Part shown: positions 1 through 64,000 of the stretch, one piece after another
Layout: each line of letters starts with the position of its first letter
How positions within the stretch are numbered: position 1 is the stretch's first letter
Origin: Bacteroidia bacterium
GTDB taxonomy: Bacteria > Bacteroidota > Bacteroidia > Flavobacteriales > Flavobacteriaceae
Assembly: GCA_030428705.1 (NCBI GenBank)
Contig: JAUIDI010000003.1
Coordinates: 372,001-436,000 of the forward strand
DNA length: 64,000 nucleotides
Direction: 5' to 3'
Notes under the pieces: generated by a model
What the model was told of the DNA's origin: nothing
The model's database searches: none
Seen by the model: only the letters and a program-made list of their open reading frames with translations
Program-made: the position numbers and the translations under genes

Positions 1-711
1 TCGGCTCTGAATATTTTAGGGTTGCAACCTGAGGAAGCCTTGGGGTTAAGGCTTTCGAGAGACCTCGGAGAAGAAAACCCTGAATTTTATACGGTAATAG
101 GCGTTGTACAGAATTTTCATTTCGATTCGATGCGCAGTGATATTCGCCCGCTCAGTCTTAATTTGGCCGATAATAGCGGAAGCATGGCCATTAAGCTTAA
201 GGCCGGTGATTTTTCGAATGCCGTTGCGCAGGTCGAAGCTGTATGGAATAAAGTGGCCCCGGGCCAACCGTTCAACTATTATTTTATGGATGAATCGTTC
301 AATACCACCTATGAAGCCGAACAACGGTTAGGCCGAATCTTTATGATTTTTTCCATACTCTCGATCATCATTGCCTGTCTCGGCCTTTTCGGGTTGGCCG
401 CTTTCAATGCCGAAAAACGCACCAAGGAAATAGGGGTGCGTAAGGTACTTGGGGCCAGCGTCGGGCAGGTCGCCTACCAGCTAACAGTCGATTTTTTAAA
501 ACTGGTAGGTATTGGAATACTCATTTCATTGCCTATTGGGTGGTTTGCCATGAGCAAATGGCTCGAAGACTTTTCGTACCGTATTGAAATAGGTGCTTGG
601 GTATTTGTTTTGGCCGCTTTATTGGCTATCGCAGTTTCCATAATAACGGTAAGCTATCAGAGCATAAAGGCGGCGATCGTAAACCCTATAAAAAGTTTGC
701 GAACAGAATAG
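1..711 (+). CDS. MacB/FtsX-type ABC permease, 3' part (cut by window edge)
   Basis: The reading frame is open from base 1, so this is the C-terminal part of a permease that begins upstream. It holds the end of the second extracytoplasmic domain and the last three membrane segments. The cytoplasmic motif RTKEIGVRKVLGAS is followed by the C-terminal membrane pair and the tail NPIKSLRTE. From RTKEIG to the stop there are 97 residues, as in every other copy of the array. It most resembles the copy at 15866-18298: both have APGQPF, YEAEQ.LGRIFM and WLEDFSYRI. A role in ATP-driven export or mechanotransmission is inferred from the MacB/FtsX family. The first residues visible are not the real start. 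Confidence 0.9.
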   Translation, partial: SALNILGLQPEEALGLRLSRDLGEENPEFYTVIGVVQNFHFDSMRSDIRPLSLNLADNSGSMAIKLKAGDFSNAVAQVEAVWNKVAPGQPFNYYFMDESFNTTYEAEQRLGRIFMIFSILSIIIACLGLFGLAAFNAEKRTKEIGVRKVLGASVGQVAYQLTVDFLKLVGIGILISLPIGWFAMSKWLEDFSYRIEIGAWVFVLAALLAIAVSIITVSYQSIKAAIVNPIKSLRTE

Positions 712-762
712 AGGTTAGAAGTGAGATATAAGAATTGAGAAGTTAGATATGAGATTAAAGAT
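712..762 (+). repeat. Array junction spacer repeat, copy 1
   Basis: Low-complexity spacer directly after a permease stop, built from TTAGAAGTGAGATAT-like and TTAGATATGAGATTAAA-like words. Related stretches follow the stops at 8456 and 15777. Here and at 8457 it runs straight into a TGTCATTTCGA element. No coding potential is seen. Confidence 0.6.
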
Positions 763-860
763 TGTCATTTCGAACTGAACGAAGTGAGCATGAGAAATCT
801 AATGATACGATTTTTTGGGGATTTCTCAATCGTCGTTGCACTCCTCATTTCGAAATGACA
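763..860. repeat. 98-base palindromic REP/MITE-like element
   Basis: Terminal arms TGTCATTTCGAA (763-774) and TTCGAAATGACA (849-860) are perfect 12-base inverted repeats. Inner arms TGAGAAATC (791-799) and GATTTCTCA (820-828) are also perfect. The whole can fold into one long imperfect hairpin. A left half alone recurs at 8501-8527. I see no transposase, so this would be a non-autonomous repeat. Its wider spread cannot be judged from this window. Confidence 0.7.
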
Positions 861-910
861 CACCGAATCGTGAGTAGTAAAGAAAGAAAAATAGAACAAC
901 AACGCCGTTC

Positions 911-940
911 GCTCCCCTCCTTTGGAGGGGTCGGGGGAGG
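911..940. repeat. GC-rich hairpin just upstream of a permease start
   Basis: CCCCTCC (914-920) and GGAGGGG (924-930) pair perfectly around TTT, with a competing outer pairing CTCCC (912-916) and GGGAG (935-939). It stands out against the AT-rich spacer and ends 17 bases before the ATG at 958. There is no T tract, so it is not a classic terminator. From memory, similar strings recur between genes in flavobacteria; this was not checked. Confidence 0.55.
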
Positions 941-957
941 CCGATAAATAAAAAACC

Positions 958-3360
958 ATGCTCAAAAATTATCTAAAGATCGCTTGGCGAAACTTGATCA
1001 AGAACAAAGGATATTCGGCCATAAATATTGGAGGGTTGGCCATAGGCATGGCATGCTTTCTTATGATAGCATTATTCATAAACAATGAGCTGTCTTATGA
1101 TTCGTATCACGATAAGGGCGATAACATTTATCGAATTGTACACCACATGGGCTCCGAAGATTTGGAGGACCAATGGATTTGGGGAAATGCTCCCGTAGGT
1201 CCCGCTTTGAAGGCCGACTTTTCAGAAGTCGTGGAAAAAGTCCAATTTTCTGGAAGATCGGATGTTTTGTTGGAATATAACAACAACTCCTTTCAAGAAA
1301 GCAATTGTTTTTATGTGGATGCCACTGTTTTTGATGTGTTTAGTTGGCCGTTGGTATCCGGTAACCCCAAAACCGCTTTAGAGGCACCTTATTCCATTGT
1401 CCTTACCGAAAGTATGGCAAAAAAATATTTTGGTAACGAGGATCCAATGGGCAAAACCATGGATGGTGTAGGGGGCAGGGCCAATGATGGGACTTATACA
1501 GTAACAGGGGTGATGAGAGATGTTCCTGCCAATTCGCATTTTACGTTTGACTTTTTGATGTCAATGAGTTCTTTTTATCAAACCCGACCAAGTATTTTTG
1601 AAATGTGGGGCTATGTTGACTTTTATACCTATTTCTTGGTCAACGAAAATTTTGATCTGGATGCTTTCCAGTCCAAAATGCCTGGTTTTTTGGAAAAACG
1701 ATACCCGGATGAAGAGTCTGAGTATTATTACAACCTCTCTTTTGAACCCTTGAAAGATGCATACTTGAATTCCAATGCCTCACGTCAACCCGGAATTACG
1801 GGCAGCTTGTCCAACATTTACATTTTTGCCATCATCGGTCTTTTTATTCTGATTATTGCAAGTATCAATTTCATGAACTTGGCCACTGCAAGATCGATGG
1901 AGCGTGCTAAGGAGGTAGGTGTACGAAAGGCCATCGGGGCGGACAAAAGGGGACTTGTCCATCAGTTTTTGGGAGAGTCCTTGATCATGGTATTCGTATC
2001 TTCCGTAATCGGTTTGTTGATCGTGTCCGTTTGCCTACCTTGGATGGGCAATATCACCGGCAAGGTTTTTACTATAAAGGATATCTTTAACGCCAATGCA
2101 CTCCTCCTTTATTTTGGAACGGCTATTATAACCGGCTTATTGGCCGGAAGTTATCCTGCATTTATCCTCTCGAGTTTCAAGCCTGCAAGTGTTTTGAAGG
2201 GCCTTGTCAATTCATCACAGCAAGGGGTAAACCTTAGAAAAGGTCTGGTGATATTTCAGTTTAGCCTTTCTATTGCCTTGATTGCCAGTACCGTAATCGT
2301 CTATTTTCAGCTCGGCCACATGCTGAACAAAAATTTGGGTTTCGATCGTGAGCAACAATTGGTTATTGATTTTAATTACGACGGGGATGTGCGTGAGAAC
2401 CTGGAAACCATCAAGAATGAATTTTTGAACTTACCTGAGGTTGTGTCGGCTTCTGCTTCGAGAACGGTTCCTGGGGCGCATTTCCCAGCGGCGGGTACTA
2501 ATATCGAGAGTAAGGAAGGTGAAATGGTGAACTACGACCCGTTTCTTTACGAAGTCGATGTAGACTTTATACCGCATTACAAATTGGAAATGGCCGCGGG
2601 TAGGGCCTATTCCAGGGAATTTCCGGCAGATACTATATCATCCATGGTCATCAATGAGGCTGCGGCGAAAGAGTTTGGATATGCCAATCCGGAGAATATC
2701 ATTGGGAAAAAATTCGAACAATGGGGCAAGGAAGGTACGATCATTGGCGTGGTAAAAGACTTTAATTATGTATCGCTTCATGAACGGATCGCGCCACTTA
2801 CGCTACGGTTTGAACCCGGTAGCAGCAAGTTTTTATCCCTAAGGGTAAAATCGGACAACCTCTCGGATGCAATTGCCAATATTGAGGCGAAATGGGCGGA
2901 TCTCGCTCCACATCGTCCCTTTCTTTACAGTTTTCTTGATGACAGTTTTAATGAACAGTATGAAGCCGATTTTAGATTTAAAGAGCTCTTTACCCTGTTT
3001 ACTTTTCTTGCCATTTTAATTGCCTGTTTAGGGCTATTTGGCCTGGCTACGTATAGTGCGATGCTCCGAACAAAGGAGATTGGAATACGAAAAGTCTTGG
3101 GGGCCGAGGTATCGAGTATTGTGAAGCTGCTGTCCAAAGATTTTATCAAATTGGTATTGATATCCATAGTCATTGCTACTCCGTTTTCATGGTTGGCAAT
3201 GAAAAATTGGCTCGATGTCTATGCCTACAAGGTGGATATAAGTTGGTGGGTTTTTGCACTGGCAGGAGTGATAGCATTGTCTATTGCGGTTATTACCATC
3301 AGCTTTCACGCTATCAAATCGGCAAGGGCCAATCCTGTGAAAAGTTTACGTACGGAGTGA
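958..3360 (+). CDS. MacB/FtsX-type ABC permease with duplicated FtsX module (800 aa)
   Basis: Inner-membrane permease expected to work with an ABC ATPase, probably the one at 26376. Layout: short cytoplasmic start MLKNYLKIAWRN; TM1 about 21-43; MacB-like extracytoplasmic domain about 45-280; TM2-4 about 286-307, 340-362 and 382-402; TM5 about 429-450; second extracytoplasmic domain about 455-675; three final membrane segments. The two cytoplasmic coupling motifs are RAKEVGVRKAIGA (from 316) and RTKEIGIRKVLGA (from 704). The chain contains two full FtsX halves, so one polypeptide could form a complete membrane unit. Classical MacB has one half and dimerises. ATG start supported by the MxKNYLKIAWRN start shared across the array. 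The substrate is unknown. Confidence 0.9.
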   Translation: MLKNYLKIAWRNLIKNKGYSAINIGGLAIGMACFLMIALFINNELSYDSYHDKGDNIYRIVHHMGSEDLEDQWIWGNAPVGPALKADFSEVVEKVQFSGRSDVLLEYNNNSFQESNCFYVDATVFDVFSWPLVSGNPKTALEAPYSIVLTESMAKKYFGNEDPMGKTMDGVGGRANDGTYTVTGVMRDVPANSHFTFDFLMSMSSFYQTRPSIFEMWGYVDFYTYFLVNENFDLDAFQSKMPGFLEKRYPDEESEYYYNLSFEPLKDAYLNSNASRQPGITGSLSNIYIFAIIGLFILIIASINFMNLATARSMERAKEVGVRKAIGADKRGLVHQFLGESLIMVFVSSVIGLLIVSVCLPWMGNITGKVFTIKDIFNANALLLYFGTAIITGLLAGSYPAFILSSFKPASVLKGLVNSSQQGVNLRKGLVIFQFSLSIALIASTVIVYFQLGHMLNKNLGFDREQQLVIDFNYDGDVRENLETIKNEFLNLPEVVSASASRTVPGAHFPAAGTNIESKEGEMVNYDPFLYEVDVDFIPHYKLEMAAGRAYSREFPADTISSMVINEAAAKEFGYANPENIIGKKFEQWGKEGTIIGVVKDFNYVSLHERIAPLTLRFEPGSSKFLSLRVKSDNLSDAIANIEAKWADLAPHRPFLYSFLDDSFNEQYEADFRFKELFTLFTFLAILIACLGLFGLATYSAMLRTKEIGIRKVLGAEVSSIVKLLSKDFIKLVLISIVIATPFSWLAMKNWLDVYAYKVDISWWVFALAGVIALSIAVITISFHAIKSARANPVKSLRTE

Positions 3361-3429
3361 AACACTTTATAAATTAGTGAGTCTTTATTATATAGCGAAC
3401 CTAATACATCAATCATAAATCCAACGGTC

Positions 3430-5826
3430 ATGTTTAAGAACTATCTAAAAATCGCTTGGCGAAACTTAAAAAAGAGTAAGGGCTATTCGGCCATCAATAT
3501 TGGCGGACTTGCCCTTGGCATGGCCGTGACACTTCTGATCGGCCTTTGGGTCGTTGACGAATTATCGCACGACGATTATTTCGCGAACAAAGAAAAAATA
3601 GCACAGGTCTTTCAATCGCAGACCTTTAACGGAAATACAGGTACCGGGCCTGCCATTCCGAGGCCACTTGAGAAGGCTTTGCGCGACGGCTATAGCGATA
3701 ACTTCAAGTATCTCGTAATGTCAACATGGAACAATTCCAGGTATCTGAAGTATAATGATAAAAGTCTTTCCAAAAACGGGTATTTTATGCAAAGGGAGGC
3801 TCCTGAAATGTTGGACTTGAAAATTCTCAAAGGGGAGAAAGACGGTCTTCGGGAGTTGAATTCGGTCATGCTTTCCGAATCGGTTGCCAAGGCACTTTTT
3901 GGAGATGAGGAACCCGTAGGGAAGAATGTCAATATAAATAATCAATACGACGTTATGGTGAGCGCCGTATATGAGGATATTCCGTTTAATAATTCCTTTC
4001 ATGATGCAGAATATTTAATGCCTTGGGATAAAGTGCTCGCCACCCAGGAATGGATGAAAAACGCCGAAGATCAATGGGGCAACAACTCGTTTCAGATGTT
4101 CGTTCAGATTGCCGACAATACTACAATGGAAAAGGTTACCGAAGCTATTTTGAACGTCAAAAAGGACCTGAACGAAGATACTGCGGAATTCAATCCACAG
4201 ATTTTTCTTTTTCCGATGAAAGACTGGTATTTGCGGCGCAACTTTGAAAATGGCAAGCAGGTAGGCGGAAGAATAAAGTATGTCTGGCTCTTTGGAATTA
4301 TCGGTGCTTTTGTACTGCTTTTGGCCTGTATCAATTTTATGAACCTAAGTACGGCAAGATCGGAAAAAAGGGCCAAGGAGGTCGGTATTCGAAAATCGAT
4401 AGGTTCGCAAAGAAGGCAGTTGATCAACCAATTTTTAAGTGAATCGTTTTTGGTGGTCGTATTTGCCTTTGTTCTAGCGGTTTTAATCGTGCTGCTGTCG
4501 CTGGGCGGTTTTAATAATTTGGCGCGAAAAGAGATTGTTTTCCCTTGGTTAAGTCCTGTTTTTTGGTTGAGTTCTTTGGTGTTTATATTGTTCACGGCTT
4601 TGGTGGCCGGTAGTTATCCCGCGCTGTACCTATCTTCGTTTAGACCGGTAGACGTATTGAAGGGAACCTTTAAGGCCGGCAAGTATGCAGGCCTGCCCAG
4701 AAAAATTTTGGTAGTACTGCAGTTTACGGTATCCGTGGCATTTATCATAGGTACGGTGATCGTAATGCAACAGATCAACCATGCCAAGAACCGTCCCGTC
4801 GGATATGATAAGGAAGGCCTGGTTCAAATTCCTACGTTTAGTGAAGACTTTACAGGAAAATTTGAATTGATGCGCAATGAATTTCTAGCCTCCAATGCCG
4901 TGGTCGAAATGTCGGGATCTAGTAGTCCGACTACACAAATATGGTCCAATCGGGGAGGGTTCGACTGGGAGGGTAAACCCGAAGGTTTTCAGGAAGACCT
5001 GGCATGGACGGAGGTTACCCCTGAATATGCAAAATCGTTGAATCTTAAGATTGTCGAAGGAAGGGATTTTTCAAGAGAATTCGCAACAGATTCGAATGCA
5101 GTACTTATCAATCAGACCGCCAAAAAGTATATGGGGTTGGCCGATCCGATAGGGAAGTTGATAAAAGATGATGATGAAGAGGATCCAAATCCTCCTTTAA
5201 AAATTATAGGTGTCGTTGAAGATATGATTACACAATCACCATACGAACCTGTAAAGCAAGGTGTTTATGTTTTTGCAAAATATGGTACGAGCTATTATAA
5301 TTTGCGGCTCAATCCGAACCAAAGCGCAAATCAGAACCTAGCTATTATTGAAAGGGTTTTTAAGGAACACTTCCCGGACCTTCCTTTTGAATACGATTTT
5401 GTGGATAGTGAGTATGGGGAAAAATTCGCCGCCGAAGAACGTATCGGAACCTTATCAGGAATCTTCACGGCCTTGGCCATATTGATCAGTTGCCTCGGGC
5501 TATTTGGCCTGACCTCTTTTGTGGCCGAGCAACGCACCAAGGAAATCGGGGTCAGGAAAGTATTGGGGGCATCTACCTTCAATGTCTGGAACATGCTCTC
5601 CAAAGACTTTTTGAGGTTGGTCATTATCTCCTGTTTTATCGCTATTCCGATTTCCTATTATATCATGAACGGTTGGTTGCAAGACTACCCATATCGGGTC
5701 ATTATGGAATGGTGGATCTTTGTCTTGGCCGTTATCGGTGCATTGGCAATAACGATATTAACGGTCAGTTTTCAAGCCATAAAGGCAGCGAATGCAAATC
5801 CTGTTAATAGTTTGCGTACTGAATAA
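3430..5826 (+). CDS. MacB/FtsX-type ABC permease (798 aa)
   Basis: Complete double-FtsX permease starting MFKNYLKIAWRN and ending NPVNSLRTE. Coupling motifs are RAKEVGIRKSIGS (from 314) and RTKEIGVRKVLGA (from 702). It pairs with the copy at 8638: both have AINIGGLALGMAV, a QIFL.PMKDW segment before TM2, GRDFSR, and a VVED/VVKN loop with TESPFEPVKQ- or TQSPYEPVKQ-like text. The two similar copies are separated by a dissimilar one, so the array did not grow only by copying nearest neighbours. A terminator-like hairpin follows the gene, so it may end a transcription unit. Confidence 0.9.
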   Translation: MFKNYLKIAWRNLKKSKGYSAINIGGLALGMAVTLLIGLWVVDELSHDDYFANKEKIAQVFQSQTFNGNTGTGPAIPRPLEKALRDGYSDNFKYLVMSTWNNSRYLKYNDKSLSKNGYFMQREAPEMLDLKILKGEKDGLRELNSVMLSESVAKALFGDEEPVGKNVNINNQYDVMVSAVYEDIPFNNSFHDAEYLMPWDKVLATQEWMKNAEDQWGNNSFQMFVQIADNTTMEKVTEAILNVKKDLNEDTAEFNPQIFLFPMKDWYLRRNFENGKQVGGRIKYVWLFGIIGAFVLLLACINFMNLSTARSEKRAKEVGIRKSIGSQRRQLINQFLSESFLVVVFAFVLAVLIVLLSLGGFNNLARKEIVFPWLSPVFWLSSLVFILFTALVAGSYPALYLSSFRPVDVLKGTFKAGKYAGLPRKILVVLQFTVSVAFIIGTVIVMQQINHAKNRPVGYDKEGLVQIPTFSEDFTGKFELMRNEFLASNAVVEMSGSSSPTTQIWSNRGGFDWEGKPEGFQEDLAWTEVTPEYAKSLNLKIVEGRDFSREFATDSNAVLINQTAKKYMGLADPIGKLIKDDDEEDPNPPLKIIGVVEDMITQSPYEPVKQGVYVFAKYGTSYYNLRLNPNQSANQNLAIIERVFKEHFPDLPFEYDFVDSEYGEKFAAEERIGTLSGIFTALAILISCLGLFGLTSFVAEQRTKEIGVRKVLGASTFNVWNMLSKDFLRLVIISCFIAIPISYYIMNGWLQDYPYRVIMEWWIFVLAVIGALAITILTVSFQAIKAANANPVNSLRTE

Positions 5827-5866
5827 TACCCCTTAGATTTAGATTATCCGATTAGCTCATATAAAG

Positions 5867-5902
5867 AGTCGCTCTCGCCCTTAGAGGCGAGGGGACTTTT
5901 TA
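5867..5902 (+). terminator. Terminator inside the permease array
   Basis: Arms AGTCGCTCTCGCC (5867-5879) and GGCGAGGGGACT (5886-5897) form a GC-rich stem with a six-base loop, followed directly by a run of T. It lies 41 bases after the stop of the upstream permease and would separate it from the gene at 6072. Confidence 0.65.
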
Positions 5903-5963
5903 AGGCCTTCCGAATACCCGAAAATACCTGTCAACATATTGTACAGAAGGTGTAAAATAATTT

Positions 5964-5979
5964 TACAGTTTAAACTGTA
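5964..5979. promoter_or_regulatory. 16-base perfect palindrome, possible operator
   Basis: TACAGTTTAAACTGTA is its own reverse complement. It lies between the terminator at 5867 and the start at 6072, in an AT-rich stretch that has no exact TAnnTTTG box. A dimeric regulator site is a fair guess, but no cognate regulator is in the window. Confidence 0.4.
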
Positions 5980-6071
5980 TTTTTTAAAATTAATTTTTAT
6001 ATATAACTGAATATCAGAATTTTATGAGTGTGGCACGAATATCGTTTTCGTAAAATCAAAACATATCGGTT

Positions 6072-8456
6072 ATGTTCAAAAACCACATGAAAATCGCATG
6101 GAGGAGCCTCAACAAAAGGAAAGGTTTCGCATTCATTAACATTCTGGGGCTTTCCCTTGGTTTTGGCTGTAGTATCTTGGTATTCCTTTTTGTACAGCAC
6201 CATTTACAGTTCGACAATTTCCATCACAACTCGGATCGCATCTATCGGTTCAATACCGAAGAACATAGGGATTATATTGATTACAACGCCAGTGTACCGC
6301 CAGGATTTTCAAACGCCTTCAAACAAGACTACGACTATGCCGAGCTTATGGCAAAGATTGCCGATTGGGGCGAGAGCCAGATTACCGTGGAGGGCAATGG
6401 CACGAAAGACCAATACATAGATTTGGTGGCCTTTGCCGAACCGGATTTTTTCAAGATTTTCAACTTTCCTTTGATTTCAGGCTCCGATTTCAAGGCCTTG
6501 GACGAACCCAATACAGCCTTTATCACCGAATCGGCCGCCGAAAGGCTTTATGGCAGTGAAAACCCCATCAATAAAACCTTTTCATTGGAAAATCAAGAGA
6601 CCATTACAGTGAAAGGGGTGTTGAAAGACCTTCCGGCCACTACCCTTTTCCAACACGACGTATTTGTATCGTACCCGACCATTAAGGATTATTTTGAGTT
6701 TTTAGGAGGCGAGTATTGGGGTGGTGTAAGTGGTAATTTACAGGTTTTCGGACTATTACGGCCCAACCAAAACATACAGGAAATCGAGGAAGCCGTAGCG
6801 GCCTTCGTGCCCAAACACCGGCCCAATTCAAAAACACTACATAAATATAAGCTACAACCACTTTCCGACATTCATTTCAATTCCCAGTATGGAGGTATAG
6901 ATGGTAAAATCCTTTGGATATTCTCGTTTATCGGGCTGTTCATTTTAGTGGTCGCTTGCATCAATTTCATCAATATTTCAACGGCGCAATCCACCTATCG
7001 ATCCAAGGAAGTTGGGGTCAGAAAAGTATTGGGTGGTCAAAAAGGAGGGTTGTTCTGGCAATTTATGGCCGAAACTTTCCTTGTAAGTCTTTTGGCGCTG
7101 GCTCTCGGGGCCGTCCTCTGTTTTTTCGCCTTACCGGCCTTCAATGCCATGTTTGACCTTGAGCTTTCCTTCCGTGGTCTCTTAAACCTCGAATTTTTGG
7201 GCTTTGTAGTGCTGTTATTGGTGTTGGTCGCTTTGTTGGCCGGAAGTTACCCCGGTATTCTATTGGCACGGATTGCCCCTGTTCTGGCATTGAAACGAAA
7301 GCTGTCGCAAAACGATGCCGGAGGGTATTTAACTAGAAAGACATTGGTAGTAGCACAGTTTACAATTTCCATTGTTCTTATCATTGGTTCCATCGTGATA
7401 GGGAAACAATTGAAATACGCCATTGATTCCGATTTAGGGTTCCAAAAAGACGGAATCGTCATGGTGAATATCCCCAAAGAAATGGATGCCGTACAACTGA
7501 ATGCCCTTAAGGAACGTCTTTCAAATAATACGGCCATCGAAAATGTTTCCGCCTGTTTTGGTTCTCCCGGAGCGGCCGGAAGAAATTGGGGAACCAGTAT
7601 GAAGTACAATAACAAACCTGAATCGGAAGACTTCAATATTCAGATAAAAATGGCCGATGTGGACTATTTGAAAACGTTTGACCTCAAACTTTTGGCCGGT
7701 AGGAATTTTGTCGAAAAAGACACCATAGATGAGGTGGTGGTGAACAAGACTTTGGCCAATAAGTTGGGATTGTCCAACCCCGAAGAACTGCTCAATAAAG
7801 AAATAAAGATCAACGGCGACCGTATTCAGGCAAAGATCGTAGGGGTAATCGATGATTTTCACGATCAGGACTTCCATCAAAACATTAATCCGGTCTTCAT
7901 CGCTCCCAATGTCGAGAATTATGGTGAAATGGCCGTAAAGATACATCTGACCAATACCAAGAGTGCATTACAGCACATTGAAAGTGAATGGAGCAAAACG
8001 TTCCCCGAGTATATCTTCGATTATACTTTCTTGGATGATCGTGTAGCGGAACTTTATGAATCGGAGCAACGTTTTCTCTCATTGATCGGGGTGTTTTCGG
8101 GGTTGGCCATTTTTATAGGCTGTTTGGGCATCTATGGCCTCATCCTCTTCTTTGTAGTGCAGAAGACCAAGGAAATAGGCATCAGGAAAGTATTGGGCGC
8201 AGGTATGACCGGTCTGGTAGGGTTGGTCGTACAGGATTTCTTTAAGCTCATAGCCATTGCCGGACTTATCGCTACCCCCATAGCTTGGTATTTTATGAAC
8301 AATTGGCTTGAAAACTTTGAATACCGGACTACGATTAACTGGTGGATTTTTGTTCTGGCCGTGGCCATCGTCATGGCAATAACCCTGTTGACCATCAGTC
8401 ATCAGGCCATAAAAGCGGCATTGGCCAATCCGGTAAAAAGTTTGCGGGCGGAGTAG
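6072..8456 (+). CDS. MacB/FtsX-type ABC permease (794 aa)
   Basis: Complete double-FtsX permease. The start MFKNHMKIAWRSLNKRKGF supports the ATG. TM1 is about 21-43 and TM2 about 281-303, with coupling motifs RSKEVGVRKVLGG (from 310) and KTKEIGIRKVLGA (from 698). The tail is NPVKSLRAE. It has no close partner in the array; the extracytoplasmic loops are distinctive, with DYIDYNASVPPGF near residue 70. It is the first gene after the internal terminator and palindrome, so it may head a second transcription unit. GC is somewhat richer than in some neighbours. Function beyond ABC-driven export is not visible. Confidence 0.9.
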   Translation: MFKNHMKIAWRSLNKRKGFAFINILGLSLGFGCSILVFLFVQHHLQFDNFHHNSDRIYRFNTEEHRDYIDYNASVPPGFSNAFKQDYDYAELMAKIADWGESQITVEGNGTKDQYIDLVAFAEPDFFKIFNFPLISGSDFKALDEPNTAFITESAAERLYGSENPINKTFSLENQETITVKGVLKDLPATTLFQHDVFVSYPTIKDYFEFLGGEYWGGVSGNLQVFGLLRPNQNIQEIEEAVAAFVPKHRPNSKTLHKYKLQPLSDIHFNSQYGGIDGKILWIFSFIGLFILVVACINFINISTAQSTYRSKEVGVRKVLGGQKGGLFWQFMAETFLVSLLALALGAVLCFFALPAFNAMFDLELSFRGLLNLEFLGFVVLLLVLVALLAGSYPGILLARIAPVLALKRKLSQNDAGGYLTRKTLVVAQFTISIVLIIGSIVIGKQLKYAIDSDLGFQKDGIVMVNIPKEMDAVQLNALKERLSNNTAIENVSACFGSPGAAGRNWGTSMKYNNKPESEDFNIQIKMADVDYLKTFDLKLLAGRNFVEKDTIDEVVVNKTLANKLGLSNPEELLNKEIKINGDRIQAKIVGVIDDFHDQDFHQNINPVFIAPNVENYGEMAVKIHLTNTKSALQHIESEWSKTFPEYIFDYTFLDDRVAELYESEQRFLSLIGVFSGLAIFIGCLGIYGLILFFVVQKTKEIGIRKVLGAGMTGLVGLVVQDFFKLIAIAGLIATPIAWYFMNNWLENFEYRTTINWWIFVLAVAIVMAITLLTISHQAIKAALANPVKSLRAE

Positions 8457-8500
8457 AGGTCAGATATGAGATGATAGAAGTGAGATATAAGATTAAAAAT
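8457..8500 (+). repeat. Array junction spacer repeat, copy 2
   Basis: After the stop, words such as CAGATATGAGATGAT and TAGAAGTGAGATATAAGATT repeat the pattern of 712-762, again ending at a TGTCATTTCGA element. Confidence 0.6.
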
Positions 8501-8527
8501 TGTCATTTCGACCGAAGGGAGAAATCT
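8501..8527 (+). repeat. Solo left half of the palindromic element
   Basis: TGTCATTTCGA is followed by CCGAAGGGAGAAATCT, matching the left half of the element at 763-860. No right arm CGAAATGACA follows, so this copy is truncated or a solo half. Confidence 0.6.
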
Positions 8528-8561
8528 ATGATATCAGATGTGAGGGATAAAATAGTGAACA

Positions 8562-8606
8562 GTTGATGGTTGGTGGTTGACTGTTAATGGAAATAGGACC
8601 ATCAAC
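8562..8606. repeat. Nine-base inverted repeat with low-complexity loop
   Basis: GTTGATGGT (8562-8570) and ACCATCAAC (8598-8606) are perfect arms around a GTT/GGT-rich loop, 31 bases before the ATG at 8638. It could form a hairpin in the leader. No T tract follows. Confidence 0.4.
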
Positions 8607-8637
8607 GGACGACTATAACTAGCAAAAAACGAGAACC

Positions 8638-11058
8638 ATGTTCAAAAATTATCTAAAAATAGCGTGGAGAAACCTTTTGAAGAACAGAGGGTATTCGGCC
8701 ATCAACATTGGTGGCCTTGCCTTGGGTATGGCCGTGGCCATGCTCATTGGGTTGTGGATTTATGGTGAACTATCTTTCAATACCAACTTCAAGAACTACG
8801 AACACATTGCACAAGTACTTATGAACAAGACGGGTAACGGCGAAACCCGCACTCGGTATAATCATCCTTATCCGTTGGCCGATGAATTGCGAAGCCTTTA
8901 TGCCAACGATTTTAAGGCTGTGGTCATGAGTTCCTTTCCGGGGGACAATGTACTATCTGCCAATGAAAAAAATTTGAACAAGTCTGGTGCTTTTATGGAG
9001 AAAGATGCACTTCGTATGTTCTCGATACAGCTATTAAAGGGTGATGAACATGTACTCGAAGACCCAAACGCCATCGTAATTTCTGAATCAACGGCAAAAG
9101 CGTTTTTTGGCAATGAAGACCCCATGGGCAAGGCGATGCGATTGAACAACGATGCGGTAGTTACTGTAAAAGGTGTTTTTAAAGACCTGCCGCACAATGC
9201 CAATATCTTTGAATCATTTGCCGCGTTTTCCGAATCCAAAGAACTTCAATTCATTGCCCCGTGGAATCTTTATGTTTCCATGTACGATTGGGTAAAAACT
9301 GCTAGGGACCAAAAGCTATGGGACAATAACTCTTATCTCTTGTTCACGCAAATAGACGAAGGGTCAAGTATGTCAATTGTCAACGAAAAAATAAAGAATA
9401 CCCTTTATGACCATGTTCCTGATATGACCAAACGGAGCAGCCCGCAAATTTTTCTTCACCCTATGAAAGATTGGCATTTGCGGTCTACTTTTAAGAATGG
9501 CATATCTACGGGCGGTGCGATTCAGTATGTGCGCATGTTCGGCATCATTGGCCTATTTGTGCTACTGTTGGCCTGTATCAATTTTATGAACCTAAGCACG
9601 GCCAAGGCACAAAAACGCGCCAAGGAAGTGGGTATTCGAAAAACGGTAGGCTCCTATAAAAAACAATTGGTAGGGCAATTTATGTTCGAATCATTGCTGG
9701 TCACCCTTTTTGCTTTTGTATTTGCATGTGCACTTGTACTGCTGCTATTGCCACTTTTCAATCAATTGGCGGGTAAACAGATTGTTTTTCCGTTCATGAA
9801 TCCAATGTTTTGGTCTTTAAGTTTGGGATTGGTCTTGCTAACTAGCCTTTTGGCCGGAAGTTATCCGGCATTATACTTATCCTCCTTCCGTCCGGTAAAA
9901 GTACTTAAAGGAACCTTCAAAACCGGACGTTCGGCCTTATCCTTCCGTAAAGTTTTGGTCGTGGTCCAATTTGCAGTTTCCATCATTTTGGTGTCCGGTA
10001 CCGTAGTGGTCAACCAGCAGATTCAGTATTCCAAAGACCGACCGATAGGGTATGACAAAAACAGCTTGACCATGGTCGAAAAGACCACTGAAGATTATGA
10101 GGGCAAATACAATGCACTGCGGGAAGCCCTGAAAAATAATGGGGCTGTGGCCGAAATGGCGGAATCCTCAAGTCCGTTGAGTGAAGTTTGGCACAGCAAT
10201 GGCGGCTATGAGTGGGAGGGCAAAGACCCCGATTTCAGTACCAATATCGTTGCCTTTTATGTATCGCACGATTATGGGAAGACCGTGGGGTGGGAAATGG
10301 CACATGGACGAGATTTTTCAAGGGACTTTGCCTCAGACTCCACTGCCTATATTCTAAACGAGGCCGCGGTGAAGTATATGGGCCTGCAAGACCCAGTGGG
10401 CAAAACAATCCGATGGTACGACGGTGAGCATAAAATCATTGGGGTAGTCAAAAACCTTTTGACGGAATCGCCTTTTGAGCCTGTGAAACAGGCTATTTAT
10501 TCAATAAATTATAATGAAACCAATTGGATAAACCTTAAACTGGCCCCTGAGATGAGTCTTACCGAATCACTTGCTCAAATCGAAACTGTATTTAACAAGT
10601 TTGCTCCTAGTGTTCCTTTTGAGTACCAATTCGTTGACGAGGTTTTTGGGAATAAATTCAAGACCGAGGAGCGTATGCGAAAGTTGTCGGGAATCTTTGC
10701 GATTCTTGCCATTTTTATATGCTGTTTAGGATTGTTCGGACTAGCGACTTTTATGGCCGAACAGCGGACTAAGGAAATCGGTATTCGAAAGGTGTTGGGA
10801 GCCTCAATACCAAGTCTCTTTAAGATGCTATCCAAGGATTTTGTAGTGCTAGTAATGGTTTCTGGGCTGATGGCAGTTCCCGTTGCCCAATATTTTATGC
10901 GACAGTGGCTGCAAAACTACTCGTATCGTATCGGAATACCATGGTGGGTATTTGGGGCCGCCATTTTAGTTGTTTTGTTGATTGCCCTTTTTACGGTAAG
11001 CTATCAAGCGTTAAGGGCGGCGGTGGCAAATCCTATAAAAAGTTTACGAACAGAATAA
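8638..11058 (+). CDS. MacB/FtsX-type ABC permease (806 aa)
   Basis: Complete double-FtsX permease, sister of the 3430 copy, with the same AINIGGLALGMAV start region, HPMKDWHLR segment and GRDFSRDF loop. Coupling motifs are RAKEVGIRKTVGS and RTKEIGIRKVLGA (from 710). The tail is NPIKSLRTE. Only 11 bases separate its stop from the next start at 11070, so the two genes are probably cotranscribed and translated together. The leader of 180 bases before it holds three repeats, which fits insertion or recombination between the units. Confidence 0.9.
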   Translation: MFKNYLKIAWRNLLKNRGYSAINIGGLALGMAVAMLIGLWIYGELSFNTNFKNYEHIAQVLMNKTGNGETRTRYNHPYPLADELRSLYANDFKAVVMSSFPGDNVLSANEKNLNKSGAFMEKDALRMFSIQLLKGDEHVLEDPNAIVISESTAKAFFGNEDPMGKAMRLNNDAVVTVKGVFKDLPHNANIFESFAAFSESKELQFIAPWNLYVSMYDWVKTARDQKLWDNNSYLLFTQIDEGSSMSIVNEKIKNTLYDHVPDMTKRSSPQIFLHPMKDWHLRSTFKNGISTGGAIQYVRMFGIIGLFVLLLACINFMNLSTAKAQKRAKEVGIRKTVGSYKKQLVGQFMFESLLVTLFAFVFACALVLLLLPLFNQLAGKQIVFPFMNPMFWSLSLGLVLLTSLLAGSYPALYLSSFRPVKVLKGTFKTGRSALSFRKVLVVVQFAVSIILVSGTVVVNQQIQYSKDRPIGYDKNSLTMVEKTTEDYEGKYNALREALKNNGAVAEMAESSSPLSEVWHSNGGYEWEGKDPDFSTNIVAFYVSHDYGKTVGWEMAHGRDFSRDFASDSTAYILNEAAVKYMGLQDPVGKTIRWYDGEHKIIGVVKNLLTESPFEPVKQAIYSINYNETNWINLKLAPEMSLTESLAQIETVFNKFAPSVPFEYQFVDEVFGNKFKTEERMRKLSGIFAILAIFICCLGLFGLATFMAEQRTKEIGIRKVLGASIPSLFKMLSKDFVVLVMVSGLMAVPVAQYFMRQWLQNYSYRIGIPWWVFGAAILVVLLIALFTVSYQALRAAVANPIKSLRTE

Positions 11059-11069
11059 ATTCATCAATC

Positions 11070-13460
11070 ATGATAAAAAATCACTTAAAAATCGCCTGGA
11101 GAAGTCTAAAAGCAAACCGGATGTTTTCACTCATAAACATTTTCGGGCTTTCAATTGGGTTGACCATTGCCATAGTACTTTTCCTTTTCATCACCTATGA
11201 ACGTAGCTATGATAGTATGTATTCGAATGCTGAAAGTATATACAGGGTTTTGGTCAATACCGATGAAAGTTATGACAATCAGGTATTGACCACGGCCCCG
11301 GCCGCTTTGGCCCCTGCACTTAAGAATGACGTATCCGATATAAAATATGCGGCGAGAATGCTCAAACATGGTTTTGGCGAGACCGCTTTTATAAAAGTGG
11401 ACAGCGATAATTTTTTGGAAAAAGAACTTTACTGGTGCGACCCTGAATTGTTCGAGATTTTCGATATCGGATTTGTAAAGGGGAATCCGACTGATGCGAT
11501 TCGAAGACCGAATACCGTAGTGCTCTCAGAAAGTACGGCACAAAAATATTTTGGAGCGGTCGATCCGATGGGTAAGACTATTACCATTGATAATGAGAAG
11601 CAATTGGAAGTTACAGGTATTTATGAGGATTTTCCAGCGAACAGTACCATGCATTGTAACGCCATCGCATCGTTCAGCTCTACTTTTGCCGCCAAAAACC
11701 CAAGTTGGGGCAACTCTAGTTTTGAGACTTATGTACAGTTAAAAGAAAAGGTTTCGCAAGAAACAACTGAAAGACAGCTGCAGTCGGTACTCGATAAAAA
11801 CGTGGACGCAGAAGGGCAATGGTTCGCTTTTTCATTGCAACCCTTAAAGAAAATCCATCTCTATTCGGCTGATTTTATCAATAGTTATTCTTCGCGTATA
11901 GGTGACATCAAAGAAATTAGAAACCTTTCTTTTTTGGCTTTGTTGATTCTATTGATCGCCTGTGTCAATTACATGAACCTGATGACGGCAAAGTCGGAAA
12001 AACGCTCCAAAGATGTCGGTATCAATAAGACCCTTGGCGCGTCGTCAAAAAATTTGACGCTTCGGTTTTATGCCGAGACCGGATTGATAACATTTATTTC
12101 ACTCGCGATAGGTATTGTATTATCGATCGTGGCCATCCCGCTTTTTAACAAGGTAACAGGGCAAAATTTGGACCCAGCATTACTGTTCAGTGCTGAGCTT
12201 CTTATACCACTTGCCATATTCTGGGCCTTTACGACTTTGGTAGCAGGTTCTTATCCTGCCTTTCACCTTTCAAGGTTTTCACCGAAAGCGGCCTTGGCTT
12301 CTTCGTTAAAAACTGGCGGTAAGGTCATTAATATCAGAAAAGGACTGGTCGTTTTGCAATTTGCGGCTTCCGTAATATTGATTGTGGCCGTTGTGGTCAT
12401 TTACGAACAACTGCAGTTCATTCAAAACCAAAAATTGGGATACGACCCTGAGAACACGGTCGCCATTTCGACCATGGGAATCAGTGGAAACGACAAAAAG
12501 GATGCTTTGGTACAAGAATTAAAATCATTGGTCAATGTATCTGAAGTGTCCATGGCACAAGGTTTTCCCGGGATTTCCGTCAGTGGTAGAATGGTTTTTA
12601 AGAACGAAAATGATGAAGGGGGTATGCAAATACGGACGAATCGTGCCGATGCTGAAGTAATCGACCTACTTCAATTGAAGTTACTTGCCGGAAAGACGCT
12701 TCCAAAAGTAAAACAAGAAGGCGACACTTTGGTCGATGTGGTACTCAATAAAAAGGCGGTAGATTATTTGGGCTACAGCCCCGAGGAGGCTATCGGAAAA
12801 AAGGCTTTGATAGGCGGTTTTAGAAATAATGCATACATAATGGGGGTGGTCGACGACTTTAATTTTGAGTCCTTGCATAGGCCTATTGGCGGTTATGCCT
12901 TTCACAATGCGAAAACCGAACCAAAATCGTTTGCTTTGGTCCGTTTTAAGAATGCCTCCTTGCCCGATATGATGGAACGACTCGAAACCGTCTTTACGAA
13001 TGTCGTTCCCGATAGTGCCTTTGAATATGTTTTTTTGGATAAGAATTTGGAACAATTGTATGCCCAAGAACGCAAAACCGCCCTTATGGGGGTCATCTTC
13101 TGTGGGTTGGCCATTTTTGTCGCTTGCCTCGGCCTTTTTGGTCTTGCCGCATTTACTGCCGAACAACGGAAAAAAGAAATAGGGGTACGCAAGGTACTCG
13201 GGGCAACGGTACTGGGTATCACACAGATGCTTTCCAAAGACTTTGTCAAACTTGTGCTATTGGCCTTGGTTATTGCTTTCCCGATTGCATTTTGGTTAAT
13301 GAACGATTGGTTGCAAGACTTTGCCTACCGAATTGAAATCGGTTGGGAGGTTTTCGTCTTGGCAGGAATAACGGCTTTGGCGATTGCACTTATGACGGTA
13401 AGTTTTCAGGCCGTTAAGGCTGCTCTGGCCAACCCTGTAAAAAGCTTAAGGACTGAATAA
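11070..13460 (+). CDS. MacB/FtsX-type ABC permease (796 aa)
   Basis: The frame is open back to 10905 inside the upstream gene. The ATG at 11070 gives MIKNHLKIAWRSLKANRMF, which matches the conserved array start, so it is the chosen start. The first coupling motif is altered to RSKDVGINKTLGA (Arg to Asn in the usual VRK). The second is standard, RKKEIGVRKVLGA (from 700). The tail is NPVKSLRTE. Seven bases separate its stop from the ATG at 13468. The extracytoplasmic domains are not close to any other copy in the window. Confidence 0.9.
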   Translation: MIKNHLKIAWRSLKANRMFSLINIFGLSIGLTIAIVLFLFITYERSYDSMYSNAESIYRVLVNTDESYDNQVLTTAPAALAPALKNDVSDIKYAARMLKHGFGETAFIKVDSDNFLEKELYWCDPELFEIFDIGFVKGNPTDAIRRPNTVVLSESTAQKYFGAVDPMGKTITIDNEKQLEVTGIYEDFPANSTMHCNAIASFSSTFAAKNPSWGNSSFETYVQLKEKVSQETTERQLQSVLDKNVDAEGQWFAFSLQPLKKIHLYSADFINSYSSRIGDIKEIRNLSFLALLILLIACVNYMNLMTAKSEKRSKDVGINKTLGASSKNLTLRFYAETGLITFISLAIGIVLSIVAIPLFNKVTGQNLDPALLFSAELLIPLAIFWAFTTLVAGSYPAFHLSRFSPKAALASSLKTGGKVINIRKGLVVLQFAASVILIVAVVVIYEQLQFIQNQKLGYDPENTVAISTMGISGNDKKDALVQELKSLVNVSEVSMAQGFPGISVSGRMVFKNENDEGGMQIRTNRADAEVIDLLQLKLLAGKTLPKVKQEGDTLVDVVLNKKAVDYLGYSPEEAIGKKALIGGFRNNAYIMGVVDDFNFESLHRPIGGYAFHNAKTEPKSFALVRFKNASLPDMMERLETVFTNVVPDSAFEYVFLDKNLEQLYAQERKTALMGVIFCGLAIFVACLGLFGLAAFTAEQRKKEIGVRKVLGATVLGITQMLSKDFVKLVLLALVIAFPIAFWLMNDWLQDFAYRIEIGWEVFVLAGITALAIALMTVSFQAVKAALANPVKSLRTE

Positions 13461-13467
13461 TCAAGTA

Positions 13468-15777
13468 ATGAGAACGATTAAGACATATCTACGCCATCTT
13501 GCCAAAAATAAATTGTATACCGCCGTAACGGTATTGGGGTTTGCCTTATCACTCACTTTCGTCATTCTGTTGAGCGTTTATATTAGTAAGGAGGTAGCTA
13601 TCGATGATTTTCACGAAAACGGAAAGCGCATTTACCGTTTGGAAAATGAGACGGTCGATTTTTCACCGCCAATAGCTACAGACCTTAAAGGTGACTATGC
13701 CGAAATTGAAGACTTTACAAGAACATTGGAGGGCGATGGAAGGATTATGGTCGCAGAGGGGCAACAATTTAAATTCAATTACTTGGGTGTCGATGCCGGG
13801 TTTTTTGATATTTTCTCGTACACCCTCTTAAAAGGGAAATCTGAAGAAGTGCTACAAACGGTAAACAGCATAGTACTGTCGAAATCAATGGCGTTAAAAC
13901 TGTTCGGCAATATGGATGTCGTTGGAAAAACTGTACGCATCAATACAGTACATGAGTTGATTGTTTCAGGGGTGATGGAGGATTTTCCGGAAAATACCCA
14001 TCTGATTTATCAAGATGCCCTTGTAAATTTGGGCGCTTTTAAAAATCTATGGGGTTTTGAAAGCATTTTGGAGGAATATGGTTTTGCATCCGTAAGTATC
14101 TACTTTTTGGCAAGGGAGAACACGGATTTACCTTCAAAAGCTCCCCAAATACTCGAAAAGTTTAAAAAAGACTACTGGCTCTACCAAGAGGGTTGGGCCA
14201 GCACATTAGAGTTTACACCTTTAAAAGAACTCTATTTTAGCTCAAAAGTCGGTACTGGAACCAAAAGCAATAGCAAAATTTTAATTGCTGTACTGTCGAT
14301 AATAGTATTTCTCATTTTAATACTTGCTGTGGGCAATTATGTGAATTTGACCATTGCCCAAGCTACGTTCAGAGGAAAAGAAGTCGCCATAAAAAAATTG
14401 TTGGGCAGTTCAAAAAGGAAACTTTTTATACAATTTATCAGAGAATCTGTTGCACTCGCTCTTATAGCTGTTCTTATTGCTCTGGTTCTTGCAAAACTAA
14501 CAGAACCCATTTTCAACAACTTGCTTGGCACACAACTGAATTTAAATGAAAAAGTAAGCGTCATCAATATAATGGTATTGGTCGCAACAATAGCCGTTGT
14601 CGGATTCATTTCGGGAATTTTGCCCGCAGCTAACATTACGGCATTTAAACCCATTGAAGTGGTCAAGGGAACATTCAGAACAAAATCAAAAAGCAACTAT
14701 GGCAAAATTTTCACAACTTTTCAATATACGGTTACCATTGCATTACTGGCTTGCAGCTGGATCATTTTAAAACAGACCCATTTTTTACGGAACAAAGATT
14801 TGGGGTTTCAAAAGGATAATGTTGTTCATTTGGAGTATGCGGCGGCGGTCGATCAAAAAGATGCAATAAAGGATGCCTTGTTGAAAGTACCGGGAGTACA
14901 GGACGTTTCGCTTACGTGGCAAAGCCCATTATCCGGAGGGAGCAACCAGACCTTTGATTATAACGGAAGGTCGGTGAGTTTTCAAGAATTTGCCGTAGAC
15001 TCCTCTTTTTTCAATGTTTTTGATATCAAAATAATGCCTACAGATGCGGCCTATAGCGCAAATGGGGTTTATTTGAACGAAGCTGGGATCAAAGAATTGG
15101 AACTTGATGAAAATGCGGTTTCCTTCACTATGGGAGAAGAAAAGAAACCTATTTTGGGCGTTGTCAAAAATTTTAATTTTAAGCAACTACGAGATAGAAT
15201 AGGCCCTTTGATGCTCAAACAGCAACAGAAGGATTCTTATGCCGAAAACATCTTTCTTAAAATCAATGGGAAGAGTATTGGTCAAACAATTGACAATATC
15301 AAAACAACCTATAAAAAATTGATCGGTGATGTTGAATTTGAACTTTCATTTGTCGACGAGACCATCAATCAATGGTATGAACGTGACGAACGTACCGGAA
15401 AAATAATAGGTTATTTCACATTATTGTCTTTCATCATTTCAGTCATGGGCATTTTGGCAATGTCAACTTTTTACATGCAACAACGCAAAAAAGAAATCGG
15501 AATACGAAAGGTCAATGGTGCCACGATTACGCAAATACTGGCATTGTTGAATAAAGATTTCGTGAAATGGGTCGGTTTGGCTTTTGTAATCGCGGTGCCC
15601 GTTACGTGGTATGCAATGAACAGGTGGCTTGAAAACTTTGCTTACAGGACTACTATGGATTGGTGGATCTTTGCCCTGGCTGGACTCACTGCTTTGGGCA
15701 TCGCGTTATTAACGGTAAGCTGGCAGAGTTTTAGGTCGGCGATTGCCAATCCGGTAGATGCCTTGCGCGAGGAATAG
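13468..15777 (+). CDS. Divergent MacB/FtsX-type ABC permease (769 aa)
   Basis: Shortest and most divergent complete copy. It starts MRTIKTYLRHLAKNKLYTAV rather than MFKNYLKIAWRN. Its first coupling motif is RGKEVAIKKLLGS and its second RKKEIGIRKVNGA (from 673). The tail is NPVDALREE instead of NPVKSLRTE. TM1 is about 19-40 and TM2 about 271-293. The first extracytoplasmic domain is shorter than in its neighbours. The double-FtsX layout is intact and there is no frameshift, so it should be functional. Base composition is more AT-rich in the middle. It probably belongs to a separate permease lineage joined to the array, and may be cotranslated with the gene 7 bases upstream. Confidence 0.88.
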   Translation: MRTIKTYLRHLAKNKLYTAVTVLGFALSLTFVILLSVYISKEVAIDDFHENGKRIYRLENETVDFSPPIATDLKGDYAEIEDFTRTLEGDGRIMVAEGQQFKFNYLGVDAGFFDIFSYTLLKGKSEEVLQTVNSIVLSKSMALKLFGNMDVVGKTVRINTVHELIVSGVMEDFPENTHLIYQDALVNLGAFKNLWGFESILEEYGFASVSIYFLARENTDLPSKAPQILEKFKKDYWLYQEGWASTLEFTPLKELYFSSKVGTGTKSNSKILIAVLSIIVFLILILAVGNYVNLTIAQATFRGKEVAIKKLLGSSKRKLFIQFIRESVALALIAVLIALVLAKLTEPIFNNLLGTQLNLNEKVSVINIMVLVATIAVVGFISGILPAANITAFKPIEVVKGTFRTKSKSNYGKIFTTFQYTVTIALLACSWIILKQTHFLRNKDLGFQKDNVVHLEYAAAVDQKDAIKDALLKVPGVQDVSLTWQSPLSGGSNQTFDYNGRSVSFQEFAVDSSFFNVFDIKIMPTDAAYSANGVYLNEAGIKELELDENAVSFTMGEEKKPILGVVKNFNFKQLRDRIGPLMLKQQQKDSYAENIFLKINGKSIGQTIDNIKTTYKKLIGDVEFELSFVDETINQWYERDERTGKIIGYFTLLSFIISVMGILAMSTFYMQQRKKEIGIRKVNGATITQILALLNKDFVKWVGLAFVIAVPVTWYAMNRWLENFAYRTTMDWWIFALAGLTALGIALLTVSWQSFRSAIANPVDALREE

Positions 15778-15828
15778 AAATTAGATGTGAGGTGTTAGAA
15801 GTGAGATATGGGACTTTAGAATTTAGAC
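15778..15828 (+). repeat. Array junction spacer repeat, copy 3
   Basis: Contains TTAGATGTGAGGTG and TTAGAAGTGAGATAT (15795-15809), the same words as at 715-729 and 8475-8488, again directly after a permease stop. No TGTCATTTCGA element follows here. Confidence 0.55.
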
Positions 15829-15865
15829 AAAGAAAAGCAATCAACGAATAACGATATACAAAAAC

Positions 15866-18298
15866 ATGTTTAAAAACTATCTAAAAATCGCATGGAGAAG
15901 TCTAAAAAAGCAACCCTTTTTTACGTTTCTCAACACTTTCGGACTTGCCGTCGGTATGGCGGGAGGTTTGTTGATTTCATTATATATCCATGACGAACTG
16001 AGCTTCGACAAAATGTTCGCCGATGCGGATCGGATCTATCGAATAGATACCGATATCAAATTTGGAGGGGCCGAAATAAAGGCCTCGGAGACCGCCGCCC
16101 CCATGGCAGGTGCCATGCAGACCGATTTTCCACAAGTGGAAAACACCGTTAGGTTTCGAGATCGAGGGAGCATGCTAATCAGAAAAAGCGATGCCGAAAC
16201 CAATACCAAAGAGCTTCACGTAACTTTTGTGGATTCTACTTTCTTCGATTTTTTTGGAATCGATTTGCTTGTAGGTGATATCAAAACCGCCCTGGCACAA
16301 CCCAATACGCTAGTGATGACCAAGACTGCCGCCGAAAAGCATTTTGGAGTACAAAATGCTTTGGGGCAAAACATGAGGTTGAACAATACCGACACCTATA
16401 CCGTAACAGGAGTCATCGATGATCTGCCCGAGAATTCTTTCTTAAGGGACCATTCGATATTCATGGCCATGGCCGGTTATGCCGATTCGCAAAATAATCA
16501 TTGGGGCAATACTAACTACTATACCTTTGTTAAATTGATTCCGGGTGCGAGTGAAACCGATTTTCAAAAACCCTTGCAGGGGATGCTCGAAAGATATATG
16601 CTTCCGTGGGCGCAGGAATATTTTCCGGGAATGACGGCCGAGTCGTTCGCAGCATCGGGGAATTATTTAAGGTACCATACCATGCCTTTGACCGACATCC
16701 ATTTATATTCTAATCGCCAGTCGGAAATGAGTGCCAACAGTAGTATTCAAAATGTGTATATACTTTCGTTTATCGGTTTGTTTCTTATTGTGTTGGCCAG
16801 CGTGAATTTTATGAACCTATCTACGGCCTATTCTTTAAAAAGGGCAAAAGAAGTCGGTGTCCGCAAAACTTTAGGGTCTAACAAAAGGGAATTGGTACGG
16901 CAATTTTTGACCGAATCCGGCGTGATTTCCTTCATATCGCTTCTCTTGGCACTGATTGTCACCGTTGTTGCCCTTCCTTTTTTCAATGAACTTTCGGGCA
17001 AATCGGTCTCCTTCCCTTATGCTAGTCCGTTTTTTTGGTTGATTTTAATCGGAGCCACTCTTTTATTGGGGTTATTTTCGGGAAGTTACCCTGCCTTTTT
17101 CATGTCGCGTTTCATGCCCGTTACCGTACTCAAAGGCGGGGGACAAAGTAAAACGGGCGGGGGCAAGATTCGCAATTCCCTAGTGGTCTTCCAATTTGCG
17201 ATTTCCGTTTTTTTGATTGTCAGTACGTTGGTCGTTTTTCAGCAGTTGAAGTTTATTCAAGGTAAAGATCTGGGCTTTACAAAAAGCCAGGTAGTTCTTG
17301 TAGACGACACCTATGCCCTTGGCAGTCAGGTAGGGGCCTTTAAGAATGAAGTGACCCAATTGGGCCAAGTCGAAAGTGCTACGTTGAGTGATTATTTTCC
17401 AATACCCTCGGCACGTTCAAACAGTTCCTATTTTAAAGAAGGTGCACTTGAGCAGGAAAATGCCATTCAAATGCAGACCTGGGAAGTAGATGATGATTAT
17501 ATCACCACATTGAACATGCAAATGGTTGCCGGTCGCAATTTTGACGAACAATTCGGTACCGATTCGACGGCAGTTATAATAAATGAGGCAATGTTACCCG
17601 TATTAGGCGTTGAAGCTGAAGAAGCCTTGGGGACACGGATTACCGAAGACCTTGATTTAGAAGAGAAAGTGTTTTATACGATTATTGGTGTGGTCAAAGA
17701 CTTTCACTACGAATCGCTTAGGGAGAACATAGGGGCTTTAGGCCTATTTATGCAAAAATCTTCGGGAAACCTAGCGGTAAAACTGAAAGCGGGCGATTTT
17801 CCGACAGCACTTTCGGGAATCAAGGGCATTTGGAACGAACTTGCCCCCGGCCAACCTTTCAGTTATCGCTTTATGGACGAAGCGTTCAATTCAACCTATG
17901 AGGCCGAACAAAAGTTGGGCAGGATTTTTATGGTATTTACGGCGCTTTCCATTTTGATAGCATGTTTGGGACTCTTCGGTTTGGCAGCCTTCAATGCCCA
18001 AAAACGTACCAAGGAAATTGGTATTCGAAAGGTTTTAGGGGCAAGTGTTGGGCAAATAACCTTTCGCCTGACCACAGACTTTCTAAAAATGGTCGGATTG
18101 GCAATTTGTATTTCCTTGCCCTTGGGATGGTTCGCTATGAACAAATGGCTCGAAGATTTTTCGTACCGAATCGATATCCCTTGGTGGGTTTTCGTACTGG
18201 CGGCCGTACTGGCAATAGGTATTGCAATATTGACGGTGAGCTATCAAAGTATCAAAGCGGCCGTGGTTAACCCGGTAAAAAGTTTAAGAACGGAATAA
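15866..18298 (+). CDS. MacB/FtsX-type ABC permease (810 aa)
   Basis: Complete double-FtsX permease and the longest copy. Start MFKNYLKIAWRSLKKQPFF. Coupling motifs are RAKEVGVRKTLGS and RTKEIGIRKVLGA (from 714). The C-terminal part is nearly the same as the partial gene at 1-711, including APGQPFSYRFMDEAFN, WLEDFSYRI and SYQSIKAA. Those two are sister copies about 15 kb apart. Its last 28 bases belong to a 74-base sequence repeated at 20697. Fourteen bases separate its stop from the next start. Confidence 0.9.
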   Translation: MFKNYLKIAWRSLKKQPFFTFLNTFGLAVGMAGGLLISLYIHDELSFDKMFADADRIYRIDTDIKFGGAEIKASETAAPMAGAMQTDFPQVENTVRFRDRGSMLIRKSDAETNTKELHVTFVDSTFFDFFGIDLLVGDIKTALAQPNTLVMTKTAAEKHFGVQNALGQNMRLNNTDTYTVTGVIDDLPENSFLRDHSIFMAMAGYADSQNNHWGNTNYYTFVKLIPGASETDFQKPLQGMLERYMLPWAQEYFPGMTAESFAASGNYLRYHTMPLTDIHLYSNRQSEMSANSSIQNVYILSFIGLFLIVLASVNFMNLSTAYSLKRAKEVGVRKTLGSNKRELVRQFLTESGVISFISLLLALIVTVVALPFFNELSGKSVSFPYASPFFWLILIGATLLLGLFSGSYPAFFMSRFMPVTVLKGGGQSKTGGGKIRNSLVVFQFAISVFLIVSTLVVFQQLKFIQGKDLGFTKSQVVLVDDTYALGSQVGAFKNEVTQLGQVESATLSDYFPIPSARSNSSYFKEGALEQENAIQMQTWEVDDDYITTLNMQMVAGRNFDEQFGTDSTAVIINEAMLPVLGVEAEEALGTRITEDLDLEEKVFYTIIGVVKDFHYESLRENIGALGLFMQKSSGNLAVKLKAGDFPTALSGIKGIWNELAPGQPFSYRFMDEAFNSTYEAEQKLGRIFMVFTALSILIACLGLFGLAAFNAQKRTKEIGIRKVLGASVGQITFRLTTDFLKMVGLAICISLPLGWFAMNKWLEDFSYRIDIPWWVFVLAAVLAIGIAILTVSYQSIKAAVVNPVKSLRTE

Positions 18299-18344
18299 AA
18301 AAACATACTATCATGTTTAAGAATTATTTGAAAATCGCATGGCG
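18271..18344 (+). repeat. 74-base direct repeat, left copy
   Basis: Covers the last codons of the upstream permease, the spacer AAAAAACATACTATC and the first 11 codons of the next permease. It matches 20697-20770 at 72 of 74 positions without gaps. The two copies lie 2,426 bases apart and bracket the gene at 18313. Confidence 0.85.
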
Positions 18345-20724
18345 AAACCTTCTAAAGAACAAAGGATATTCGCTTATTAATATTTCAGGATTGGCTGTCG
18401 GGGTATGCTGCTTTATTTTGATAGCTCTTTATGTCAAAAACGAATTTAGCTATGATCGGTTTCATACCAATGCAGATAGGATTTACAGGGTCTGGCAGCA
18501 TGAGAATTATGGTCCCAAGGAGGATTTTGTAAATACGACGACTCCGGTATCGATGGTCAATGTACTAAAGAATAATTATCCTGAAATAGAAGATGGCAGC
18601 CGCGTGCACCGCTTCAATGCCTTGGTCAAAAAAGATAAGGCAGAGTTCAACGAGACCGTTAGGGCTGTAGATCCGGGCTTTTTCAAAATTTTTGATTTTG
18701 AAATTATAAAGGGCAATACAACCAATCCATTTTCAAATGCGAATTCCCTAGTACTCACTGAAGCATCCGCTATCAAATATTTTGGAGATGAAGACCCCAT
18801 AGGCAAGTCACTCTCTTTGGAGTTCAATAATGAAGTCAAATTCTTTGAAGTTTCCTCAATTGCAGCCGATCCTCCCCAAGAATCTAGCATTCAATTCGAC
18901 ATATTGGTATCCTTTCAGAACGAAGCGCTTTTCTTTGGTGAAAGGGCAAGGCAAAGCTGGTTCAATGTATCGGTAGAGTCGTATCTTTTGCTAAAGCCCG
19001 GACAATCCCCAAAACTATTGGAAGATAAATTCCCCGTCATTATTGAACAATATTTGGGTGACAATTTCGAGGAAGACACCTTTTTTCTCCATTTGCAGCC
19101 AATTGACGAAATACATTTGAATTCATCGCTGCCACCGGGTCTCGAGCCCATTTCAAGCCCGATATACGGCTACGTTATGGGTACTATCGGCTTTTTGATA
19201 TTATTGTTGGCCTGTATCAATTTCATTACGCTGGCCGTTGGGCGTTCGTTTTCAAGGGCCACCGAAGTTGGTGTTAGAAAAGCCTTAGGAGCCTTCCGCA
19301 AACAAATAATCCATCAGTTCTGGGGCGAGGCTTTCTTGGTTACACTATTGGCCGTCTTATTCGGGATCGGGCTGGCCTTTATTTTTCAAGGAACCTTTAA
19401 TTCGCTAACCGGAAAACCGTTGGCCATAACCTTTGACCTGAGCCTTTTGTCGATTGTCGCCGGGCTGGTCTTGTTTGTTGCATTAATGGCCGGAATCTAT
19501 CCATCGATCGTGCTTTCAAAATTCAATCCTATCGAAGTTTTGCGAAACAAAATGGGCAAGGGTGCTTCCATGGGTCTATTTGGAAAAAGTTTGGTCGTAA
19601 CCCAATTTGTAGCTTCTATAGTAATGCTGATCGGCACCTTGGTAATTGGGCGCCAAATCGATTTTCTAGTGAACAAGGATCTCGGTTATCAAAAAGAAGC
19701 CGTTGTGGTGGTGCCTACCAATATGTCAGGTGATGAGGCGACTACCTTTGCCGATCTTTATGTAACCGAACTCAAAAAGCAACCTTTGGTAGCCAATGCC
19801 TCTAGGTCGATATTCAGTTTTTCCGAAAATGGTTGGATCGATGTAGGATTTACCGATGGGACGAACACCTATCAGGAATTTACCGTAAACGTTGTTGACC
19901 CGGGATTTCTCAAAACCCACAATATACGACTGACGGAAGGGCGGGATTTTCAAGAAGGCAGTTCCGCTGAAACCCAAAACGGGGTATTGGTAAACGAAAC
20001 ATTTGTTAAGAGATTTGGGCTGCAAGACCCCGTCGGAAAGCCCTACGACAAGTTTGACATTAACATTATCGGGGTAATGCAAGATTTTAATTTCGAGTCT
20101 TTGAACAATGTTATCGAGCCTTTGATGTTGACAATGAATAGGGCCATCTTTGAACACATCGAAAACGTAAGCATACAATATAGTACCCAGCCAAGAGTTT
20201 CGGTTCGCCTAAAGACCCAAGATCTGGGCGGTGCCATTGCGATGTTGAAAACGGAATGGGAGAAAATCAACCCCGCCCAAGAATTTGAATACCGATTTCT
20301 TGATGAAGCCCTGTCCGCGCAATATCAAAATGAACTGCGATCAAGAAGTATAGTCAATATTGCTTCGATATTATCCATTTTTATAGCCTGTATGGGCTTG
20401 TTCGGATTGGCGACCTTGACCGTGGCAAGAAGAACATCGGAAATCGGAATCCGAAAGGTAATGGGTGCCAATGTAGTGGACATCGTGACCATGATATCAA
20501 AAGATTTCGTAAAACTGGTATTGATTGCCTCTTTGTTTGCCTTTCCGATTGCTTGGTGGGCGATGCGTGAATGGTTGCAGGGCTTTGCCTATACCGTTGA
20601 CATCGGTTGGTGGCCTTTCATTGCGGCTTGTACCACTGTAGTGGCAATTACTCTGATTACGGTAAGTTTTCAATCCATTAAGGCTTCATTGGCAAACCCG
20701 GTAAAAAGTTTAAGAACGGAGTAA
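18313..20724 (+). CDS. MacB/FtsX-type ABC permease (803 aa)
   Basis: Complete double-FtsX permease. Coupling motifs are RATEVGVRKALGA and RTSEIGIRKVMGA (from 707). It shares LGAF..Q....QFWGEAF after the first motif with the copy at 20739 and, more loosely, with that at 23916. These three 3'-most permeases form a sub-group. The gene is bracketed by the 74-base direct repeats at 18271 and 20697, so a single homologous exchange could delete or duplicate it cleanly with both junctions left in frame. Its start and stop lie inside those repeats. Confidence 0.9.
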   Translation: MFKNYLKIAWRNLLKNKGYSLINISGLAVGVCCFILIALYVKNEFSYDRFHTNADRIYRVWQHENYGPKEDFVNTTTPVSMVNVLKNNYPEIEDGSRVHRFNALVKKDKAEFNETVRAVDPGFFKIFDFEIIKGNTTNPFSNANSLVLTEASAIKYFGDEDPIGKSLSLEFNNEVKFFEVSSIAADPPQESSIQFDILVSFQNEALFFGERARQSWFNVSVESYLLLKPGQSPKLLEDKFPVIIEQYLGDNFEEDTFFLHLQPIDEIHLNSSLPPGLEPISSPIYGYVMGTIGFLILLLACINFITLAVGRSFSRATEVGVRKALGAFRKQIIHQFWGEAFLVTLLAVLFGIGLAFIFQGTFNSLTGKPLAITFDLSLLSIVAGLVLFVALMAGIYPSIVLSKFNPIEVLRNKMGKGASMGLFGKSLVVTQFVASIVMLIGTLVIGRQIDFLVNKDLGYQKEAVVVVPTNMSGDEATTFADLYVTELKKQPLVANASRSIFSFSENGWIDVGFTDGTNTYQEFTVNVVDPGFLKTHNIRLTEGRDFQEGSSAETQNGVLVNETFVKRFGLQDPVGKPYDKFDINIIGVMQDFNFESLNNVIEPLMLTMNRAIFEHIENVSIQYSTQPRVSVRLKTQDLGGAIAMLKTEWEKINPAQEFEYRFLDEALSAQYQNELRSRSIVNIASILSIFIACMGLFGLATLTVARRTSEIGIRKVMGANVVDIVTMISKDFVKLVLIASLFAFPIAWWAMREWLQGFAYTVDIGWWPFIAACTTVVAITLITVSFQSIKASLANPVKSLRTE

Positions 20725-20770
20725 AAAAACATACTATTATGTTTAAGAATTATTTGAAAATCGCATGGCG
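20697..20770 (+). repeat. 74-base direct repeat, right copy
   Basis: Second copy of the permease-to-permease junction at 18271-18344, differing at two positions (the stop-codon region and the base before the ATG). Outside the repeat the neighbouring coding sequences are much less alike. Confidence 0.85.
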
Positions 20771-23141
20771 GAATATAAAGCGAAACAAGCTACATTCTTT
20801 TATTCACATTTCAGGGTTGGCAGTTGCTTTTTCAATCTGTATTCTTTTGTTTTTGGTTGCTTATTTCCATTTGAACTTTGATTCCTTTCATGAAGATGAG
20901 AGCCTATTGTTCAGAACCTCGCGCTTTGAGAAAAACGAACAAGGACCCCAAATGAGCTCTCAAATGCCATTGCCTTTGGCGCGGGCGTTGGAGACAGATA
21001 TTCCTGAAATCGAAACCGCCATTATAATTAACAAAGGGAAGCCAGAAAATATTTCGTACGGAAATAAGAATTTGGAAAGGTTGGTGGCTAGGACTAATCC
21101 TGATTTTTTTGAGGTATTCAATTTCCCCATTATAAAAGGAAATAAAGAGGCGGCACTTTCCGGTATTCACAATATCGTCTTGAGCGAGAGTATGGCTCAT
21201 GCCATCTTTGGAGATACAGACCCAATTGGAAAACAATTGAAAATAGGGAAATCAGGGGAAGAACAAATCTATTCGGTATCCACGGTAGTGAAAGATGCCC
21301 CAAAAAATAGCAGTATTCGTTTCGATGCCGTAGCCCGAATCGAATCGCTCAACGGTTACCAAGGATATAAAAATAACTGGGCATCGAATGCATCGAACAT
21401 CTTTGTAAAGATTGCCAAGAACAGCAACCCTGCGACCGTTGAAAATAAACTGGTCCCGTTTGTAGAAAAATACTACGCTGAGCAACTAGAGCAACTAAAA
21501 TCGCATCATCCTGAAGCAGTGGAGACCCATGAACTGTTAAGTATAAACCTCACCAATATTGAAGACATGCACTTTTCGGGAGAAAAGAGTGCGCCAAAAA
21601 TGTTGGTCTACGCTATCATGGCATTAGGAGCCTTTATCTTATTGATTGCTTGCTTCAATTTTGTAAACCTGAACATGGCACAATCTTTTCAGAGAAGCCG
21701 TGAATTGGGTGTTAGAAAAACATTGGGTGCCTTTAAGAGGCAACTTTTTCTCCAATTATGGGGCGAAGCTTTCATGATGTACTTTTTCGGGTTTATCCTG
21801 GGCTTAGGTATTGCGTATCAACTTTTGCCGACTTTCAGCGCTCAGTTTGGAGGTGGACTTGATATTACCATTTTGTTCGAACCTGTTTTTCTGGCCATAT
21901 TATTCGGGGTTTTTGTAACCGTCACATTAATAGCAGGAGGATATCCTGCGATTAAAATGGCCAATTTCAGGTTGGTTCAAATTTTGAAAGGAAATGTGTC
22001 CACTAAAAAACCAGGAGCACTAAGAAATTCATTGTTAATCGGTCAATTCGCGATTTCAAGTCTTCTGATTTGCATTAGCTGGATAGCTAGCCAACAACTT
22101 GATTTTTTACGCCAAATACCTATTGGGTTTGAAAAGGATCAGGTAATAAGTATTCCCGTAGGGTATCAGGAAGATGGAGGAAAAGTATTGGCAAGGATGC
22201 GTAACGAACTTGCCAGTGAACCGAGCGTTGTGTCGGTTACAGGTGCCGGAGGTAATGTGGGTCGGGGAAGAGATAGAACGACTTCAACATCAATTGTTGG
22301 CATTGATTATAAGCAACGGCAGATTTCCGCATATAGTCTCTTGGCCGATTTCGATTATCTGAAAACATTGCAAATTCCAATTATAGAGGGTCGGGATTTC
22401 GACCCTAGTTTTCCAACCGATGCCGAAAGCGCCGTAGTGGTTACTGAAAGCTTTGTAAAGGCAATGGAGGAGTCCGATCCAATAGGCAAATATCTCGACG
22501 GCGAGGAAGGTAGTCAAATTATTGGTGTGGTATCGGACTTCAATGCCTACGCCCCTTCAGAGAAATCATTGCCTATAATCATTCATTTGTCCAACGATGA
22601 AGCAATCAACTATATCTTTCTAAAAGTCGGTACGGATAATCCACAAAGAACTATGGAACGGCTTAAATCGACTTGGGAGAAAGTTGCTCCAAAATCAATG
22701 TTCAATGCTTCTTTTTTAGATGAGAACATTCAGGCTTGGTATGAAATTGAAAGTACGATGACAAGAATTTTTGGAATTGCCTCAGGAATTGCCATCTTTC
22801 TTTCTTGTCTTGGACTTTTCGCTATCTCGATGCTGGTCATCGAATTACGTACAAAGGAAATCGGCATTCGAAAAGTAGTGGGCGCATCGGTAAAGGAAAT
22901 CGTTTCGATGATATCGTATCACTTTCTGAAATTAGTAGCTATCAGTCTTTTTATAGCAATGCCCTTGGCGTGGTTTGCAATGGAGAATTGGATGCAGAAT
23001 TATGAGCATCGAATAGAAATTGGTCTTTTGACCTTTGTGGGAATTGGCTTGCTGGTAATTATGATTGCCCTGTTTACGGTAAGTTTCCATTCGATCAAAG
23101 CTGCCCTTGCCAACCCGGTAAAAAGTTTACGAACAGAATAA
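20739..23141 (+). CDS. MacB/FtsX-type ABC permease (800 aa)
   Basis: Complete double-FtsX permease. Coupling motifs are RSRELGVRKTLGA and RTKEIGIRKVVGA (from 704). A glycine-rich loop GAGGNVGRGRDR in the second extracytoplasmic domain recurs as SDNNLGRGKDG in the copy at 23916, which supports a sister relation. The C-terminal membrane region is less tryptophan-rich than in other copies (IGLLTFVGIG), but the 97-residue length is kept. Twenty bases separate its stop from the GIN-domain gene, suggesting one transcript. Confidence 0.9.
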   Translation: MFKNYLKIAWRNIKRNKLHSFIHISGLAVAFSICILLFLVAYFHLNFDSFHEDESLLFRTSRFEKNEQGPQMSSQMPLPLARALETDIPEIETAIIINKGKPENISYGNKNLERLVARTNPDFFEVFNFPIIKGNKEAALSGIHNIVLSESMAHAIFGDTDPIGKQLKIGKSGEEQIYSVSTVVKDAPKNSSIRFDAVARIESLNGYQGYKNNWASNASNIFVKIAKNSNPATVENKLVPFVEKYYAEQLEQLKSHHPEAVETHELLSINLTNIEDMHFSGEKSAPKMLVYAIMALGAFILLIACFNFVNLNMAQSFQRSRELGVRKTLGAFKRQLFLQLWGEAFMMYFFGFILGLGIAYQLLPTFSAQFGGGLDITILFEPVFLAILFGVFVTVTLIAGGYPAIKMANFRLVQILKGNVSTKKPGALRNSLLIGQFAISSLLICISWIASQQLDFLRQIPIGFEKDQVISIPVGYQEDGGKVLARMRNELASEPSVVSVTGAGGNVGRGRDRTTSTSIVGIDYKQRQISAYSLLADFDYLKTLQIPIIEGRDFDPSFPTDAESAVVVTESFVKAMEESDPIGKYLDGEEGSQIIGVVSDFNAYAPSEKSLPIIIHLSNDEAINYIFLKVGTDNPQRTMERLKSTWEKVAPKSMFNASFLDENIQAWYEIESTMTRIFGIASGIAIFLSCLGLFAISMLVIELRTKEIGIRKVVGASVKEIVSMISYHFLKLVAISLFIAMPLAWFAMENWMQNYEHRIEIGLLTFVGIGLLVIMIALFTVSFHSIKAALANPVKSLRTE

Positions 23142-23161
23142 ATTAGGTAAAAACGAAGCAA

Positions 23162-23884
23162 ATGAAAAAAACGATAATGTTATTAACGCTGGCTACATTA
23201 TTTGTAATAGCCTGTGAAGCACAGAAGAGAGTCAAGGGCAATGGACATGTTGTGACCATCGAAAGAAATGTAGATGACTATGATGCTCTCAGGGTCGGGG
23301 GTTTTTATGAAGTTGAACTGGTCGAAGGCAAAGAAGGCCAGGTTACCATAAAAGGTGAAGAGAACCTCATGGAATATATAGAGACCGAAGTAAAGGGCGG
23401 AACTTTGATTATCAAAACAAGGGACCACATGAATCTTAGTCCCTCACGAGGTGAAGATGTGTACATTACCATACCTGTTGAAAAAATCGATGCAATACGG
23501 CTTTCCGGTTCCGGCAAGTTAACGAGCAGAAAAACCCTTGAGACCAATAGTTTCAAAATCCATACTTCCGGTTCGCGAAATGTGGAATTAGATATAGAGG
23601 CAAAAAAGGTAACGGTAATTACCTCAGGTTCAAGTGATGTTGATCTAAGCGGAAGCGCTGAAAACATGGATGCGACATCTTCAGGGTCATCAGATGTGGA
23701 CGCCTTTGATCTCGATGTCGACAACGTTGATGTGCGGTCGTCGGGTTCATCGGATGTCAAGATTACCGTAAACGAAACACTTCAAACACAAGTGTCAGGT
23801 TCGGGAGATGTAAGATATAAAGGAAATCCCAACAAAATAAAGAACAAACTATCGGGCTCGGGCGGGGTATCTAAAGTGAATTAA
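23162..23884 (+). CDS. GIN-domain (DUF2807-type) exported lipoprotein (240 aa)
   Basis: The leader MKKTIMLLTLATLFVIAC gives a lipobox ending at Cys18, so a lipidated envelope protein is likely. The rest is a right-handed repeat of short strands with SGS or SGSSDV turns about every 20 residues (LSGSGKL, TSGSRNV, TSGSSDV, SSGSSDV, VSGSGDV, LSGSGGV). This is the hallmark of the head-GIN/DUF2807 family. Members are abundant in Bacteroidota and mostly uncharacterised; the adhesin label in databases is not firm. Its place between two permeases, with gaps of 20 and 31 bases, suggests it is made with the transport system and may act outside the inner membrane. Confidence 0.85.
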   Translation: MKKTIMLLTLATLFVIACEAQKRVKGNGHVVTIERNVDDYDALRVGGFYEVELVEGKEGQVTIKGEENLMEYIETEVKGGTLIIKTRDHMNLSPSRGEDVYITIPVEKIDAIRLSGSGKLTSRKTLETNSFKIHTSGSRNVELDIEAKKVTVITSGSSDVDLSGSAENMDATSSGSSDVDAFDLDVDNVDVRSSGSSDVKITVNETLQTQVSGSGDVRYKGNPNKIKNKLSGSGGVSKVN

Positions 23885-23915
23885 GCCTTTAATATTGAAA
23901 ACAAATTTGTAAACT

Positions 23916-26324
23916 ATGCTAAAAAACTATCTAAAAATCGGTTGGCGTAATTTAATGAAGGACAAAACCTTTACGTTATTGAACGTAATTGGTCTTTCCA
24001 TCGCCTTTGGGGCAGCTATTTTGTTGGCGATGTCTGCTTTTTTCGATATGTCGTACGATAAGTTTCACGCTAATGGCGATCGAATTTATCAGGTATATGC
24101 CGTAGCGCAGACGCCAAGGGGGCAGGAAGCCGGTACCAGTCAACCCGAACCGTTCGCCGAAGCCCTTAAGACCGAAGTACCGGGTGTCGAGAAAATTACG
24201 CGGTACCTTCAAGATGGGGGTTTGGTCATTTACGGTGAAAAAGAGATCGACCTCAACACCGTTTGGGTCGATGCCGACTTTTTTTCCATGTTTACCTTTC
24301 CGGTATTGAAGGGGAACAAGAACGATCCCTTGCAAGATCAGGCATCGGTCGTGATTACCGAAAATGCGGCCAACAAGTTGTTCGGCACCCATGAGGCGAT
24401 AGGGCAAACGATCAATATAATGATTAACGGAAAGGAAGAGCCTTTTACCGTGGGGTCGGTCGTCGGTAACGTTCCGCCACAAAGTTCATTGGATTTTGAA
24501 GTGGCCGTTCGATTTGAAAAAAATGCCGAATATGCAGAGACCAAAGGGATTTGGGATTCACAATACCATGGGGTTTATGTACAGCTGCCCGAAGGGGTTT
24601 CTCCCGAACGCTTCGAAAAGAACGCCCGTTCTTTTACCGAGCTGCATTACAAGGAATCCATGGAAGCCGCCAAACGCGATGGCGCACTGCCTGATGCCGA
24701 CGGTCTGTATCGGCAGTTAAAACTATTGCCGCTCAAAGACCGGCATTTTACAAGTTATAGAAAAGGCTATGCAGAAGTGAGCCGATCAGTGCCCTATCTC
24801 ATTTTGGGGGTAGCCTTTCTTATTTTGTTCATTGCCTGTGTCAACTTCGTCAACATGAGTATTGCGAAAAGTGCGCAGCGCCTACGTGAAATAGGGATGC
24901 GAAAAACGCTGGGTGCCCAAAAAGGACAACTGTTCTTCCAATTTTGGAGCGAAAGCCTTTTTGTATTTCTGACCTCAATAGGCATTGGTGTTCTGTTAAG
25001 TATTCTGTTGATCGATGATTTCAAAAGTATGTTCCGTACAAGAATTTCTTTGGATATGCTTACCGAACCTTGGGCGATATTTATGTTTTTTGTCACGATT
25101 TTGACAATTACATTGACGGCCGGGGGGTATCCCGCATTATTGCTAAGTCGCTTAGGGACCATTCAATCGTTGAAGGGAAAGTTGGAAGCGTCGGGCAATA
25201 ATCTTGTTCGAAATGTACTTATGGTCGTCCAGTTCGGTATTGCCATTTTGTTGATAAGCGGTACCTTGGTGCTGTGGGGTCAGGTGCAATTTATGCGGAA
25301 CAAAGATTTAGGCTATGATAAGGAGCAGGTGATTTCCTTCCCTTTAAACGGAAAAAAGAACGGACATGAGGTCCTAAAGCTGCTAAAGGATGAGTTGAAT
25401 GGTAATCCGGATATTTTGGAGGTATCGGCGTCCGACAACAATTTAGGGAGAGGAAAGGACGGAAGTCAATGGTCGAGCGCAATCGGTTTTGAACACAAGG
25501 GACGAAGCGTAAGGACCAATATTCTTAACGTTGATTATAATTACCCAAACACTTTGGGGTTGCAATTGGTACAAGGTCGAGATTTTAAATCGGAGGCCGA
25601 TAGTCTGGGTGTGCTGATCAATGAGACTATGGCACGTCAATTGGAAGAAGAGGATCCTTTGTCTGCCCGGCTCGAAGTTGGTAGTGAAACAGGTCTCGCC
25701 ATATTGGGAGTAGTCAAGGACTATAATTTTCAGGGTCTTGATCGGGCCATTGAACCGATTACTTTTTTTATGAGCGAGGATATGGAGTTAAGATATGCTT
25801 ATGTAAAAGTTGCACCGACGAATATGGCCAGTTCTTTTGATGCAATAGAACAAATCTGGAAAAAATTGGAACCCAATGCCGAGTTTTTAGGATCGTTTTT
25901 GGACGAAAATGTAGACAGGACTTTTCAGAGGGAAAAAACCATGGCCGCCATGATTACGAGCGGCTCGATTATTGCCATTGCATTGAGCTGTATCGGTCTG
26001 TTCGCCATGTCGTTGTTGATCGTAGCACAGCGCACCAAAGAAATAGGTGTCAGAAAAGTATTGGGCGCAAGCGTTGCTTCAATTACGGTATTGCTCACCA
26101 AGGATTTTTTGAAATTGGTGTTGATCGCATTTTTGATCGCCTCGCCGATCGCTTGGTGGTTCTCTGATCAGTGGTTACAGAACTATACCTATAAAATAGA
26201 CCTTGGGGTATGGTTCTTTGTTGCGGCAGGTCTATTGGCAATGGTCATAGCGTTATTGACCGTCGGTACTAGAACGGTCAACGCGGCTGCCCAGAATCCG
26301 GTCAAAAGTTTGAGAACTGAATAA
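23916..26324 (+). CDS. MacB/FtsX-type ABC permease, last of the array (802 aa)
   Basis: Complete double-FtsX permease starting MLKNYLKIGWRNLMKDKTF. Coupling motifs are RLREIGMRKTLGA and RTKEIGVRKVLGA (from 706). It has a deviating last membrane segment ending GTRTVNAAAQNPVKSLRTE, where other copies have SF or SY followed by QAIKAA. It is closest to the copy at 20739. It lies 51 bases ahead of the ATPase gene and is the only permease adjacent to it, so this pair is the safest permease-ATPase match. Confidence 0.9.
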   Translation: MLKNYLKIGWRNLMKDKTFTLLNVIGLSIAFGAAILLAMSAFFDMSYDKFHANGDRIYQVYAVAQTPRGQEAGTSQPEPFAEALKTEVPGVEKITRYLQDGGLVIYGEKEIDLNTVWVDADFFSMFTFPVLKGNKNDPLQDQASVVITENAANKLFGTHEAIGQTINIMINGKEEPFTVGSVVGNVPPQSSLDFEVAVRFEKNAEYAETKGIWDSQYHGVYVQLPEGVSPERFEKNARSFTELHYKESMEAAKRDGALPDADGLYRQLKLLPLKDRHFTSYRKGYAEVSRSVPYLILGVAFLILFIACVNFVNMSIAKSAQRLREIGMRKTLGAQKGQLFFQFWSESLFVFLTSIGIGVLLSILLIDDFKSMFRTRISLDMLTEPWAIFMFFVTILTITLTAGGYPALLLSRLGTIQSLKGKLEASGNNLVRNVLMVVQFGIAILLISGTLVLWGQVQFMRNKDLGYDKEQVISFPLNGKKNGHEVLKLLKDELNGNPDILEVSASDNNLGRGKDGSQWSSAIGFEHKGRSVRTNILNVDYNYPNTLGLQLVQGRDFKSEADSLGVLINETMARQLEEEDPLSARLEVGSETGLAILGVVKDYNFQGLDRAIEPITFFMSEDMELRYAYVKVAPTNMASSFDAIEQIWKKLEPNAEFLGSFLDENVDRTFQREKTMAAMITSGSIIAIALSCIGLFAMSLLIVAQRTKEIGVRKVLGASVASITVLLTKDFLKLVLIAFLIASPIAWWFSDQWLQNYTYKIDLGVWFFVAAGLLAMVIALLTVGTRTVNAAAQNPVKSLRTE

Positions 26325-26375
26325 TTTTTGACCGACCATGCATCTAACATTTAATATCTAAAAACTAAATAAATT

Positions 26376-27038
26376 ATGTTATTACAACTGAACAACATTT
26401 TCAAATGGGTACAACAGGGCGGACAGCGAGTCTTTCTTTTAAAAGACATCAATCTTGAGGTGGAGGAAGGTGAGTTCATTTCGGTAATGGGCCCTTCAGG
26501 TTCCGGAAAGTCGACCTTGTTGAACGTTATCGGAATGCTCGATACTTTTGATGAAGGGGAATATAATTTTCTAGACGAGCCGGTACATCAGCTCAAGGAA
26601 AAACATCGTTCAAACTTGTATAAACAATACATCGGTTTTGTATTTCAAGCCTATCATCTGATCGATGAGCTTACCGTTTATGAGAATCTAGAGATGCCCT
26701 TGCTTTATAAAAAGATTTCAGGTTCCGAGCGAAAGGCAATGGTGGCCGATATGCTCGATCGCTTCAATATTGTGGGCAAGAAAGATTTGTTCCCTACACA
26801 ATTGAGTGGTGGGCAACAGCAATTGGTCGGGGTAGCTCGGGCACTCATTACCAAACCTAAGTTGATTCTTGCCGATGAACCCACCGGAAATCTAAACTCC
26901 AAACAGGGGGAAGATATCATGGAACTGTTTAAGCAGCTAAATGATGAAGGGGTGACCATCATTCAAGTAACCCATTCGGAAAAAAATGCGGAATATGGTA
27001 AACGCATTATCAATTTACTGGATGGGCGGATGGTGTAG
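26376..27038 (+). CDS. ABC transporter ATPase, MacB/LolD-type (220 aa)
   Basis: Soluble nucleotide-binding subunit expected to drive the permeases upstream. Walker A GPSGSGKST is at 39-47, the Q-loop Gln at 91, the signature LSGGQQQ at 143-149, Walker B LILADE at 163-168 with Pro-Thr-Gly following, and the switch His at 200. After the signature the usual RVAIARAL reads LVGVARAL, an unusual change beside the ATP sandwich. All catalytic residues are present. Length and motif spacing fit the MacB/LolD/FtsE group. It is the only ATPase in the array and is followed by a terminator. Confidence 0.93.
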   Translation: MLLQLNNIFKWVQQGGQRVFLLKDINLEVEEGEFISVMGPSGSGKSTLLNVIGMLDTFDEGEYNFLDEPVHQLKEKHRSNLYKQYIGFVFQAYHLIDELTVYENLEMPLLYKKISGSERKAMVADMLDRFNIVGKKDLFPTQLSGGQQQLVGVARALITKPKLILADEPTGNLNSKQGEDIMELFKQLNDEGVTIIQVTHSEKNAEYGKRIINLLDGRMV

Positions 27039-27059
27039 GTGATTATGGTCTGTAATAAA

Positions 27060-27094
27060 TGAGCCTCCTGTTTAACCATAGGGGGCTTTTTATA
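27060..27094 (+). terminator. Terminator after the ABC array
   Basis: AGCCTCC (27062-27068) pairs with GGGGGCT (27081-27087), with one G-T wobble, around a 12-base loop and followed by TTTTTAT. It lies 24 bases after the ATPase stop. Confidence 0.75.
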
Positions 27095-27161
27095 ATAAAT
27101 CCCTTTTATTGGGGTATGTTACTTTTCAATGTCAACCCTTTACCTTCTCGACGTTATGCCC

Positions 27162-27169
27162 TATCTTTG
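27162..27169 (+). promoter_or_regulatory. Bacteroidota-type -7 box upstream of mrp
   Basis: TATCTTTG matches TAnnTTTG and lies 22 bases before the ATG at 27192. A clear TTG at -33 is not seen, so this is a partial match. Confidence 0.4.
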
Positions 27170-27191
27170 TTGTTTAGAATGATTTTATATA

Positions 27192-28337
27192 ATGAGGTTA
27201 GCCAAAAATGATGTTTTAAGGGCTTTGGAAAACATCACCGTTCCCGGTGAGGGTAAAAACATGGTCGAAAGCGGTGCGGTAAAGAACGTGCAGATTTTTG
27301 GCGATGAGATAGAGGTCGATATCACAATCAAAAACCCCAGCCTTCAAGCCCGTAAAAAGACCGAGGTCGAGATACTGAAAATCATCCATAAAGAAGTTTA
27401 CGAAAAGGCGAAGATCAAAGTCAACATCAAGGTCGATGCCCAGGCCGCCAAGCCAAAGGTCAACGAAATTAAGGGGAAACCGATTCCCGGTATTCAGAAT
27501 ATCATTGCCGTTGCCTCGGGAAAAGGTGGTGTGGGTAAGTCTACCGTTACGGCGAACTTGGCCGTTACCTTGGCCAAAATGGGTTTTAAGGTCGGGCTTT
27601 TGGATGCCGATATCTACGGGCCATCCATGCCAATTATGTTCGACGTGGCCCATGAAAAACCTTTGGCCGTCAATATCGATGGTAAATCGAAAATGAAACC
27701 TGTCGAAAGCTATGGTGTAAAGTTGTTGTCCATCGGATTTTTCACCCAGCCCAATCAGGCCGTTATTTGGCGTGGACCGATGGCCTCAAAGGCATTGAAC
27801 CAAATGATTTTTGATGCCCATTGGGGCGAAATCGACTTTATGCTCTTGGATCTTCCTCCCGGCACCGGAGACATCCATCTGAGTATTATGCAAGCCATGC
27901 CGGTGACCGGCGCGGTAATCGTGAGTACACCACAGGAAGTGGCACTCGCCGATGCCAGAAAGGGAGTGGCAATGTTCAAACAAGATTCCATCAACGTACC
28001 GGTTTTGGGCATTGTGGAAAATATGGCGTATTTTACCCCCGAGGAACTTCCCAACAACAAATATTATATCTTTGGAAAAGAAGGGGCCAAAAATTTGGCA
28101 GAAGACTTGAACGTTCCTTTTTTAGGTGAAATCCCCTTGGTACAGAGTATCCGTGAAGCAGGTGATGTCGGTAGGCCGGCCGCGCTGCAAACGGCTACCC
28201 CGGTAGAGGAAGCCTTTGAGGGACTTACTAAAAAAGTTGTACAAGAATTAGTGAACCGAAATAAGGAACTTCCCCCAACGGAAGCAATAAAAATAACAAC
28301 AATGGCAGGTTGCGCTGCCGTTAAAGGCAAGAAATAA
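27192..28337 (+). CDS. mrp: Mrp/ApbC/Nbp35-type P-loop ATPase, Fe-S cluster carrier (381 aa)
   Basis: Cytosolic ATPase thought to carry Fe-S clusters to target proteins. An N-terminal MIP18/DUF59 domain spans about residues 1-90. The deviant Walker A ASGKGGVGKST then opens a MinD/Mrp fold, with DADIYGPS and LLDLPPGTGD typical of the family. The CxxC pair that bridges dimers in many Mrp proteins is absent: the corresponding stretch reads ENMAYFTPEELPNNKYY. A lone Cys lies near the C-terminus (MAGCAAV). The stop overlaps the next start by one base (TAATG), so it is coupled to the Nfu-like gene, which fits a joint role in cluster assembly. Confidence 0.9.
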   Translation: MRLAKNDVLRALENITVPGEGKNMVESGAVKNVQIFGDEIEVDITIKNPSLQARKKTEVEILKIIHKEVYEKAKIKVNIKVDAQAAKPKVNEIKGKPIPGIQNIIAVASGKGGVGKSTVTANLAVTLAKMGFKVGLLDADIYGPSMPIMFDVAHEKPLAVNIDGKSKMKPVESYGVKLLSIGFFTQPNQAVIWRGPMASKALNQMIFDAHWGEIDFMLLDLPPGTGDIHLSIMQAMPVTGAVIVSTPQEVALADARKGVAMFKQDSINVPVLGIVENMAYFTPEELPNNKYYIFGKEGAKNLAEDLNVPFLGEIPLVQSIREAGDVGRPAALQTATPVEEAFEGLTKKVVQELVNRNKELPPTEAIKITTMAGCAAVKGKK

Positions 28338-28576
28338 TGACATCGGAAGAACTAAAACTGAACGTCGAAAAGGCTTTGGAGGAAATCCGCCCTTTTTTAC
28401 AGAGCGATGGTGGCGATATTTCGTTGGTGTCCATCGACAATGAAAATTCCGTCAAAGTTAAATTAGAAGGTGCCTGTGTAGGGTGTACGGTCAACCAGAT
28501 GACCCTAAAAAGTGGCGTTGAAATGACCATTAAAAAGTATGCTCCGCAAATTGAGGAGGTCATAAATATTGCCTAA
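28337..28576 (+). CDS. Small Nfu-type Fe-S scaffold, NifU C-terminal domain (79 aa)
   Basis: The protein is a single NifU C-terminal domain. DGGDISLV near the start and the motif GACVGC, with Cys47 and Cys50, are the ligands expected to hold a 4Fe-4S cluster between two subunits. It lacks the degenerate A-type domain found in E. coli NfuA, so it is the minimal form common in Bacteroidota. The start overlaps the mrp stop by one base, indicating translational coupling. It probably passes clusters to or from Mrp. Confidence 0.92.
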   Translation: MTSEELKLNVEKALEEIRPFLQSDGGDISLVSIDNENSVKVKLEGACVGCTVNQMTLKSGVEMTIKKYAPQIEEVINIA

Positions 28577-28616
28577 GGCCCTGATAATTATCATATATTA
28601 TGACTTTCCCACGAGA

Positions 28617-28624
28617 TAGCTTTG
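28617..28624 (+). promoter_or_regulatory. Bacteroidota-type -7 box upstream of the reductase gene
   Basis: TAGCTTTG fits TAnnTTTG and ends 25 bases before the ATG at 28650, between the Nfu stop and the next gene. No clear -33 TTG is present. Confidence 0.4.
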
Positions 28625-28649
28625 CCAATATTTTAAATCATTTTTCTTA

Positions 28650-29711
28650 ATGATCAAAACAGATATATTGATTATTGGAGCAGGCCCGACCGGGCTTTTT
28701 GCCGTTTTTGAGGCCGGCCTGTTACAATTGAAGTGCCATTTGATAGATGCCCTGCCCCAGGCCGGTGGGCAGTGTTCTGAAATCTATCCAAAAAAACCGA
28801 TTTATGATATTCCCGGTTTCCCGGAAATATTGGCCGGCGAGCTTGTCGATAACCTGATGGAACAGATCAAGCCTTTTCAACCCGGGTTCACCTTGGGCGA
28901 ACGGGCCGAGACCATCGAAAAACTTGATGATGGTACTTTTACCGTCACTACGAATAAGGGCACGAAACATAGTGCCCCGATTGTAGCCATTGCGGGCGGA
29001 TTGGGAAGTTTTGAACCGCGTAAACCTCTGCTCGACAATCTGACAAAATATGAGGATAATGGAATTGCTTATATTATTAAAGATCCTGAGATTTACCGAA
29101 ACAAGAGAGTTGTTATTGCTGGTGGTGGTGATTCTGCTTTGGATTGGAGTATATTTTTGACCGATGTAGCCTCAGAGGTTACCTTGGTACACCGTAGGAA
29201 TGAATTTCGAGGTGCCTTGGATTCCGTTGAAAAAGTACAGCACTTAAAGAATGAAGGGAAAATCAATTTGATTACTCCTGCCGAAATCGTTGGTCTAAAA
29301 GGAGATGACAAATTGGAAGCGGTAACGATTCGAAAATCAACAGATCCGCAGGATGATTTTGATTTGGATGTCGATAACTTTATTCCCCTGTTCGGACTGT
29401 CCCCAAAACTCGGACCCATTGCCGACTGGGGGCTGGAAATCGAAAAGAACGCGATCAAAGTGGATAATACGCTCGATTATCAGACCAATATTCCAGGGGT
29501 TTATGCCATTGGCGATGTCAATACCTATCCTGGGAAATTAAAATTGATTTTGTGCGGATTTCATGAGGCTACACTAATGTGCCAAAGTGCCTATCAGCGA
29601 ATTTTCCCTGATAAGAAATATGTAATGAAGTATACTACTGTAGGGGGTGTTACCGGATTTGACGGCTCGAAAAAAGAAGCGCCCAAAGCTGTAGTAAAAG
29701 CTATCGAATAG
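28650..29711 (+). CDS. Thioredoxin-reductase-like ferredoxin-NADP reductase (353 aa)
   Basis: Soluble flavoprotein that exchanges electrons between NADPH and ferredoxin. The FAD motif GAGPTGLFAVFEAGL starts at about residue 8, PQAGGQC follows near 40, the NADP motif AGGGDSALDW near 155-165, and the second FAD motif GVYAIGDVNTYPGK near 280. The redox CxxC of true thioredoxin reductase is missing, which places it with the plant-unlike TrxR-type FNRs. It overlaps the following ferredoxin gene by one base, a strong hint at its electron partner. Confidence 0.9.
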   Translation: MIKTDILIIGAGPTGLFAVFEAGLLQLKCHLIDALPQAGGQCSEIYPKKPIYDIPGFPEILAGELVDNLMEQIKPFQPGFTLGERAETIEKLDDGTFTVTTNKGTKHSAPIVAIAGGLGSFEPRKPLLDNLTKYEDNGIAYIIKDPEIYRNKRVVIAGGGDSALDWSIFLTDVASEVTLVHRRNEFRGALDSVEKVQHLKNEGKINLITPAEIVGLKGDDKLEAVTIRKSTDPQDDFDLDVDNFIPLFGLSPKLGPIADWGLEIEKNAIKVDNTLDYQTNIPGVYAIGDVNTYPGKLKLILCGFHEATLMCQSAYQRIFPDKKYVMKYTTVGGVTGFDGSKKEAPKAVVKAIE

Positions 29712-30040
29712 TGACGGACATTAAAATAAAAATAACCGACCGTGATGGGGTAACCCACGAAGTGGATGCGCCCACCGATATGAATATGAACCTGATGGAA
29801 GTGGTGCGCTCGTACGAACTGGCCCCCGAAGGCACAATTGGGGTTTGCGGTGGGATGGCTATGTGCGCTTCCTGTCAGTGTTATGTGAAATCGAATCATG
29901 AACTTCCCGAAAAATCGGATGATGAAGAGGCTATGTTGGCCGAAGCCTTTTATGTTGAGGACAATTCGAGATTGGGTTGTCAAATTAGAATCACCGAAGA
30001 CCTCGATGGTTTGGAAGTGGAGTTGGCACCAGAATCTTAG
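29711..30040 (+). CDS. 2Fe-2S ferredoxin, adrenodoxin type (109 aa)
   Basis: The cluster ligands Cys46-x5-Cys52-x2-Cys55 and Cys90 match the vertebrate/adrenodoxin-like group, with an additional Cys57. The start is GTG, overlapping the reductase TAG by one base; no ATG gives the full N-terminal strand. The acidic region ELPEKSDDEEAMLAEA is the usual partner-binding helix. With the reductase it forms an NADPH-to-ferredoxin pair next to the Fe-S assembly genes. The acceptor is unknown. Confidence 0.93.
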   Translation: MTDIKIKITDRDGVTHEVDAPTDMNMNLMEVVRSYELAPEGTIGVCGGMAMCASCQCYVKSNHELPEKSDDEEAMLAEAFYVEDNSRLGCQIRITEDLDGLEVELAPES

Positions 30041-30112
30041 AAAAGTGTCATTTCTCTCTAAATGAAAAAAGAAAAATTCATCCTTCGTACCTCTAGCTTC
30101 GTACTTTTCTAA
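30037..30112. repeat. Ten-base inverted repeat holding both convergent stop codons
   Basis: TTAGAAAAGT (30037-30046) and ACTTTTCTAA (30103-30112) are perfect arms. Each contains the TAG stop of the gene reading into it: the ferredoxin on plus and the exporter on minus. The 56-base loop makes it a weak terminator candidate at best. Confidence 0.3.
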
Positions 30113-31848
30113 ATCCTTGCCTGATAGGTAAATAGATTATAATATCGACCTTCTTTGGCAATCAATTCATCGTGTGTACCTTGTTCGGCAATATGTCCGT
30201 TTTCAATGACCAAAATTTGATCGGCCTTACGGATTGTACTCAGTCTATGGGCGATGACAAAAGTGGTTCTGCCTTTGGTCAGTTCGGCCAGACTTTTTTG
30301 TATCAAGGCCTCACTTTCGGTATCGAGGTTTGAAGTAGCTTCGTCCAGGATCAATATTTTGGGATTGGCTAAAACGGCCCTAGCTATTGCAATGCGTTGG
30401 CGTTGCCCACCCGATAGCTTGACGCCCCTTTCCCCGATGAGTGTATCAAGCCCATCGTCGAACCGATCGGTAAATTCATCGACATAGGCCGCTTTTACAG
30501 CTGCATTCAATTCCTTGTCCGTAGCGTTGGGCCTTGGAAAGAGAATATTTTCACGTATGGTGCCCTCGAAAAGAAAATCATCTTGTAGCACCACTCCCAA
30601 AAATTGGCGAAAACTGGTCAGATCGACTTTTGATAGGTCGTGACCATCTATGGTAATTTCTCCTGAATCGGGATTCAAAAAACTTGCAGCCAAACCGGCA
30701 ATGGTCGATTTACCGGATCCCGAACTTCCGACCAAAGCGATTACTTCGCCCGATTTTGCTTCAAAAGTGATATTGTGCAATACTTCTTTGTCCTCTTCAT
30801 AGGCGAACGATACATTTACGAACCTCATGTCACCTTTGATCCCGGAAAGTTGAATAGTGCGTTCTTTTTCGTCGGCTTCACTGATTTTGTTCATCAGCTC
30901 TTCGGTGCGGTCAAGCCCGGCCAAGGCTTCGGTAAGCTGACTTCCGATATTGCTCATTTGTACGATCGGGGCTACCATTAACGCCAATAGAAAGGTAAAT
31001 TCGAAGTATTCACCGGTGGTCAAATCGCCGTTCATCATTTTATAACCGCCATACCCCATCATGATGCCCGTGGTGGCCAGTCCTAAAAGAAAGGTAGACG
31101 AGCTGGTCATGACCGCGGTGGCCGTCAAGCTTTTTTTTACGTTTCGGTAGAGTCGCTCCACACCGGTTTCAAAAACTTTTCCTTCCTGAATTTCCGCATT
31201 GAACCCTTTGATGACCCGAATGCCTCCCAAAGTCTCGGTAAGCCTACCTTTTACCTCGGCATTGATTTTACCACGTTCCCTAAAAACAGGGCGTATAACC
31301 TTAAAAGCTTTGAGGGCGATAATTGCGAACAGGATCAATGGGATAAAGGTCAATAATGTCATGGTGGGACTTATCCTTAACAACAATACCAGCGATACCA
31401 CTGCCGTAATCGTTCCCCCTACCAATTGTACCAATCCCGTACCTATTAAATTGCGTACGCCTTCCACGTCGCTCATAATGCGCGACACCAAACCTCCGGA
31501 TTTTGTGTTGTCAAAAAAACGAATGGGTAGCGAAAGTACTTTTTTTTGAATCTGAGCCCTTAGTTCCAAAATCATGAACTGGGCCTGAATGCTCAAAACC
31601 CTGGTCAAAAGAAATGACATTATCGCCTGTACAAAAAAAGAAAAGATGACCACCCCAACCAAAATTTTCAATAGCCCGTAGTTTTTGTTCGGAACGATAT
31701 CGTCTAGAAAATAGCGTAATGAAATCGGAGCCACAAAACTGGCGGCCTTACTAATAATGATCAAGAGCAGGCCAATCAAAACGAGATTTCGCCGAGGCCA
31801 AATAATCGTTTTGAACGCTTTTAGTATACTTACTTTTTTGTCGGGCAT
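30109..31848 (-). CDS. MsbA-like ABC exporter, fused membrane and ATPase domains (579 aa)
   Basis: Half-size exporter that should work as a homodimer in the inner membrane. Six membrane segments fall within about residues 20-310. The ATPase domain follows with Walker A GSSGSGKST near 373, signature LSGGQRQRIAIARA near 478, Walker B ILILDEA and the switch His in IAHRLST. This is the standard lipid-A or drug exporter layout. No accessory gene is adjacent, so the substrate cannot be named. A TAACTTTG -7 box lies just upstream. It converges on the ferredoxin gene with 68 bases between stops. Confidence 0.9.
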   Translation of the reverse strand: MPDKKVSILKAFKTIIWPRRNLVLIGLLLIIISKAASFVAPISLRYFLDDIVPNKNYGLLKILVGVVIFSFFVQAIMSFLLTRVLSIQAQFMILELRAQIQKKVLSLPIRFFDNTKSGGLVSRIMSDVEGVRNLIGTGLVQLVGGTITAVVSLVLLLRISPTMTLLTFIPLILFAIIALKAFKVIRPVFRERGKINAEVKGRLTETLGGIRVIKGFNAEIQEGKVFETGVERLYRNVKKSLTATAVMTSSSTFLLGLATTGIMMGYGGYKMMNGDLTTGEYFEFTFLLALMVAPIVQMSNIGSQLTEALAGLDRTEELMNKISEADEKERTIQLSGIKGDMRFVNVSFAYEEDKEVLHNITFEAKSGEVIALVGSSGSGKSTIAGLAASFLNPDSGEITIDGHDLSKVDLTSFRQFLGVVLQDDFLFEGTIRENILFPRPNATDKELNAAVKAAYVDEFTDRFDDGLDTLIGERGVKLSGGQRQRIAIARAVLANPKILILDEATSNLDTESEALIQKSLAELTKGRTTFVIAHRLSTIRKADQILVIENGHIAEQGTHDELIAKEGRYYNLFTYQARI

Positions 31849-31868
31849 GTATTTATTTTGCAGGGAAG

Positions 31869-31876
31869 CAAAGTTA
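31869..31876 (-). promoter_or_regulatory. Bacteroidota-type -7 box of the MsbA-like exporter
   Basis: Read on the minus strand this is TAACTTTG, an exact TAnnTTTG match, 20 bases before the ATG. No TTG is found at the expected distance upstream. Confidence 0.4.
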
Positions 31877-31987
31877 CATCAAAAAGATGTTTCACATTAT
31901 TAATGGAAGCCGGTTACTATTTTTAAATGGAAAATTAGTATTTCGGTCGTAAGTCTATTATTTTCACAGGTAAATTATCGAGAGATT

Positions 31988-34183
31988 ATGAATCGTTTAG
32001 TTGTCCTTTTTCTTTTCATATCGGCCTTGGCCTGTAAATCGGAGACAAAGCCATTTCCAAAGGAGGAACAACATGCGGAACGTTGGCAGGCCCAAGCTGA
32101 AAATGTAACCATCGTCCGTGATGATTTCGGTGTGCCCCATATTTATGGCAAGACCGATGCGGATGCCGTTTTCGGGCTACTGTATGCCCAATGCGAAGAC
32201 GACTTCAATCGAGTTGAACAGAACTATATCTGGGCGACGGGCCGTTTGGCTGAAGTGGAAGGGGAAGAGGCTATTTATAGCGATTTACGGGCGAAGCTTT
32301 TTATGACCGAAGAAGAAGCGAAGGCAAATTATGAAAAAAGCCCGGATTGGTTGAAGAAACTTTGCGATGCCTTTGCAGATGGAATCAATTACTATCTGCA
32401 TACCCATCCCGAGGTGAAACCAAGACTGCTGACCCATTTTGAACCTTGGATGCCAATGTATTTTAGCGAAGGTTCGATAGGGGGTGATATTGAACGGATT
32501 TCCACTCAAAAAATAAAAGCTTTTTACGAAAGTGGTATGGAAATTCCCGAAGCTGAGGAACTCCAAATCCAAAAAAAGGAAGAAATGGCCGAACCGCAAG
32601 GTTCAAACGGAATCGCCATTTCCGGAAAATTGACCGAATCGGGTAATCCATTGTTGTTGATCAATCCGCATACTTCATTTTATTTCAGGGGTGAGGTGCA
32701 TGTCGTTTCCGAAGAGGGCTTGAATGCCTATGGTGCGGTAACTTGGGGGCAGTTTTTTGTGTACCAGGGTTTCAACGAAAAAACGGGTTGGATGCACACC
32801 TCGACCTATACCGATGTCATGGACGAATTCAAGGAGAATATTCTGAACATCGAGGATAAATTACTGTATCAATATGGTGAGGAAATGAGACCTGTCGAAG
32901 CTTCCAAAATTATCTTGAAATACAAAGAAGGCGATGTTTTGAAGGAAAAATCGTTTCCCACATATCATACCCATCACGGCCCGATTACACATCAAGTCGA
33001 TGGGCGATGGACTGCTTCGGCCATGATGTGGGAGCCGGTTAAGGCTTTGGAGCAATCTTTTATCCGGACCAAGCAAGATGGTTATAAAGGTTTCCGGGAG
33101 ATGATGGATATCCGCACGAATTCTTCGAACAATACCGTCTACGCGGATGCCGAGGGAAATATTGCCTATTTCCATGGTAATTTTATCCCCAAGCGCGATA
33201 CTATTTTCGATTATTCGAAACCCGTCGATGGAAGTAATCCGAAAACCGATTGGCAAGGCCTGCATATGGTTGATGAAAATATTCTGCTATTGAATCCTGA
33301 AAACGGGTGGTTACAAAACTGTAATTCTACGCCTTATACGGCGGCTTTGGAGTTTAGTCCGAAGAAAGAAAATTATCCGAATTATATGTCTTTGGACCGT
33401 GAAAATTTCAGGGGTATTCATGCCATTGATTTGTTAAAAGATAAAGACGGATTTACCATCGATGGACTCATTGAATTGGCCCACGACCCTTATCTGCCGG
33501 CTTTTGAGGCCTTGATACCCGGTTTGACAAGGGCCTACTATTGGCGGCACGACCGAAATCCGAAATTGCAGGAAGCAATGGATGTACTCGCCGAATGGGA
33601 CTTCAAAACAGGAAAAGAATCCGTGGCAATGACCTTGGCCCATTTCTATGGAACGAAATACTATCAAGAGGGTAAGTACACCGAGGGAATGACACCTATG
33701 GAGCGTGTCAAATTTTGGGGAAGCACCTCGCCCAATGATGAAAAATTAAGAATCTTTGAAGCTGTTATCGACCAATTAACGAAAGATTTCGGCACTTGGA
33801 AAATGCCTTGGGGCGAAGTCAATCGCTACCAACGTTTGAACGGTGATATAGTTCAAGCCTTTGATGATGGTAAACCAAGTATCCCGATAGGTTTTGCTTC
33901 GGGTCGTTGGGGCGCTTTGGCCGCTTATGGTGCTCGGTATGATAATGGCACGAAAAAAATCTATGGCACGCGGGGCAATAGTTTTGCTGCTGTGGTCGAG
34001 TTTGGCGATAAGGTCAAAGCGAAAAGTATCTTGGCCGGGGGACAAAGCGGTGACCCGAATTCACCTCATTTTGAGGACCAGATACAGCGCTATGCCGATG
34101 TGGAATGGAAAGAAGTGGCTTATTATAAGGAGGATGTTTTGAAAAGAGCGACGAAAACGTATCGGCCCGGGGAAGGGAAATAG
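31988..34183 (+). CDS. Penicillin-acylase-family Ntn hydrolase, lipoprotein (731 aa)
   Basis: Amide hydrolase of the penicillin amidase/acyl-homoserine-lactone acylase superfamily, exported and lipidated (lipobox SALAC, Cys16). The alpha-chain region carries VRDDFGVPHIYGKTDADAVF near 43-62. The self-cleavage site and nucleophile are Gly205-Ser206 in EPQGSNGIAISG. The downstream NPHTSF gives the family His near 228, and TNSSNNTVYAD supplies the oxyanion Asn region. Length fits the precursor of this family. The substrate may be an acylated peptide, a beta-lactam or an N-acyl compound; quorum quenching cannot be concluded from sequence. Confidence 0.88.
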   Translation: MNRLVVLFLFISALACKSETKPFPKEEQHAERWQAQAENVTIVRDDFGVPHIYGKTDADAVFGLLYAQCEDDFNRVEQNYIWATGRLAEVEGEEAIYSDLRAKLFMTEEEAKANYEKSPDWLKKLCDAFADGINYYLHTHPEVKPRLLTHFEPWMPMYFSEGSIGGDIERISTQKIKAFYESGMEIPEAEELQIQKKEEMAEPQGSNGIAISGKLTESGNPLLLINPHTSFYFRGEVHVVSEEGLNAYGAVTWGQFFVYQGFNEKTGWMHTSTYTDVMDEFKENILNIEDKLLYQYGEEMRPVEASKIILKYKEGDVLKEKSFPTYHTHHGPITHQVDGRWTASAMMWEPVKALEQSFIRTKQDGYKGFREMMDIRTNSSNNTVYADAEGNIAYFHGNFIPKRDTIFDYSKPVDGSNPKTDWQGLHMVDENILLLNPENGWLQNCNSTPYTAALEFSPKKENYPNYMSLDRENFRGIHAIDLLKDKDGFTIDGLIELAHDPYLPAFEALIPGLTRAYYWRHDRNPKLQEAMDVLAEWDFKTGKESVAMTLAHFYGTKYYQEGKYTEGMTPMERVKFWGSTSPNDEKLRIFEAVIDQLTKDFGTWKMPWGEVNRYQRLNGDIVQAFDDGKPSIPIGFASGRWGALAAYGARYDNGTKKIYGTRGNSFAAVVEFGDKVKAKSILAGGQSGDPNSPHFEDQIQRYADVEWKEVAYYKEDVLKRATKTYRPGEGK

Positions 34184-34233
34184 ATTATATAATCAATATT
34201 CAATTTGTCTTACCGCCTTACAATCTATGGAAC

Positions 34234-34887
34234 TTATTCTTTGGTAATGATCAAAGTCGCCTTGAAACCTTCCGACAACAACCATTTGTTCGAATAAATA
34301 ACTTGCCCCTGATCATCGTAAACATCGACTTGGGCCGTATTGGGCGAAGAAGATCCTTCGTTGAGTGCCACAAAATCCAATTTGTTGAACCCCGGCTTTA
34401 AATCTACGTTAATACCTTTAAAGCCTCCCGTCAAAAGAAGATTGGGTTCTACCATAACATCATTGACATAAATCTTCACGCGATCTCCATCGACATATTC
34501 GTGGTCGCGACATACGATGCCCACAAATTTGCCATTACTCTTGACATCGCCCATATACATATCGCCAAAACGTTCCTTACTACCGCCTTCCTTTTCGGGT
34601 CCTCTTACTTTGGGATCTATCTTCATTCCGGTTCCGGCTTGAACGAGTTCCCTGTCGGGAAGCATTTTAATGGGTTTTTTCGGATTCAAATTCAAATTGA
34701 CCTCGGGTTTCTTGTCAAGAACCGAGGGGATTTTTAAGGCAGTACCCTTGTCAGCTTTTCCATCTTCATCCAATTTATTGGCTGCTTCGATTTCCAATGG
34801 CTTTTGGGTACGTAAATCGGTCTGCGCAAATCCATTTATTGAAAGCAGTATGAAGATAGGTATCGATAACAGATAATTTCTAGACAT
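34234..34887 (-). CDS. Unknown exported protein (217 aa)
   Basis: Not recognised. The frame is open to 34920, but the ATG at 34887 gives MSRNYLLSIPIFILLSINGFAQ, a clear signal peptide with cleavage after GFA, and is preferred. The mature part has a polar, lysine-rich first half (LDEDGKADKGTALKIPSVL) and a second half of predicted beta strands (VGIVCRDHEYVDGDRVKIYVNDVMVE, in two parts). It ends in ITKE. The second half may be a small immunoglobulin-like or carbohydrate-binding fold, which is only a guess. It converges on the acylase gene. Confidence 0.7.
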   Translation of the reverse strand: MSRNYLLSIPIFILLSINGFAQTDLRTQKPLEIEAANKLDEDGKADKGTALKIPSVLDKKPEVNLNLNPKKPIKMLPDRELVQAGTGMKIDPKVRGPEKEGGSKERFGDMYMGDVKSNGKFVGIVCRDHEYVDGDRVKIYVNDVMVEPNLLLTGGFKGINVDLKPGFNKLDFVALNEGSSSPNTAQVDVYDDQGQVIYSNKWLLSEGFKATLIITKE

Positions 34888-34961
34888 GGCATCCGAAAAA
34901 TTATGGAATAAAGATAGCAATTACCTTGCCACAGGGACTTAAAGACCTGTTAAATTCGATG

Positions 34962-35714
34962 TTATGTTCGTTGAACGGAAATACTTTCGCGAACGGTTTT
35001 TGCTATCAATCGATGACCTTCGGTATTTGGATGTATAGGGTCCTCATCATAGCAGTTCGCCCTTTTTTCATATAAAGGGGTGCGGATATCTATTTTTGCC
35101 ATACAGGAAGGATGGTCAATATTCATTACGATACGCTTGAATTCCTGCAAAACCTCCTTGTCATACTCAGGATATGGATTTAAATAACCGTAAGGTTGGG
35201 AATCGTTGTCGGGACTTAATTTTTGAACAACGTCAAGGGCCAGAGGAGGAGGGGTCAAAAGAATGGCTTTGACCTGGTGCCGTTTTATCTTTTCCAGAAA
35301 AGTATAGACCCCGATTTTAAAACTGTCAAAAAGCTCTTGGGAGGGTTTGCCATAGATACCGCAGTTAATACCGTAACAAAAAGTGGCGATATCGATAGGC
35401 TCTTTGTCCAATTCAACATCGAGTCTTTCAAAAAGGTAAGGACGAGGACCGGGATGGATTTCTTCGGTCAACCCGGTAACCGTTTCACTGCTTTTGCCAT
35501 AGTTCAAGAAACGAAGCTTTAGATCGGGATAAAGGCTGTCATACTCGGTCTGGAGCATTTGCACGTACCCATTGCCCATTGCCGTAATACTGTCACCAAA
35601 GCATCCAATGACCTGATTTTTGCTGAATTTGAACATGTGTGAATCGCTGCATCCACCCAAAGTTCCCGCTAGCAAACCAAGGACCGAAGTGGTGAAAAAC
35701 TGCCTTCTATCCAT
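34962..35714 (-). CDS. SGNH/GDSL hydrolase, putative Tat-exported lipoprotein (250 aa)
   Basis: Serine hydrolase of the SGNH fold (esterase, lipase or carbohydrate deacetylase). The leader MDRRQFFTTSVLGLLAGTLGGC combines a twin-arginine start with a lipobox at Cys22. Block I is CFGDSITAMGNGY with the nucleophile Ser near 41. A block III-like CYGINCG lies near 115 (Asn of the oxyanion hole). Block V is DPIHPNTEGH near 231 with catalytic Asp and His. Three bases separate it from the PAP2 gene upstream, so the two are cotranscribed. Confidence 0.85.
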   Translation of the reverse strand: MDRRQFFTTSVLGLLAGTLGGCSDSHMFKFSKNQVIGCFGDSITAMGNGYVQMLQTEYDSLYPDLKLRFLNYGKSSETVTGLTEEIHPGPRPYLFERLDVELDKEPIDIATFCYGINCGIYGKPSQELFDSFKIGVYTFLEKIKRHQVKAILLTPPPLALDVVQKLSPDNDSQPYGYLNPYPEYDKEVLQEFKRIVMNIDHPSCMAKIDIRTPLYEKRANCYDEDPIHPNTEGHRLIAKTVRESISVQRT

Positions 35715-35717
35715 ACG

Positions 35718-36296
35718 TCAGAACTTATACCTGAAAGTTAACACATAGGTATCATTTCCAGCGGAAAATCCCAAATCAAAATGTTCTTTTTGATAAGGTT
35801 TGGTGAAAAGATAGGTGCTTGCAATACCGACTGCTGCCCCGGCGACAACATCCCAGCCATCGTGGTAACCATCGGGGGCCTCGGTTCGGCTAACGCCGAC
35901 CAATGTGGCCAAAACGTATGCCGGTACGCCATATTTCCATCCGTATCTACGCTGTATGAATGAGGCGCCCGAAAATGCGGAAGAAGTATGGCCTGAGGGA
36001 AATGAGTCGTATCTATTTCGCTCTTCCGGTCTTGCTTTTTTTGTAAGGTATTTTAAGGAGTAGGTTACTGCCAAGGTCGTTCCGTACGAAAGGGCCAATT
36101 TTTTTGTGCCTTGATAGTCTTTTTTGGCCAAGGTCATGATACCAGCAGTAATAGGAAGGGCCAATTGCAATACATCGCCCGTATCCTCTAGTAGATATTC
36201 CCAACGTTCATGTTGCCCATCCGAACCATCTTGTGAAAGAGCAAAATTCACAAATGTGATGAGAAAAATCCCCAAAAGAATTACCGTTTTTTCCAT
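35718..36296 (-). CDS. PAP2-superfamily membrane phosphatase (192 aa)
   Basis: Exported or membrane phosphatase of the type-2 phosphatidic acid phosphatase fold. A signal-like segment opens the protein. The three catalytic motifs are visible: K-x6-RP in KYLTKKARP, PSGHT, and SR...H in SRTEAPDGYHDGWDV. In the last motif seven residues lie between Arg and His, against the usual five, a small insertion in the active-site loop. It ends in an aromatic beta-strand-like tail (DTYVLTFRYKF), which could mean outer-membrane association. It is probably cotranscribed with the SGNH hydrolase. Confidence 0.85.
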   Translation of the reverse strand: MEKTVILLGIFLITFVNFALSQDGSDGQHERWEYLLEDTGDVLQLALPITAGIMTLAKKDYQGTKKLALSYGTTLAVTYSLKYLTKKARPEERNRYDSFPSGHTSSAFSGASFIQRRYGWKYGVPAYVLATLVGVSRTEAPDGYHDGWDVVAGAAVGIASTYLFTKPYQKEHFDLGFSAGNDTYVLTFRYKF

Positions 36297-36349
36297 TTCA
36301 TATCTAGTACTATAACCTTAGAACGGCCAAACCGAGCCGATCGATATGG

Positions 36350-37414
36350 TTAAGTCCATATTTTTTGAAGAAAGCGAATGAAATTCAAGTGCATGATATT
36401 CTCGATATCTTTGTTCGAGTATCCACGTTTCGACAAAAGAGCGGGGATTTTTTGTAAGTCCGCGATTGTGTCCAAATCCGTCGGACATTGTTCTTTGCCG
36501 AACCCTCCATCAAGATCTGTTCCTATGCCCACATGGTTTGGGTTACCTGCCAATTGGCAAATGTGGTCGATATTATCGAGCATCTGCGATAAGGAGACGT
36601 TCATACCTTCAGGGGTCGATTGTCCGCGTACCCAATTGGGAACCATCATCCATGCATCCAAGGCTACCCCGATAACCGCGCCCCTATTGACCAGTTCCTT
36701 AATCTGTTCATCGGAGAATTGCCTATTGTGATCGACCAAGGCCCTACAATTGTTATGGCTTGCCCAAAGCGACCCTTGATAACAATCCATGGTTTCCCAA
36801 AAGCTTTCATCACATAGATGTGTTGCATCCAGAATAAGGTTCAGGCGTTCGATTTCCTTTAATAACGCTTTGCCCTTTGTGCCGATTCCACCTGACGAAT
36901 CGGTGCCGAAAGCGTATGTTCCCGGACCGTAATGGGCCGGTCCGATGGCCCGTAGACCTTGCTCGTATGAAGTTTGCAGATGATCCAAGGTGATAATGGA
37001 ATCGGCCCCTTCGAGACTTAAGATGTACCCTATCGGTTTTTTTCCGTCATTTTTTCTCCAAAGTTCCAAATGTGCCTCAAGGTCGTGATTGTTTTTGATC
37101 TGCACCATTTCACCGATGGCTTCCATCGATCGGTACCAGGCCAATTGTCCCTGTGTCTGTGCCCAGGCCTGTTGGGGTGAATTCCATCCCGGTAGTGGAT
37201 TGTCCCTTTGCACATAACGTGCGATCTGGGTAGCCGTACAAAGGCCGATATTGCCTTTGCGCATGGCATCCAGTGAGACGGTATTCTTGCCGCGATCGGG
37301 CTTGTCGGCCATGCCCGTTTCGCTTTTGCGTATCTCATCGACCGTCCAAGTGAGGTCTCGGTTCCATTCCATGGCGTTCATTGCCAGATCGAGATGTGCA
37401 TCGAAAATAAACAT
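36350..37414 (-). CDS. Membrane dipeptidase, peptidase family M19 (354 aa)
   Basis: Zinc dipeptidase related to renal dipeptidase, a family that splits L-L and L-D dipeptides. Metal-binding His7-x-Asp9 (DAHLDLA), Glu in LSLEGADS, and His residues in LDATHL and SHNNCR are present. No signal peptide is seen, so it is likely cytosolic. Its ATG overlaps the stop of the PLP enzyme by one base (TGATG). Position as last gene of the operon suggests it frees D-amino acids from dipeptides, which the upstream PLP enzyme then degrades. Confidence 0.9.
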   Translation of the reverse strand: MFIFDAHLDLAMNAMEWNRDLTWTVDEIRKSETGMADKPDRGKNTVSLDAMRKGNIGLCTATQIARYVQRDNPLPGWNSPQQAWAQTQGQLAWYRSMEAIGEMVQIKNNHDLEAHLELWRKNDGKKPIGYILSLEGADSIITLDHLQTSYEQGLRAIGPAHYGPGTYAFGTDSSGGIGTKGKALLKEIERLNLILDATHLCDESFWETMDCYQGSLWASHNNCRALVDHNRQFSDEQIKELVNRGAVIGVALDAWMMVPNWVRGQSTPEGMNVSLSQMLDNIDHICQLAGNPNHVGIGTDLDGGFGKEQCPTDLDTIADLQKIPALLSKRGYSNKDIENIMHLNFIRFLQKIWT

Positions 37415-38529
37415 CAGATGGTTATGCTTTGGTTACGGGCGGCCACTTTCCAAACCGTAGTGATCCGTCCTTCTTCGACTACCTGCAAGTTTTCGTATTT
37501 GGCCACTGTAGGGCAAATATGTACCGGGATGGCGTAAACAACATCGCCGATAGTATAGGAATCATTATTTTCACATTCAAGTACAAAATGTTCCTCACTT
37601 TGCCCGACCTGTTTGCAATCGTCACCAAGATTTAGAAATCGAACCCTTGGAAAAGGCATTTCCGAGGCCATCGATTTATGCCCAAGATCAAGACAAATTG
37701 TTTTGTTATCAGGTTTGCTGATGACCCTTGTCATAAGCACGGCGGCAGGAATGAAATCCATTTCAGGGAACAGTTTGGCATACCCTTCATCCCATAGTAA
37801 GGTTGTTCCCGGACTTGCATCGACACCTTTACGATTGGCGTGAAAGGGAAATGACGGGGATCCACCGGCTACGATATCTTTGACCATAATTCCATGGGCT
37901 TCGATTCTCTTTTTTAGGTCCGATACAATTTCGAATGCCGAATCACAGGCTTGTTTTCTTTCCTTCGGATCCGGATTACGAATATGCCCGTCGTACACAT
38001 GTAATCCTTGAGGCTCGATTTCAGGAATTTTGTTCATGGTACTGTATAAACGAACTGCTTCTTCTCCGGGAAGAATCCCTGTCCTGTTCATACCATTATT
38101 GATATCCATCCAAAGTGAAACCTTCATTTCCTTCTCTTTTGCCAACTGGACGAACCTGTCCAATATTGTTTCATTGTCCACCAACGCAGAAAATTTAGAT
38201 TCGGGAAAGGTCCTCATCAGTTCGAGAAAACGATTCATATTGGCCCCGACGGGCTGCATGGCCAATAAAATGTCTGGGGCTCTACACAAAGCCAATAGTT
38301 CGGCTTCGGCGATTGTGGCACACTTGAACTTTTCGATATCGGCATCAAGTTGCATTTTTATGATCTCGGCATTTTTATGCGTCTTGATATGTGGCCGTAA
38401 TCGTGAAGTTCCGCGGGCCATCGAAATCATTGTATTTATGTTTTTGGCTATTCTATCAGGATATACCAATAAAGAAGGCGTGACTACCTCAGAAGTATCA
38501 TTTAAAGAGTACCAATCGCTGTTTTTCAC
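37414..38529 (-). CDS. D-threonine aldolase/D-serine dehydratase-type PLP enzyme (371 aa)
   Basis: Fold-type III PLP enzyme with an alanine-racemase-like barrel. RPHIKTHK at 45-52 holds the PLP lysine (Lys49 expected). The motif VHICPTV gives His337 and Cys339, the zinc ligands of eukaryotic-type D-serine dehydratase and D-threonine aldolase. WMDINNGMNRTGI is the conserved PLP phosphate region. It should split or deaminate a D-beta-hydroxy-amino acid in the cytosol. Sequence alone does not decide between aldolase and dehydratase. The adjacent RidA favours dehydratase, because dehydratases release an enamine that RidA hydrolyses. Confidence 0.88.
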   Translation of the reverse strand: MKNSDWYSLNDTSEVVTPSLLVYPDRIAKNINTMISMARGTSRLRPHIKTHKNAEIIKMQLDADIEKFKCATIAEAELLALCRAPDILLAMQPVGANMNRFLELMRTFPESKFSALVDNETILDRFVQLAKEKEMKVSLWMDINNGMNRTGILPGEEAVRLYSTMNKIPEIEPQGLHVYDGHIRNPDPKERKQACDSAFEIVSDLKKRIEAHGIMVKDIVAGGSPSFPFHANRKGVDASPGTTLLWDEGYAKLFPEMDFIPAAVLMTRVISKPDNKTICLDLGHKSMASEMPFPRVRFLNLGDDCKQVGQSEEHFVLECENNDSYTIGDVVYAIPVHICPTVAKYENLQVVEEGRITTVWKVAARNQSITI

Positions 38530-38540
38530 TATCCTTATTT

Positions 38541-39008
38541 TTAATACAGTTCGAACATGGCCTCGATTTCCACGGCGATTCCTCCCGGCAGCATCATACC
38601 AACGGCACTTCGCACCCCGACCCCATTATCGGATCCAAAAACATCGGCCATCAATTCGCTAAACCCATTGATGACCAAAGGGTGATCGCCAAAATCAGGA
38701 GTACAATTGACCATGCCCAAAGTCTTAACGATGCGCTTTATCCGATCAACTTCCCCGAAATGAGTGGTTATCGTTGACAGCATGGTGAGCCCTACCTGAC
38801 GGGCGGCACGTTTTCCACCATCGAGATCGAGTGTATCTCCGACTCGACCTTTGAATAAAGTACCATCGGTGTTCACAGGCCCTTGACCGGAAACGTACAA
38901 AAAATTATCGATGACCAAAACGGGTTTGTAAAGCCCTGCCGGAGGTGGTGCAGGGGGCAAAGTAAGCCCTGAGGCCTTGATTCTTTCAGAAGGTTTGTTG
39001 TCGCTCAT
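38541..39008 (-). CDS. RidA-family enamine/imine deaminase (155 aa)
   Basis: Cytosolic RidA/YjgF homologue that hydrolyses reactive enamines to ketoacids and ammonia. The ATG at 39008 gives MSDNKPSERIKASGLTLPP and follows the permease stop by 10 bases. An upstream in-frame start would run into that permease gene. The body has FLYVSGQGPVNTDG and the C-terminal VRSAVGMMLPGGIAVEIEA; the Arg and Glu in this last block match RidA pocket residues. At about 155 residues it belongs to the longer RidA subfamily. The next gene starts 11 bases on. Confidence 0.88.
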   Translation of the reverse strand: MSDNKPSERIKASGLTLPPAPPPAGLYKPVLVIDNFLYVSGQGPVNTDGTLFKGRVGDTLDLDGGKRAARQVGLTMLSTITTHFGEVDRIKRIVKTLGMVNCTPDFGDHPLVINGFSELMADVFGSDNGVGVRSAVGMMLPGGIAVEIEAMFELY

Positions 39009-39018
39009 AAGAAAAAAA

Positions 39019-40335
39019 TTAAATGAATATATCCAAAACCAGGACACCGATAAGGCCCATTACACCAACGGTGGTCTCCATCACCGTCCAGGTTTTCAGT
39101 GTATCTTTTATCGAGAGGTTGAAATACTCTTTGTACAACCAGAACCCGCCGTCGTTTACATGGGAGAACATCAAACTGCCGGACCCGATGGCCAAGACCA
39201 TCAACTCGGCGTTTATTCCGGTATTGGTCACCAAGGGAAGGGCGATTCCCGCTGCGGTCAAACCAGCTACGGTGGCAGATCCTACGCAGACTCGGATAAC
39301 CGTTGCGATCAGCCATGCCAAAACCAAAGGTGAAATTGTGGAACCTTTGAGCATCTCACCAATATAATCGCTTACACCGCTGTCGATCAAGATTTGTTTC
39401 AATGCTCCGGCCCCGGCAATAATCAACAATACCATAGTGATACCGGAAACGGCATTAGCGACCGTATCCATTACCTCGACCATCGTTCTACCCCTACGTA
39501 GTCCTAAAGTGTATATCGCAACCAGTACCGATATCAGCATGGCCATTACCGGATCGCCCAAAATAGCTGTCGTTTTTCTAAGAATATTCCCTTCGGGAAG
39601 AATCAATGCCATTACCGATGCGAGCCCGATCAGTATTACCGGCAACAATGCGGTCAGAATACTTGTTGCTGTACCTGGCATTTCTTCATCGGTCAACACC
39701 TTTGGATTTAAAAAGGCCTTTAACGGAGTTGCCTTTATGTTTTTTATGGTTCGCGAAAATAACGGTCCGGCGACAACGATGGCCGGAATGGCGATAACAA
39801 TTCCGTAAAGCAAGGTTTTACCGATATCGGCCCCGAACATGACGGCTATTCCCGTTGGGGCAGGGTGTGGTGGCAAGTAACCATGTGTCACTGACAAAGA
39901 GGCCAACATGGGTAGCCCAACATAGATTAAGGGAAGCCCTGTGGTCGCCGCTATTGTAAAGACCAAAGGAACAAGGATGACGAATCCTACGGTGTAGAAC
40001 ATGGGAATGCCAACGATGAACCCCGTTAAAACCACTGCCCATTGTACGTTTTTCTTTCCGAATTTGTTCACCAACTGCATGGTGATACGTTGGGCGGCAC
40101 CACTATCGGCCACTAATTTTCCGAGCATGGCACCCAACCCGAGTATAAGGATCAAGTAGCCCAAGGTGCTTCCAATACCCTTTTGAATGGCTTGGACCGT
40201 CTCTAGAAAGTCCATGCCTTCGGCAATTCCCACTAAAATTGATACAATAATAAAAGATAAAAAGGCATTGAGTTTGAATCGAACTATAAGGATGAAAAGA
40301 AGTACGATTCCGGCAATTACGATGGCCAAGGGCAT
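39019..40335 (-). CDS. GntP-family permease (438 aa)
   Basis: Inner-membrane proton symporter with about 12 to 14 hydrophobic segments. Family features are LGLGAMLGKLVADSGAA near 80, YLPPHPAPTG near 165 and HVNDGGFWLYKEYF near 395. GntP members carry gluconate or, in the DsdX branch, D-serine. As first gene before RidA, a D-hydroxy-amino acid PLP lyase and a dipeptidase, D-serine or D-threonine is a better guess than gluconate; no gluconate kinase is near. A possible TATATTTG -7 box lies just upstream. Confidence 0.88.
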   Translation of the reverse strand: MPLAIVIAGIVLLFILIVRFKLNAFLSFIIVSILVGIAEGMDFLETVQAIQKGIGSTLGYLILILGLGAMLGKLVADSGAAQRITMQLVNKFGKKNVQWAVVLTGFIVGIPMFYTVGFVILVPLVFTIAATTGLPLIYVGLPMLASLSVTHGYLPPHPAPTGIAVMFGADIGKTLLYGIVIAIPAIVVAGPLFSRTIKNIKATPLKAFLNPKVLTDEEMPGTATSILTALLPVILIGLASVMALILPEGNILRKTTAILGDPVMAMLISVLVAIYTLGLRRGRTMVEVMDTVANAVSGITMVLLIIAGAGALKQILIDSGVSDYIGEMLKGSTISPLVLAWLIATVIRVCVGSATVAGLTAAGIALPLVTNTGINAELMVLAIGSGSLMFSHVNDGGFWLYKEYFNLSIKDTLKTWTVMETTVGVMGLIGVLVLDIFI

Positions 40336-40359
40336 AGCGAATACTTTAAATCAAGTAAT

Positions 40360-40367
40360 CAAATATA
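40360..40367 (-). promoter_or_regulatory. Possible -7 box of the D-amino-acid operon
   Basis: On the minus strand the bases read TATATTTG, an exact TAnnTTTG match 24 bases before the permease ATG. No -33 TTG is seen in the expected place. Confidence 0.35.
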
Positions 40368-40400
40368 CCATTTTGCCCATATAACGGAATCTATTCTATA

Positions 40401-40434
40401 AAAAAAGGAGGAGTTCAAAAGCTCCTCCTTTTTT
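40401..40434. terminator. Strong hairpin terminator after aqpZ
   Basis: AAAAAAGGAGGAG (40401-40413) and CTCCTCCTTTTTT (40422-40434) are perfect arms around an eight-base loop. On the minus strand the stem is followed by T residues, seven bases past the aquaporin stop. The symmetric tracts would allow termination in both directions. Confidence 0.85.
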
Positions 40435-40441
40435 CAGGACT

Positions 40442-41134
40442 TCAGTCGTTTGTTTCGGGAGACAGAAATTTGTAAAGCAATCCGGCGAGTATTGCGCCTA
40501 TAATCGGTGCCACAATAAAAAGCCATAACTGGCCCAAAGCCCAATCACCTACAAAAAGTGCCTGACTGATGCTTCGCGCCGGGTTGACCGAAGTGTTCGT
40601 AACAGGAATACTTATCAGATGAATAAGCGTCAAACACAACCCTATGGCCAATCCCGCAAAACCTTCTGGAGCTTTGGTATAGGTAGATCCCAAAATCACA
40701 AAAAGGAATATAAAGGTCATTACAATTTCGGTTACCAAGGCCGAGGTCATTCCATAACCTCCTGGGGAATGTTCGCCATATCCATTGGCAGCAAAACCAC
40801 CGATGCCTTCGTACCCCATTTGCCCCGTAACGATTACGTACAATATTGCCGCTCCTGCAATGGCCCCGGTAATCTGGGCAATAATATAGGGTATCAGGTC
40901 TTTTCCATCGAACCGGCCACCGATCCAAAGACCGATCGACACTGCCGGGTTCAAATGACAGCCCGAAATATGACCAATGGCATAGGCCATGGTCACCACG
41001 GTAAGGCCGAAGGCAAGCGCGACCCCAACAAAACCGATTCCCACATCTGGAAATCCTGCTGCAAGGACTGCACTGCCACATCCTCCAAGAACCAACCAAA
41101 GGGTTCCGATAAATTCAGCGATTAATTTTTTCAT
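40442..41134 (-). CDS. aqpZ: Aquaporin Z-type water channel (230 aa)
   Basis: Six membrane segments and two half-helices with intact NPA boxes at 62-64 (HLNPAVS) and 184-186 (SVNPARS). The pore constriction appears to be Phe42, His172, Thr181 and Arg187, the wide-His water-specific pattern rather than the glycerol type. Length and motif spacing match AqpZ. It has its own terminator, so it is probably transcribed alone. The leader from 41135 to 41298 is very AT-rich and shared with the divergent gene; no exact promoter box was found in it. Confidence 0.95.
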
Positions 41135-41298
41135 CTTAAAAAAGTTTTAGTTAACGATTCAAATGTTAGTGTCGTTCAATTTAGTTAAAAAAATCTTAAT
41201 TATTGAAATAAAACTATTTCTCGAATAGAATTAATAAACTGATAATTAGAAAAATGTGACCTTTTCTTTTTTATCTTGTTATCTCAAATAAGACGGAA

Positions 41299-42561
41299 AT
41301 GAAAAAAAGGGATTTTCTTAAGCGTTTGGGACAGGCGACGGTCGTTTCTCCTTTTCTGCCCATGGGCCTTCATGCTCAAAATGATACGAATGCCAAGCCC
41401 TATCCCATGGGTAATAGCGAAGAATTCTGGGAACGGATACGTGAAGATTACGTATTAAAGCCCGACTACATAAACTTAGAGAACGGCTATTACAATTTTG
41501 TTCCTCAGCCCACCTTGAACAAATTTATCGAATACGTCAAAATGGTAAATTATGAGGCTTCCTATTATATGCGCACGGTACAGTGGGACAATAAAAGAAG
41601 TGTGGCCGATCGTTTGGCCCAACTTGTCAATTGCAATCCCGAAGAATTGGTGATTACACGGAATGCCACTGAGTCATTGGACTTGATTTCAGGAGGTTTC
41701 CCATGGAAAAAAGGCGATGAGGCCATTTTTGCGGAGCAGGATTACGGTGCCATGCAAGAGCATTTCAAGCTGATGGCCGAGAAGTATGGAATCGTGAACA
41801 AGATTATTTCGGTTCCCAATCATCCGAAATCGGATGAGGAAATCGTCGCCCTATACGAAGAACAAATTACGCCAAAGACTAAACTTATCATGGTCTGTCA
41901 CATGATCAATATCACCGGACATATTCTTCCGATCCGGAAAATTTGCGATATGGCACACGGTTATGGAGTAGAAGTTATGGTCGATGGCGCCCATTGTGTT
42001 GGTCATTTTGATGTTGATATAAAAGCACTTGATTGCGACTACTATGGTTCAAGTTTGCATAAATGGCTGAGTACACCTTTAGGTGCAGGGCTTTTGTTCG
42101 TTAAAAAGGACAAGATCTCGAAATTATGGCCGCTTTTGGCTGAACACGACCGTAAACCCGATGACATCAGTCGGTTGAACCATACTGGTACCCATCCTGT
42201 GCATACGGATCTGGCCATCAATGATGCCATTGATTATCTTGAAATGATAGGAATGGAACGAAAGGAAAAACGGCTTCGCTTTGTTCAGCGCTATTGGAGC
42301 GATCAACTTCGTGATGTAGAGCATGTAGTTATCAATACGCCGATCGAGGAACATAGAAGTTGCGGTATCGCCAATGTCGGTATTTCCCACATCAAACCAG
42401 CGGATTTGGCCAAAACATTGATGGAAGAGTTCAAGATCTTTACCGTTGCCATAGATGGTGCCAATGTGCATGGCTGTCGAATAACACCCAATGTCTATAC
42501 CAGTACCAAAGAATTGGATGCCTTCGTGGCGGCAATGAAGACCTTGGCCGCAAGGACTTAG
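41299..42561 (+). CDS. Class V aminotransferase/isopenicillin-N-epimerase-like PLP protein (420 aa)
   Basis: Fold-type I PLP enzyme of the class V group (cysteine desulfurase, isopenicillin N epimerase). The PLP lysine is Lys255 in SSLHKWLSTPLGAG. The cofactor Asp lies in VMVDGAHCVGHFD near 228-230 and TRNATESLD is near 120. The N-terminus MKKRDFLKRLGQATVVSPF, then HAQ, looks like an exported twin-arginine leader with Lys-Arg in place of Arg-Arg. The reaction is unknown; epimerase and lyase activities both occur in this subfamily. It is transcribed divergently from aqpZ. Confidence 0.83.
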   Translation: MKKRDFLKRLGQATVVSPFLPMGLHAQNDTNAKPYPMGNSEEFWERIREDYVLKPDYINLENGYYNFVPQPTLNKFIEYVKMVNYEASYYMRTVQWDNKRSVADRLAQLVNCNPEELVITRNATESLDLISGGFPWKKGDEAIFAEQDYGAMQEHFKLMAEKYGIVNKIISVPNHPKSDEEIVALYEEQITPKTKLIMVCHMINITGHILPIRKICDMAHGYGVEVMVDGAHCVGHFDVDIKALDCDYYGSSLHKWLSTPLGAGLLFVKKDKISKLWPLLAEHDRKPDDISRLNHTGTHPVHTDLAINDAIDYLEMIGMERKEKRLRFVQRYWSDQLRDVEHVVINTPIEEHRSCGIANVGISHIKPADLAKTLMEEFKIFTVAIDGANVHGCRITPNVYTSTKELDAFVAAMKTLAART

Positions 42562-42622
42562 GAATAAGAATTCGTATTCATCTTAAAAAGGCAGTTCATC
42601 TATAAACAAATATTGAACTGGA

Positions 42623-44059
42623 TTACCTTAGGGATAGGTCATCGGCAATCTCATCAGGCGTTTTAAGATGCGATTTTGACTTTCTTTTTTCCATCGATGC
42701 CAACTGACTTTCATCAAACTTGGCCGGATCTTTGGTGTATTGTACCCGCCAGATTTTTCCCTGTTTTGATTCGGAGATATATAAAGAGCCGTCAGGTCCT
42801 TCGGCAAGCCCCATGGGCCTATACTTCGCATCCTGCATTATGGTCAAGGTATCCTTGCCCGTAAAACCATCGGCAAAAACTTCCCACTCGCCTGTTGGTT
42901 TTCCATCTTTAAATGGTATAAAAGCAACAACATACCCGGCCTGCGGGTAAGGAGCACGGTTGGTAGACCCATGGAAAGCGATAAAGGCGCCTTTTTTATA
43001 ACGTTCGGGAAACAGGTCGCCTCTATAAAACAATAAATCGTTCGGAGCCCAATGTGCAGGCATACCCATGAGCGGGTCTTTATATTCCCTCGCTTCTTTT
43101 TTTCCGTCCCCACCATATTCGGGGGCGAGCATTTTTTTCTTTTTGAAATGATCGTAATAGGTATAGGGCCACCCAAAGTCATCGCCTTTTTCGATTTTCA
43201 TAAACTCTTCGGCGGGCAAAACTGCCTGTTCCCATTTGCTATAATAATGTGAGGCATGATTGTGCAGATAGTCGCGCCCGTGCTGTATGGCATATAAACC
43301 GTTATCATTTTCGTTCCAAGAGATACCCACAACGCTACGTATTCCGGTCGCGAACATTTCGCCGTCCGCTTGAAACTGCCCTAGTTTGTTCTCGTCGAAT
43401 TTCCAAATACTTCCTAGTTCACTGCGAAGCGGGCATGGATGCATGCCTTTCACATTACCGGGTTGGGAATTTTGGTCCTCACAGGCATTCGTCGGGGCAC
43501 TGAAGGTAACGTACATGTTTCCCTTATTATCGAAGGCCAGACATTTGGCGTTATGCCATCTTTTTGGAAATTGATCTGTAACGATAATTTCAGGAATTCC
43601 TTTCGGTACTAGCAGGCCCGGGGTAAGTTCTTGCCGATACACTACCTGTTCGGAACTAAAATAAAGATAGCCGTTGTGAATGCGCATTTCGGTTCCGAAA
43701 TTGCCGTCGTTCGGGTAATCACCCCAACGTTTAATAATATCGGCACGCCCGTCTCCTGTGGTATCACGAAGTGCCATATTGCCATTTCTGCCCGTTTCGG
43801 TACGTAGCTTGACATAAATATCCCCATTGCCCCTTATGGCCAAATGTCGTGCCGGGCCAATACTATCGGCGACCACTATGGCTTCAAACCCATCTGGAAA
43901 GTAAAGCCCGCCATTGACTTCTTCGACATCGCTAGCTGTATTCTTTTTTTTGTCGATGTCATTTTTCGCCGGTAAATCGGTTTGGGCGTTCTTTTCCTGA
44001 TTTTTACAGTTGATCAGAAAAAGGCCTATAAAACCGATTAAAAATATTCTTGACCGCAT
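42623..44059 (-). CDS. Sorbosone-dehydrogenase-like PQQ beta-propeller lipoprotein (478 aa)
   Basis: Periplasmic or envelope beta-propeller of the glucose/sorbosone dehydrogenase superfamily. The ATG at 44059 gives MRSRIFLIGFIGLFLINC, a lipobox leader with Cys18. An in-frame start at 44167 would bury this leader behind 36 residues and is less likely. Supporting motifs are RHLAIRGNGDIYVKL, GIRSVVGISWNEND, HGRDYLHNH and MGLAEGPDGSLYISES. The last is the typical propeller blade before the C-terminus. It probably oxidises a sugar or aldose with PQQ, though no PQQ synthesis genes are in the window. It is divergent from the TonB gene. Confidence 0.83.
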   Translation of the reverse strand: MRSRIFLIGFIGLFLINCKNQEKNAQTDLPAKNDIDKKKNTASDVEEVNGGLYFPDGFEAIVVADSIGPARHLAIRGNGDIYVKLRTETGRNGNMALRDTTGDGRADIIKRWGDYPNDGNFGTEMRIHNGYLYFSSEQVVYRQELTPGLLVPKGIPEIIVTDQFPKRWHNAKCLAFDNKGNMYVTFSAPTNACEDQNSQPGNVKGMHPCPLRSELGSIWKFDENKLGQFQADGEMFATGIRSVVGISWNENDNGLYAIQHGRDYLHNHASHYYSKWEQAVLPAEEFMKIEKGDDFGWPYTYYDHFKKKKMLAPEYGGDGKKEAREYKDPLMGMPAHWAPNDLLFYRGDLFPERYKKGAFIAFHGSTNRAPYPQAGYVVAFIPFKDGKPTGEWEVFADGFTGKDTLTIMQDAKYRPMGLAEGPDGSLYISESKQGKIWRVQYTKDPAKFDESQLASMEKRKSKSHLKTPDEIADDLSLR

Positions 44060-44250
44060 GAATCCAATTTTGATATGGCTTAAAATCAGTCGTAAATATA
44101 AACTACTAGCGGCATTACCTATCCTTTTGGCCAAAGAATATCCGTTCATTTCCATTTCTAAGGCCATCTGAACCCGATTCCACTTTTGGACTACTACAAT
44201 GATTCGACCGTTTTAAAATTTACAGGTTTTCGTTCGTTCTAGGGAACAAA

Positions 44251-44278
44251 ATGATATTGCCTACCTGATAAATATCAT
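44251..44278. promoter_or_regulatory. Inverted repeat upstream of the TonB gene
   Basis: ATGATATT (44251-44258) and AATATCAT (44271-44278) are perfect eight-base arms 12 bases apart, 48 bases before the TonB ATG. Spacing and symmetry suit an operator, but such AT-rich arms may occur by chance. Confidence 0.3.
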
Positions 44279-44326
44279 AGGATGGTTTTTTGAAACAACT
44301 TATTTTCAATGCTTTAACCTTACGTC

Positions 44327-45049
44327 ATGGAACTCAAAAAGAACCCGAAAGCCGATTTGAACAGGGATAGCGGCCTGTTTTTTGTAATAGGCTTGACCTT
44401 GGTATTACTTATAACTTGGATGGCCTTGGAACATAAGACCTATCCGAAGGAAAATCTAGCCGTTGCGTCGATGAACATATCCGATGAATTGAAAGAAGAA
44501 GTTCCAATAACCGAAACGATAAAGACCCCACCACCGCCTCCGCCTCCATCTGCCCCTGAAGTCATCGAAATTGTGGAAGATGCCGCCGAAATAGAAGAGA
44601 CGATCATCGAGAGTACTGAAATTAGCCAAGAGACCGTAATAAAGGAAGTCGTTGAGGTCGATGATGTTGTCGTTGAGGAAGTTGAGGAAGAGATTTCAGT
44701 CCCTTTCGCGATTATAGAAAATGTGCCCATTTACCCCGGTTGCGAGAGTGCGAAAAGCAATGATGAGCGTAAAGCGTGTTTTCAAAAAAAAATGCAACAG
44801 CACATTGTAAAAGAGTTTCAGTACCCTGAGATAGCCGTTGAATTGAACATACAAGGTAAGGTCTATGTGCAGTTCGCCATAGACTCCAAAGGAAAAATAA
44901 CGGATATCAGAACAAGAGGGCCCGATCAGAATCTAGAACAGGAAGCCGCCCGTATCATAGCTCTTTTACCACAGATGACCCCAGGTAAGCAGCGAGGAGT
45001 GGCGGTAAAGGTGCCTTACAGTATACCCGTCAGTTTTAAATTGGAGTAG
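44327..45049 (+). CDS. TonB-family energy transducer (240 aa)
   Basis: Inner-membrane protein that couples the proton gradient to outer-membrane TonB-dependent receptors. A short cytoplasmic start is followed by one membrane anchor at about 16-35. A proline stretch (TPPPPPPPSAPE) near residue 65 and an acidic Glu/Val-rich linker to about 128 come next. The TonB C-terminal domain (YPEIAVELNIQGKVYVQFAID and VPYSIPVSF) fills the rest. No exbB, exbD or receptor gene is adjacent, so it is a stand-alone copy, which is common in Bacteroidota. Two cysteines (YPGCES and KACF) start the C-terminal domain. Confidence 0.92.
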   Translation: MELKKNPKADLNRDSGLFFVIGLTLVLLITWMALEHKTYPKENLAVASMNISDELKEEVPITETIKTPPPPPPPSAPEVIEIVEDAAEIEETIIESTEISQETVIKEVVEVDDVVVEEVEEEISVPFAIIENVPIYPGCESAKSNDERKACFQKKMQQHIVKEFQYPEIAVELNIQGKVYVQFAIDSKGKITDIRTRGPDQNLEQEAARIIALLPQMTPGKQRGVAVKVPYSIPVSFKLE

Positions 45050-45057
45050 CTGTTCAT

Positions 45058-46176
45058 TCATTTTGTTTTCAATCCGAACAAAGGATAAAGTAGGGGTATT
45101 CTCAAGATAATCAGGTCGTATATAATCCAACTTCCCAAAAAAGTACCTATGGTGAGTACCAAGAACTTGGGTAATAATCCCCAGTTCAAATTCATTAAAT
45201 AATACCCGATCGCAACGGTAATAGTCTGGTGTAAGATATAAAACGGATAGACCGCCCGATTACAATAGGATAACAGTCCACTTTTTTTGTTCAAATATTT
45301 TGCCCCATATGCAAGTACCACCAAGATCCACGACCAAAAATTCGTCACTTTAAAGAATGCCTCGGTAAAATGAACAACATAGCCATCTTCAAACTGCCAA
45401 ATTATCAATAACCCAATGAACGCTGTAATTCCTATAAAAAGTGCCCTTTTTCGAATACGTTCCAATTTTTCCCAGAAAACATCCCCTGTTGACAAGAGCA
45501 AAAATCCGTAGAAGAACAAGACGAGGCTTGAAGTAAAGTTGAACCAATCGTCTATGAGTGCATGGGTGATGGGGAAAAAAGGTTCCACTAAGGCTTCCAA
45601 CAGATATAGCGGAACAATAAACCAATATAGGTTCATCGGTCTATGGACCAATTTTGCGACCCAGTTTTTAAAACGGGAAGGTTTTCTTTTCAGGTATATT
45701 AGAATGGGGGACAATATCAGCGAAAAAGTAAGAAGGTATGGCAAGAACCAGAGATGATGCCAGCTAAAATTGCCTTCGGGGTATATGCCGACAAAGGCTT
45801 CGCTGGGAAAATATTCAAAATAACCACCTGAAAATTGACCCTCGGCCAAGCGTTCAAAATAAACTTGTGGTGGAACTATGACCAACATTCCAAAAATCAG
45901 GGGAATTCCTAGTCTTTTAAGTCGCTCGATATTAAATTGGAAAAGGTTTCTATACGAAAGTGCATAATAGGTGCCCATACCAGAAATCAGAAAGAGAATT
46001 GGTAGACGCCATTGGTTCAAAAAAAGCATGGGCCAACGGAGCCAGTCATAAATGACATTGTTTTTTACATGCCAGCCCCAAGGGACAAAGAACATACCAA
46101 CATGGTAAAAAATCAACAGGGCAAACACGATAACCCTTAACCAGTCTAAATCGTAACGGCGAAATTTTTTTTCCAT
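45058..46176 (-). CDS. Acyltransferase family 3 membrane protein (372 aa)
   Basis: Integral membrane O-acyltransferase of the AT3/MdoC-like group, with about ten hydrophobic segments. The ATG at 46176 gives MEKKFRRYDLDWLRVIVFALLIFYH, the classic AT3 start with Arg-Tyr-Asp-x-Asp-x-Leu-Arg and the catalytic His (FYHVGMFF). Twelve further in-frame residues upstream are less likely. Such proteins acetylate or succinylate surface glycans. The stop lies 8 bases from the TonB stop on the other strand, so the two genes converge tightly without a visible hairpin. Confidence 0.82.
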   Translation of the reverse strand: MEKKFRRYDLDWLRVIVFALLIFYHVGMFFVPWGWHVKNNVIYDWLRWPMLFLNQWRLPILFLISGMGTYYALSYRNLFQFNIERLKRLGIPLIFGMLVIVPPQVYFERLAEGQFSGGYFEYFPSEAFVGIYPEGNFSWHHLWFLPYLLTFSLILSPILIYLKRKPSRFKNWVAKLVHRPMNLYWFIVPLYLLEALVEPFFPITHALIDDWFNFTSSLVLFFYGFLLLSTGDVFWEKLERIRKRALFIGITAFIGLLIIWQFEDGYVVHFTEAFFKVTNFWSWILVVLAYGAKYLNKKSGLLSYCNRAVYPFYILHQTITVAIGYYLMNLNWGLLPKFLVLTIGTFLGSWIIYDLIILRIPLLYPLFGLKTK

Positions 46177-46259
46177 GATTCGTTTTTTGATCATCCAAAT
46201 TTGGGTAATCAAAATAATCTTGGAACTATTTTTTTGAAGGGATACGTTCAGAATTACAA

Positions 46260-47444
46260 TTACGAACTATTTTGTCTTTTTTCCCGCTTGATAAATTCAG
46301 TCGGTGAAATATGCGTTTCCTTTTTAAAGGCATTGTAAAAGGTAGACTTTGATCTAAAACCGACCGAATGGCCAATGGCCTCTACGGTATAATTCGCAAA
46401 TTCGGGATTCAACAATCTCTTTTTGGCAACTTTGACACGATATTGGTTGATAAATTCATTAAAATTAATATTCAATTCTGAATTGATAATGCGTGAAACA
46501 TGATTGGTGCTTGTATTCAATAATTTGGCAAGCCCCCCGATAGAGGCATTATTCGAAAGATAAAATTCGTTTTCGACAAGCGCATGACGAATATCGACTA
46601 GGTTTAAATCCGTATTCTTTGCACCGAGTGTTTCATATTTGTCGGCTATCCAGGAGTTTTCAAAAAAACGTGATTCGGAAAGTAGTACAAAACTCGTACT
46701 GAACATTACTATAGTGTTCAGAAAGCCAATGAAATGATCGCCCCCGTCATCTTCAAAATTCCAAAAAACGGCCAAGGCGACCACAAATGCCAAGGCCATA
46801 AAAATTACGGTATTTCTGCCGAAGTCTTGTTTTGTTGTTTTGAACGACGTTCGCAACGCACGTGAAGAATTCTTGTTTTTAATAATCAGCCTCAGCCCTA
46901 AAACTGTGTAAACGATAAAACTTGCCAATACCAACCAACGAAATTCATCTTTTACCCAATGATAGCCATAGTTGAGGCTAGCCGGTGTTTCGGCATATTC
47001 TAAATGCGAGTGGTATGCACCGATGTAGGCATTATATTTTACCGATAACGGATGTAAATAATACCCAATCTGAGATATTGCATATAATATGGCCGGTATA
47101 AAATGAACCCAATGTTTTTTAATGTTTAGTGGCCGTCGTTCCAACAGGGTATAGAGAAAAAAATAGAGTAACGGGGAAATCAACAGAACAATCGGCTCGG
47201 TCGAATCATTAGCATTCAATACATATTTTATTAAACCTGTATAGCACAAATAATTGTCTAAAATGACAAGGGATATGGCGAATACCGTCCAGCCAAAAAT
47301 GATATTGGCCTTGTTTTGGGAATTACTTCTTTTAAAGATGATAAGTGACAGAAAGAATCCTTGAATTATTCCAATAAGCACCACATGTGATGAAAAATCA
47401 TGCCTAATAGGAATTTGGTCGATAAGACTCTGAAGTGTTGTCAT
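46260..47444 (-). CDS. Membrane-anchored AraC-family regulator (394 aa)
   Basis: The N-terminal half holds six or seven hydrophobic segments (about 20-250). The C-terminal 110 residues form an AraC-type double helix-turn-helix: SIGGLAKLLNTSTNHVSRIIN for the first and VEAIGHSVGFRSKSTFYNAFK for the second, with ISPTEFIKR following. This membrane-plus-AraC build is common in Bacteroidota and probably senses a membrane or external signal. The target is unknown; the acyltransferase gene starts 83 bases downstream on the same strand and could be regulated or cotranscribed. Confidence 0.88.
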   Translation of the reverse strand: MTTLQSLIDQIPIRHDFSSHVVLIGIIQGFFLSLIIFKRSNSQNKANIIFGWTVFAISLVILDNYLCYTGLIKYVLNANDSTEPIVLLISPLLYFFLYTLLERRPLNIKKHWVHFIPAILYAISQIGYYLHPLSVKYNAYIGAYHSHLEYAETPASLNYGYHWVKDEFRWLVLASFIVYTVLGLRLIIKNKNSSRALRTSFKTTKQDFGRNTVIFMALAFVVALAVFWNFEDDGGDHFIGFLNTIVMFSTSFVLLSESRFFENSWIADKYETLGAKNTDLNLVDIRHALVENEFYLSNNASIGGLAKLLNTSTNHVSRIINSELNINFNEFINQYRVKVAKKRLLNPEFANYTVEAIGHSVGFRSKSTFYNAFKKETHISPTEFIKREKRQNSS

Positions 47445-47630
47445 TCCGATTTCTTACAAATGAAATATACTATTTTTCAAAACCATATTCTGAATGGAGA
47501 AGATTTGTGGCTATCGATTTTTTAAAGGCTGGAAATTCCAAATTTAAAAATCTTGAAAATCAAAGAGGTAAAGCTCTGTTCAAAATGGTTTCGTTGATTT
47601 AGAAATCCATCAGAATGAAGATTCGATCGA

Positions 47631-48530
47631 TTAAAGTGATTCTTTATAATCGTTAAGTTTTTGAGGGCCTTCCAATAAAATACGGACTACCCGAAGAATG
47701 CCATCATCGGTAGTGGCGATCTGCCACTTGATTAACGAAATTTTTCCGTTTTCTATCTCGATACCGGTAATACTTCTTGGGTGTACGCAGCTTCCGTCAT
47801 TGAAAAAGGGAATATCGCCCGGTTCGGGAAACCGTGGTCTATGCGTATGGCCTACGATGGTTATAAGAAGGTTATTGCGCAGAATCCATTTCTTGATACG
47901 TTTTTCCAATTTTATAAGCTCCTTGTAGTTTTTCGCCGGACTTGTGGGATCCGCTATACCCCACACCTGAAGCGGTTTCCATAGCACCCGTACCAAAAAC
48001 CGGCTCCAACGCCAAAAAGTGTAGTTCCACCAATCCGCTTGATGGCCATGAGTTAGAAAAACTTCTTGCTGTGTTTCGGTGTGCCTTAAGATTAATGCCT
48101 CATGATAGGCTATCCCCTTAAAAAGTTCTTTGTCCTTGTCCTCGATTGGTTCATAATAGCTTGAAAGGTGCTTTTTGACATATTCGGGGTCTTTGTAGAC
48201 CATATCGTGATTGCCCCATACCATATGCAATCTATTCCTGTAATGAAACAGACGTAACAGTTCATAAACATTTTTATGGGCCTCAAAAATCGATTCGAAG
48301 TTGAGATTCTCCCAGAGTTCGTCACCATCGCCAAGTTCGCAATAGTTGAATCCTTCATTAAAATAGTACTTTAACGCATGATAATAGATGTTGCGGTTAT
48401 TCGCAAAATCATCCGCAAAGCTGTTATCGCCTCGATGACAGTCACTGAAGAGTATGAATTTTGAGGTGTCATCAAAGGGTACAATTTTGGCATTTTCATA
48501 CGCCCGGGACAGTCTGAAATTCGATGACAT
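47631..48530 (-). CDS. Calcineurin-like metallophosphoesterase (299 aa)
   Basis: Cytosolic phosphoesterase of the calcineurin fold. Metal ligands are visible in order: SDCHRGD near 29, LGDGDELWE near 61, WGNHDMV near 104, THGHQADWW near 158 and VGHTHRPRF near 226. The layout resembles the UDP-2,3-diacylglucosamine pyrophosphatase group, but the sequence is longer than LpxH and ends in a C-terminal extension (WQIATTDDGILRVVRILLEGP, in parts). No signal peptide is seen. It is divergent from the GAF gene across 195 bases and may be functionally tied to the phosphodiesterase-type genes beyond it. Confidence 0.85.
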   Translation of the reverse strand: MSSNFRLSRAYENAKIVPFDDTSKFILFSDCHRGDNSFADDFANNRNIYYHALKYYFNEGFNYCELGDGDELWENLNFESIFEAHKNVYELLRLFHYRNRLHMVWGNHDMVYKDPEYVKKHLSSYYEPIEDKDKELFKGIAYHEALILRHTETQQEVFLTHGHQADWWNYTFWRWSRFLVRVLWKPLQVWGIADPTSPAKNYKELIKLEKRIKKWILRNNLLITIVGHTHRPRFPEPGDIPFFNDGSCVHPRSITGIEIENGKISLIKWQIATTDDGILRVVRILLEGPQKLNDYKESL

Positions 48531-48725
48531 TGGACTAATTTAATGAATATGGAGAAAATGGAACACCATATGTTTTAATACTGCAAGACACAACTTCGAT
48601 GTTCATTGGTGTTCAATTTCCCAAAGGTTCACAACTTGACCATAATAGGGTGCAAGTTAACTGTCTTTAACATAAATATATCCATTCTTTTGTAAATTTA
48701 TCCTCGTTTTTAAGACAAAGGGGGT

Positions 48726-51098
48726 ATGGGGTTCAATAACATTGAAGAGTCGCCGTTGACGCAATATATCAGTTTCAATAAATTGTTGGAACAATATGAT
48801 GCCATGGCCGAAGGCGATGACGAATTCTTGGCCAAAAAGGCAAAACATATTTTAAAGGCCCAGGAGCCCTTTCCTGAGTTAAGGGACGGCTTTCAAGACG
48901 TTTCGTTATTGGAAGAACATAAAGACCTCATACGCTTGATACTTCAGGATACGTTTCCGGAGGTATTGACGAACAATGAGATAAAAGCAGCTTCGCTTCC
49001 TTTCTACAACATTATTTTTAATTCTTCCAAGCGTTTTCAAAAAATCGTTAAGGATGCGGGCAACGATTTTGTTCCGCGTATGCGCGAATTGCCGGATGAA
49101 GAAATGTACATTGCCATTAGTACCGTCATCCTGAATTTTTATTATGGGTTCAAAATTGATTTCAAGAGACCTTTTTTTTACGATATACCCGATTCAAATG
49201 GTATAACCAGGCATTATCGTATTCTATACAATGCCGATTTTATGGAAATCATTCCGACCGAAAAAGCTAAAAAATTGTCCCAGGACGATATCGACGAGCT
49301 TTTGGACAATTATGGTAATCTTGAGCTTTGGAAAGAAAAAATACCGCCGCAAAGCTTTATTTCAAAGGGGTTTATTATTTCGAGTATGTTCGATGTTACC
49401 GTTGAGCATTCCATTTCTGAGATCAAATCAAGCCTAATTGCCAGCAACAAACGTCAGAATGAAGGTTTTATGGAGCATTTGGGCGAAACTTTCAGGTCGT
49501 TCTTCAACATACAGGACATCAATGCCGGTTTTGTTGTCTACGATGCTGCCAACCATCGGTTTGAAAGGGTGCACGGCCATGGAATAAAAAGTGTTCTTTT
49601 AAGGAAGGAAGATCGGGTTTCTTGTGCCGAGATTCTGTGCCCGGCCTCCTATAAATTGCTTTTAGAGGATAATAAATACTTCGCCGTTTCGGATGTCGAG
49701 AAGTATTATAAAAAATCGAAAGGTAACCTTACCTATAAAAACTTGAAGGAAGAAGGTATTAAAAGTGCCATATTCGCCCCGATTGCCGACGAGGGTAATC
49801 TGTTGGGTGTTCTTGAGCTGACCTCGCCGAACAAAAATGAGCTGAATACTGTAAATGCCCAAAAGCTCGATGACATTATGCCCTATATCGTAACGGCGGT
49901 TCTTCGTTCCAAGGCGGAAGAAGAAAATTTAATAGACGCAATAATTCAAAACGAGTGTACGTCTGTGCATTCCTCGGTCTATTGGCGGTTTGTTGAAGAG
50001 GCAAAAAGGTTTATCAAAGATGGGCTAGAAGGTACGCAACCCTCTTTTCAAGAGATAGTTTTTAACGATGTCTACCCCTTATATGGCCAAATAGATATTA
50101 AGGATTCCTCAAAAGCGAGGAATTTGGCAATTCAGACAGATTTGATGATACAGTTGACCGAGATCAACAAGGTCTTGGAGATTGCGTGGAATAAGTATCA
50201 ACTTCCCATATACGAAGAACTGATTTTTAGGGTCAATGGCTATTTGAACGAAGTAAAAGATATGTTATATACAAACAGTGAACAGGCCATTGCCGATTTT
50301 GTATATAACGAGATCGATCCCGTTTTTGAACATTTTAAAAACGCCGACCCAAGTTTGAGAAAAGAGGTTGAATTGTATCAGTCGCTGATCGACCCGAACA
50401 CCCGTTCATATTACGACCATCGTAAAAACTACGATGAGAGCGTTATGAAGATCAATAAAAAGCTGGCATCGGTCATCGATAAAAAACAAGACGCGGCCCA
50501 AGCGATGTTTCCGCACTACTTTGAACGTTATAAGACCGATGGTGTCGAGCACAATATGTATATAGGCAGTGCGATTGCCAATAATCGAGTTTTTGACCCT
50601 TTATATTTGAACAATCTAAGACTATGGCAGGTTCAGGTAATGTGCGAAATGGAAAATATGCACTACAATTTGAAACCTGAACTTCCGGTCAAACTTGATG
50701 TAGCGTCCCTTATTTTGGTGTACAGTACATCGTTGTCGATACGTTTTAGGTTGGACGAGAAACAATTCGATGTCGACGGTACTTACAATGCCCGTTATGA
50801 GATAATTAAAAAGCGAATTGATAAGTCCCATATTAAAGGAACGAATGAAAGACTTACACAACCGGGCAAAATGTCGATCGTTTACTCGCAAAAGAAAGAT
50901 GAACTCGAGTATCTGCGGTATATCAAATTTTTAAAGGCCAAAGGCTATTTTACGGGTAAGGTCGAAATTGTCGAACTTGAGGGATTACAGGGCGTTACGG
51001 GGTTAAAGGCAATACGGGCCGACATTTTATACAAGAAAGGTGGAAAGTCGAAAGAAACCTATACCTATGCCGATCTAATGGAAGAATTGAAGGCTTAG
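48726..51098 (+). CDS. GAF-domain protein of unknown role (790 aa)
   Basis: Large soluble protein without signal peptide. The N-terminal 230 residues are helical and unrecognised. A GAF-like sensor domain spans about 250-395 (AGFVVYDAANHRFERVHGHG, then SAIFAPIADEGNLLGVLEL). The remaining 390 residues are helical and unrecognised, with no kinase, cyclase, HD or DNA-binding motif visible. GAF domains bind cyclic nucleotides or other small ligands, so a sensor without obvious output is the best description. The 3' end overlaps that of the convergent HD-Pycsar-type gene by 24 bases. Confidence 0.8.
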   Translation: MGFNNIEESPLTQYISFNKLLEQYDAMAEGDDEFLAKKAKHILKAQEPFPELRDGFQDVSLLEEHKDLIRLILQDTFPEVLTNNEIKAASLPFYNIIFNSSKRFQKIVKDAGNDFVPRMRELPDEEMYIAISTVILNFYYGFKIDFKRPFFYDIPDSNGITRHYRILYNADFMEIIPTEKAKKLSQDDIDELLDNYGNLELWKEKIPPQSFISKGFIISSMFDVTVEHSISEIKSSLIASNKRQNEGFMEHLGETFRSFFNIQDINAGFVVYDAANHRFERVHGHGIKSVLLRKEDRVSCAEILCPASYKLLLEDNKYFAVSDVEKYYKKSKGNLTYKNLKEEGIKSAIFAPIADEGNLLGVLELTSPNKNELNTVNAQKLDDIMPYIVTAVLRSKAEEENLIDAIIQNECTSVHSSVYWRFVEEAKRFIKDGLEGTQPSFQEIVFNDVYPLYGQIDIKDSSKARNLAIQTDLMIQLTEINKVLEIAWNKYQLPIYEELIFRVNGYLNEVKDMLYTNSEQAIADFVYNEIDPVFEHFKNADPSLRKEVELYQSLIDPNTRSYYDHRKNYDESVMKINKKLASVIDKKQDAAQAMFPHYFERYKTDGVEHNMYIGSAIANNRVFDPLYLNNLRLWQVQVMCEMENMHYNLKPELPVKLDVASLILVYSTSLSIRFRLDEKQFDVDGTYNARYEIIKKRIDKSHIKGTNERLTQPGKMSIVYSQKKDELEYLRYIKFLKAKGYFTGKVEIVELEGLQGVTGLKAIRADILYKKGGKSKETYTYADLMEELKA

Positions 51099-52304
51099 AA
51101 CAGTGCCGAGCGAGTCCATTAACCTTTGGGGCCCAAAAAATCGAAAGGCCACTCCGAAAGCAATGACCGAAATAATGATACCTATCATAAAAACGGTATA
51201 TGTCCAACGTAGAATTTTATACTTCCTGTTCAAGACCAAGCCTAAAAAGTACAGGTCTTTAGTCAATGAAGAATAAATATAATCCTTGTCCTTGACCAAT
51301 TCTTGCATTGCCCAATCGTATTCATCAAGACTCATTTTATGAAAATTACCAAAAAACAATAGGTTTACTTTTTTGTTTTCCACATCGTTTTTAGAAAATT
51401 TTCCGCTTGTAATATTCGGCCTTGTGGCCATGACCGCCATAATCATCGAGACAACACTAAAAACGATAAAAATCAAGGTTGGATAAATCAGGTAGGCGTT
51501 TGAGGGGTTGTCCAATTTTGGAATAAGATTCGAAAGTGCCACTGAAATAATAATGGCATTGACGGATAGAAGAATATTGGCCTTTGTATCGGCAATATCG
51601 CTCAGGGTCAGGTGATTTTTGAGCGTAACCCGAAACAAGGTCTGTATGCCCCGATCCGGACTTTCATTTTTGTACTTTGATTTGATGGCTTCCTTCTTGG
51701 CGATTTGTTTGATCGTTTTTCTTTCCTTCTTTAGTCGTTTTAAATTTTCGTCCTTTCCCGGTTGCCAATTCGTTTTGGCATATTCGGTAAAATATTGGTG
51801 TTTTTGGGTAAACATCTTGATATTTTCCTCAAGCCATTCCACATCTGAAAATGAACGTAGCCCTTGTTCCGCCCATTCTTCCCTGAGCGTATTGCTTATC
51901 TCCAAATACGAGCTTTTGGCAAAATGCGATGCATCGGCATCCCTCAATATTTTTTCGGGCAAAGTATTGGGCACTGCATCCACTTTAGTACACCTTATCA
52001 GGGAGCATACGCTATCTATGCCCTTTTTATCATACCCTTGCCCTTCCAGGAAATCTTTGGCAACTAAGCAACTTTGTTCCTCGTGGTTGTCGATACCCTT
52101 GGTATAACCTGTATCGTGCAACCATGCGGCCAAAAGGAGCACTTCGTTTTCCATATCGGTCACTTCGTGATGTTCAAGAAGCTCAGTAACGCTCTTTACT
52201 ACTCTTTGTGTATGTTTCAGATTGTGATATAGAAAAGAAGCGTCAAGGTTTTTTGAGAGTATTTCGCTGGCAAAATGTCTCGCCTTTTGAATGATGTCCG
52301 ACAT
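51075..52304 (-). CDS. HD phosphohydrolase fused to a Pycsar-type transmembrane effector domain (409 aa)
   Basis: The N-terminal domain carries a complete HD set: His31, His63-Asp64 (WLHDTGY), His74 and Asp122/Asp124, as in nucleotide phosphohydrolases and phosphodiesterases. A basic linker (about 188-212) follows. The C-terminal part (about 228-390) reads DIADTKANILLSVNAIIIS with membrane segments near 243-263, 271-293 and 367-390. This matches the PycTM/DUF5706 effector region of cyclic-UMP/CMP (Pycsar) defence systems as I know the family. No pyrimidine cyclase gene is in the window. The protein may therefore degrade or sense a nucleotide signal in a non-defence setting. Confidence 0.82.
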   Translation of the reverse strand: MSDIIQKARHFASEILSKNLDASFLYHNLKHTQRVVKSVTELLEHHEVTDMENEVLLLAAWLHDTGYTKGIDNHEEQSCLVAKDFLEGQGYDKKGIDSVCSLIRCTKVDAVPNTLPEKILRDADASHFAKSSYLEISNTLREEWAEQGLRSFSDVEWLEENIKMFTQKHQYFTEYAKTNWQPGKDENLKRLKKERKTIKQIAKKEAIKSKYKNESPDRGIQTLFRVTLKNHLTLSDIADTKANILLSVNAIIISVALSNLIPKLDNPSNAYLIYPTLIFIVFSVVSMIMAVMATRPNITSGKFSKNDVENKKVNLLFFGNFHKMSLDEYDWAMQELVKDKDYIYSSLTKDLYFLGLVLNRKYKILRWTYTVFMIGIIISVIAFGVAFRFFGPQRLMDSLGTVLSLQFFH

Positions 52305-52498
52305 AGGGTTCTATTGTAGATCCAAATTACAAAATTTTAGTCTAAGGCCGGATGGTTTAGAATGCATCTTCCTAGTGGCCCGAGTATGCTTAAACGAAAA
52401 TGAATAGGTTCAATTTGGCGCTTCCATCCTAAAAATATGAACATTTTATTATTCTTGCATAGCAATGGTTATATGGGTACTTTGTAACATTCAAGTCG

Positions 52499-52506
52499 TA
52501 AATTTG
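52499..52506 (+). promoter_or_regulatory. Possible -7 box upstream of the MPE-barrel gene
   Basis: TAAATTTG is an exact TAnnTTTG match ending 19 bases before the ATG at 52526. The nearest TTG upstream is only 14 bases away, shorter than the usual spacing. Confidence 0.35.
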
Positions 52507-52525
52507 GCACAAGGAAAATCTATAG

Positions 52526-55500
52526 ATGAAAAGATACTTCATAGTTGGTTTAATGGTCTTTTTTTTGGGCGGGTGTGCCACCCAAAAAACAAAATATGCC
52601 GATTTTGGGAATCATCCAAAACCGACTGGAGATACATTGTTGCATACGTTTTATCTTATCGGTGATGCCGGGCATTCCCCTGAAGGGAAATTGAATCCCG
52701 CATTGGAATTGTTCAAGAAGCGATTGACCACCGCCGATAAGAACAGCACGGCGATATTTTTAGGCGATAATATCTATCCTGCAGGGATGCCTTCAAAAAA
52801 AAATGAATCTTATCAGGAGGCCAAAAATAATATAGATGCCCAATTAAAGACCTTGGAAAACTTCAAAGGAAGGTCCTTGTTCATTCCGGGAAACCATGAT
52901 TGGTATGCCAATGGACTAAAAGGTTTGGAACGGCAACAAGATTATATCCAGGAGTACTTGGGCAGCAAAGATGTTTTTTTCCCCGAAGATGGTTGCCCGA
53001 TCAAAAAAATCGATATAACCGATGCGATTACCGTCATCGCAATCGATACGGAATGGTACTTGACCGACTGGGATAAACATCCCGACATGAACGATCACTG
53101 CGAAATCAAGGATCGGGAGAAGTTTTTTGAAGAGTTCGAGGGACTTGTCAAAAAAAATGCCGGGAAGACAACGATAATTGCCTTGCACCACCCAATGACA
53201 AGTTATGGCCCCCATGGCGGGCAATTTTCCCTGAAGCGACATTTGTTTCCGGCCAATAACGGTATTCCAATTCCGGTTTTGGGCTCTTTGATAAATGTGT
53301 TGCGAAAAACGGCCGGGGCCTCCCAAGAAGATTTATCGAACAAGAAATATAATGAACTGAGAAAGCGCATCATGACCCTGGCCCAATATTCCGAAAAAGT
53401 AATTTTTGCCTCAGGCCATGAACATTCGCTACAATATATTCTCGAAGCGAATACACCGCAGATCATTAGTGGTTCGGGAGCTAATGAAGGAGCGACAAGG
53501 TTGTTGAACGGTAGTTGGTTCTCAACGGGAAAGATGGGCTATGCGGTATTGGATGTATTCAATGACGGTTCATCGAACGTTACTTTCTATGGGGTTAATG
53601 GAGCCGAGGAAGAAAGTCTTTTTGCCACGCAAGTTTTGCCACCTAATGAAAAAAACGTCGGAAGATTTTACCCAAAAAACTTTCCGAGCGAAGCAAAAGC
53701 ATCGGTTTACACCGAGCAGGAAACCGATAAAAGCGGTTTTTTCAAATGGCTCTGGGGCGACCGTTATCGTGAAGTTTATTCCACGAAGGTTACCGCACCG
53801 ACGGTTGATCTCGATACTTTGTTCGGCGGATTAAAAGTGGTTCGAAAAGGGGGAGGCCACCAATCCAAGTCCTTACGTATGGTAAACCCTGACGGTAAGG
53901 AGTACGTGATGCGTGCATTAAAAAAGAGTGCCGAGGTTTATTTGCAGGCCATGGCTTTTAAAGACCAATATGTCGTAGGTGACTTCGAGGGCACTTTTAC
54001 CGAGGGTCTTTTGGAGGATTTTTATACCGGATCGCATCCGTATGCCCCTTTTACCATCGGAAAGTTGTCCGATGCGGTTGAATTGTATCATACCAATCCC
54101 AAATTGTACTATGTGCCCAAACAAGATGCAATCAAAGATTATGACGATGAATTTGGCGACGAACTTTATATGATCGAAGAACGGACCGATAGCGGCCACG
54201 GCGACCAAAAAAGTTTTGGCAATTCGAATACCCTGATCAGTACCGACGATCTTTTGAAAAAACTTCGCAAAGATGAGGACTATGAAGTGGATTCAGAGAC
54301 GTATGTACGTGCCCGATTGTTCGATATGATGATAGGCGACTGGGATCGCCATACCGATCAATGGCGATGGGCCGAGTTTAAGGACAAAGAGAGCGGGAAA
54401 GTAGTGTACAAACCCGTTCCTCGAGATCGAGACCAGGCCTTTTCGATTATGGGCGATGGATTCTTTATGAACCTGGCGACCCGTATTATTCCTTCACTTA
54501 CCTTGATGGAAGGCTTTCACGAGGAAATTAGGAGTGTAAAAGGTTTTAACGGATCGCCCAAGGCCTATGCATTGGATATGATATTGCTTTCCGAGACCGA
54601 TATAAAAACTTGGGAAGCGCAAACCGCATTTATCCAAAAAAATATCAATGAAGCGGTAATCGATAATGCTTTTGAAGAATTTCCCCAAGAAGTACGCGAC
54701 GAGAATATTGCAGTAATCAAGAAAACGCTTTTGGCCCGTAAAGACAATCTGCTCAACACGGCAAGGGAGTATTATAACATTCTCGATAAATATCCGGTAG
54801 TCGTTGGAACGGATAAGGACGATCATTTTACGATAACCGGATTTCCGGACGGAAAAACCGAAGTGGTCGGATACCGGATCAAAAAAGGTAAAAAAGGAGA
54901 ACAGTTTTTTAAAAGGACATTCGATCCTAAAACCACGAAAGAGATATGGGTTTATGGGCTCGATGATGACGACCTTTTTGAGGTAAAAGGAATACGGTCG
55001 GCAAATAGTAAAATTAGGATAATCGGAGGCCATAACAACGATATCTATGATATCTCCGATTGCAAAGGGGTTTACATCTATGATCAAAAGGTAAAGAAGA
55101 ACACATTTAAAAATGTGCAAGGCGCAAAAGTTAGGTTGAGCGATGATTACGAGACGAACACCTACCAACCCATAAAATTAAAGACCAGTAGCAATCAATT
55201 TGTACCGACTTTAGGGTCGAATCCGGATGATGGTTTTCGAATCGGTTTTTCGAACATTTACACTTTTAACGGATTTTTACAGAATCCTTTTACGAGTCAA
55301 CATACCGTGAACGGTGCTTTCTATTTTGCCACTCAGGGCTTTGATATTGCTTACAAAGGAGAATTCGCGAAAGTGTTCGGTAAGGCCAATCTTGAGCTGG
55401 CCGCAAAGTTCACAAGTCCAAATTTCAGTATCAATTTCTTCGGTTTTGGAAATGAATCCGAGAATATCGATGACACTTTGGGTCTGGATTATAACCGTGT

Positions 55501-56227
55501 AAAAATGCAGACCGCGCGTTTTTCCCCCTCACTTGTTTGGCGTGGCGAGTTCGGGTCGAAGGTACGAACGGGAATTTCTTATGAAAGTATGGAAGTCGAG
55601 GAAACCGAAAATCGCTTTATCAATACTTTTTATGTGGCGAATGGAGAAGAAAATGAGAAAGATTTCTTGGGAATCGAAGGTGAATATGAATATGCCAATA
55701 CCGACAATGCGGCTTTCCCGACATTGGGTATGGCAACTTCGTTGCTGGCCGGTTATAAGACATCGGTCGGGGGAGATTCCCAAAGTTTTGGATATGTAGT
55801 TCCCAGTCTCGCCATCGACCACAAACTGATTTCGAATGGCAGGCTTGTATTGGCCACCAAATGGAAGGCCCATTTTAATATAGGCGATGGGTACGAATTC
55901 TACCAAGGTGCGAGCATTGGGGGTATCGACGGTCTTCGTGGGTTTAGAAACCAACGCTTTAATGGCAAAAAAGCATACTATCAAAATACCGACATTCGAT
56001 ATAGTCTAAGAAAAATGAAAACCGGCTTGTTGCCTTTGGCAATAGGTTTTTATGGCGGTTTCGATTATGGACGGGTATGGATCAAAAATCAGGATTCCGA
56101 TCAATGGCATACTTCGTACGGCGGTGGCTTTTTCTTGAACGCTGCAGATATTATGTCGTTCAATCTTTCGGTCTTCAATAGTGATGACGGTCTAAGGTTT
56201 GCTTTCGGTTTGGGCTTCGGATTTTGA
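52526..56227 (+). CDS. Lipoprotein fusion: metallophosphoesterase, kinase-like middle, outer-membrane barrel (1,233 aa)
   Basis: The leader MKRYFIVGLMVFFLGGC has a lipobox at Cys17. The first 350 residues are a calcineurin-type phosphoesterase (LIGDAGHSPEG, FLGDNIYPAG, PGNHDWYANG, ALHHPMTSYG, SGHEHSLQ). The middle (about 430-780) has EYVMRALKK, then MIGDWDRHTDQWRW and YKPVPRDRDQAF, spacing that recalls secreted atypical kinases; this is inference. The last 300 residues are an Omp85/BamA-like barrel with GGIDGLRGFRNQRF and a terminal phenylalanine (FGLGFGF), the usual insertion signal. A lipidated N-terminus with a C-terminal barrel would put the enzyme domains at the outer membrane. Such fusions occur in Bacteroidota but their job is unknown. 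Confidence 0.85.
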   Translation: MKRYFIVGLMVFFLGGCATQKTKYADFGNHPKPTGDTLLHTFYLIGDAGHSPEGKLNPALELFKKRLTTADKNSTAIFLGDNIYPAGMPSKKNESYQEAKNNIDAQLKTLENFKGRSLFIPGNHDWYANGLKGLERQQDYIQEYLGSKDVFFPEDGCPIKKIDITDAITVIAIDTEWYLTDWDKHPDMNDHCEIKDREKFFEEFEGLVKKNAGKTTIIALHHPMTSYGPHGGQFSLKRHLFPANNGIPIPVLGSLINVLRKTAGASQEDLSNKKYNELRKRIMTLAQYSEKVIFASGHEHSLQYILEANTPQIISGSGANEGATRLLNGSWFSTGKMGYAVLDVFNDGSSNVTFYGVNGAEEESLFATQVLPPNEKNVGRFYPKNFPSEAKASVYTEQETDKSGFFKWLWGDRYREVYSTKVTAPTVDLDTLFGGLKVVRKGGGHQSKSLRMVNPDGKEYVMRALKKSAEVYLQAMAFKDQYVVGDFEGTFTEGLLEDFYTGSHPYAPFTIGKLSDAVELYHTNPKLYYVPKQDAIKDYDDEFGDELYMIEERTDSGHGDQKSFGNSNTLISTDDLLKKLRKDEDYEVDSETYVRARLFDMMIGDWDRHTDQWRWAEFKDKESGKVVYKPVPRDRDQAFSIMGDGFFMNLATRIIPSLTLMEGFHEEIRSVKGFNGSPKAYALDMILLSETDIKTWEAQTAFIQKNINEAVIDNAFEEFPQEVRDENIAVIKKTLLARKDNLLNTAREYYNILDKYPVVVGTDKDDHFTITGFPDGKTEVVGYRIKKGKKGEQFFKRTFDPKTTKEIWVYGLDDDDLFEVKGIRSANSKIRIIGGHNNDIYDISDCKGVYIYDQKVKKNTFKNVQGAKVRLSDDYETNTYQPIKLKTSSNQFVPTLGSNPDDGFRIGFSNIYTFNGFLQNPFTSQHTVNGAFYFATQGFDIAYKGEFAKVFGKANLELAAKFTSPNFSINFFGFGNESENIDDTLGLDYNRVKMQTARFSPSLVWRGEFGSKVRTGISYESMEVEETENRFINTFYVANGEENEKDFLGIEGEYEYANTDNAAFPTLGMATSLLAGYKTSVGGDSQSFGYVVPSLAIDHKLISNGRLVLATKWKAHFNIGDGYEFYQGASIGGIDGLRGFRNQRFNGKKAYYQNTDIRYSLRKMKTGLLPLAIGFYGGFDYGRVWIKNQDSDQWHTSYGGGFFLNAADIMSFNLSVFNSDDGLRFAFGLGFGF

Positions 56228-56255
56228 TAAATACTTTTCCTCCGATTCAATAGAT

Positions 56256-57128
56256 TTAAGGCTGTCCGGTCAAGGCAAAAGAATAGAGGTTTCTTCCTTG
56301 CATATGATTTTCTTCGTCCGATAGAAATAGGGTCGTATTGTCTTTAAAACACGCCGATTCAAGTTGGGAGTGTACTTCCAAATCGATCTCCCTCAATTTG
56401 ACCTGCGCAAAATCATCGTTGGCAAGATCAAAATTTGACAACAACCATAATTTGCCGTAACCCAGTAATACGATATGCTTGCCATCAGGGGATAAGTCGG
56501 CCGAGGTAATTTGACAGGTATCCCGATCAGTACAGGTCTTTATCTTTCCTAATAATTTGGCTTTGTAATCGCCCGGTCGATCGGGTACCTTGTAGATCCA
56601 TGCTTCGCCTGAAAACGGATTGGCCCGATTCTTAGTTATGATATATATATGTGAACCATGATGAAAGAATGCCTCGGCATCAAAAAACTTTTCATGACGG
56701 CCAGGAGGAAAATCCTTTTGTTCAGGGTAAGTAAACTTTATCCGCTGGGCACTTATTTTTTCTCCACTTTCCGAATTAGGGTTCGGTAATTTATATATGA
56801 CCAAATTTTTTCTGTCATTATCGTTATTACCGAAATCGCCGATATATAAATTGCCTTTACCATCTTTTGTCAAATCCTCCCAGTCATGATTCTTGGCATT
56901 TTTGACTTTAAGCTCTTTGGTTATGTTTCCCTTAAAATCGACTTTATAGATTATGTCCTTGTTGCCATTGTCTTCGACCAACCATAACGACTCGGATTCT
57001 GGATAATATGCGATTCCGGAATTCTCTTCCAGTTCATGGGGCAGCCGGGCAAGGAAATTAAGCTTGCCAAAATTACCGCAGCCCGATGCCAGGTAAAAGA
57101 GAAGGAAAAACCATGAAATTTTGAACAT
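56256..57128 (-). CDS. Beta-propeller-like lipoprotein of unknown role (290 aa)
   Basis: Lipobox leader MFKISWFFLLFYLASGC (Cys17). The body has repeated strand blocks typical of a propeller: GIAYYPESESLWLVEDNG, DWEDLTKDGKGNLYIGDFGNN, ISAQRIKFTYPEQKDF and ITSADLSPDGKHIVLLGYGKL. Asp-rich turns (EDNGNKD, GDFGNNDNDRKN) suggest calcium sites. It recalls SdiA-regulated or phytase-like propellers, but the family is not certain. Three bases separate it from the haloperoxidase-like gene upstream, so both belong to one operon and are both exported lipoproteins. Confidence 0.75.
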   Translation of the reverse strand: MFKISWFFLLFYLASGCGNFGKLNFLARLPHELEENSGIAYYPESESLWLVEDNGNKDIIYKVDFKGNITKELKVKNAKNHDWEDLTKDGKGNLYIGDFGNNDNDRKNLVIYKLPNPNSESGEKISAQRIKFTYPEQKDFPPGRHEKFFDAEAFFHHGSHIYIITKNRANPFSGEAWIYKVPDRPGDYKAKLLGKIKTCTDRDTCQITSADLSPDGKHIVLLGYGKLWLLSNFDLANDDFAQVKLREIDLEVHSQLESACFKDNTTLFLSDEENHMQGRNLYSFALTGQP

Positions 57129-57131
57129 TGG

Positions 57132-58487
57132 TCATTGGTTGGAAGCTACATGCGAATCTTTTGTCATTTTCAAGTTATCGATAACAAATTTACCAAGATC
57201 CCTACCTTGTTTAACGCCTACTTCAATGGCCATACGATAGTGTATGCCCCCGTACATTCTACTGATGGCCGCTTCATCGGCCGCTTCCCTAAAAGAATTG
57301 AAACTACGGACTGGTAGGCCATAAGCTACCTCGGTATCGTCGTCAAAAGAAAAATTATCGCCGAAAACATCGGTCAATGCCGATGAGGCGGCACCCGAAA
57401 CTACAGAGTGGCCGCTCGTATACTCTGGAAATGGCGGGGTTTGCAATACAGGTTGCCAATTCTCGTCGATATGTTGATTGATCAACGTTTCGGGCCGGAT
57501 CAGATTACTTCGGTATTTTTCGTCCCAACAGCTTATAAACGCATCGGCAATGGCAATCGATGTTTTGGTATAGGCATAAACGGTTTTGGCAAAGTCGCTA
57601 TTGGTCTTTCTACAGGCAATTTTTGCAATACCGATCCAATGTGCACCCGGGCTGATTTTTTTAGTGGCGAACATCAGATGCCCACGGGTCACCGAAACAT
57701 AGGGATTACAGTCCCAAAACTGCGCTATTTGTATTTCTTCGGAAGCGTCTCCTTCTTCCTCGATTTTTTTGCCAACGTCGTATACTTCTTTTAGTTCCTT
57801 ATAAAATGCCGATTCTTTTTCGAGAGAAAACGGATATGGCGGTGCGGGTTTGAACTGGTTCGCCGAGTCGATAACGAAGGGCCGTATTTTATTCCAATGG
57901 GGTTCAATGGCCTCGATATAGGCCGGGGGCGTAGGTTGCCACCTGGTCGGATCATCGGTATCGACCGTGAACTTGGGCATGGTTCGGGTCTGGGGGTAAT
58001 TGTCTTTGTTCATCCATACTCCGATGAAATCGGCGACTTCCAACCCGTAGTCTTTCGAATTATTAAATAGTTCAGGGTTTTTGCCTTGCCATATTCCGTA
58101 AAGACTATCCCTAAAAGTTTCCAAGCGTTTTTCGGAGAAAATCAATCTTTTGCTAAGTTCCATATGTGCGACCATTGCCGCGACATCATAATTAATGGCT
58201 TTAGTAGAATCCGGTTTCGGTATGGCACCCAATTGCCCTACTTGACCTTCCAAAGAAAGGTATTCTTCATTGTCAAGCGCCATGATTTCATAGGCGGCGA
58301 TATTCGGATAAGCAAAAATGCGACTGGCCACCGGAGGGGAGAAAATATCGTGGATCATGATTTCCACGACTTTGTCCACTGATTTGTGCAATTGTTCAGA
58401 GGTAACCTCTATAGGTTCTTTTTCTGCTTCTGTCGAACAAGAAGTTATTAGGGCAAAAATTGCCGTAACGATAAGAAACTTTTTCAT
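57132..58487 (-). CDS. Vanadium-haloperoxidase/PAP2-type lipoprotein (451 aa)
   Basis: Exported protein with lipobox at Cys17 (FALITSC). The phosphate/vanadate pocket is complete: Lys324-x6-Arg331-Pro in KYRSNLIRP, Ser358-Gly-His360 in YTSGHS, and Arg410-x5-His416 in SRMYGGIH. The extra helical domain of about 300 residues before the pocket is typical of bacterial vanadium-dependent haloperoxidase-like proteins rather than small PAP2 phosphatases. Halide oxidation and phosphatase activity share this pocket, so the reaction is not settled. A well-spaced promoter lies upstream, and the propeller lipoprotein follows by 3 bases. Confidence 0.87.
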   Translation of the reverse strand: MKKFLIVTAIFALITSCSTEAEKEPIEVTSEQLHKSVDKVVEIMIHDIFSPPVASRIFAYPNIAAYEIMALDNEEYLSLEGQVGQLGAIPKPDSTKAINYDVAAMVAHMELSKRLIFSEKRLETFRDSLYGIWQGKNPELFNNSKDYGLEVADFIGVWMNKDNYPQTRTMPKFTVDTDDPTRWQPTPPAYIEAIEPHWNKIRPFVIDSANQFKPAPPYPFSLEKESAFYKELKEVYDVGKKIEEEGDASEEIQIAQFWDCNPYVSVTRGHLMFATKKISPGAHWIGIAKIACRKTNSDFAKTVYAYTKTSIAIADAFISCWDEKYRSNLIRPETLINQHIDENWQPVLQTPPFPEYTSGHSVVSGAASSALTDVFGDNFSFDDDTEVAYGLPVRSFNSFREAADEAAISRMYGGIHYRMAIEVGVKQGRDLGKFVIDNLKMTKDSHVASNQ

Positions 58488-58544
58488 AGCCCTTCGATGT
58501 TTGTGTCCTTATTAATTAATAGTAGGACAGAATTTTAGTGCTTG

Positions 58545-58575
58545 CAAATTTACGGCTATTTTCTGCCTTTTTCAA
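58545..58575 (-). promoter_or_regulatory. Promoter of the haloperoxidase-like operon
   Basis: On the minus strand TTG (58575-58573) is followed after 20 bases by TAAATTTG (58552-58545), an exact fit to the Bacteroidota -33/-7 pattern. The ATG lies 57 bases further on, leaving a leader of about 50 bases. Confidence 0.6.
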
Positions 58576-58653
58576 GGGCTTCGCTTATATAATGATAGCG
58601 CCCCTTTTTTATTAACATAAATTACCGGTTTATCGGCACCTGTCATTTCTGTT

Positions 58654-58701
58654 TTTAAAGTAGCTTTTTTATGATGGATATGTTAGAAAAACTACTTTAA
58701 A
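58654..58701. promoter_or_regulatory. Inverted repeat upstream of the SGLT-type symporter
   Basis: TTTAAAGTAG (58654-58663) and CTACTTTAAA (58692-58701) are perfect ten-base arms 28 bases apart, flanked inside by T and A runs. The right arm ends 58 bases before the symporter ATG. It could be an operator pair for a sugar regulator. An RNA hairpin is also possible. Confidence 0.45.
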
Positions 58702-58759
58702 TATTCGTATTCGTAAATAATCCGATATATTTATTGCCAATAATCAAACCGATACAAAA

Positions 58760-60409
58760 ATGTTGGGAATCCTTTCTTTTGTGGGCTTTACCTTGATGGT
58801 TGCCATAATCTCTTATTTCGCCACAAGAAAAACCGATGAAAATTCCTCGGATGGCTATTTTTTGGGAGGAAGAAGCCTGACGGCCGGTGTTATAGCCGGA
58901 TCGTTGCTATTGACCAACCTTTCCACCGAACAAATAGTCGGACTTAACGGAAGTGCTTATAAAGATGGCCTTTCGGTAATGGCCTGGGAAACTTTGGCAG
59001 CCATTACCATGGTGGTTACCGCTATTTTTTTGCTGCCAAGGTACTTGAAGGGAGGCTTGACCACGGTACCCCAATTTTTAGCGGGGAGGTTCGATATTAC
59101 GACCAAAACCATTACCTCGGGTCTGTTTCTGACAGGATATGTGGTGGTTCTGCTGCCCGTAATCTTGTTTTCGGGCGCCAAGGCGATAAGCGGCATGTTC
59201 GACGTTCCGAACCTTTTGGGTGTTTCCGAAAGTTCGGCATTGGTCATTTGTGTTTGGGGAATCGGTATCATCGGGTCAATCTATGCCGTTTTTGGAGGAT
59301 TGAAGGCCGTAGCCGTTTCCGACTCCATCAATGCGATAGGCCTCCTGATCGGAGGTGTCATGATACCGGTATTTGGCTTAATGGCCATTGGCGACGGAAG
59401 CATTACAGGTGGTATGGACACTTTAATGGCAGCAAATCCAGAACGCTTCGACTCTACCGGAGAATATTGGCAAGAAGTGCCCTTTGCGACAATTTTTACG
59501 GGTATGATGCTCGTACAGCTTTTTTATTGGGGAACGAATCAACAGATTATACAGCGGGCCTTGGGGGCAAAGAACCTTGCCGAAGGACAAAAAGGGTTGC
59601 TATTGGCCTCGTTCATTAAAATTTTGGGGCCGCTTATTCTGGTACTTCCGGGCATGATCGCCTATCATTATTTCAGTGGTAGTATCGATTCCAATTCGGC
59701 CTATGGTGAACTGGTGAGAGAGGTGTTGCCAAAACCCTTGGTCGGCTTTTTTGCCGCTGTTCTTTTCGGAGCGATCCTAAGTTCGTTCAACAGCGTATTG
59801 AACAGCTCGGTCACCCTTTTTGGGCTTGATATATACAAGCAACATATAAACAAGGATGCCTCCGAAAGAACCGTTGTCAAATACGGGAAAATATTCGGGG
59901 TCTGTTTGGCCTTGGCCGCTATGTTCATTGCCCCGGTGATTGATAGCGCCGGAAGTATATTTGACTATTTACAGGAAGTGAATGGAATTTACAATATACC
60001 CATCTTGACCATAATCGTGGTAGGGTACTTGACGAAAAGAGTTCCGGCGATCGCGGCAAAAATTGCCATATTTCTAGGTTCAGGATTGTATATTTTGAGC
60101 CAATTCTTTATCGGTCCCAATAGAGTGGAAAAGGCATTGCAGGCAGCTAGGGAATCGGGAATTACCGATGAGACCGCCCTACGAATGGTAGAGGCCGAGG
60201 CTTATCCCCATTTTCTTCATGTAATGGCCATTCTCTTTTTGTTGAATGTCGGTATAATGCTGATTATCGGCAAGATTCGACCAAGGGAAACCCCTTATGT
60301 ACAAGAATATACCAAACAAGTCTCCATAGAGCCATATAAATACACCAAACAGGTCGGTATCGTAGTCTGTCTTATCGTAGTGGCAATTTATATCTACTTC
60401 GCTAAGTAG
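58760..60409 (+). CDS. Sodium/solute symporter, SGLT type, probably xylose or other sugar (549 aa)
   Basis: Inner-membrane sodium:sugar cotransporter of the SSS family, about 14 membrane segments, length close to Vibrio SGLT. The sugar-site region NLSTEQIVGLNGSAY keeps Asn53 and Gln58, and Glu77 follows at the same spacing as Asn64, Gln69 and Glu88 of vSGLT. GGLKAVAVSDSINAIGLL and IQRALGAKNLAEGQKG are further family blocks. The gene faces xylA-xylB across a terminator, so xylose is the likely substrate, by context only. The upstream inverted repeat at 58654 may control it. Confidence 0.9.
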   Translation: MLGILSFVGFTLMVAIISYFATRKTDENSSDGYFLGGRSLTAGVIAGSLLLTNLSTEQIVGLNGSAYKDGLSVMAWETLAAITMVVTAIFLLPRYLKGGLTTVPQFLAGRFDITTKTITSGLFLTGYVVVLLPVILFSGAKAISGMFDVPNLLGVSESSALVICVWGIGIIGSIYAVFGGLKAVAVSDSINAIGLLIGGVMIPVFGLMAIGDGSITGGMDTLMAANPERFDSTGEYWQEVPFATIFTGMMLVQLFYWGTNQQIIQRALGAKNLAEGQKGLLLASFIKILGPLILVLPGMIAYHYFSGSIDSNSAYGELVREVLPKPLVGFFAAVLFGAILSSFNSVLNSSVTLFGLDIYKQHINKDASERTVVKYGKIFGVCLALAAMFIAPVIDSAGSIFDYLQEVNGIYNIPILTIIVVGYLTKRVPAIAAKIAIFLGSGLYILSQFFIGPNRVEKALQAARESGITDETALRMVEAEAYPHFLHVMAILFLLNVGIMLIIGKIRPRETPYVQEYTKQVSIEPYKYTKQVGIVVCLIVVAIYIYFAK

Positions 60410-60482
60410 CGGTAGGGATTCGCAGTTATGGTCGTTCGTTATGAAAAGTATAATCGATTACACAATAGATTCTTAAATAAAG

Positions 60483-60515
60483 AAAAGGGCATCGATTGTT
60501 TCGATGCCCTTTTTT
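60483..60515. terminator. Bidirectional terminator between symporter and xylA
   Basis: AAAAGGGCATCGA (60483-60495) and TCGATGCCCTTTT (60501-60513) are perfect arms around a five-base loop, with A and T tracts on both sides. It serves the plus-strand symporter and the minus-strand xylA, which converge here. Confidence 0.92.
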
Positions 60516-60529
60516 AAACTTACGGTTAC

Positions 60530-61855
60530 TTAAATATATTGGTTGATTATATTCTCGAACAATTCTTGTTTACCACTTTGCAATTCAAGTTCTCCATTAT
60601 CTTTGGCGATTTCGTAGAGATCTTTGAAATCGAGTTTTCCATCTTCAAAATCCCTTCCTTTGCCGGCATCGAACGAACTATAGCGTTTTTTGCGAAGCTC
60701 GTTATATGGCGAAGAGGACATGATTTTATCGGCCGTAATCAAAGCTCTGGCAAATGTATCCGCACCGCCGATATGGGCATGGAAGACATCATCCATGTCA
60801 GTGGAATTCCTTCTGATTTTCGCATCGAAATTCACGCCACCGCCCTGCAACCCCCTACTTTGTAGGAAGACCAACATGGCCTCGGTCAATTCTGTGATAT
60901 TGTTCGGAAATTGGTCGGTATCCCATCCGTTTTGATAATCGCCGCGATTGGCATCGACGCTGCCCAACATACCGTGGGCCGCGGCCATTTCAAGTTCATG
61001 CTGGAATGTATGGCTGGCCAAAGTGGCGTGATTGACCTCGATGTTCAATTTAAAATCGTCCTGCAATCCGTATTGGTGTAAAAATCCGACTACGGTGGCA
61101 GCATCGAAATCATATTGGTGCTTCATAGGCTCCATAGGTTTGGGTTCTACAAAAAAGGTACCGGTAAAGCCTTGACCGCGAGCATAATCCCGGGCCATTC
61201 CCAAAAACCTTCCCATATGGTCCAATTCACGTTTCATATCGGTGTTCAACAATGACATATAACCTTCGCGTCCGCCCCAGAACACATAATTTTCGCCGCC
61301 AAGTGCAATGGTGGCGTCCAAGGCCAATTTGATTTGTCCACCGGCACGTGCCAATACGTTAAAATCAGGATTGGTCGAAGCTCCGTTCATATACCGGGGA
61401 TTTGAAAAACAATTTGCCGTGCCCCACAAAAGTTTAACCCCTGATTCTGCCTTTTTACCCTTGATATAATCGACGATCGCAGCCAATCTTTTTTCGGATT
61501 CCGCAAAAGTCGAAGCTTCTTGCACCAAATCGAAATCATGGAAACAGAAATAGTCAAAACCTATTTTAGTGATGAACTCAAAAGCGGCATCGGCTTTTTC
61601 CTTTGCTGCTTCTATGGCGTCCGAAGGTTGGTCCCAAGGAAAATTTTGGGTACCGGGTCCGAATGGATCTGCACCTTGTCCGCAGAAGGTATGCCAGTAG
61701 GCTATCGCGAACTTAAAATGCTCGCGCATAGTCTTGCCAGCCACAACTTGGTCGGGATTATAATATTTAAAAGCCAAAGGATTATCGGACTCCTTGCCTT
61801 CAAACTTTATTTCGCCGATTCCCTTGAAATATTCCTTGTTTCCTATCAATGCCAT
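60530..61855 (-). CDS. xylA: Xylose isomerase (441 aa)
   Basis: Converts D-xylose to D-xylulose (and glucose to fructose) in the cytosol. Catalytic His106 and Asp109 lie in FCFHDFD. The metal and substrate blocks [26 protein letters not shown] and [19 protein letters not shown] are all present. The length of 441 places it in the longer class II isomerases. It starts one base after the xylB stop, so the two are cotranslated in the order xylB-xylA. It ends at the bidirectional terminator. Confidence 0.97.
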
Positions 61856-61856
61856 G

Positions 61857-63347
61857 TTAGTCGTTTTTTATTTTTAAAAGTTGTTCCAGTTCGTTTTTCC
61901 ATTTTTCATAGGCCGATTTATAGGCCCGTACATCTTTCGAAGGTGTGAAGCCCATTACATAATCATTGTCGATTATTTGCTTTCCGAATGTATCAAAATC
62001 ACCTTTGTGGAGTACACAGGCCCTTGCCGAGCCAATGGCCCCGGTTGTATTGTAAATTTCGATTTCCTGGCCGATCAGTGTAGCGATGGTATCCGAAAAA
62101 ATATGGGATCGGAAAAGATTATCGTTGCCTGCCCGTATGACTTGCGCGTCGATTCCATCGGTTTTCATGATTTCCATGCCGTAGACAAACGAGAAAGCGA
62201 TTCCTTCCAAAGCAGCCCGACATAGATGCGCCTTATCATGGTTGTTCAAATTGATATTGGCCATTCGGGTGCCGATGGTTTTGTTGTTCAATACACGTTC
62301 GGCACCATTGCCGAAAGGATGAATCGTAACCCCATCTGAACCTATCGGAACCGATGCGGCAAGTTCATTCATTTCTTCATACGAAGCGACCTTCAGATTG
62401 TTCATAAGCCATCTGTACATAATGCCCGCCCCGTTGATACAGGCCATTTTGCCGACACGGGTATTTTCGACGGTATAATTGACATGGGCGAAATTATTGA
62501 CCCGTGCACTTTCTTTGACCGAAAGGTTGTCGGTAATGGCGTACATGACCCCGGAAGTTCCTCCGGTCGCGGCAACTTCCCCGGGATTAAAGACATTCAA
62601 CGATAGCGCGTTGTTGGGCTGATCTCCGGCACGATACAAAATAGGGGTGCCCTCAGCAAGCCCCGATGCCGCTGCCCCTTCTTTAGAGACCTTTCCTTGA
62701 ACGGAAAAAGTATCTTTGATTTCAGGGACCAGTTCTTTGTCAATACCATAATAGTCCAAAAGCCAATCGGCGATGGCATTCTTTTTAAAATCCCAGAAAA
62801 TTCCTTCGGAAAGTCCAGAAATTGTAGAACAGATAGTATCGCTCAACTTATAGGCAACATAATCGCCCGGAAGTATAAATTTGTCGATTCGGTCGTATAA
62901 TTCGGGTTCGTTTTCCTTGACCCATTTCAATTTCGAGGCGGTAAAATTTGCGGGGGAATTCAATAGTTGCTCCGCACACTTTGCGTTCCCAAGATCGTCA
63001 AATGCTTTCTGACCAATTTCCACCGCACGGCTATCGCACCAAATAATGGAATTGCGCAATGGTTTTCCATCTTTGTCAACGACGACAAGACCATGCATTT
63101 GATACGAAATTCCGATACCTGTTATTTCTTTGGGGTCGATATCATTTTCTGAAATCAGTCTTTTAGTGGCAGTGCAGACATGTTTCCACCAGTCATCCGG
63201 ATGTTGTTCTGCCCAACCGTTATGAACGGCAATCATTTCCATCTCCACACTGGGTTCGCTAATTACGGAAATACTTTTACCGGTTGCCGTTTCCACCAAT
63301 GCCGCTTTTATTGAGGAACTGCCCAAATCATAACCGATGGAATACAT
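61857..63347 (-). CDS. xylB: Xylulokinase, FGGY family (496 aa)
   Basis: Phosphorylates D-xylulose to xylulose 5-phosphate, feeding the pentose phosphate pathway. The N-terminal [19 protein letters not shown] is the first phosphate-binding strand of the actin/hexokinase fold. [14 protein letters not shown] and IIWCDSRA lie near 75-110, the catalytic Asp is in [11 protein letters not shown] or RAGDQPNNA, and [12 protein letters not shown] with RAGNDN gives the second FGGY signature region. It is the first gene of the xylB-xylA operon. No exact TAnnTTTG box was found in the 136 bases upstream. Confidence 0.95.
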
Positions 63348-63483
63348 AAATTTAGTTTGGAAAAATTAGAAAGGTCAAGATATTGTTTTTAGACCGATGA
63401 TACAAACACAAAACTTTCCAATTTCAACTATATTCGGTCATGAACCTTGGCCTTTTCCCCTAAGTCGGTAAAGTGAATACGGA

Positions 63484-64000
63484 TCAATTTCTTTGAAGGA
63501 TATATGCTTTGTCATTATTGGAGATCACCAAATATTTGTTGGCCTCTAACGGGATGATTTTTCTGGCATCCAGGTTCTTATCCAACGGAAATTGGCCATA
63601 TTCTTGAAAGGAACCATTTTTGAGTCCCGTCAACATTCCGCCTGTATTTGCATCGTTCGCCCCCAATTCATTCACAAAGCCAGAAAAGTTGCCGACAAAA
63701 AGAAGAGAAGGGTCTTGACCCACATTTTCAAAAGCGAAATCTTCAATACTGCTCATTTGTGCCTTTTTAGGAAGGGGTGAGGCTGCAAACGTACTGTCCC
63801 GGTTAAAATACACCATAGACCGTAATTCGGTTATCTCTTTGGTCTCCATAATATCTTTTTCGGCTATTCCGGTAAGGTCTTCCAACGATTTAATCTTGGA
63901 AAAATCGGTATAGCTTAAAAAGTCTTTTTTAAGAACAGGTATTTGGCCGGTCAATAGGTCTTTGCTGGCAAAAGGCACATATTGCCCGAAAAAATCATAA
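63484..64000 (-). CDS. VCBS/ASPIC-UnbV-type repeat protein, C-terminal part (cut by window edge)
   Basis: The minus-strand frame is open to the window edge (YDFFGQY before VPFASKD), so only the C-terminal 170 or so residues are visible. The text PFASKDLLTGQIPVLKKDFLSYTDF, then FNRDSTFAASPLPKKAQMSSI, fits the C-terminal region of Bacteroidota VCBS/FG-GAP proteins with an ASPIC/UnbV domain, often beside SusC/SusD genes. This assignment rests on pattern memory. An internal GTG at 63978 is not a credible start. Its neighbour is the xylose operon, so a role in sugar capture is possible. Confidence 0.6.
   Translation of the reverse strand, partial: YDFFGQYVPFASKDLLTGQIPVLKKDFLSYTDFSKIKSLEDLTGIAEKDIMETKEITELRSMVYFNRDSTFAASPLPKKAQMSSIEDFAFENVGQDPSLLFVGNFSGFVNELGANDANTGGMLTGLKNGSFQEYGQFPLDKNLDARKIIPLEANKYLVISNNDKAYILQRN

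Follow-up and report, generated by a model that had tools for sequence, protein, structure and literature searches.

An array of double-FtsX permeases between two diverged ATPases in Flavobacteriaceae, and its possible role in a tripartite exporter with shared motors

We found a locus in a member of the Flavobacteriaceae in which eleven double-FtsX permeases are bracketed by two ATPases and follow genes for a TolC-family protein and an HlyD-type adaptor. Judged by sequence comparison, this locus is probably, and we say so with moderate confidence, a tripartite exporter similar to MacAB-TolC and DarBCD, whose permease slot has been multiplied into an array and whose motors are shared. The constant parts would be one TolC-type channel, one HlyD-type adaptor and two ATPases, namely A1 and the specialised A2.

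The window, i.e., the whole stretch of 64,000 nucleotides that was analysed (G000:C9:372001-436000), begins within the array. Together with the upstream stretch, it holds eleven permeases and two ATPases, one per end. The locus opens on the minus strand with genes for a histidine kinase and an NtrC-type response regulator, after which come the TolC-family gene, the adaptor, A1, P1 to P10, a GIN-domain gene, P11 and A2 (Table 1). The complete permeases P2 to P11, of 769-810 amino acids (P6 from its likely start), lie head to tail from 958 to 26324, all on the plus strand. The ten complete permeases and one partial permease, the GIN gene and the ATPase that an earlier note had described from the window were confirmed with Pfam, but P1 is in fact complete upstream. 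The note had also claimed a single ATPase. We rejected this reading, which resulted from the window edge cutting the array: a second ATPase, A1, lies directly upstream of P1, and the array is thus bracketed by two diverged, separately conserved ATPases. The GIN gene is located between P10 and P11, and not at the 3′ end with the ATPase as the note had it. Counting permease and ATPase genes in the flanks and in relatives, which the note had proposed, gave not only the second ATPase, but also 42 arrays with both A1 and A2. The best Pfam E-values of the permeases in the window range from 1e-13 (the tail of P1) to 4e-36; given these values and the same arrangement in 41 other assembled arrays, chance is ruled out as an explanation.

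Table 1 Features of the locus. Plain numbers are positions in the window; L001 and C9 are other coordinate systems
Feature	Position	Strand	Remarks
Histidine kinase and NtrC-type response regulator	upstream of window	-	divergent to the array
TolC-family protein	upstream of window, first gene of locus		OEP Pfam match
HlyD-type adaptor	upstream of window, after TolC-family gene		HlyD_3 Pfam match
ATPase A1	L001:13515-14210; match at C9:369514-370170		directly before P1; 53% identical to A2
P1, complete gene	L001:14280-16712 = G000:C9:370279-372711		MacB_PCD and FtsX in full protein
P1, C-terminal part	1..711	+	FtsX 1e-13
P2 permease, 800 aa	958..3360	+	MacB_PCD 8.3e-30, FtsX 7.6e-24
P3 permease, 798 aa	3430..5826	+	lineage B (40 loci); Pfam and clustering
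Hairpin followed by T run	5874..5901	+	terminator-like by eye; in P3-P4 gap, before the scan start at 8000
Imperfect palindrome CTGAATATCAG	6007..6017	+	resembles element upstream of the first gene of the locus; weak
Sigma54-like element TGGCACGAATATCGT	6031..6045	+	41 bp before P4; consensus match, pattern chosen after inspection
P4 permease, 794 aa	6072..8456	+	Pfam
P5 permease, 806 aa	8638..11058	+	Pfam
P6 permease	11070..13460	+	reading frame opens at 10905; ATG at 11070 is the probable start
P7 permease, 769 aa	13468..15777	+	most diverged of the eleven
P8 permease, 810 aa	15866..18298	+	structure modelled; mosaic relative to G001 counterpart
P9 permease, 803 aa	18313..20724	+	Pfam
P10 permease, 800 aa	20739..23141	+	Pfam
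GIN-domain (DUF2807) protein, accessory	23162..23884	+	DUF2807 3.4e-52; lipobox-like FVIAC
P11 permease, 802 aa	23916..26324	+	lineage C (usually late in arrays); Pfam and clustering
ATPase A2, 220 aa, final array gene	26376..27038	+	Walker A/B, LSGGQ, Q- and H-loops intact; Asn in D-loop
Intrinsic-terminator-like hairpin, 11 pairs	27061..27088	+	after A2

Each of the ten complete permeases has two FtsX stretches according to Pfam, and MacB_PCD matches twice in nine of them and once in P7. The hydropathy of the permeases has eight transmembrane (TM) peaks and two large outer domains. Over 81 permease sequences, the outer domains have a mean identity of 0.23-0.24, the N-terminal and C-terminal membrane parts one of 0.35 and 0.44, and the two coupling regions one of 0.43 and 0.55. 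The extracytoplasmic domains, previously called very different, do diverge in sequence, but nearly all share one Pfam family, which matches the first domain of all ten complete permeases and the second of nine. The coupling motifs are conserved as proposed: residues G337, E717, R721 and G725 of the coupling helices are invariant in all 354 full-length permeases of our comparison set (347 in loci with an ATPase and seven orphans).

A structural model of P8 (pLDDT 90.1, pTM 0.85) best matches YbbP (9ge6, Z 25.6, rmsd 9.2 over 668 residues), with further matches to BceB, MacB and LolE. A2 is matched by the sequences of the solved MacB, BceA, LolD and YbbA, and these matches, with those to Pfam and of the P8 model, place the system among FtsX/MacB-type (type VII) ABC transporters. 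The YbbP complex contains two YbbA, one YbbP and one TesA (PMC12646458). The two FtsX halves per chain that the note had recognised, with two coupling helices in each chain, are comparable to YbbP with its two YbbA subunits (PMC12646458). Each permease chain, with two FtsX halves and two outer domains, would be able to form a full membrane unit and could take two ATPase subunits.

The locus resembles several known systems, but differs from each of them. It shares with DarBCD (NF038008, NF038010, NF038007) a double-FtsX permease, an HlyD-type adaptor and a separate ATPase. The darobactin locus has one permease, one adaptor and one ATPase, whereas many permeases and two ATPases occur here. DarD is the best NCBIfam model of both ATPases (A1 295.7 bits, A2 249.1 bits, cut-off 375) and DarC that of the adaptor (217, cut-off 450), which passes the general TIGR01730 cut-off (149.1 vs 94.9). 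The best NCBIfam model of the permeases is that of the acidobacterial duplicated orphan permease (ADOP, TIGR03434), and DarB is the second (70-194, cut-off 700). ADOPs are similar in length (about 800 amino acids), internal duplication and high copy numbers. However, the eleven array permeases and one orphan score 217-346 bits against a TIGR03434 cut-off of 622.3, which was exceeded in none of 25 genomes. To our knowledge, from the family description, ADOPs have no ATPase genes nearby. By contrast, the array permeases have A1 and A2 at the array ends, while a four-gene cluster elsewhere in the genome, on contig C15, would fit the description of permeases lacking an ATPase. Two Dyadobacter genomes have 28 and 33 ADOP copies (PMC11573002).

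MacAB-TolC likewise consists of a permease with MacB_PCD and FtsX, an adaptor, a TolC-family channel and a MacB-type ATPase, and the gene content of a tripartite pump is present at our locus in the adaptor (HlyD_3) and the TolC-family gene (OEP), although the protein encoded by the latter scores below the cut-offs of TolC-family models. The differences are that the ATPase is unfused, the permease halves form one chain, and there are eleven permeases and two ATPases. MacB proper, an ATPase fused to a four-TM permease, does not apply to these separate genes, and twelve permeases score 26-65 bits with PRK10535, against a cut-off of 966. Because these score cut-offs are not reached, we rejected filing the locus as DarBCD, ADOP or MacB. 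The best structural match, E. coli YbbAP(-TesA), also has a double-FtsX permease in a single chain with two coupling helices. The ten TM helices of YbbP include a pair that acts as a linker (PMC12646458), while the array permeases have about eight TM segments. In addition, the YbbAP permease is single and its partner is a hydrolase, not an adaptor and TolC. A likeness in logic only, a motor shared among exchangeable membrane proteins, exists with group II ECF transporters, in which a two-ATPase energising module is common to many exchangeable membrane proteins; however, these are importers and their membrane proteins are unrelated. Membership in anti-phage defence was rejected, since P8, P11 and the GIN protein, the three permease and GIN proteins that were tested, have no match among PADLOC models. 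Parts of A1 and A2 do match several PADLOC models (mad3 is the best, at 2e-32 and 1.5e-27), which we take for the common ABC fold.

A profile search of the genome gave 36 sites with MacB_PCD matches. Four double permeases form a second cluster at C15:109762-119594. There is no ATPase match within 90 kb of these orphan permeases, and the nearest on the contig is at 218741. The part of their neighbourhood that was scanned holds GH67, an RND pump set, TatD, UbiA, DHQ synthase and a phosphodiesterase. The C15 orphans belong to the lineages K, J, D and F, which have members with 51-74% identity within the A1-A2 arrays of other genomes. The remaining MacB_PCD permeases of the genome are half-size by open reading frame, except for one of 864 amino acids, and several have an ATPase match nearby. 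The earlier note had regarded a dedicated ATPase for each permease as evidence against its shared motor; no further ATPase match lies beside the array or the C15 cluster. The idea of one motor for many permeases is partly supported, by the numbers of eleven permeases per two ATPases here and up to 27 per two in G312, and by orphan permeases of these lineages that this genome encodes without an ATPase, but a motor of a single ATPase is not supported.

Of the 42 arrays with A1 and A2, 31 come from named genomes, eight from a 296-genome sample of the order, and the others are those of G000 (the present genome), G001 and G002. They contain 3-27 full-length permeases (median 7), counts that depend on a threshold of at least 700 amino acids and, in some cases, on incomplete contigs. 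All full-length permeases in the fetched stretches lie between A1 and A2, except for one each in G328 and G334. The largest array (G312, uncultured Flavobacteriaceae isolate 3-18-3Z) has 27 permeases and an A1-A2 span of 69 kb. Two genomes of our genus have seven permeases between A1 and A2 (G001, Flavobacteriaceae bacterium NBU2977) and 15 full-length permeases with 13 fragments (G002). Fragments occur in three of the 42 arrays (13 in G002, 5 in G331 and 3 in G340), and may reflect decay or assembly error.

In the scan of named genomes (at least 541 relatives), 80 A2 loci were kept among the matches listed. By name, most of these 80 belong to the Flavobacteriaceae; also represented are two Cyclobacterium, two Bacteroidia MAGs and a record under the name Cytophaga. 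All 31 named genomes that were searched whole, from 33 of the 80 listed, have A1 on the same contig as A2. In the 296-genome sample, 61 genomes have a match. Nine of them, our own included, have A2 at 77-100% identity, and in each an A1 lies 10-29 kb from it on the same contig; the other 52 have only weaker, A1-like matches. Both ATPases fall within the covered DNA in seven of the 80 listed named loci, with two to four permeases each. The smallest loci, L042 and L095 (Arenibacter aquaticus), consist of A1, two permeases and A2, and their permeases are lineage A- and B-like (best matches P8 and P3). Another short array, with three permeases, is that of Zobellia russellii (G323, L039). A2 is therefore not tied to long arrays; this makes a connection of A2 with expansion slightly weaker and leaves the main reading untouched.

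Other loci have A1 only. In a hand-picked set of 12 such loci (eight of the 52 sample genomes, G007, G013 and two extra), zero to four full-length permeases follow A1. In G003 and G013, which belong to other genera, A1 is accompanied by P1-like and P3-like permeases only; the locus occupies the same position before mrp, and our searches gave no A2 in either genome. The presence of lineages A and B there suggests that A1 alone can serve them. In five of the 42 arrays (G332, G339, G110, G094 and G177), A1 shares only 67-69% and the adaptor 38-45% identity with our own, and a TolC-family gene follows A2. By these identities, the A2-plus-permease part has met a different core as well. We found no description of such arrays in the open-access literature; with subscription papers outside the search, this is weak evidence of absence.

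The permeases were assigned to lineages by clustering at 50% identity, and the labels depend on that cut. There are 82 clusters, and the two largest occur in 36 and 40 loci. No two arrays have identical lineage sets (0 of 861 pairs of the 42 arrays), and the mean Jaccard index is 0.25 with singletons left out. Lineage order follows the majority in 334 of 404 observations (83%), compared with 64% (maximum 70%) in 1000 shuffles. On average, lineages D, J, C, O, F and S are late, near A2, while H, K, G and A are early. A recent tandem duplication that produced near-copies without separate roles is hardly credible, and we rejected it on these lineage-order results and on identity. P1 and P8, which are 65% identical, and P3 and P5 (51%) could be taken for such copies. 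However, the median identity within a locus is 32%, only seven of 1564 pairs exceed 60% and none exceeds 80%, and the best match is in another genome for 344 of 354 permeases. Judged from their divergence, the permeases are ancient, and the array looks old and mostly kept vertically, with a steady gain and loss of lineages.

Our alignment had 60 rows for A1, of which 57 are distinct, and 122 for A2, of which 86 are distinct; the distinct counts allow for genomes that entered twice under two labels. The D-loop has Asn (N174) in all 122 A2 rows and Asp in all 60 A1 rows; Asp is also present in three other ATPases of our genome. LSGGQQQ is followed by L/V-V-G in A2 vs R-V-A in A1, and there are 32 fixed differences in total (at least 90% in each). 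Both ATPases retain the Walker A Lys, the Q-loop Gln, LSGGQ, the Walker B Asp-Glu and the H-loop His. In a tree of the ATPases, all 42 of 42 A2 sequences form one monophyletic group (support 1.0). The A1 sequences do not, as A2 arises within the A1 set, with modest deeper support of 0.53-0.89. Mean distances over the 42 arrays are similar (A2 0.138, A1 0.146), and A1 and A2 distances correlate (Mantel r 0.70, 0 of 999 permutations as high). On this evidence, A2 is a distinct and conserved ATPase lineage. Its D-loop change may matter by analogy with TAP1 (see below), in a direction and to a size that are not predictable.

How A1 and A2 divide their work permits several explanations. They may form an asymmetric heterodimeric motor under each permease, in which the Asn of A2 makes the two ATP sites differ, as in heterodimeric exporters; we regard this as a real possibility that is still rather doubtful. 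Consistent with it, A2 occurs with A1 wherever we searched, and its monophyly, the correlated distances and the fixed differences, including the D-loop Asn and LSGGQQQ[L/V]VG, accompany otherwise intact catalytic motifs. Moreover, changing the D-loop Asp of TAP1 to Ala turns the transporter into a nucleotide-gated facilitator, with transport uncoupled from hydrolysis, but the corresponding change in TAP2 gave wild-type behaviour (both PMC4242082). The Mantel correlation is also what any two co-inherited genes are expected to give, and the permeases of G003 and G013 argue that such a heterodimer is not obligatory. A division into two clienteles, with A2 homodimers serving a permease subset, e.g., that near the 3′ end, and A1 serving the rest, seems unlikely. 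The average positions of early and late lineages would fit, but array position is weak evidence of pairing, the coupling-helix consensus of early and late lineages has no clear two-class split by eye, and L042 and L095 carry A2 with only lineage A- and B-like permeases. It is quite improbable that A2 is a mere second copy for dosage. A2 does close the array, and long operons tend toward lower expression at the 3′ end. However, A2 is as conserved as A1 despite 53% identity and 32 fixed differences, and it is present in two-permease arrays too.

To return to the shared-motor exporter, the permeases would draw ATPase subunits from a common A1/A2 pool, and this would include ATPase-less permeases encoded elsewhere. 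From the gene content, they would alternate on the common adaptor and channel; the other type of adaptor and A1 in five of the 42 arrays speaks against this sharing. Their variable periplasmic domains would recognise different hydrophobic or peptide-like compounds, which would be expelled from the periplasm or from the outer leaflet of the inner membrane. No two of the arrays that we compared have the same repertoire, and for this reason we lean slightly, as a guess, toward a cargo of changing foreign compounds that are removed from the cell. Alternatively, the array might export the cell's own secreted products, such as peptides, with one cargo per permease, like the darobactin exporter. The nearest named models, which are subunits of that exporter, favour such a function, as do MacB relatives in toxin and siderophore secretion (PMC5985334, PMC12646458). 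By contrast, the gaps between genes are mostly short, with 249 of 399 at most 50 bp and 150 longer. The 24 gaps of at least 400 bp hold DUF2807, beta-lactamase-family or other ORFs, or none, in a listing of ORFs of at least 80 amino acids that shorter precursors, or ones located elsewhere, could escape. We rate export of own products as a doubtful alternative. The permeases could also be largely silent or redundant, as the fragments in three of 42 arrays might indicate.

The earlier note had proposed a mix-and-match system, and we compared membrane and outer domains by segment distances. Between our genome and G001, pS is 0.38 for A1 and the adaptor. P8 and its G001 counterpart have pS 0.21-0.40 and pN at most 0.013 in the membrane parts vs pS 0.75-0.80 and pN 0.18-0.24 in the outer domains; when the pair is read in steps of 60 codons, pS rises to 0.59 in one step of the membrane parts. 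The nearest membrane parts to those of P8 are in G001 (97-99%), but the nearest first outer domain (ECD1) is in the more distant genome G324 (81%, and 70% to G001). A pair of lineage D orphans (ECD2 0.55/0.175, TMc 0.06/0.000) and the lineage C pair G314/G318 (ECD2 0.73/0.157) resemble this case. A mosaic, for which we required a pS of 0.75 or more in an outer domain and of less than 0.5 in a membrane part, was found in four of 67 reciprocal-best pairs (P8, P3 and one G320 gene twice) and the reverse in none; the 67 pairs come from 15 genome pairs in two species groups, and so are not independent. P3 is diverged along most of its length, ends excepted. Most other pairs have no domain-specific contrast in synonymous divergence, and most are diverged along their whole length. 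The ECD1-ECD2 distance correlation is at least as high as both ECD-membrane correlations in seven of nine lineages, where short conserved membrane segments give noisier distances. High synonymous divergence that is confined to the outer domains points to recombination, and not to protein-level selection alone. A few near-orthologues thus look recombined, with outer domains swapped and the membrane core kept, and mix-and-match is supported in these few cases as exchange between near-orthologues.

The most far-reaching version of our reading is an adaptive exporter repertoire with the logic of ECF transporters, in which an asymmetric A1/A2 motor with a fixed D-loop change, one adaptor and one channel energise up to 27 exchangeable single-chain permeases, including ATPase-less ones. 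Their paired periplasmic domains would be swapped between genomes while the membrane part stays constant, and new specificities would arise in this way. We put this forward tentatively and think it somewhat unlikely. In Acidobacteria, duplicated FtsX permeases are annotated as orphans. If that version were true, it would explain the power source of at least some such orphan duplicated permeases. Large families of this kind are also annotated as orphans of unknown function in other bacteria, as seen for Dyadobacter (PMC11573002). The arrays offer a testable answer on their power source, namely a shared ATPase pair, one member of which has a fixed D-loop substitution. They may also record a natural exchange of periplasmic domains on a constant membrane core, which could be useful for finding the ligands recognised.

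The NtrC-type pair would switch the whole system on via sigma54. A sigma54-like element occurs 41 bp before the TolC-family gene, the same spacing as before P4. A relaxed sigma54 pattern precedes the TolC-family gene in 21 of 28 loci, vs 46 of 5600 background windows of 150 bp; it was fixed after viewing the conserved upstream sequence, so this enrichment is partly post hoc. Two stricter patterns gave 4 of 28 vs 113 of 3360 windows of 420 bp, and 5 of 28 vs 53 of 3360 windows of 202 bp. A palindrome similar to CTGATNATCAG is present in 17 of 28 upstream regions, but also in 351 of 5600 background windows, and is weak alone. A scan for sigma70-type promoters from 8000 to 27600 gave no excess (40 found, 39.7 expected), and terminator-like sites in the same range number 36, vs 20.2 (sd 3.9) in shuffles, many of them inside genes. 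Of the 61 gaps of 100-500 bp that precede permeases, 10 also contain the relaxed sigma54 pattern, vs 4 of 352 control windows. By such pattern matching, with a sigma54-like element before P4 and a terminator-like hairpin after P3, the array is probably transcribed as more than one unit. FtsX-like permeases have been linked to sigma54 in other bacterial classes in a 2025 study (PMC12316311).

Two loci assigned to Cyclobacterium (L065 and L072, with permease arrays G331 and G333) come from Cytophagales genomes, with the taxonomy checked for one of the two. Their versions of the two bracketing ABC ATPases, A1 and A2, and of the HlyD-type adaptor are 82-88% identical to those of the window genome, a level that matches many Flavobacteriaceae. 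This closeness suggests that the whole locus was transferred between orders. Some genomes have additional A1-type loci with diverged permeases, namely L166 (G332:C42) and L167 (G334:C3); A2 is absent from the retrieved stretches of both.

The DUF2807 (GIN/Toastrack) gene of the window array is recurrent. BLAST found such genes in arrays G002, G312, G317, G322, G338 and G124, and Pfam found them in G177 and G215. A published account (PMC11237479) connects Toastrack domains with systems of the envelope stress response and with a number of ABC operons. Another gene, of about 500 codons, lies close to the 3′ end within arrays G314, G316, G318, G319 and G320. The single copy scanned, from G314, encodes a beta-lactamase-family protein (PF00144).

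Window genes within and outside the array
Feature	Position in window	Description
DUF2807 gene	23162-23884	GIN/Toastrack
790-aa ORF	48726-51098	no Pfam match (E 0.001)
1233-aa protein	52526-56227	metallophosphatase domain and ShlB-like C-terminal part

The ShlB-like match of the 1233-aa protein falls slightly below its cut-off. By inspection of the sequence, a repeat-like stretch, GTCATTTCGA, is common to two intergenic gaps of the array, P1-P2 (712-957) and P4-P5 (8457-8637).
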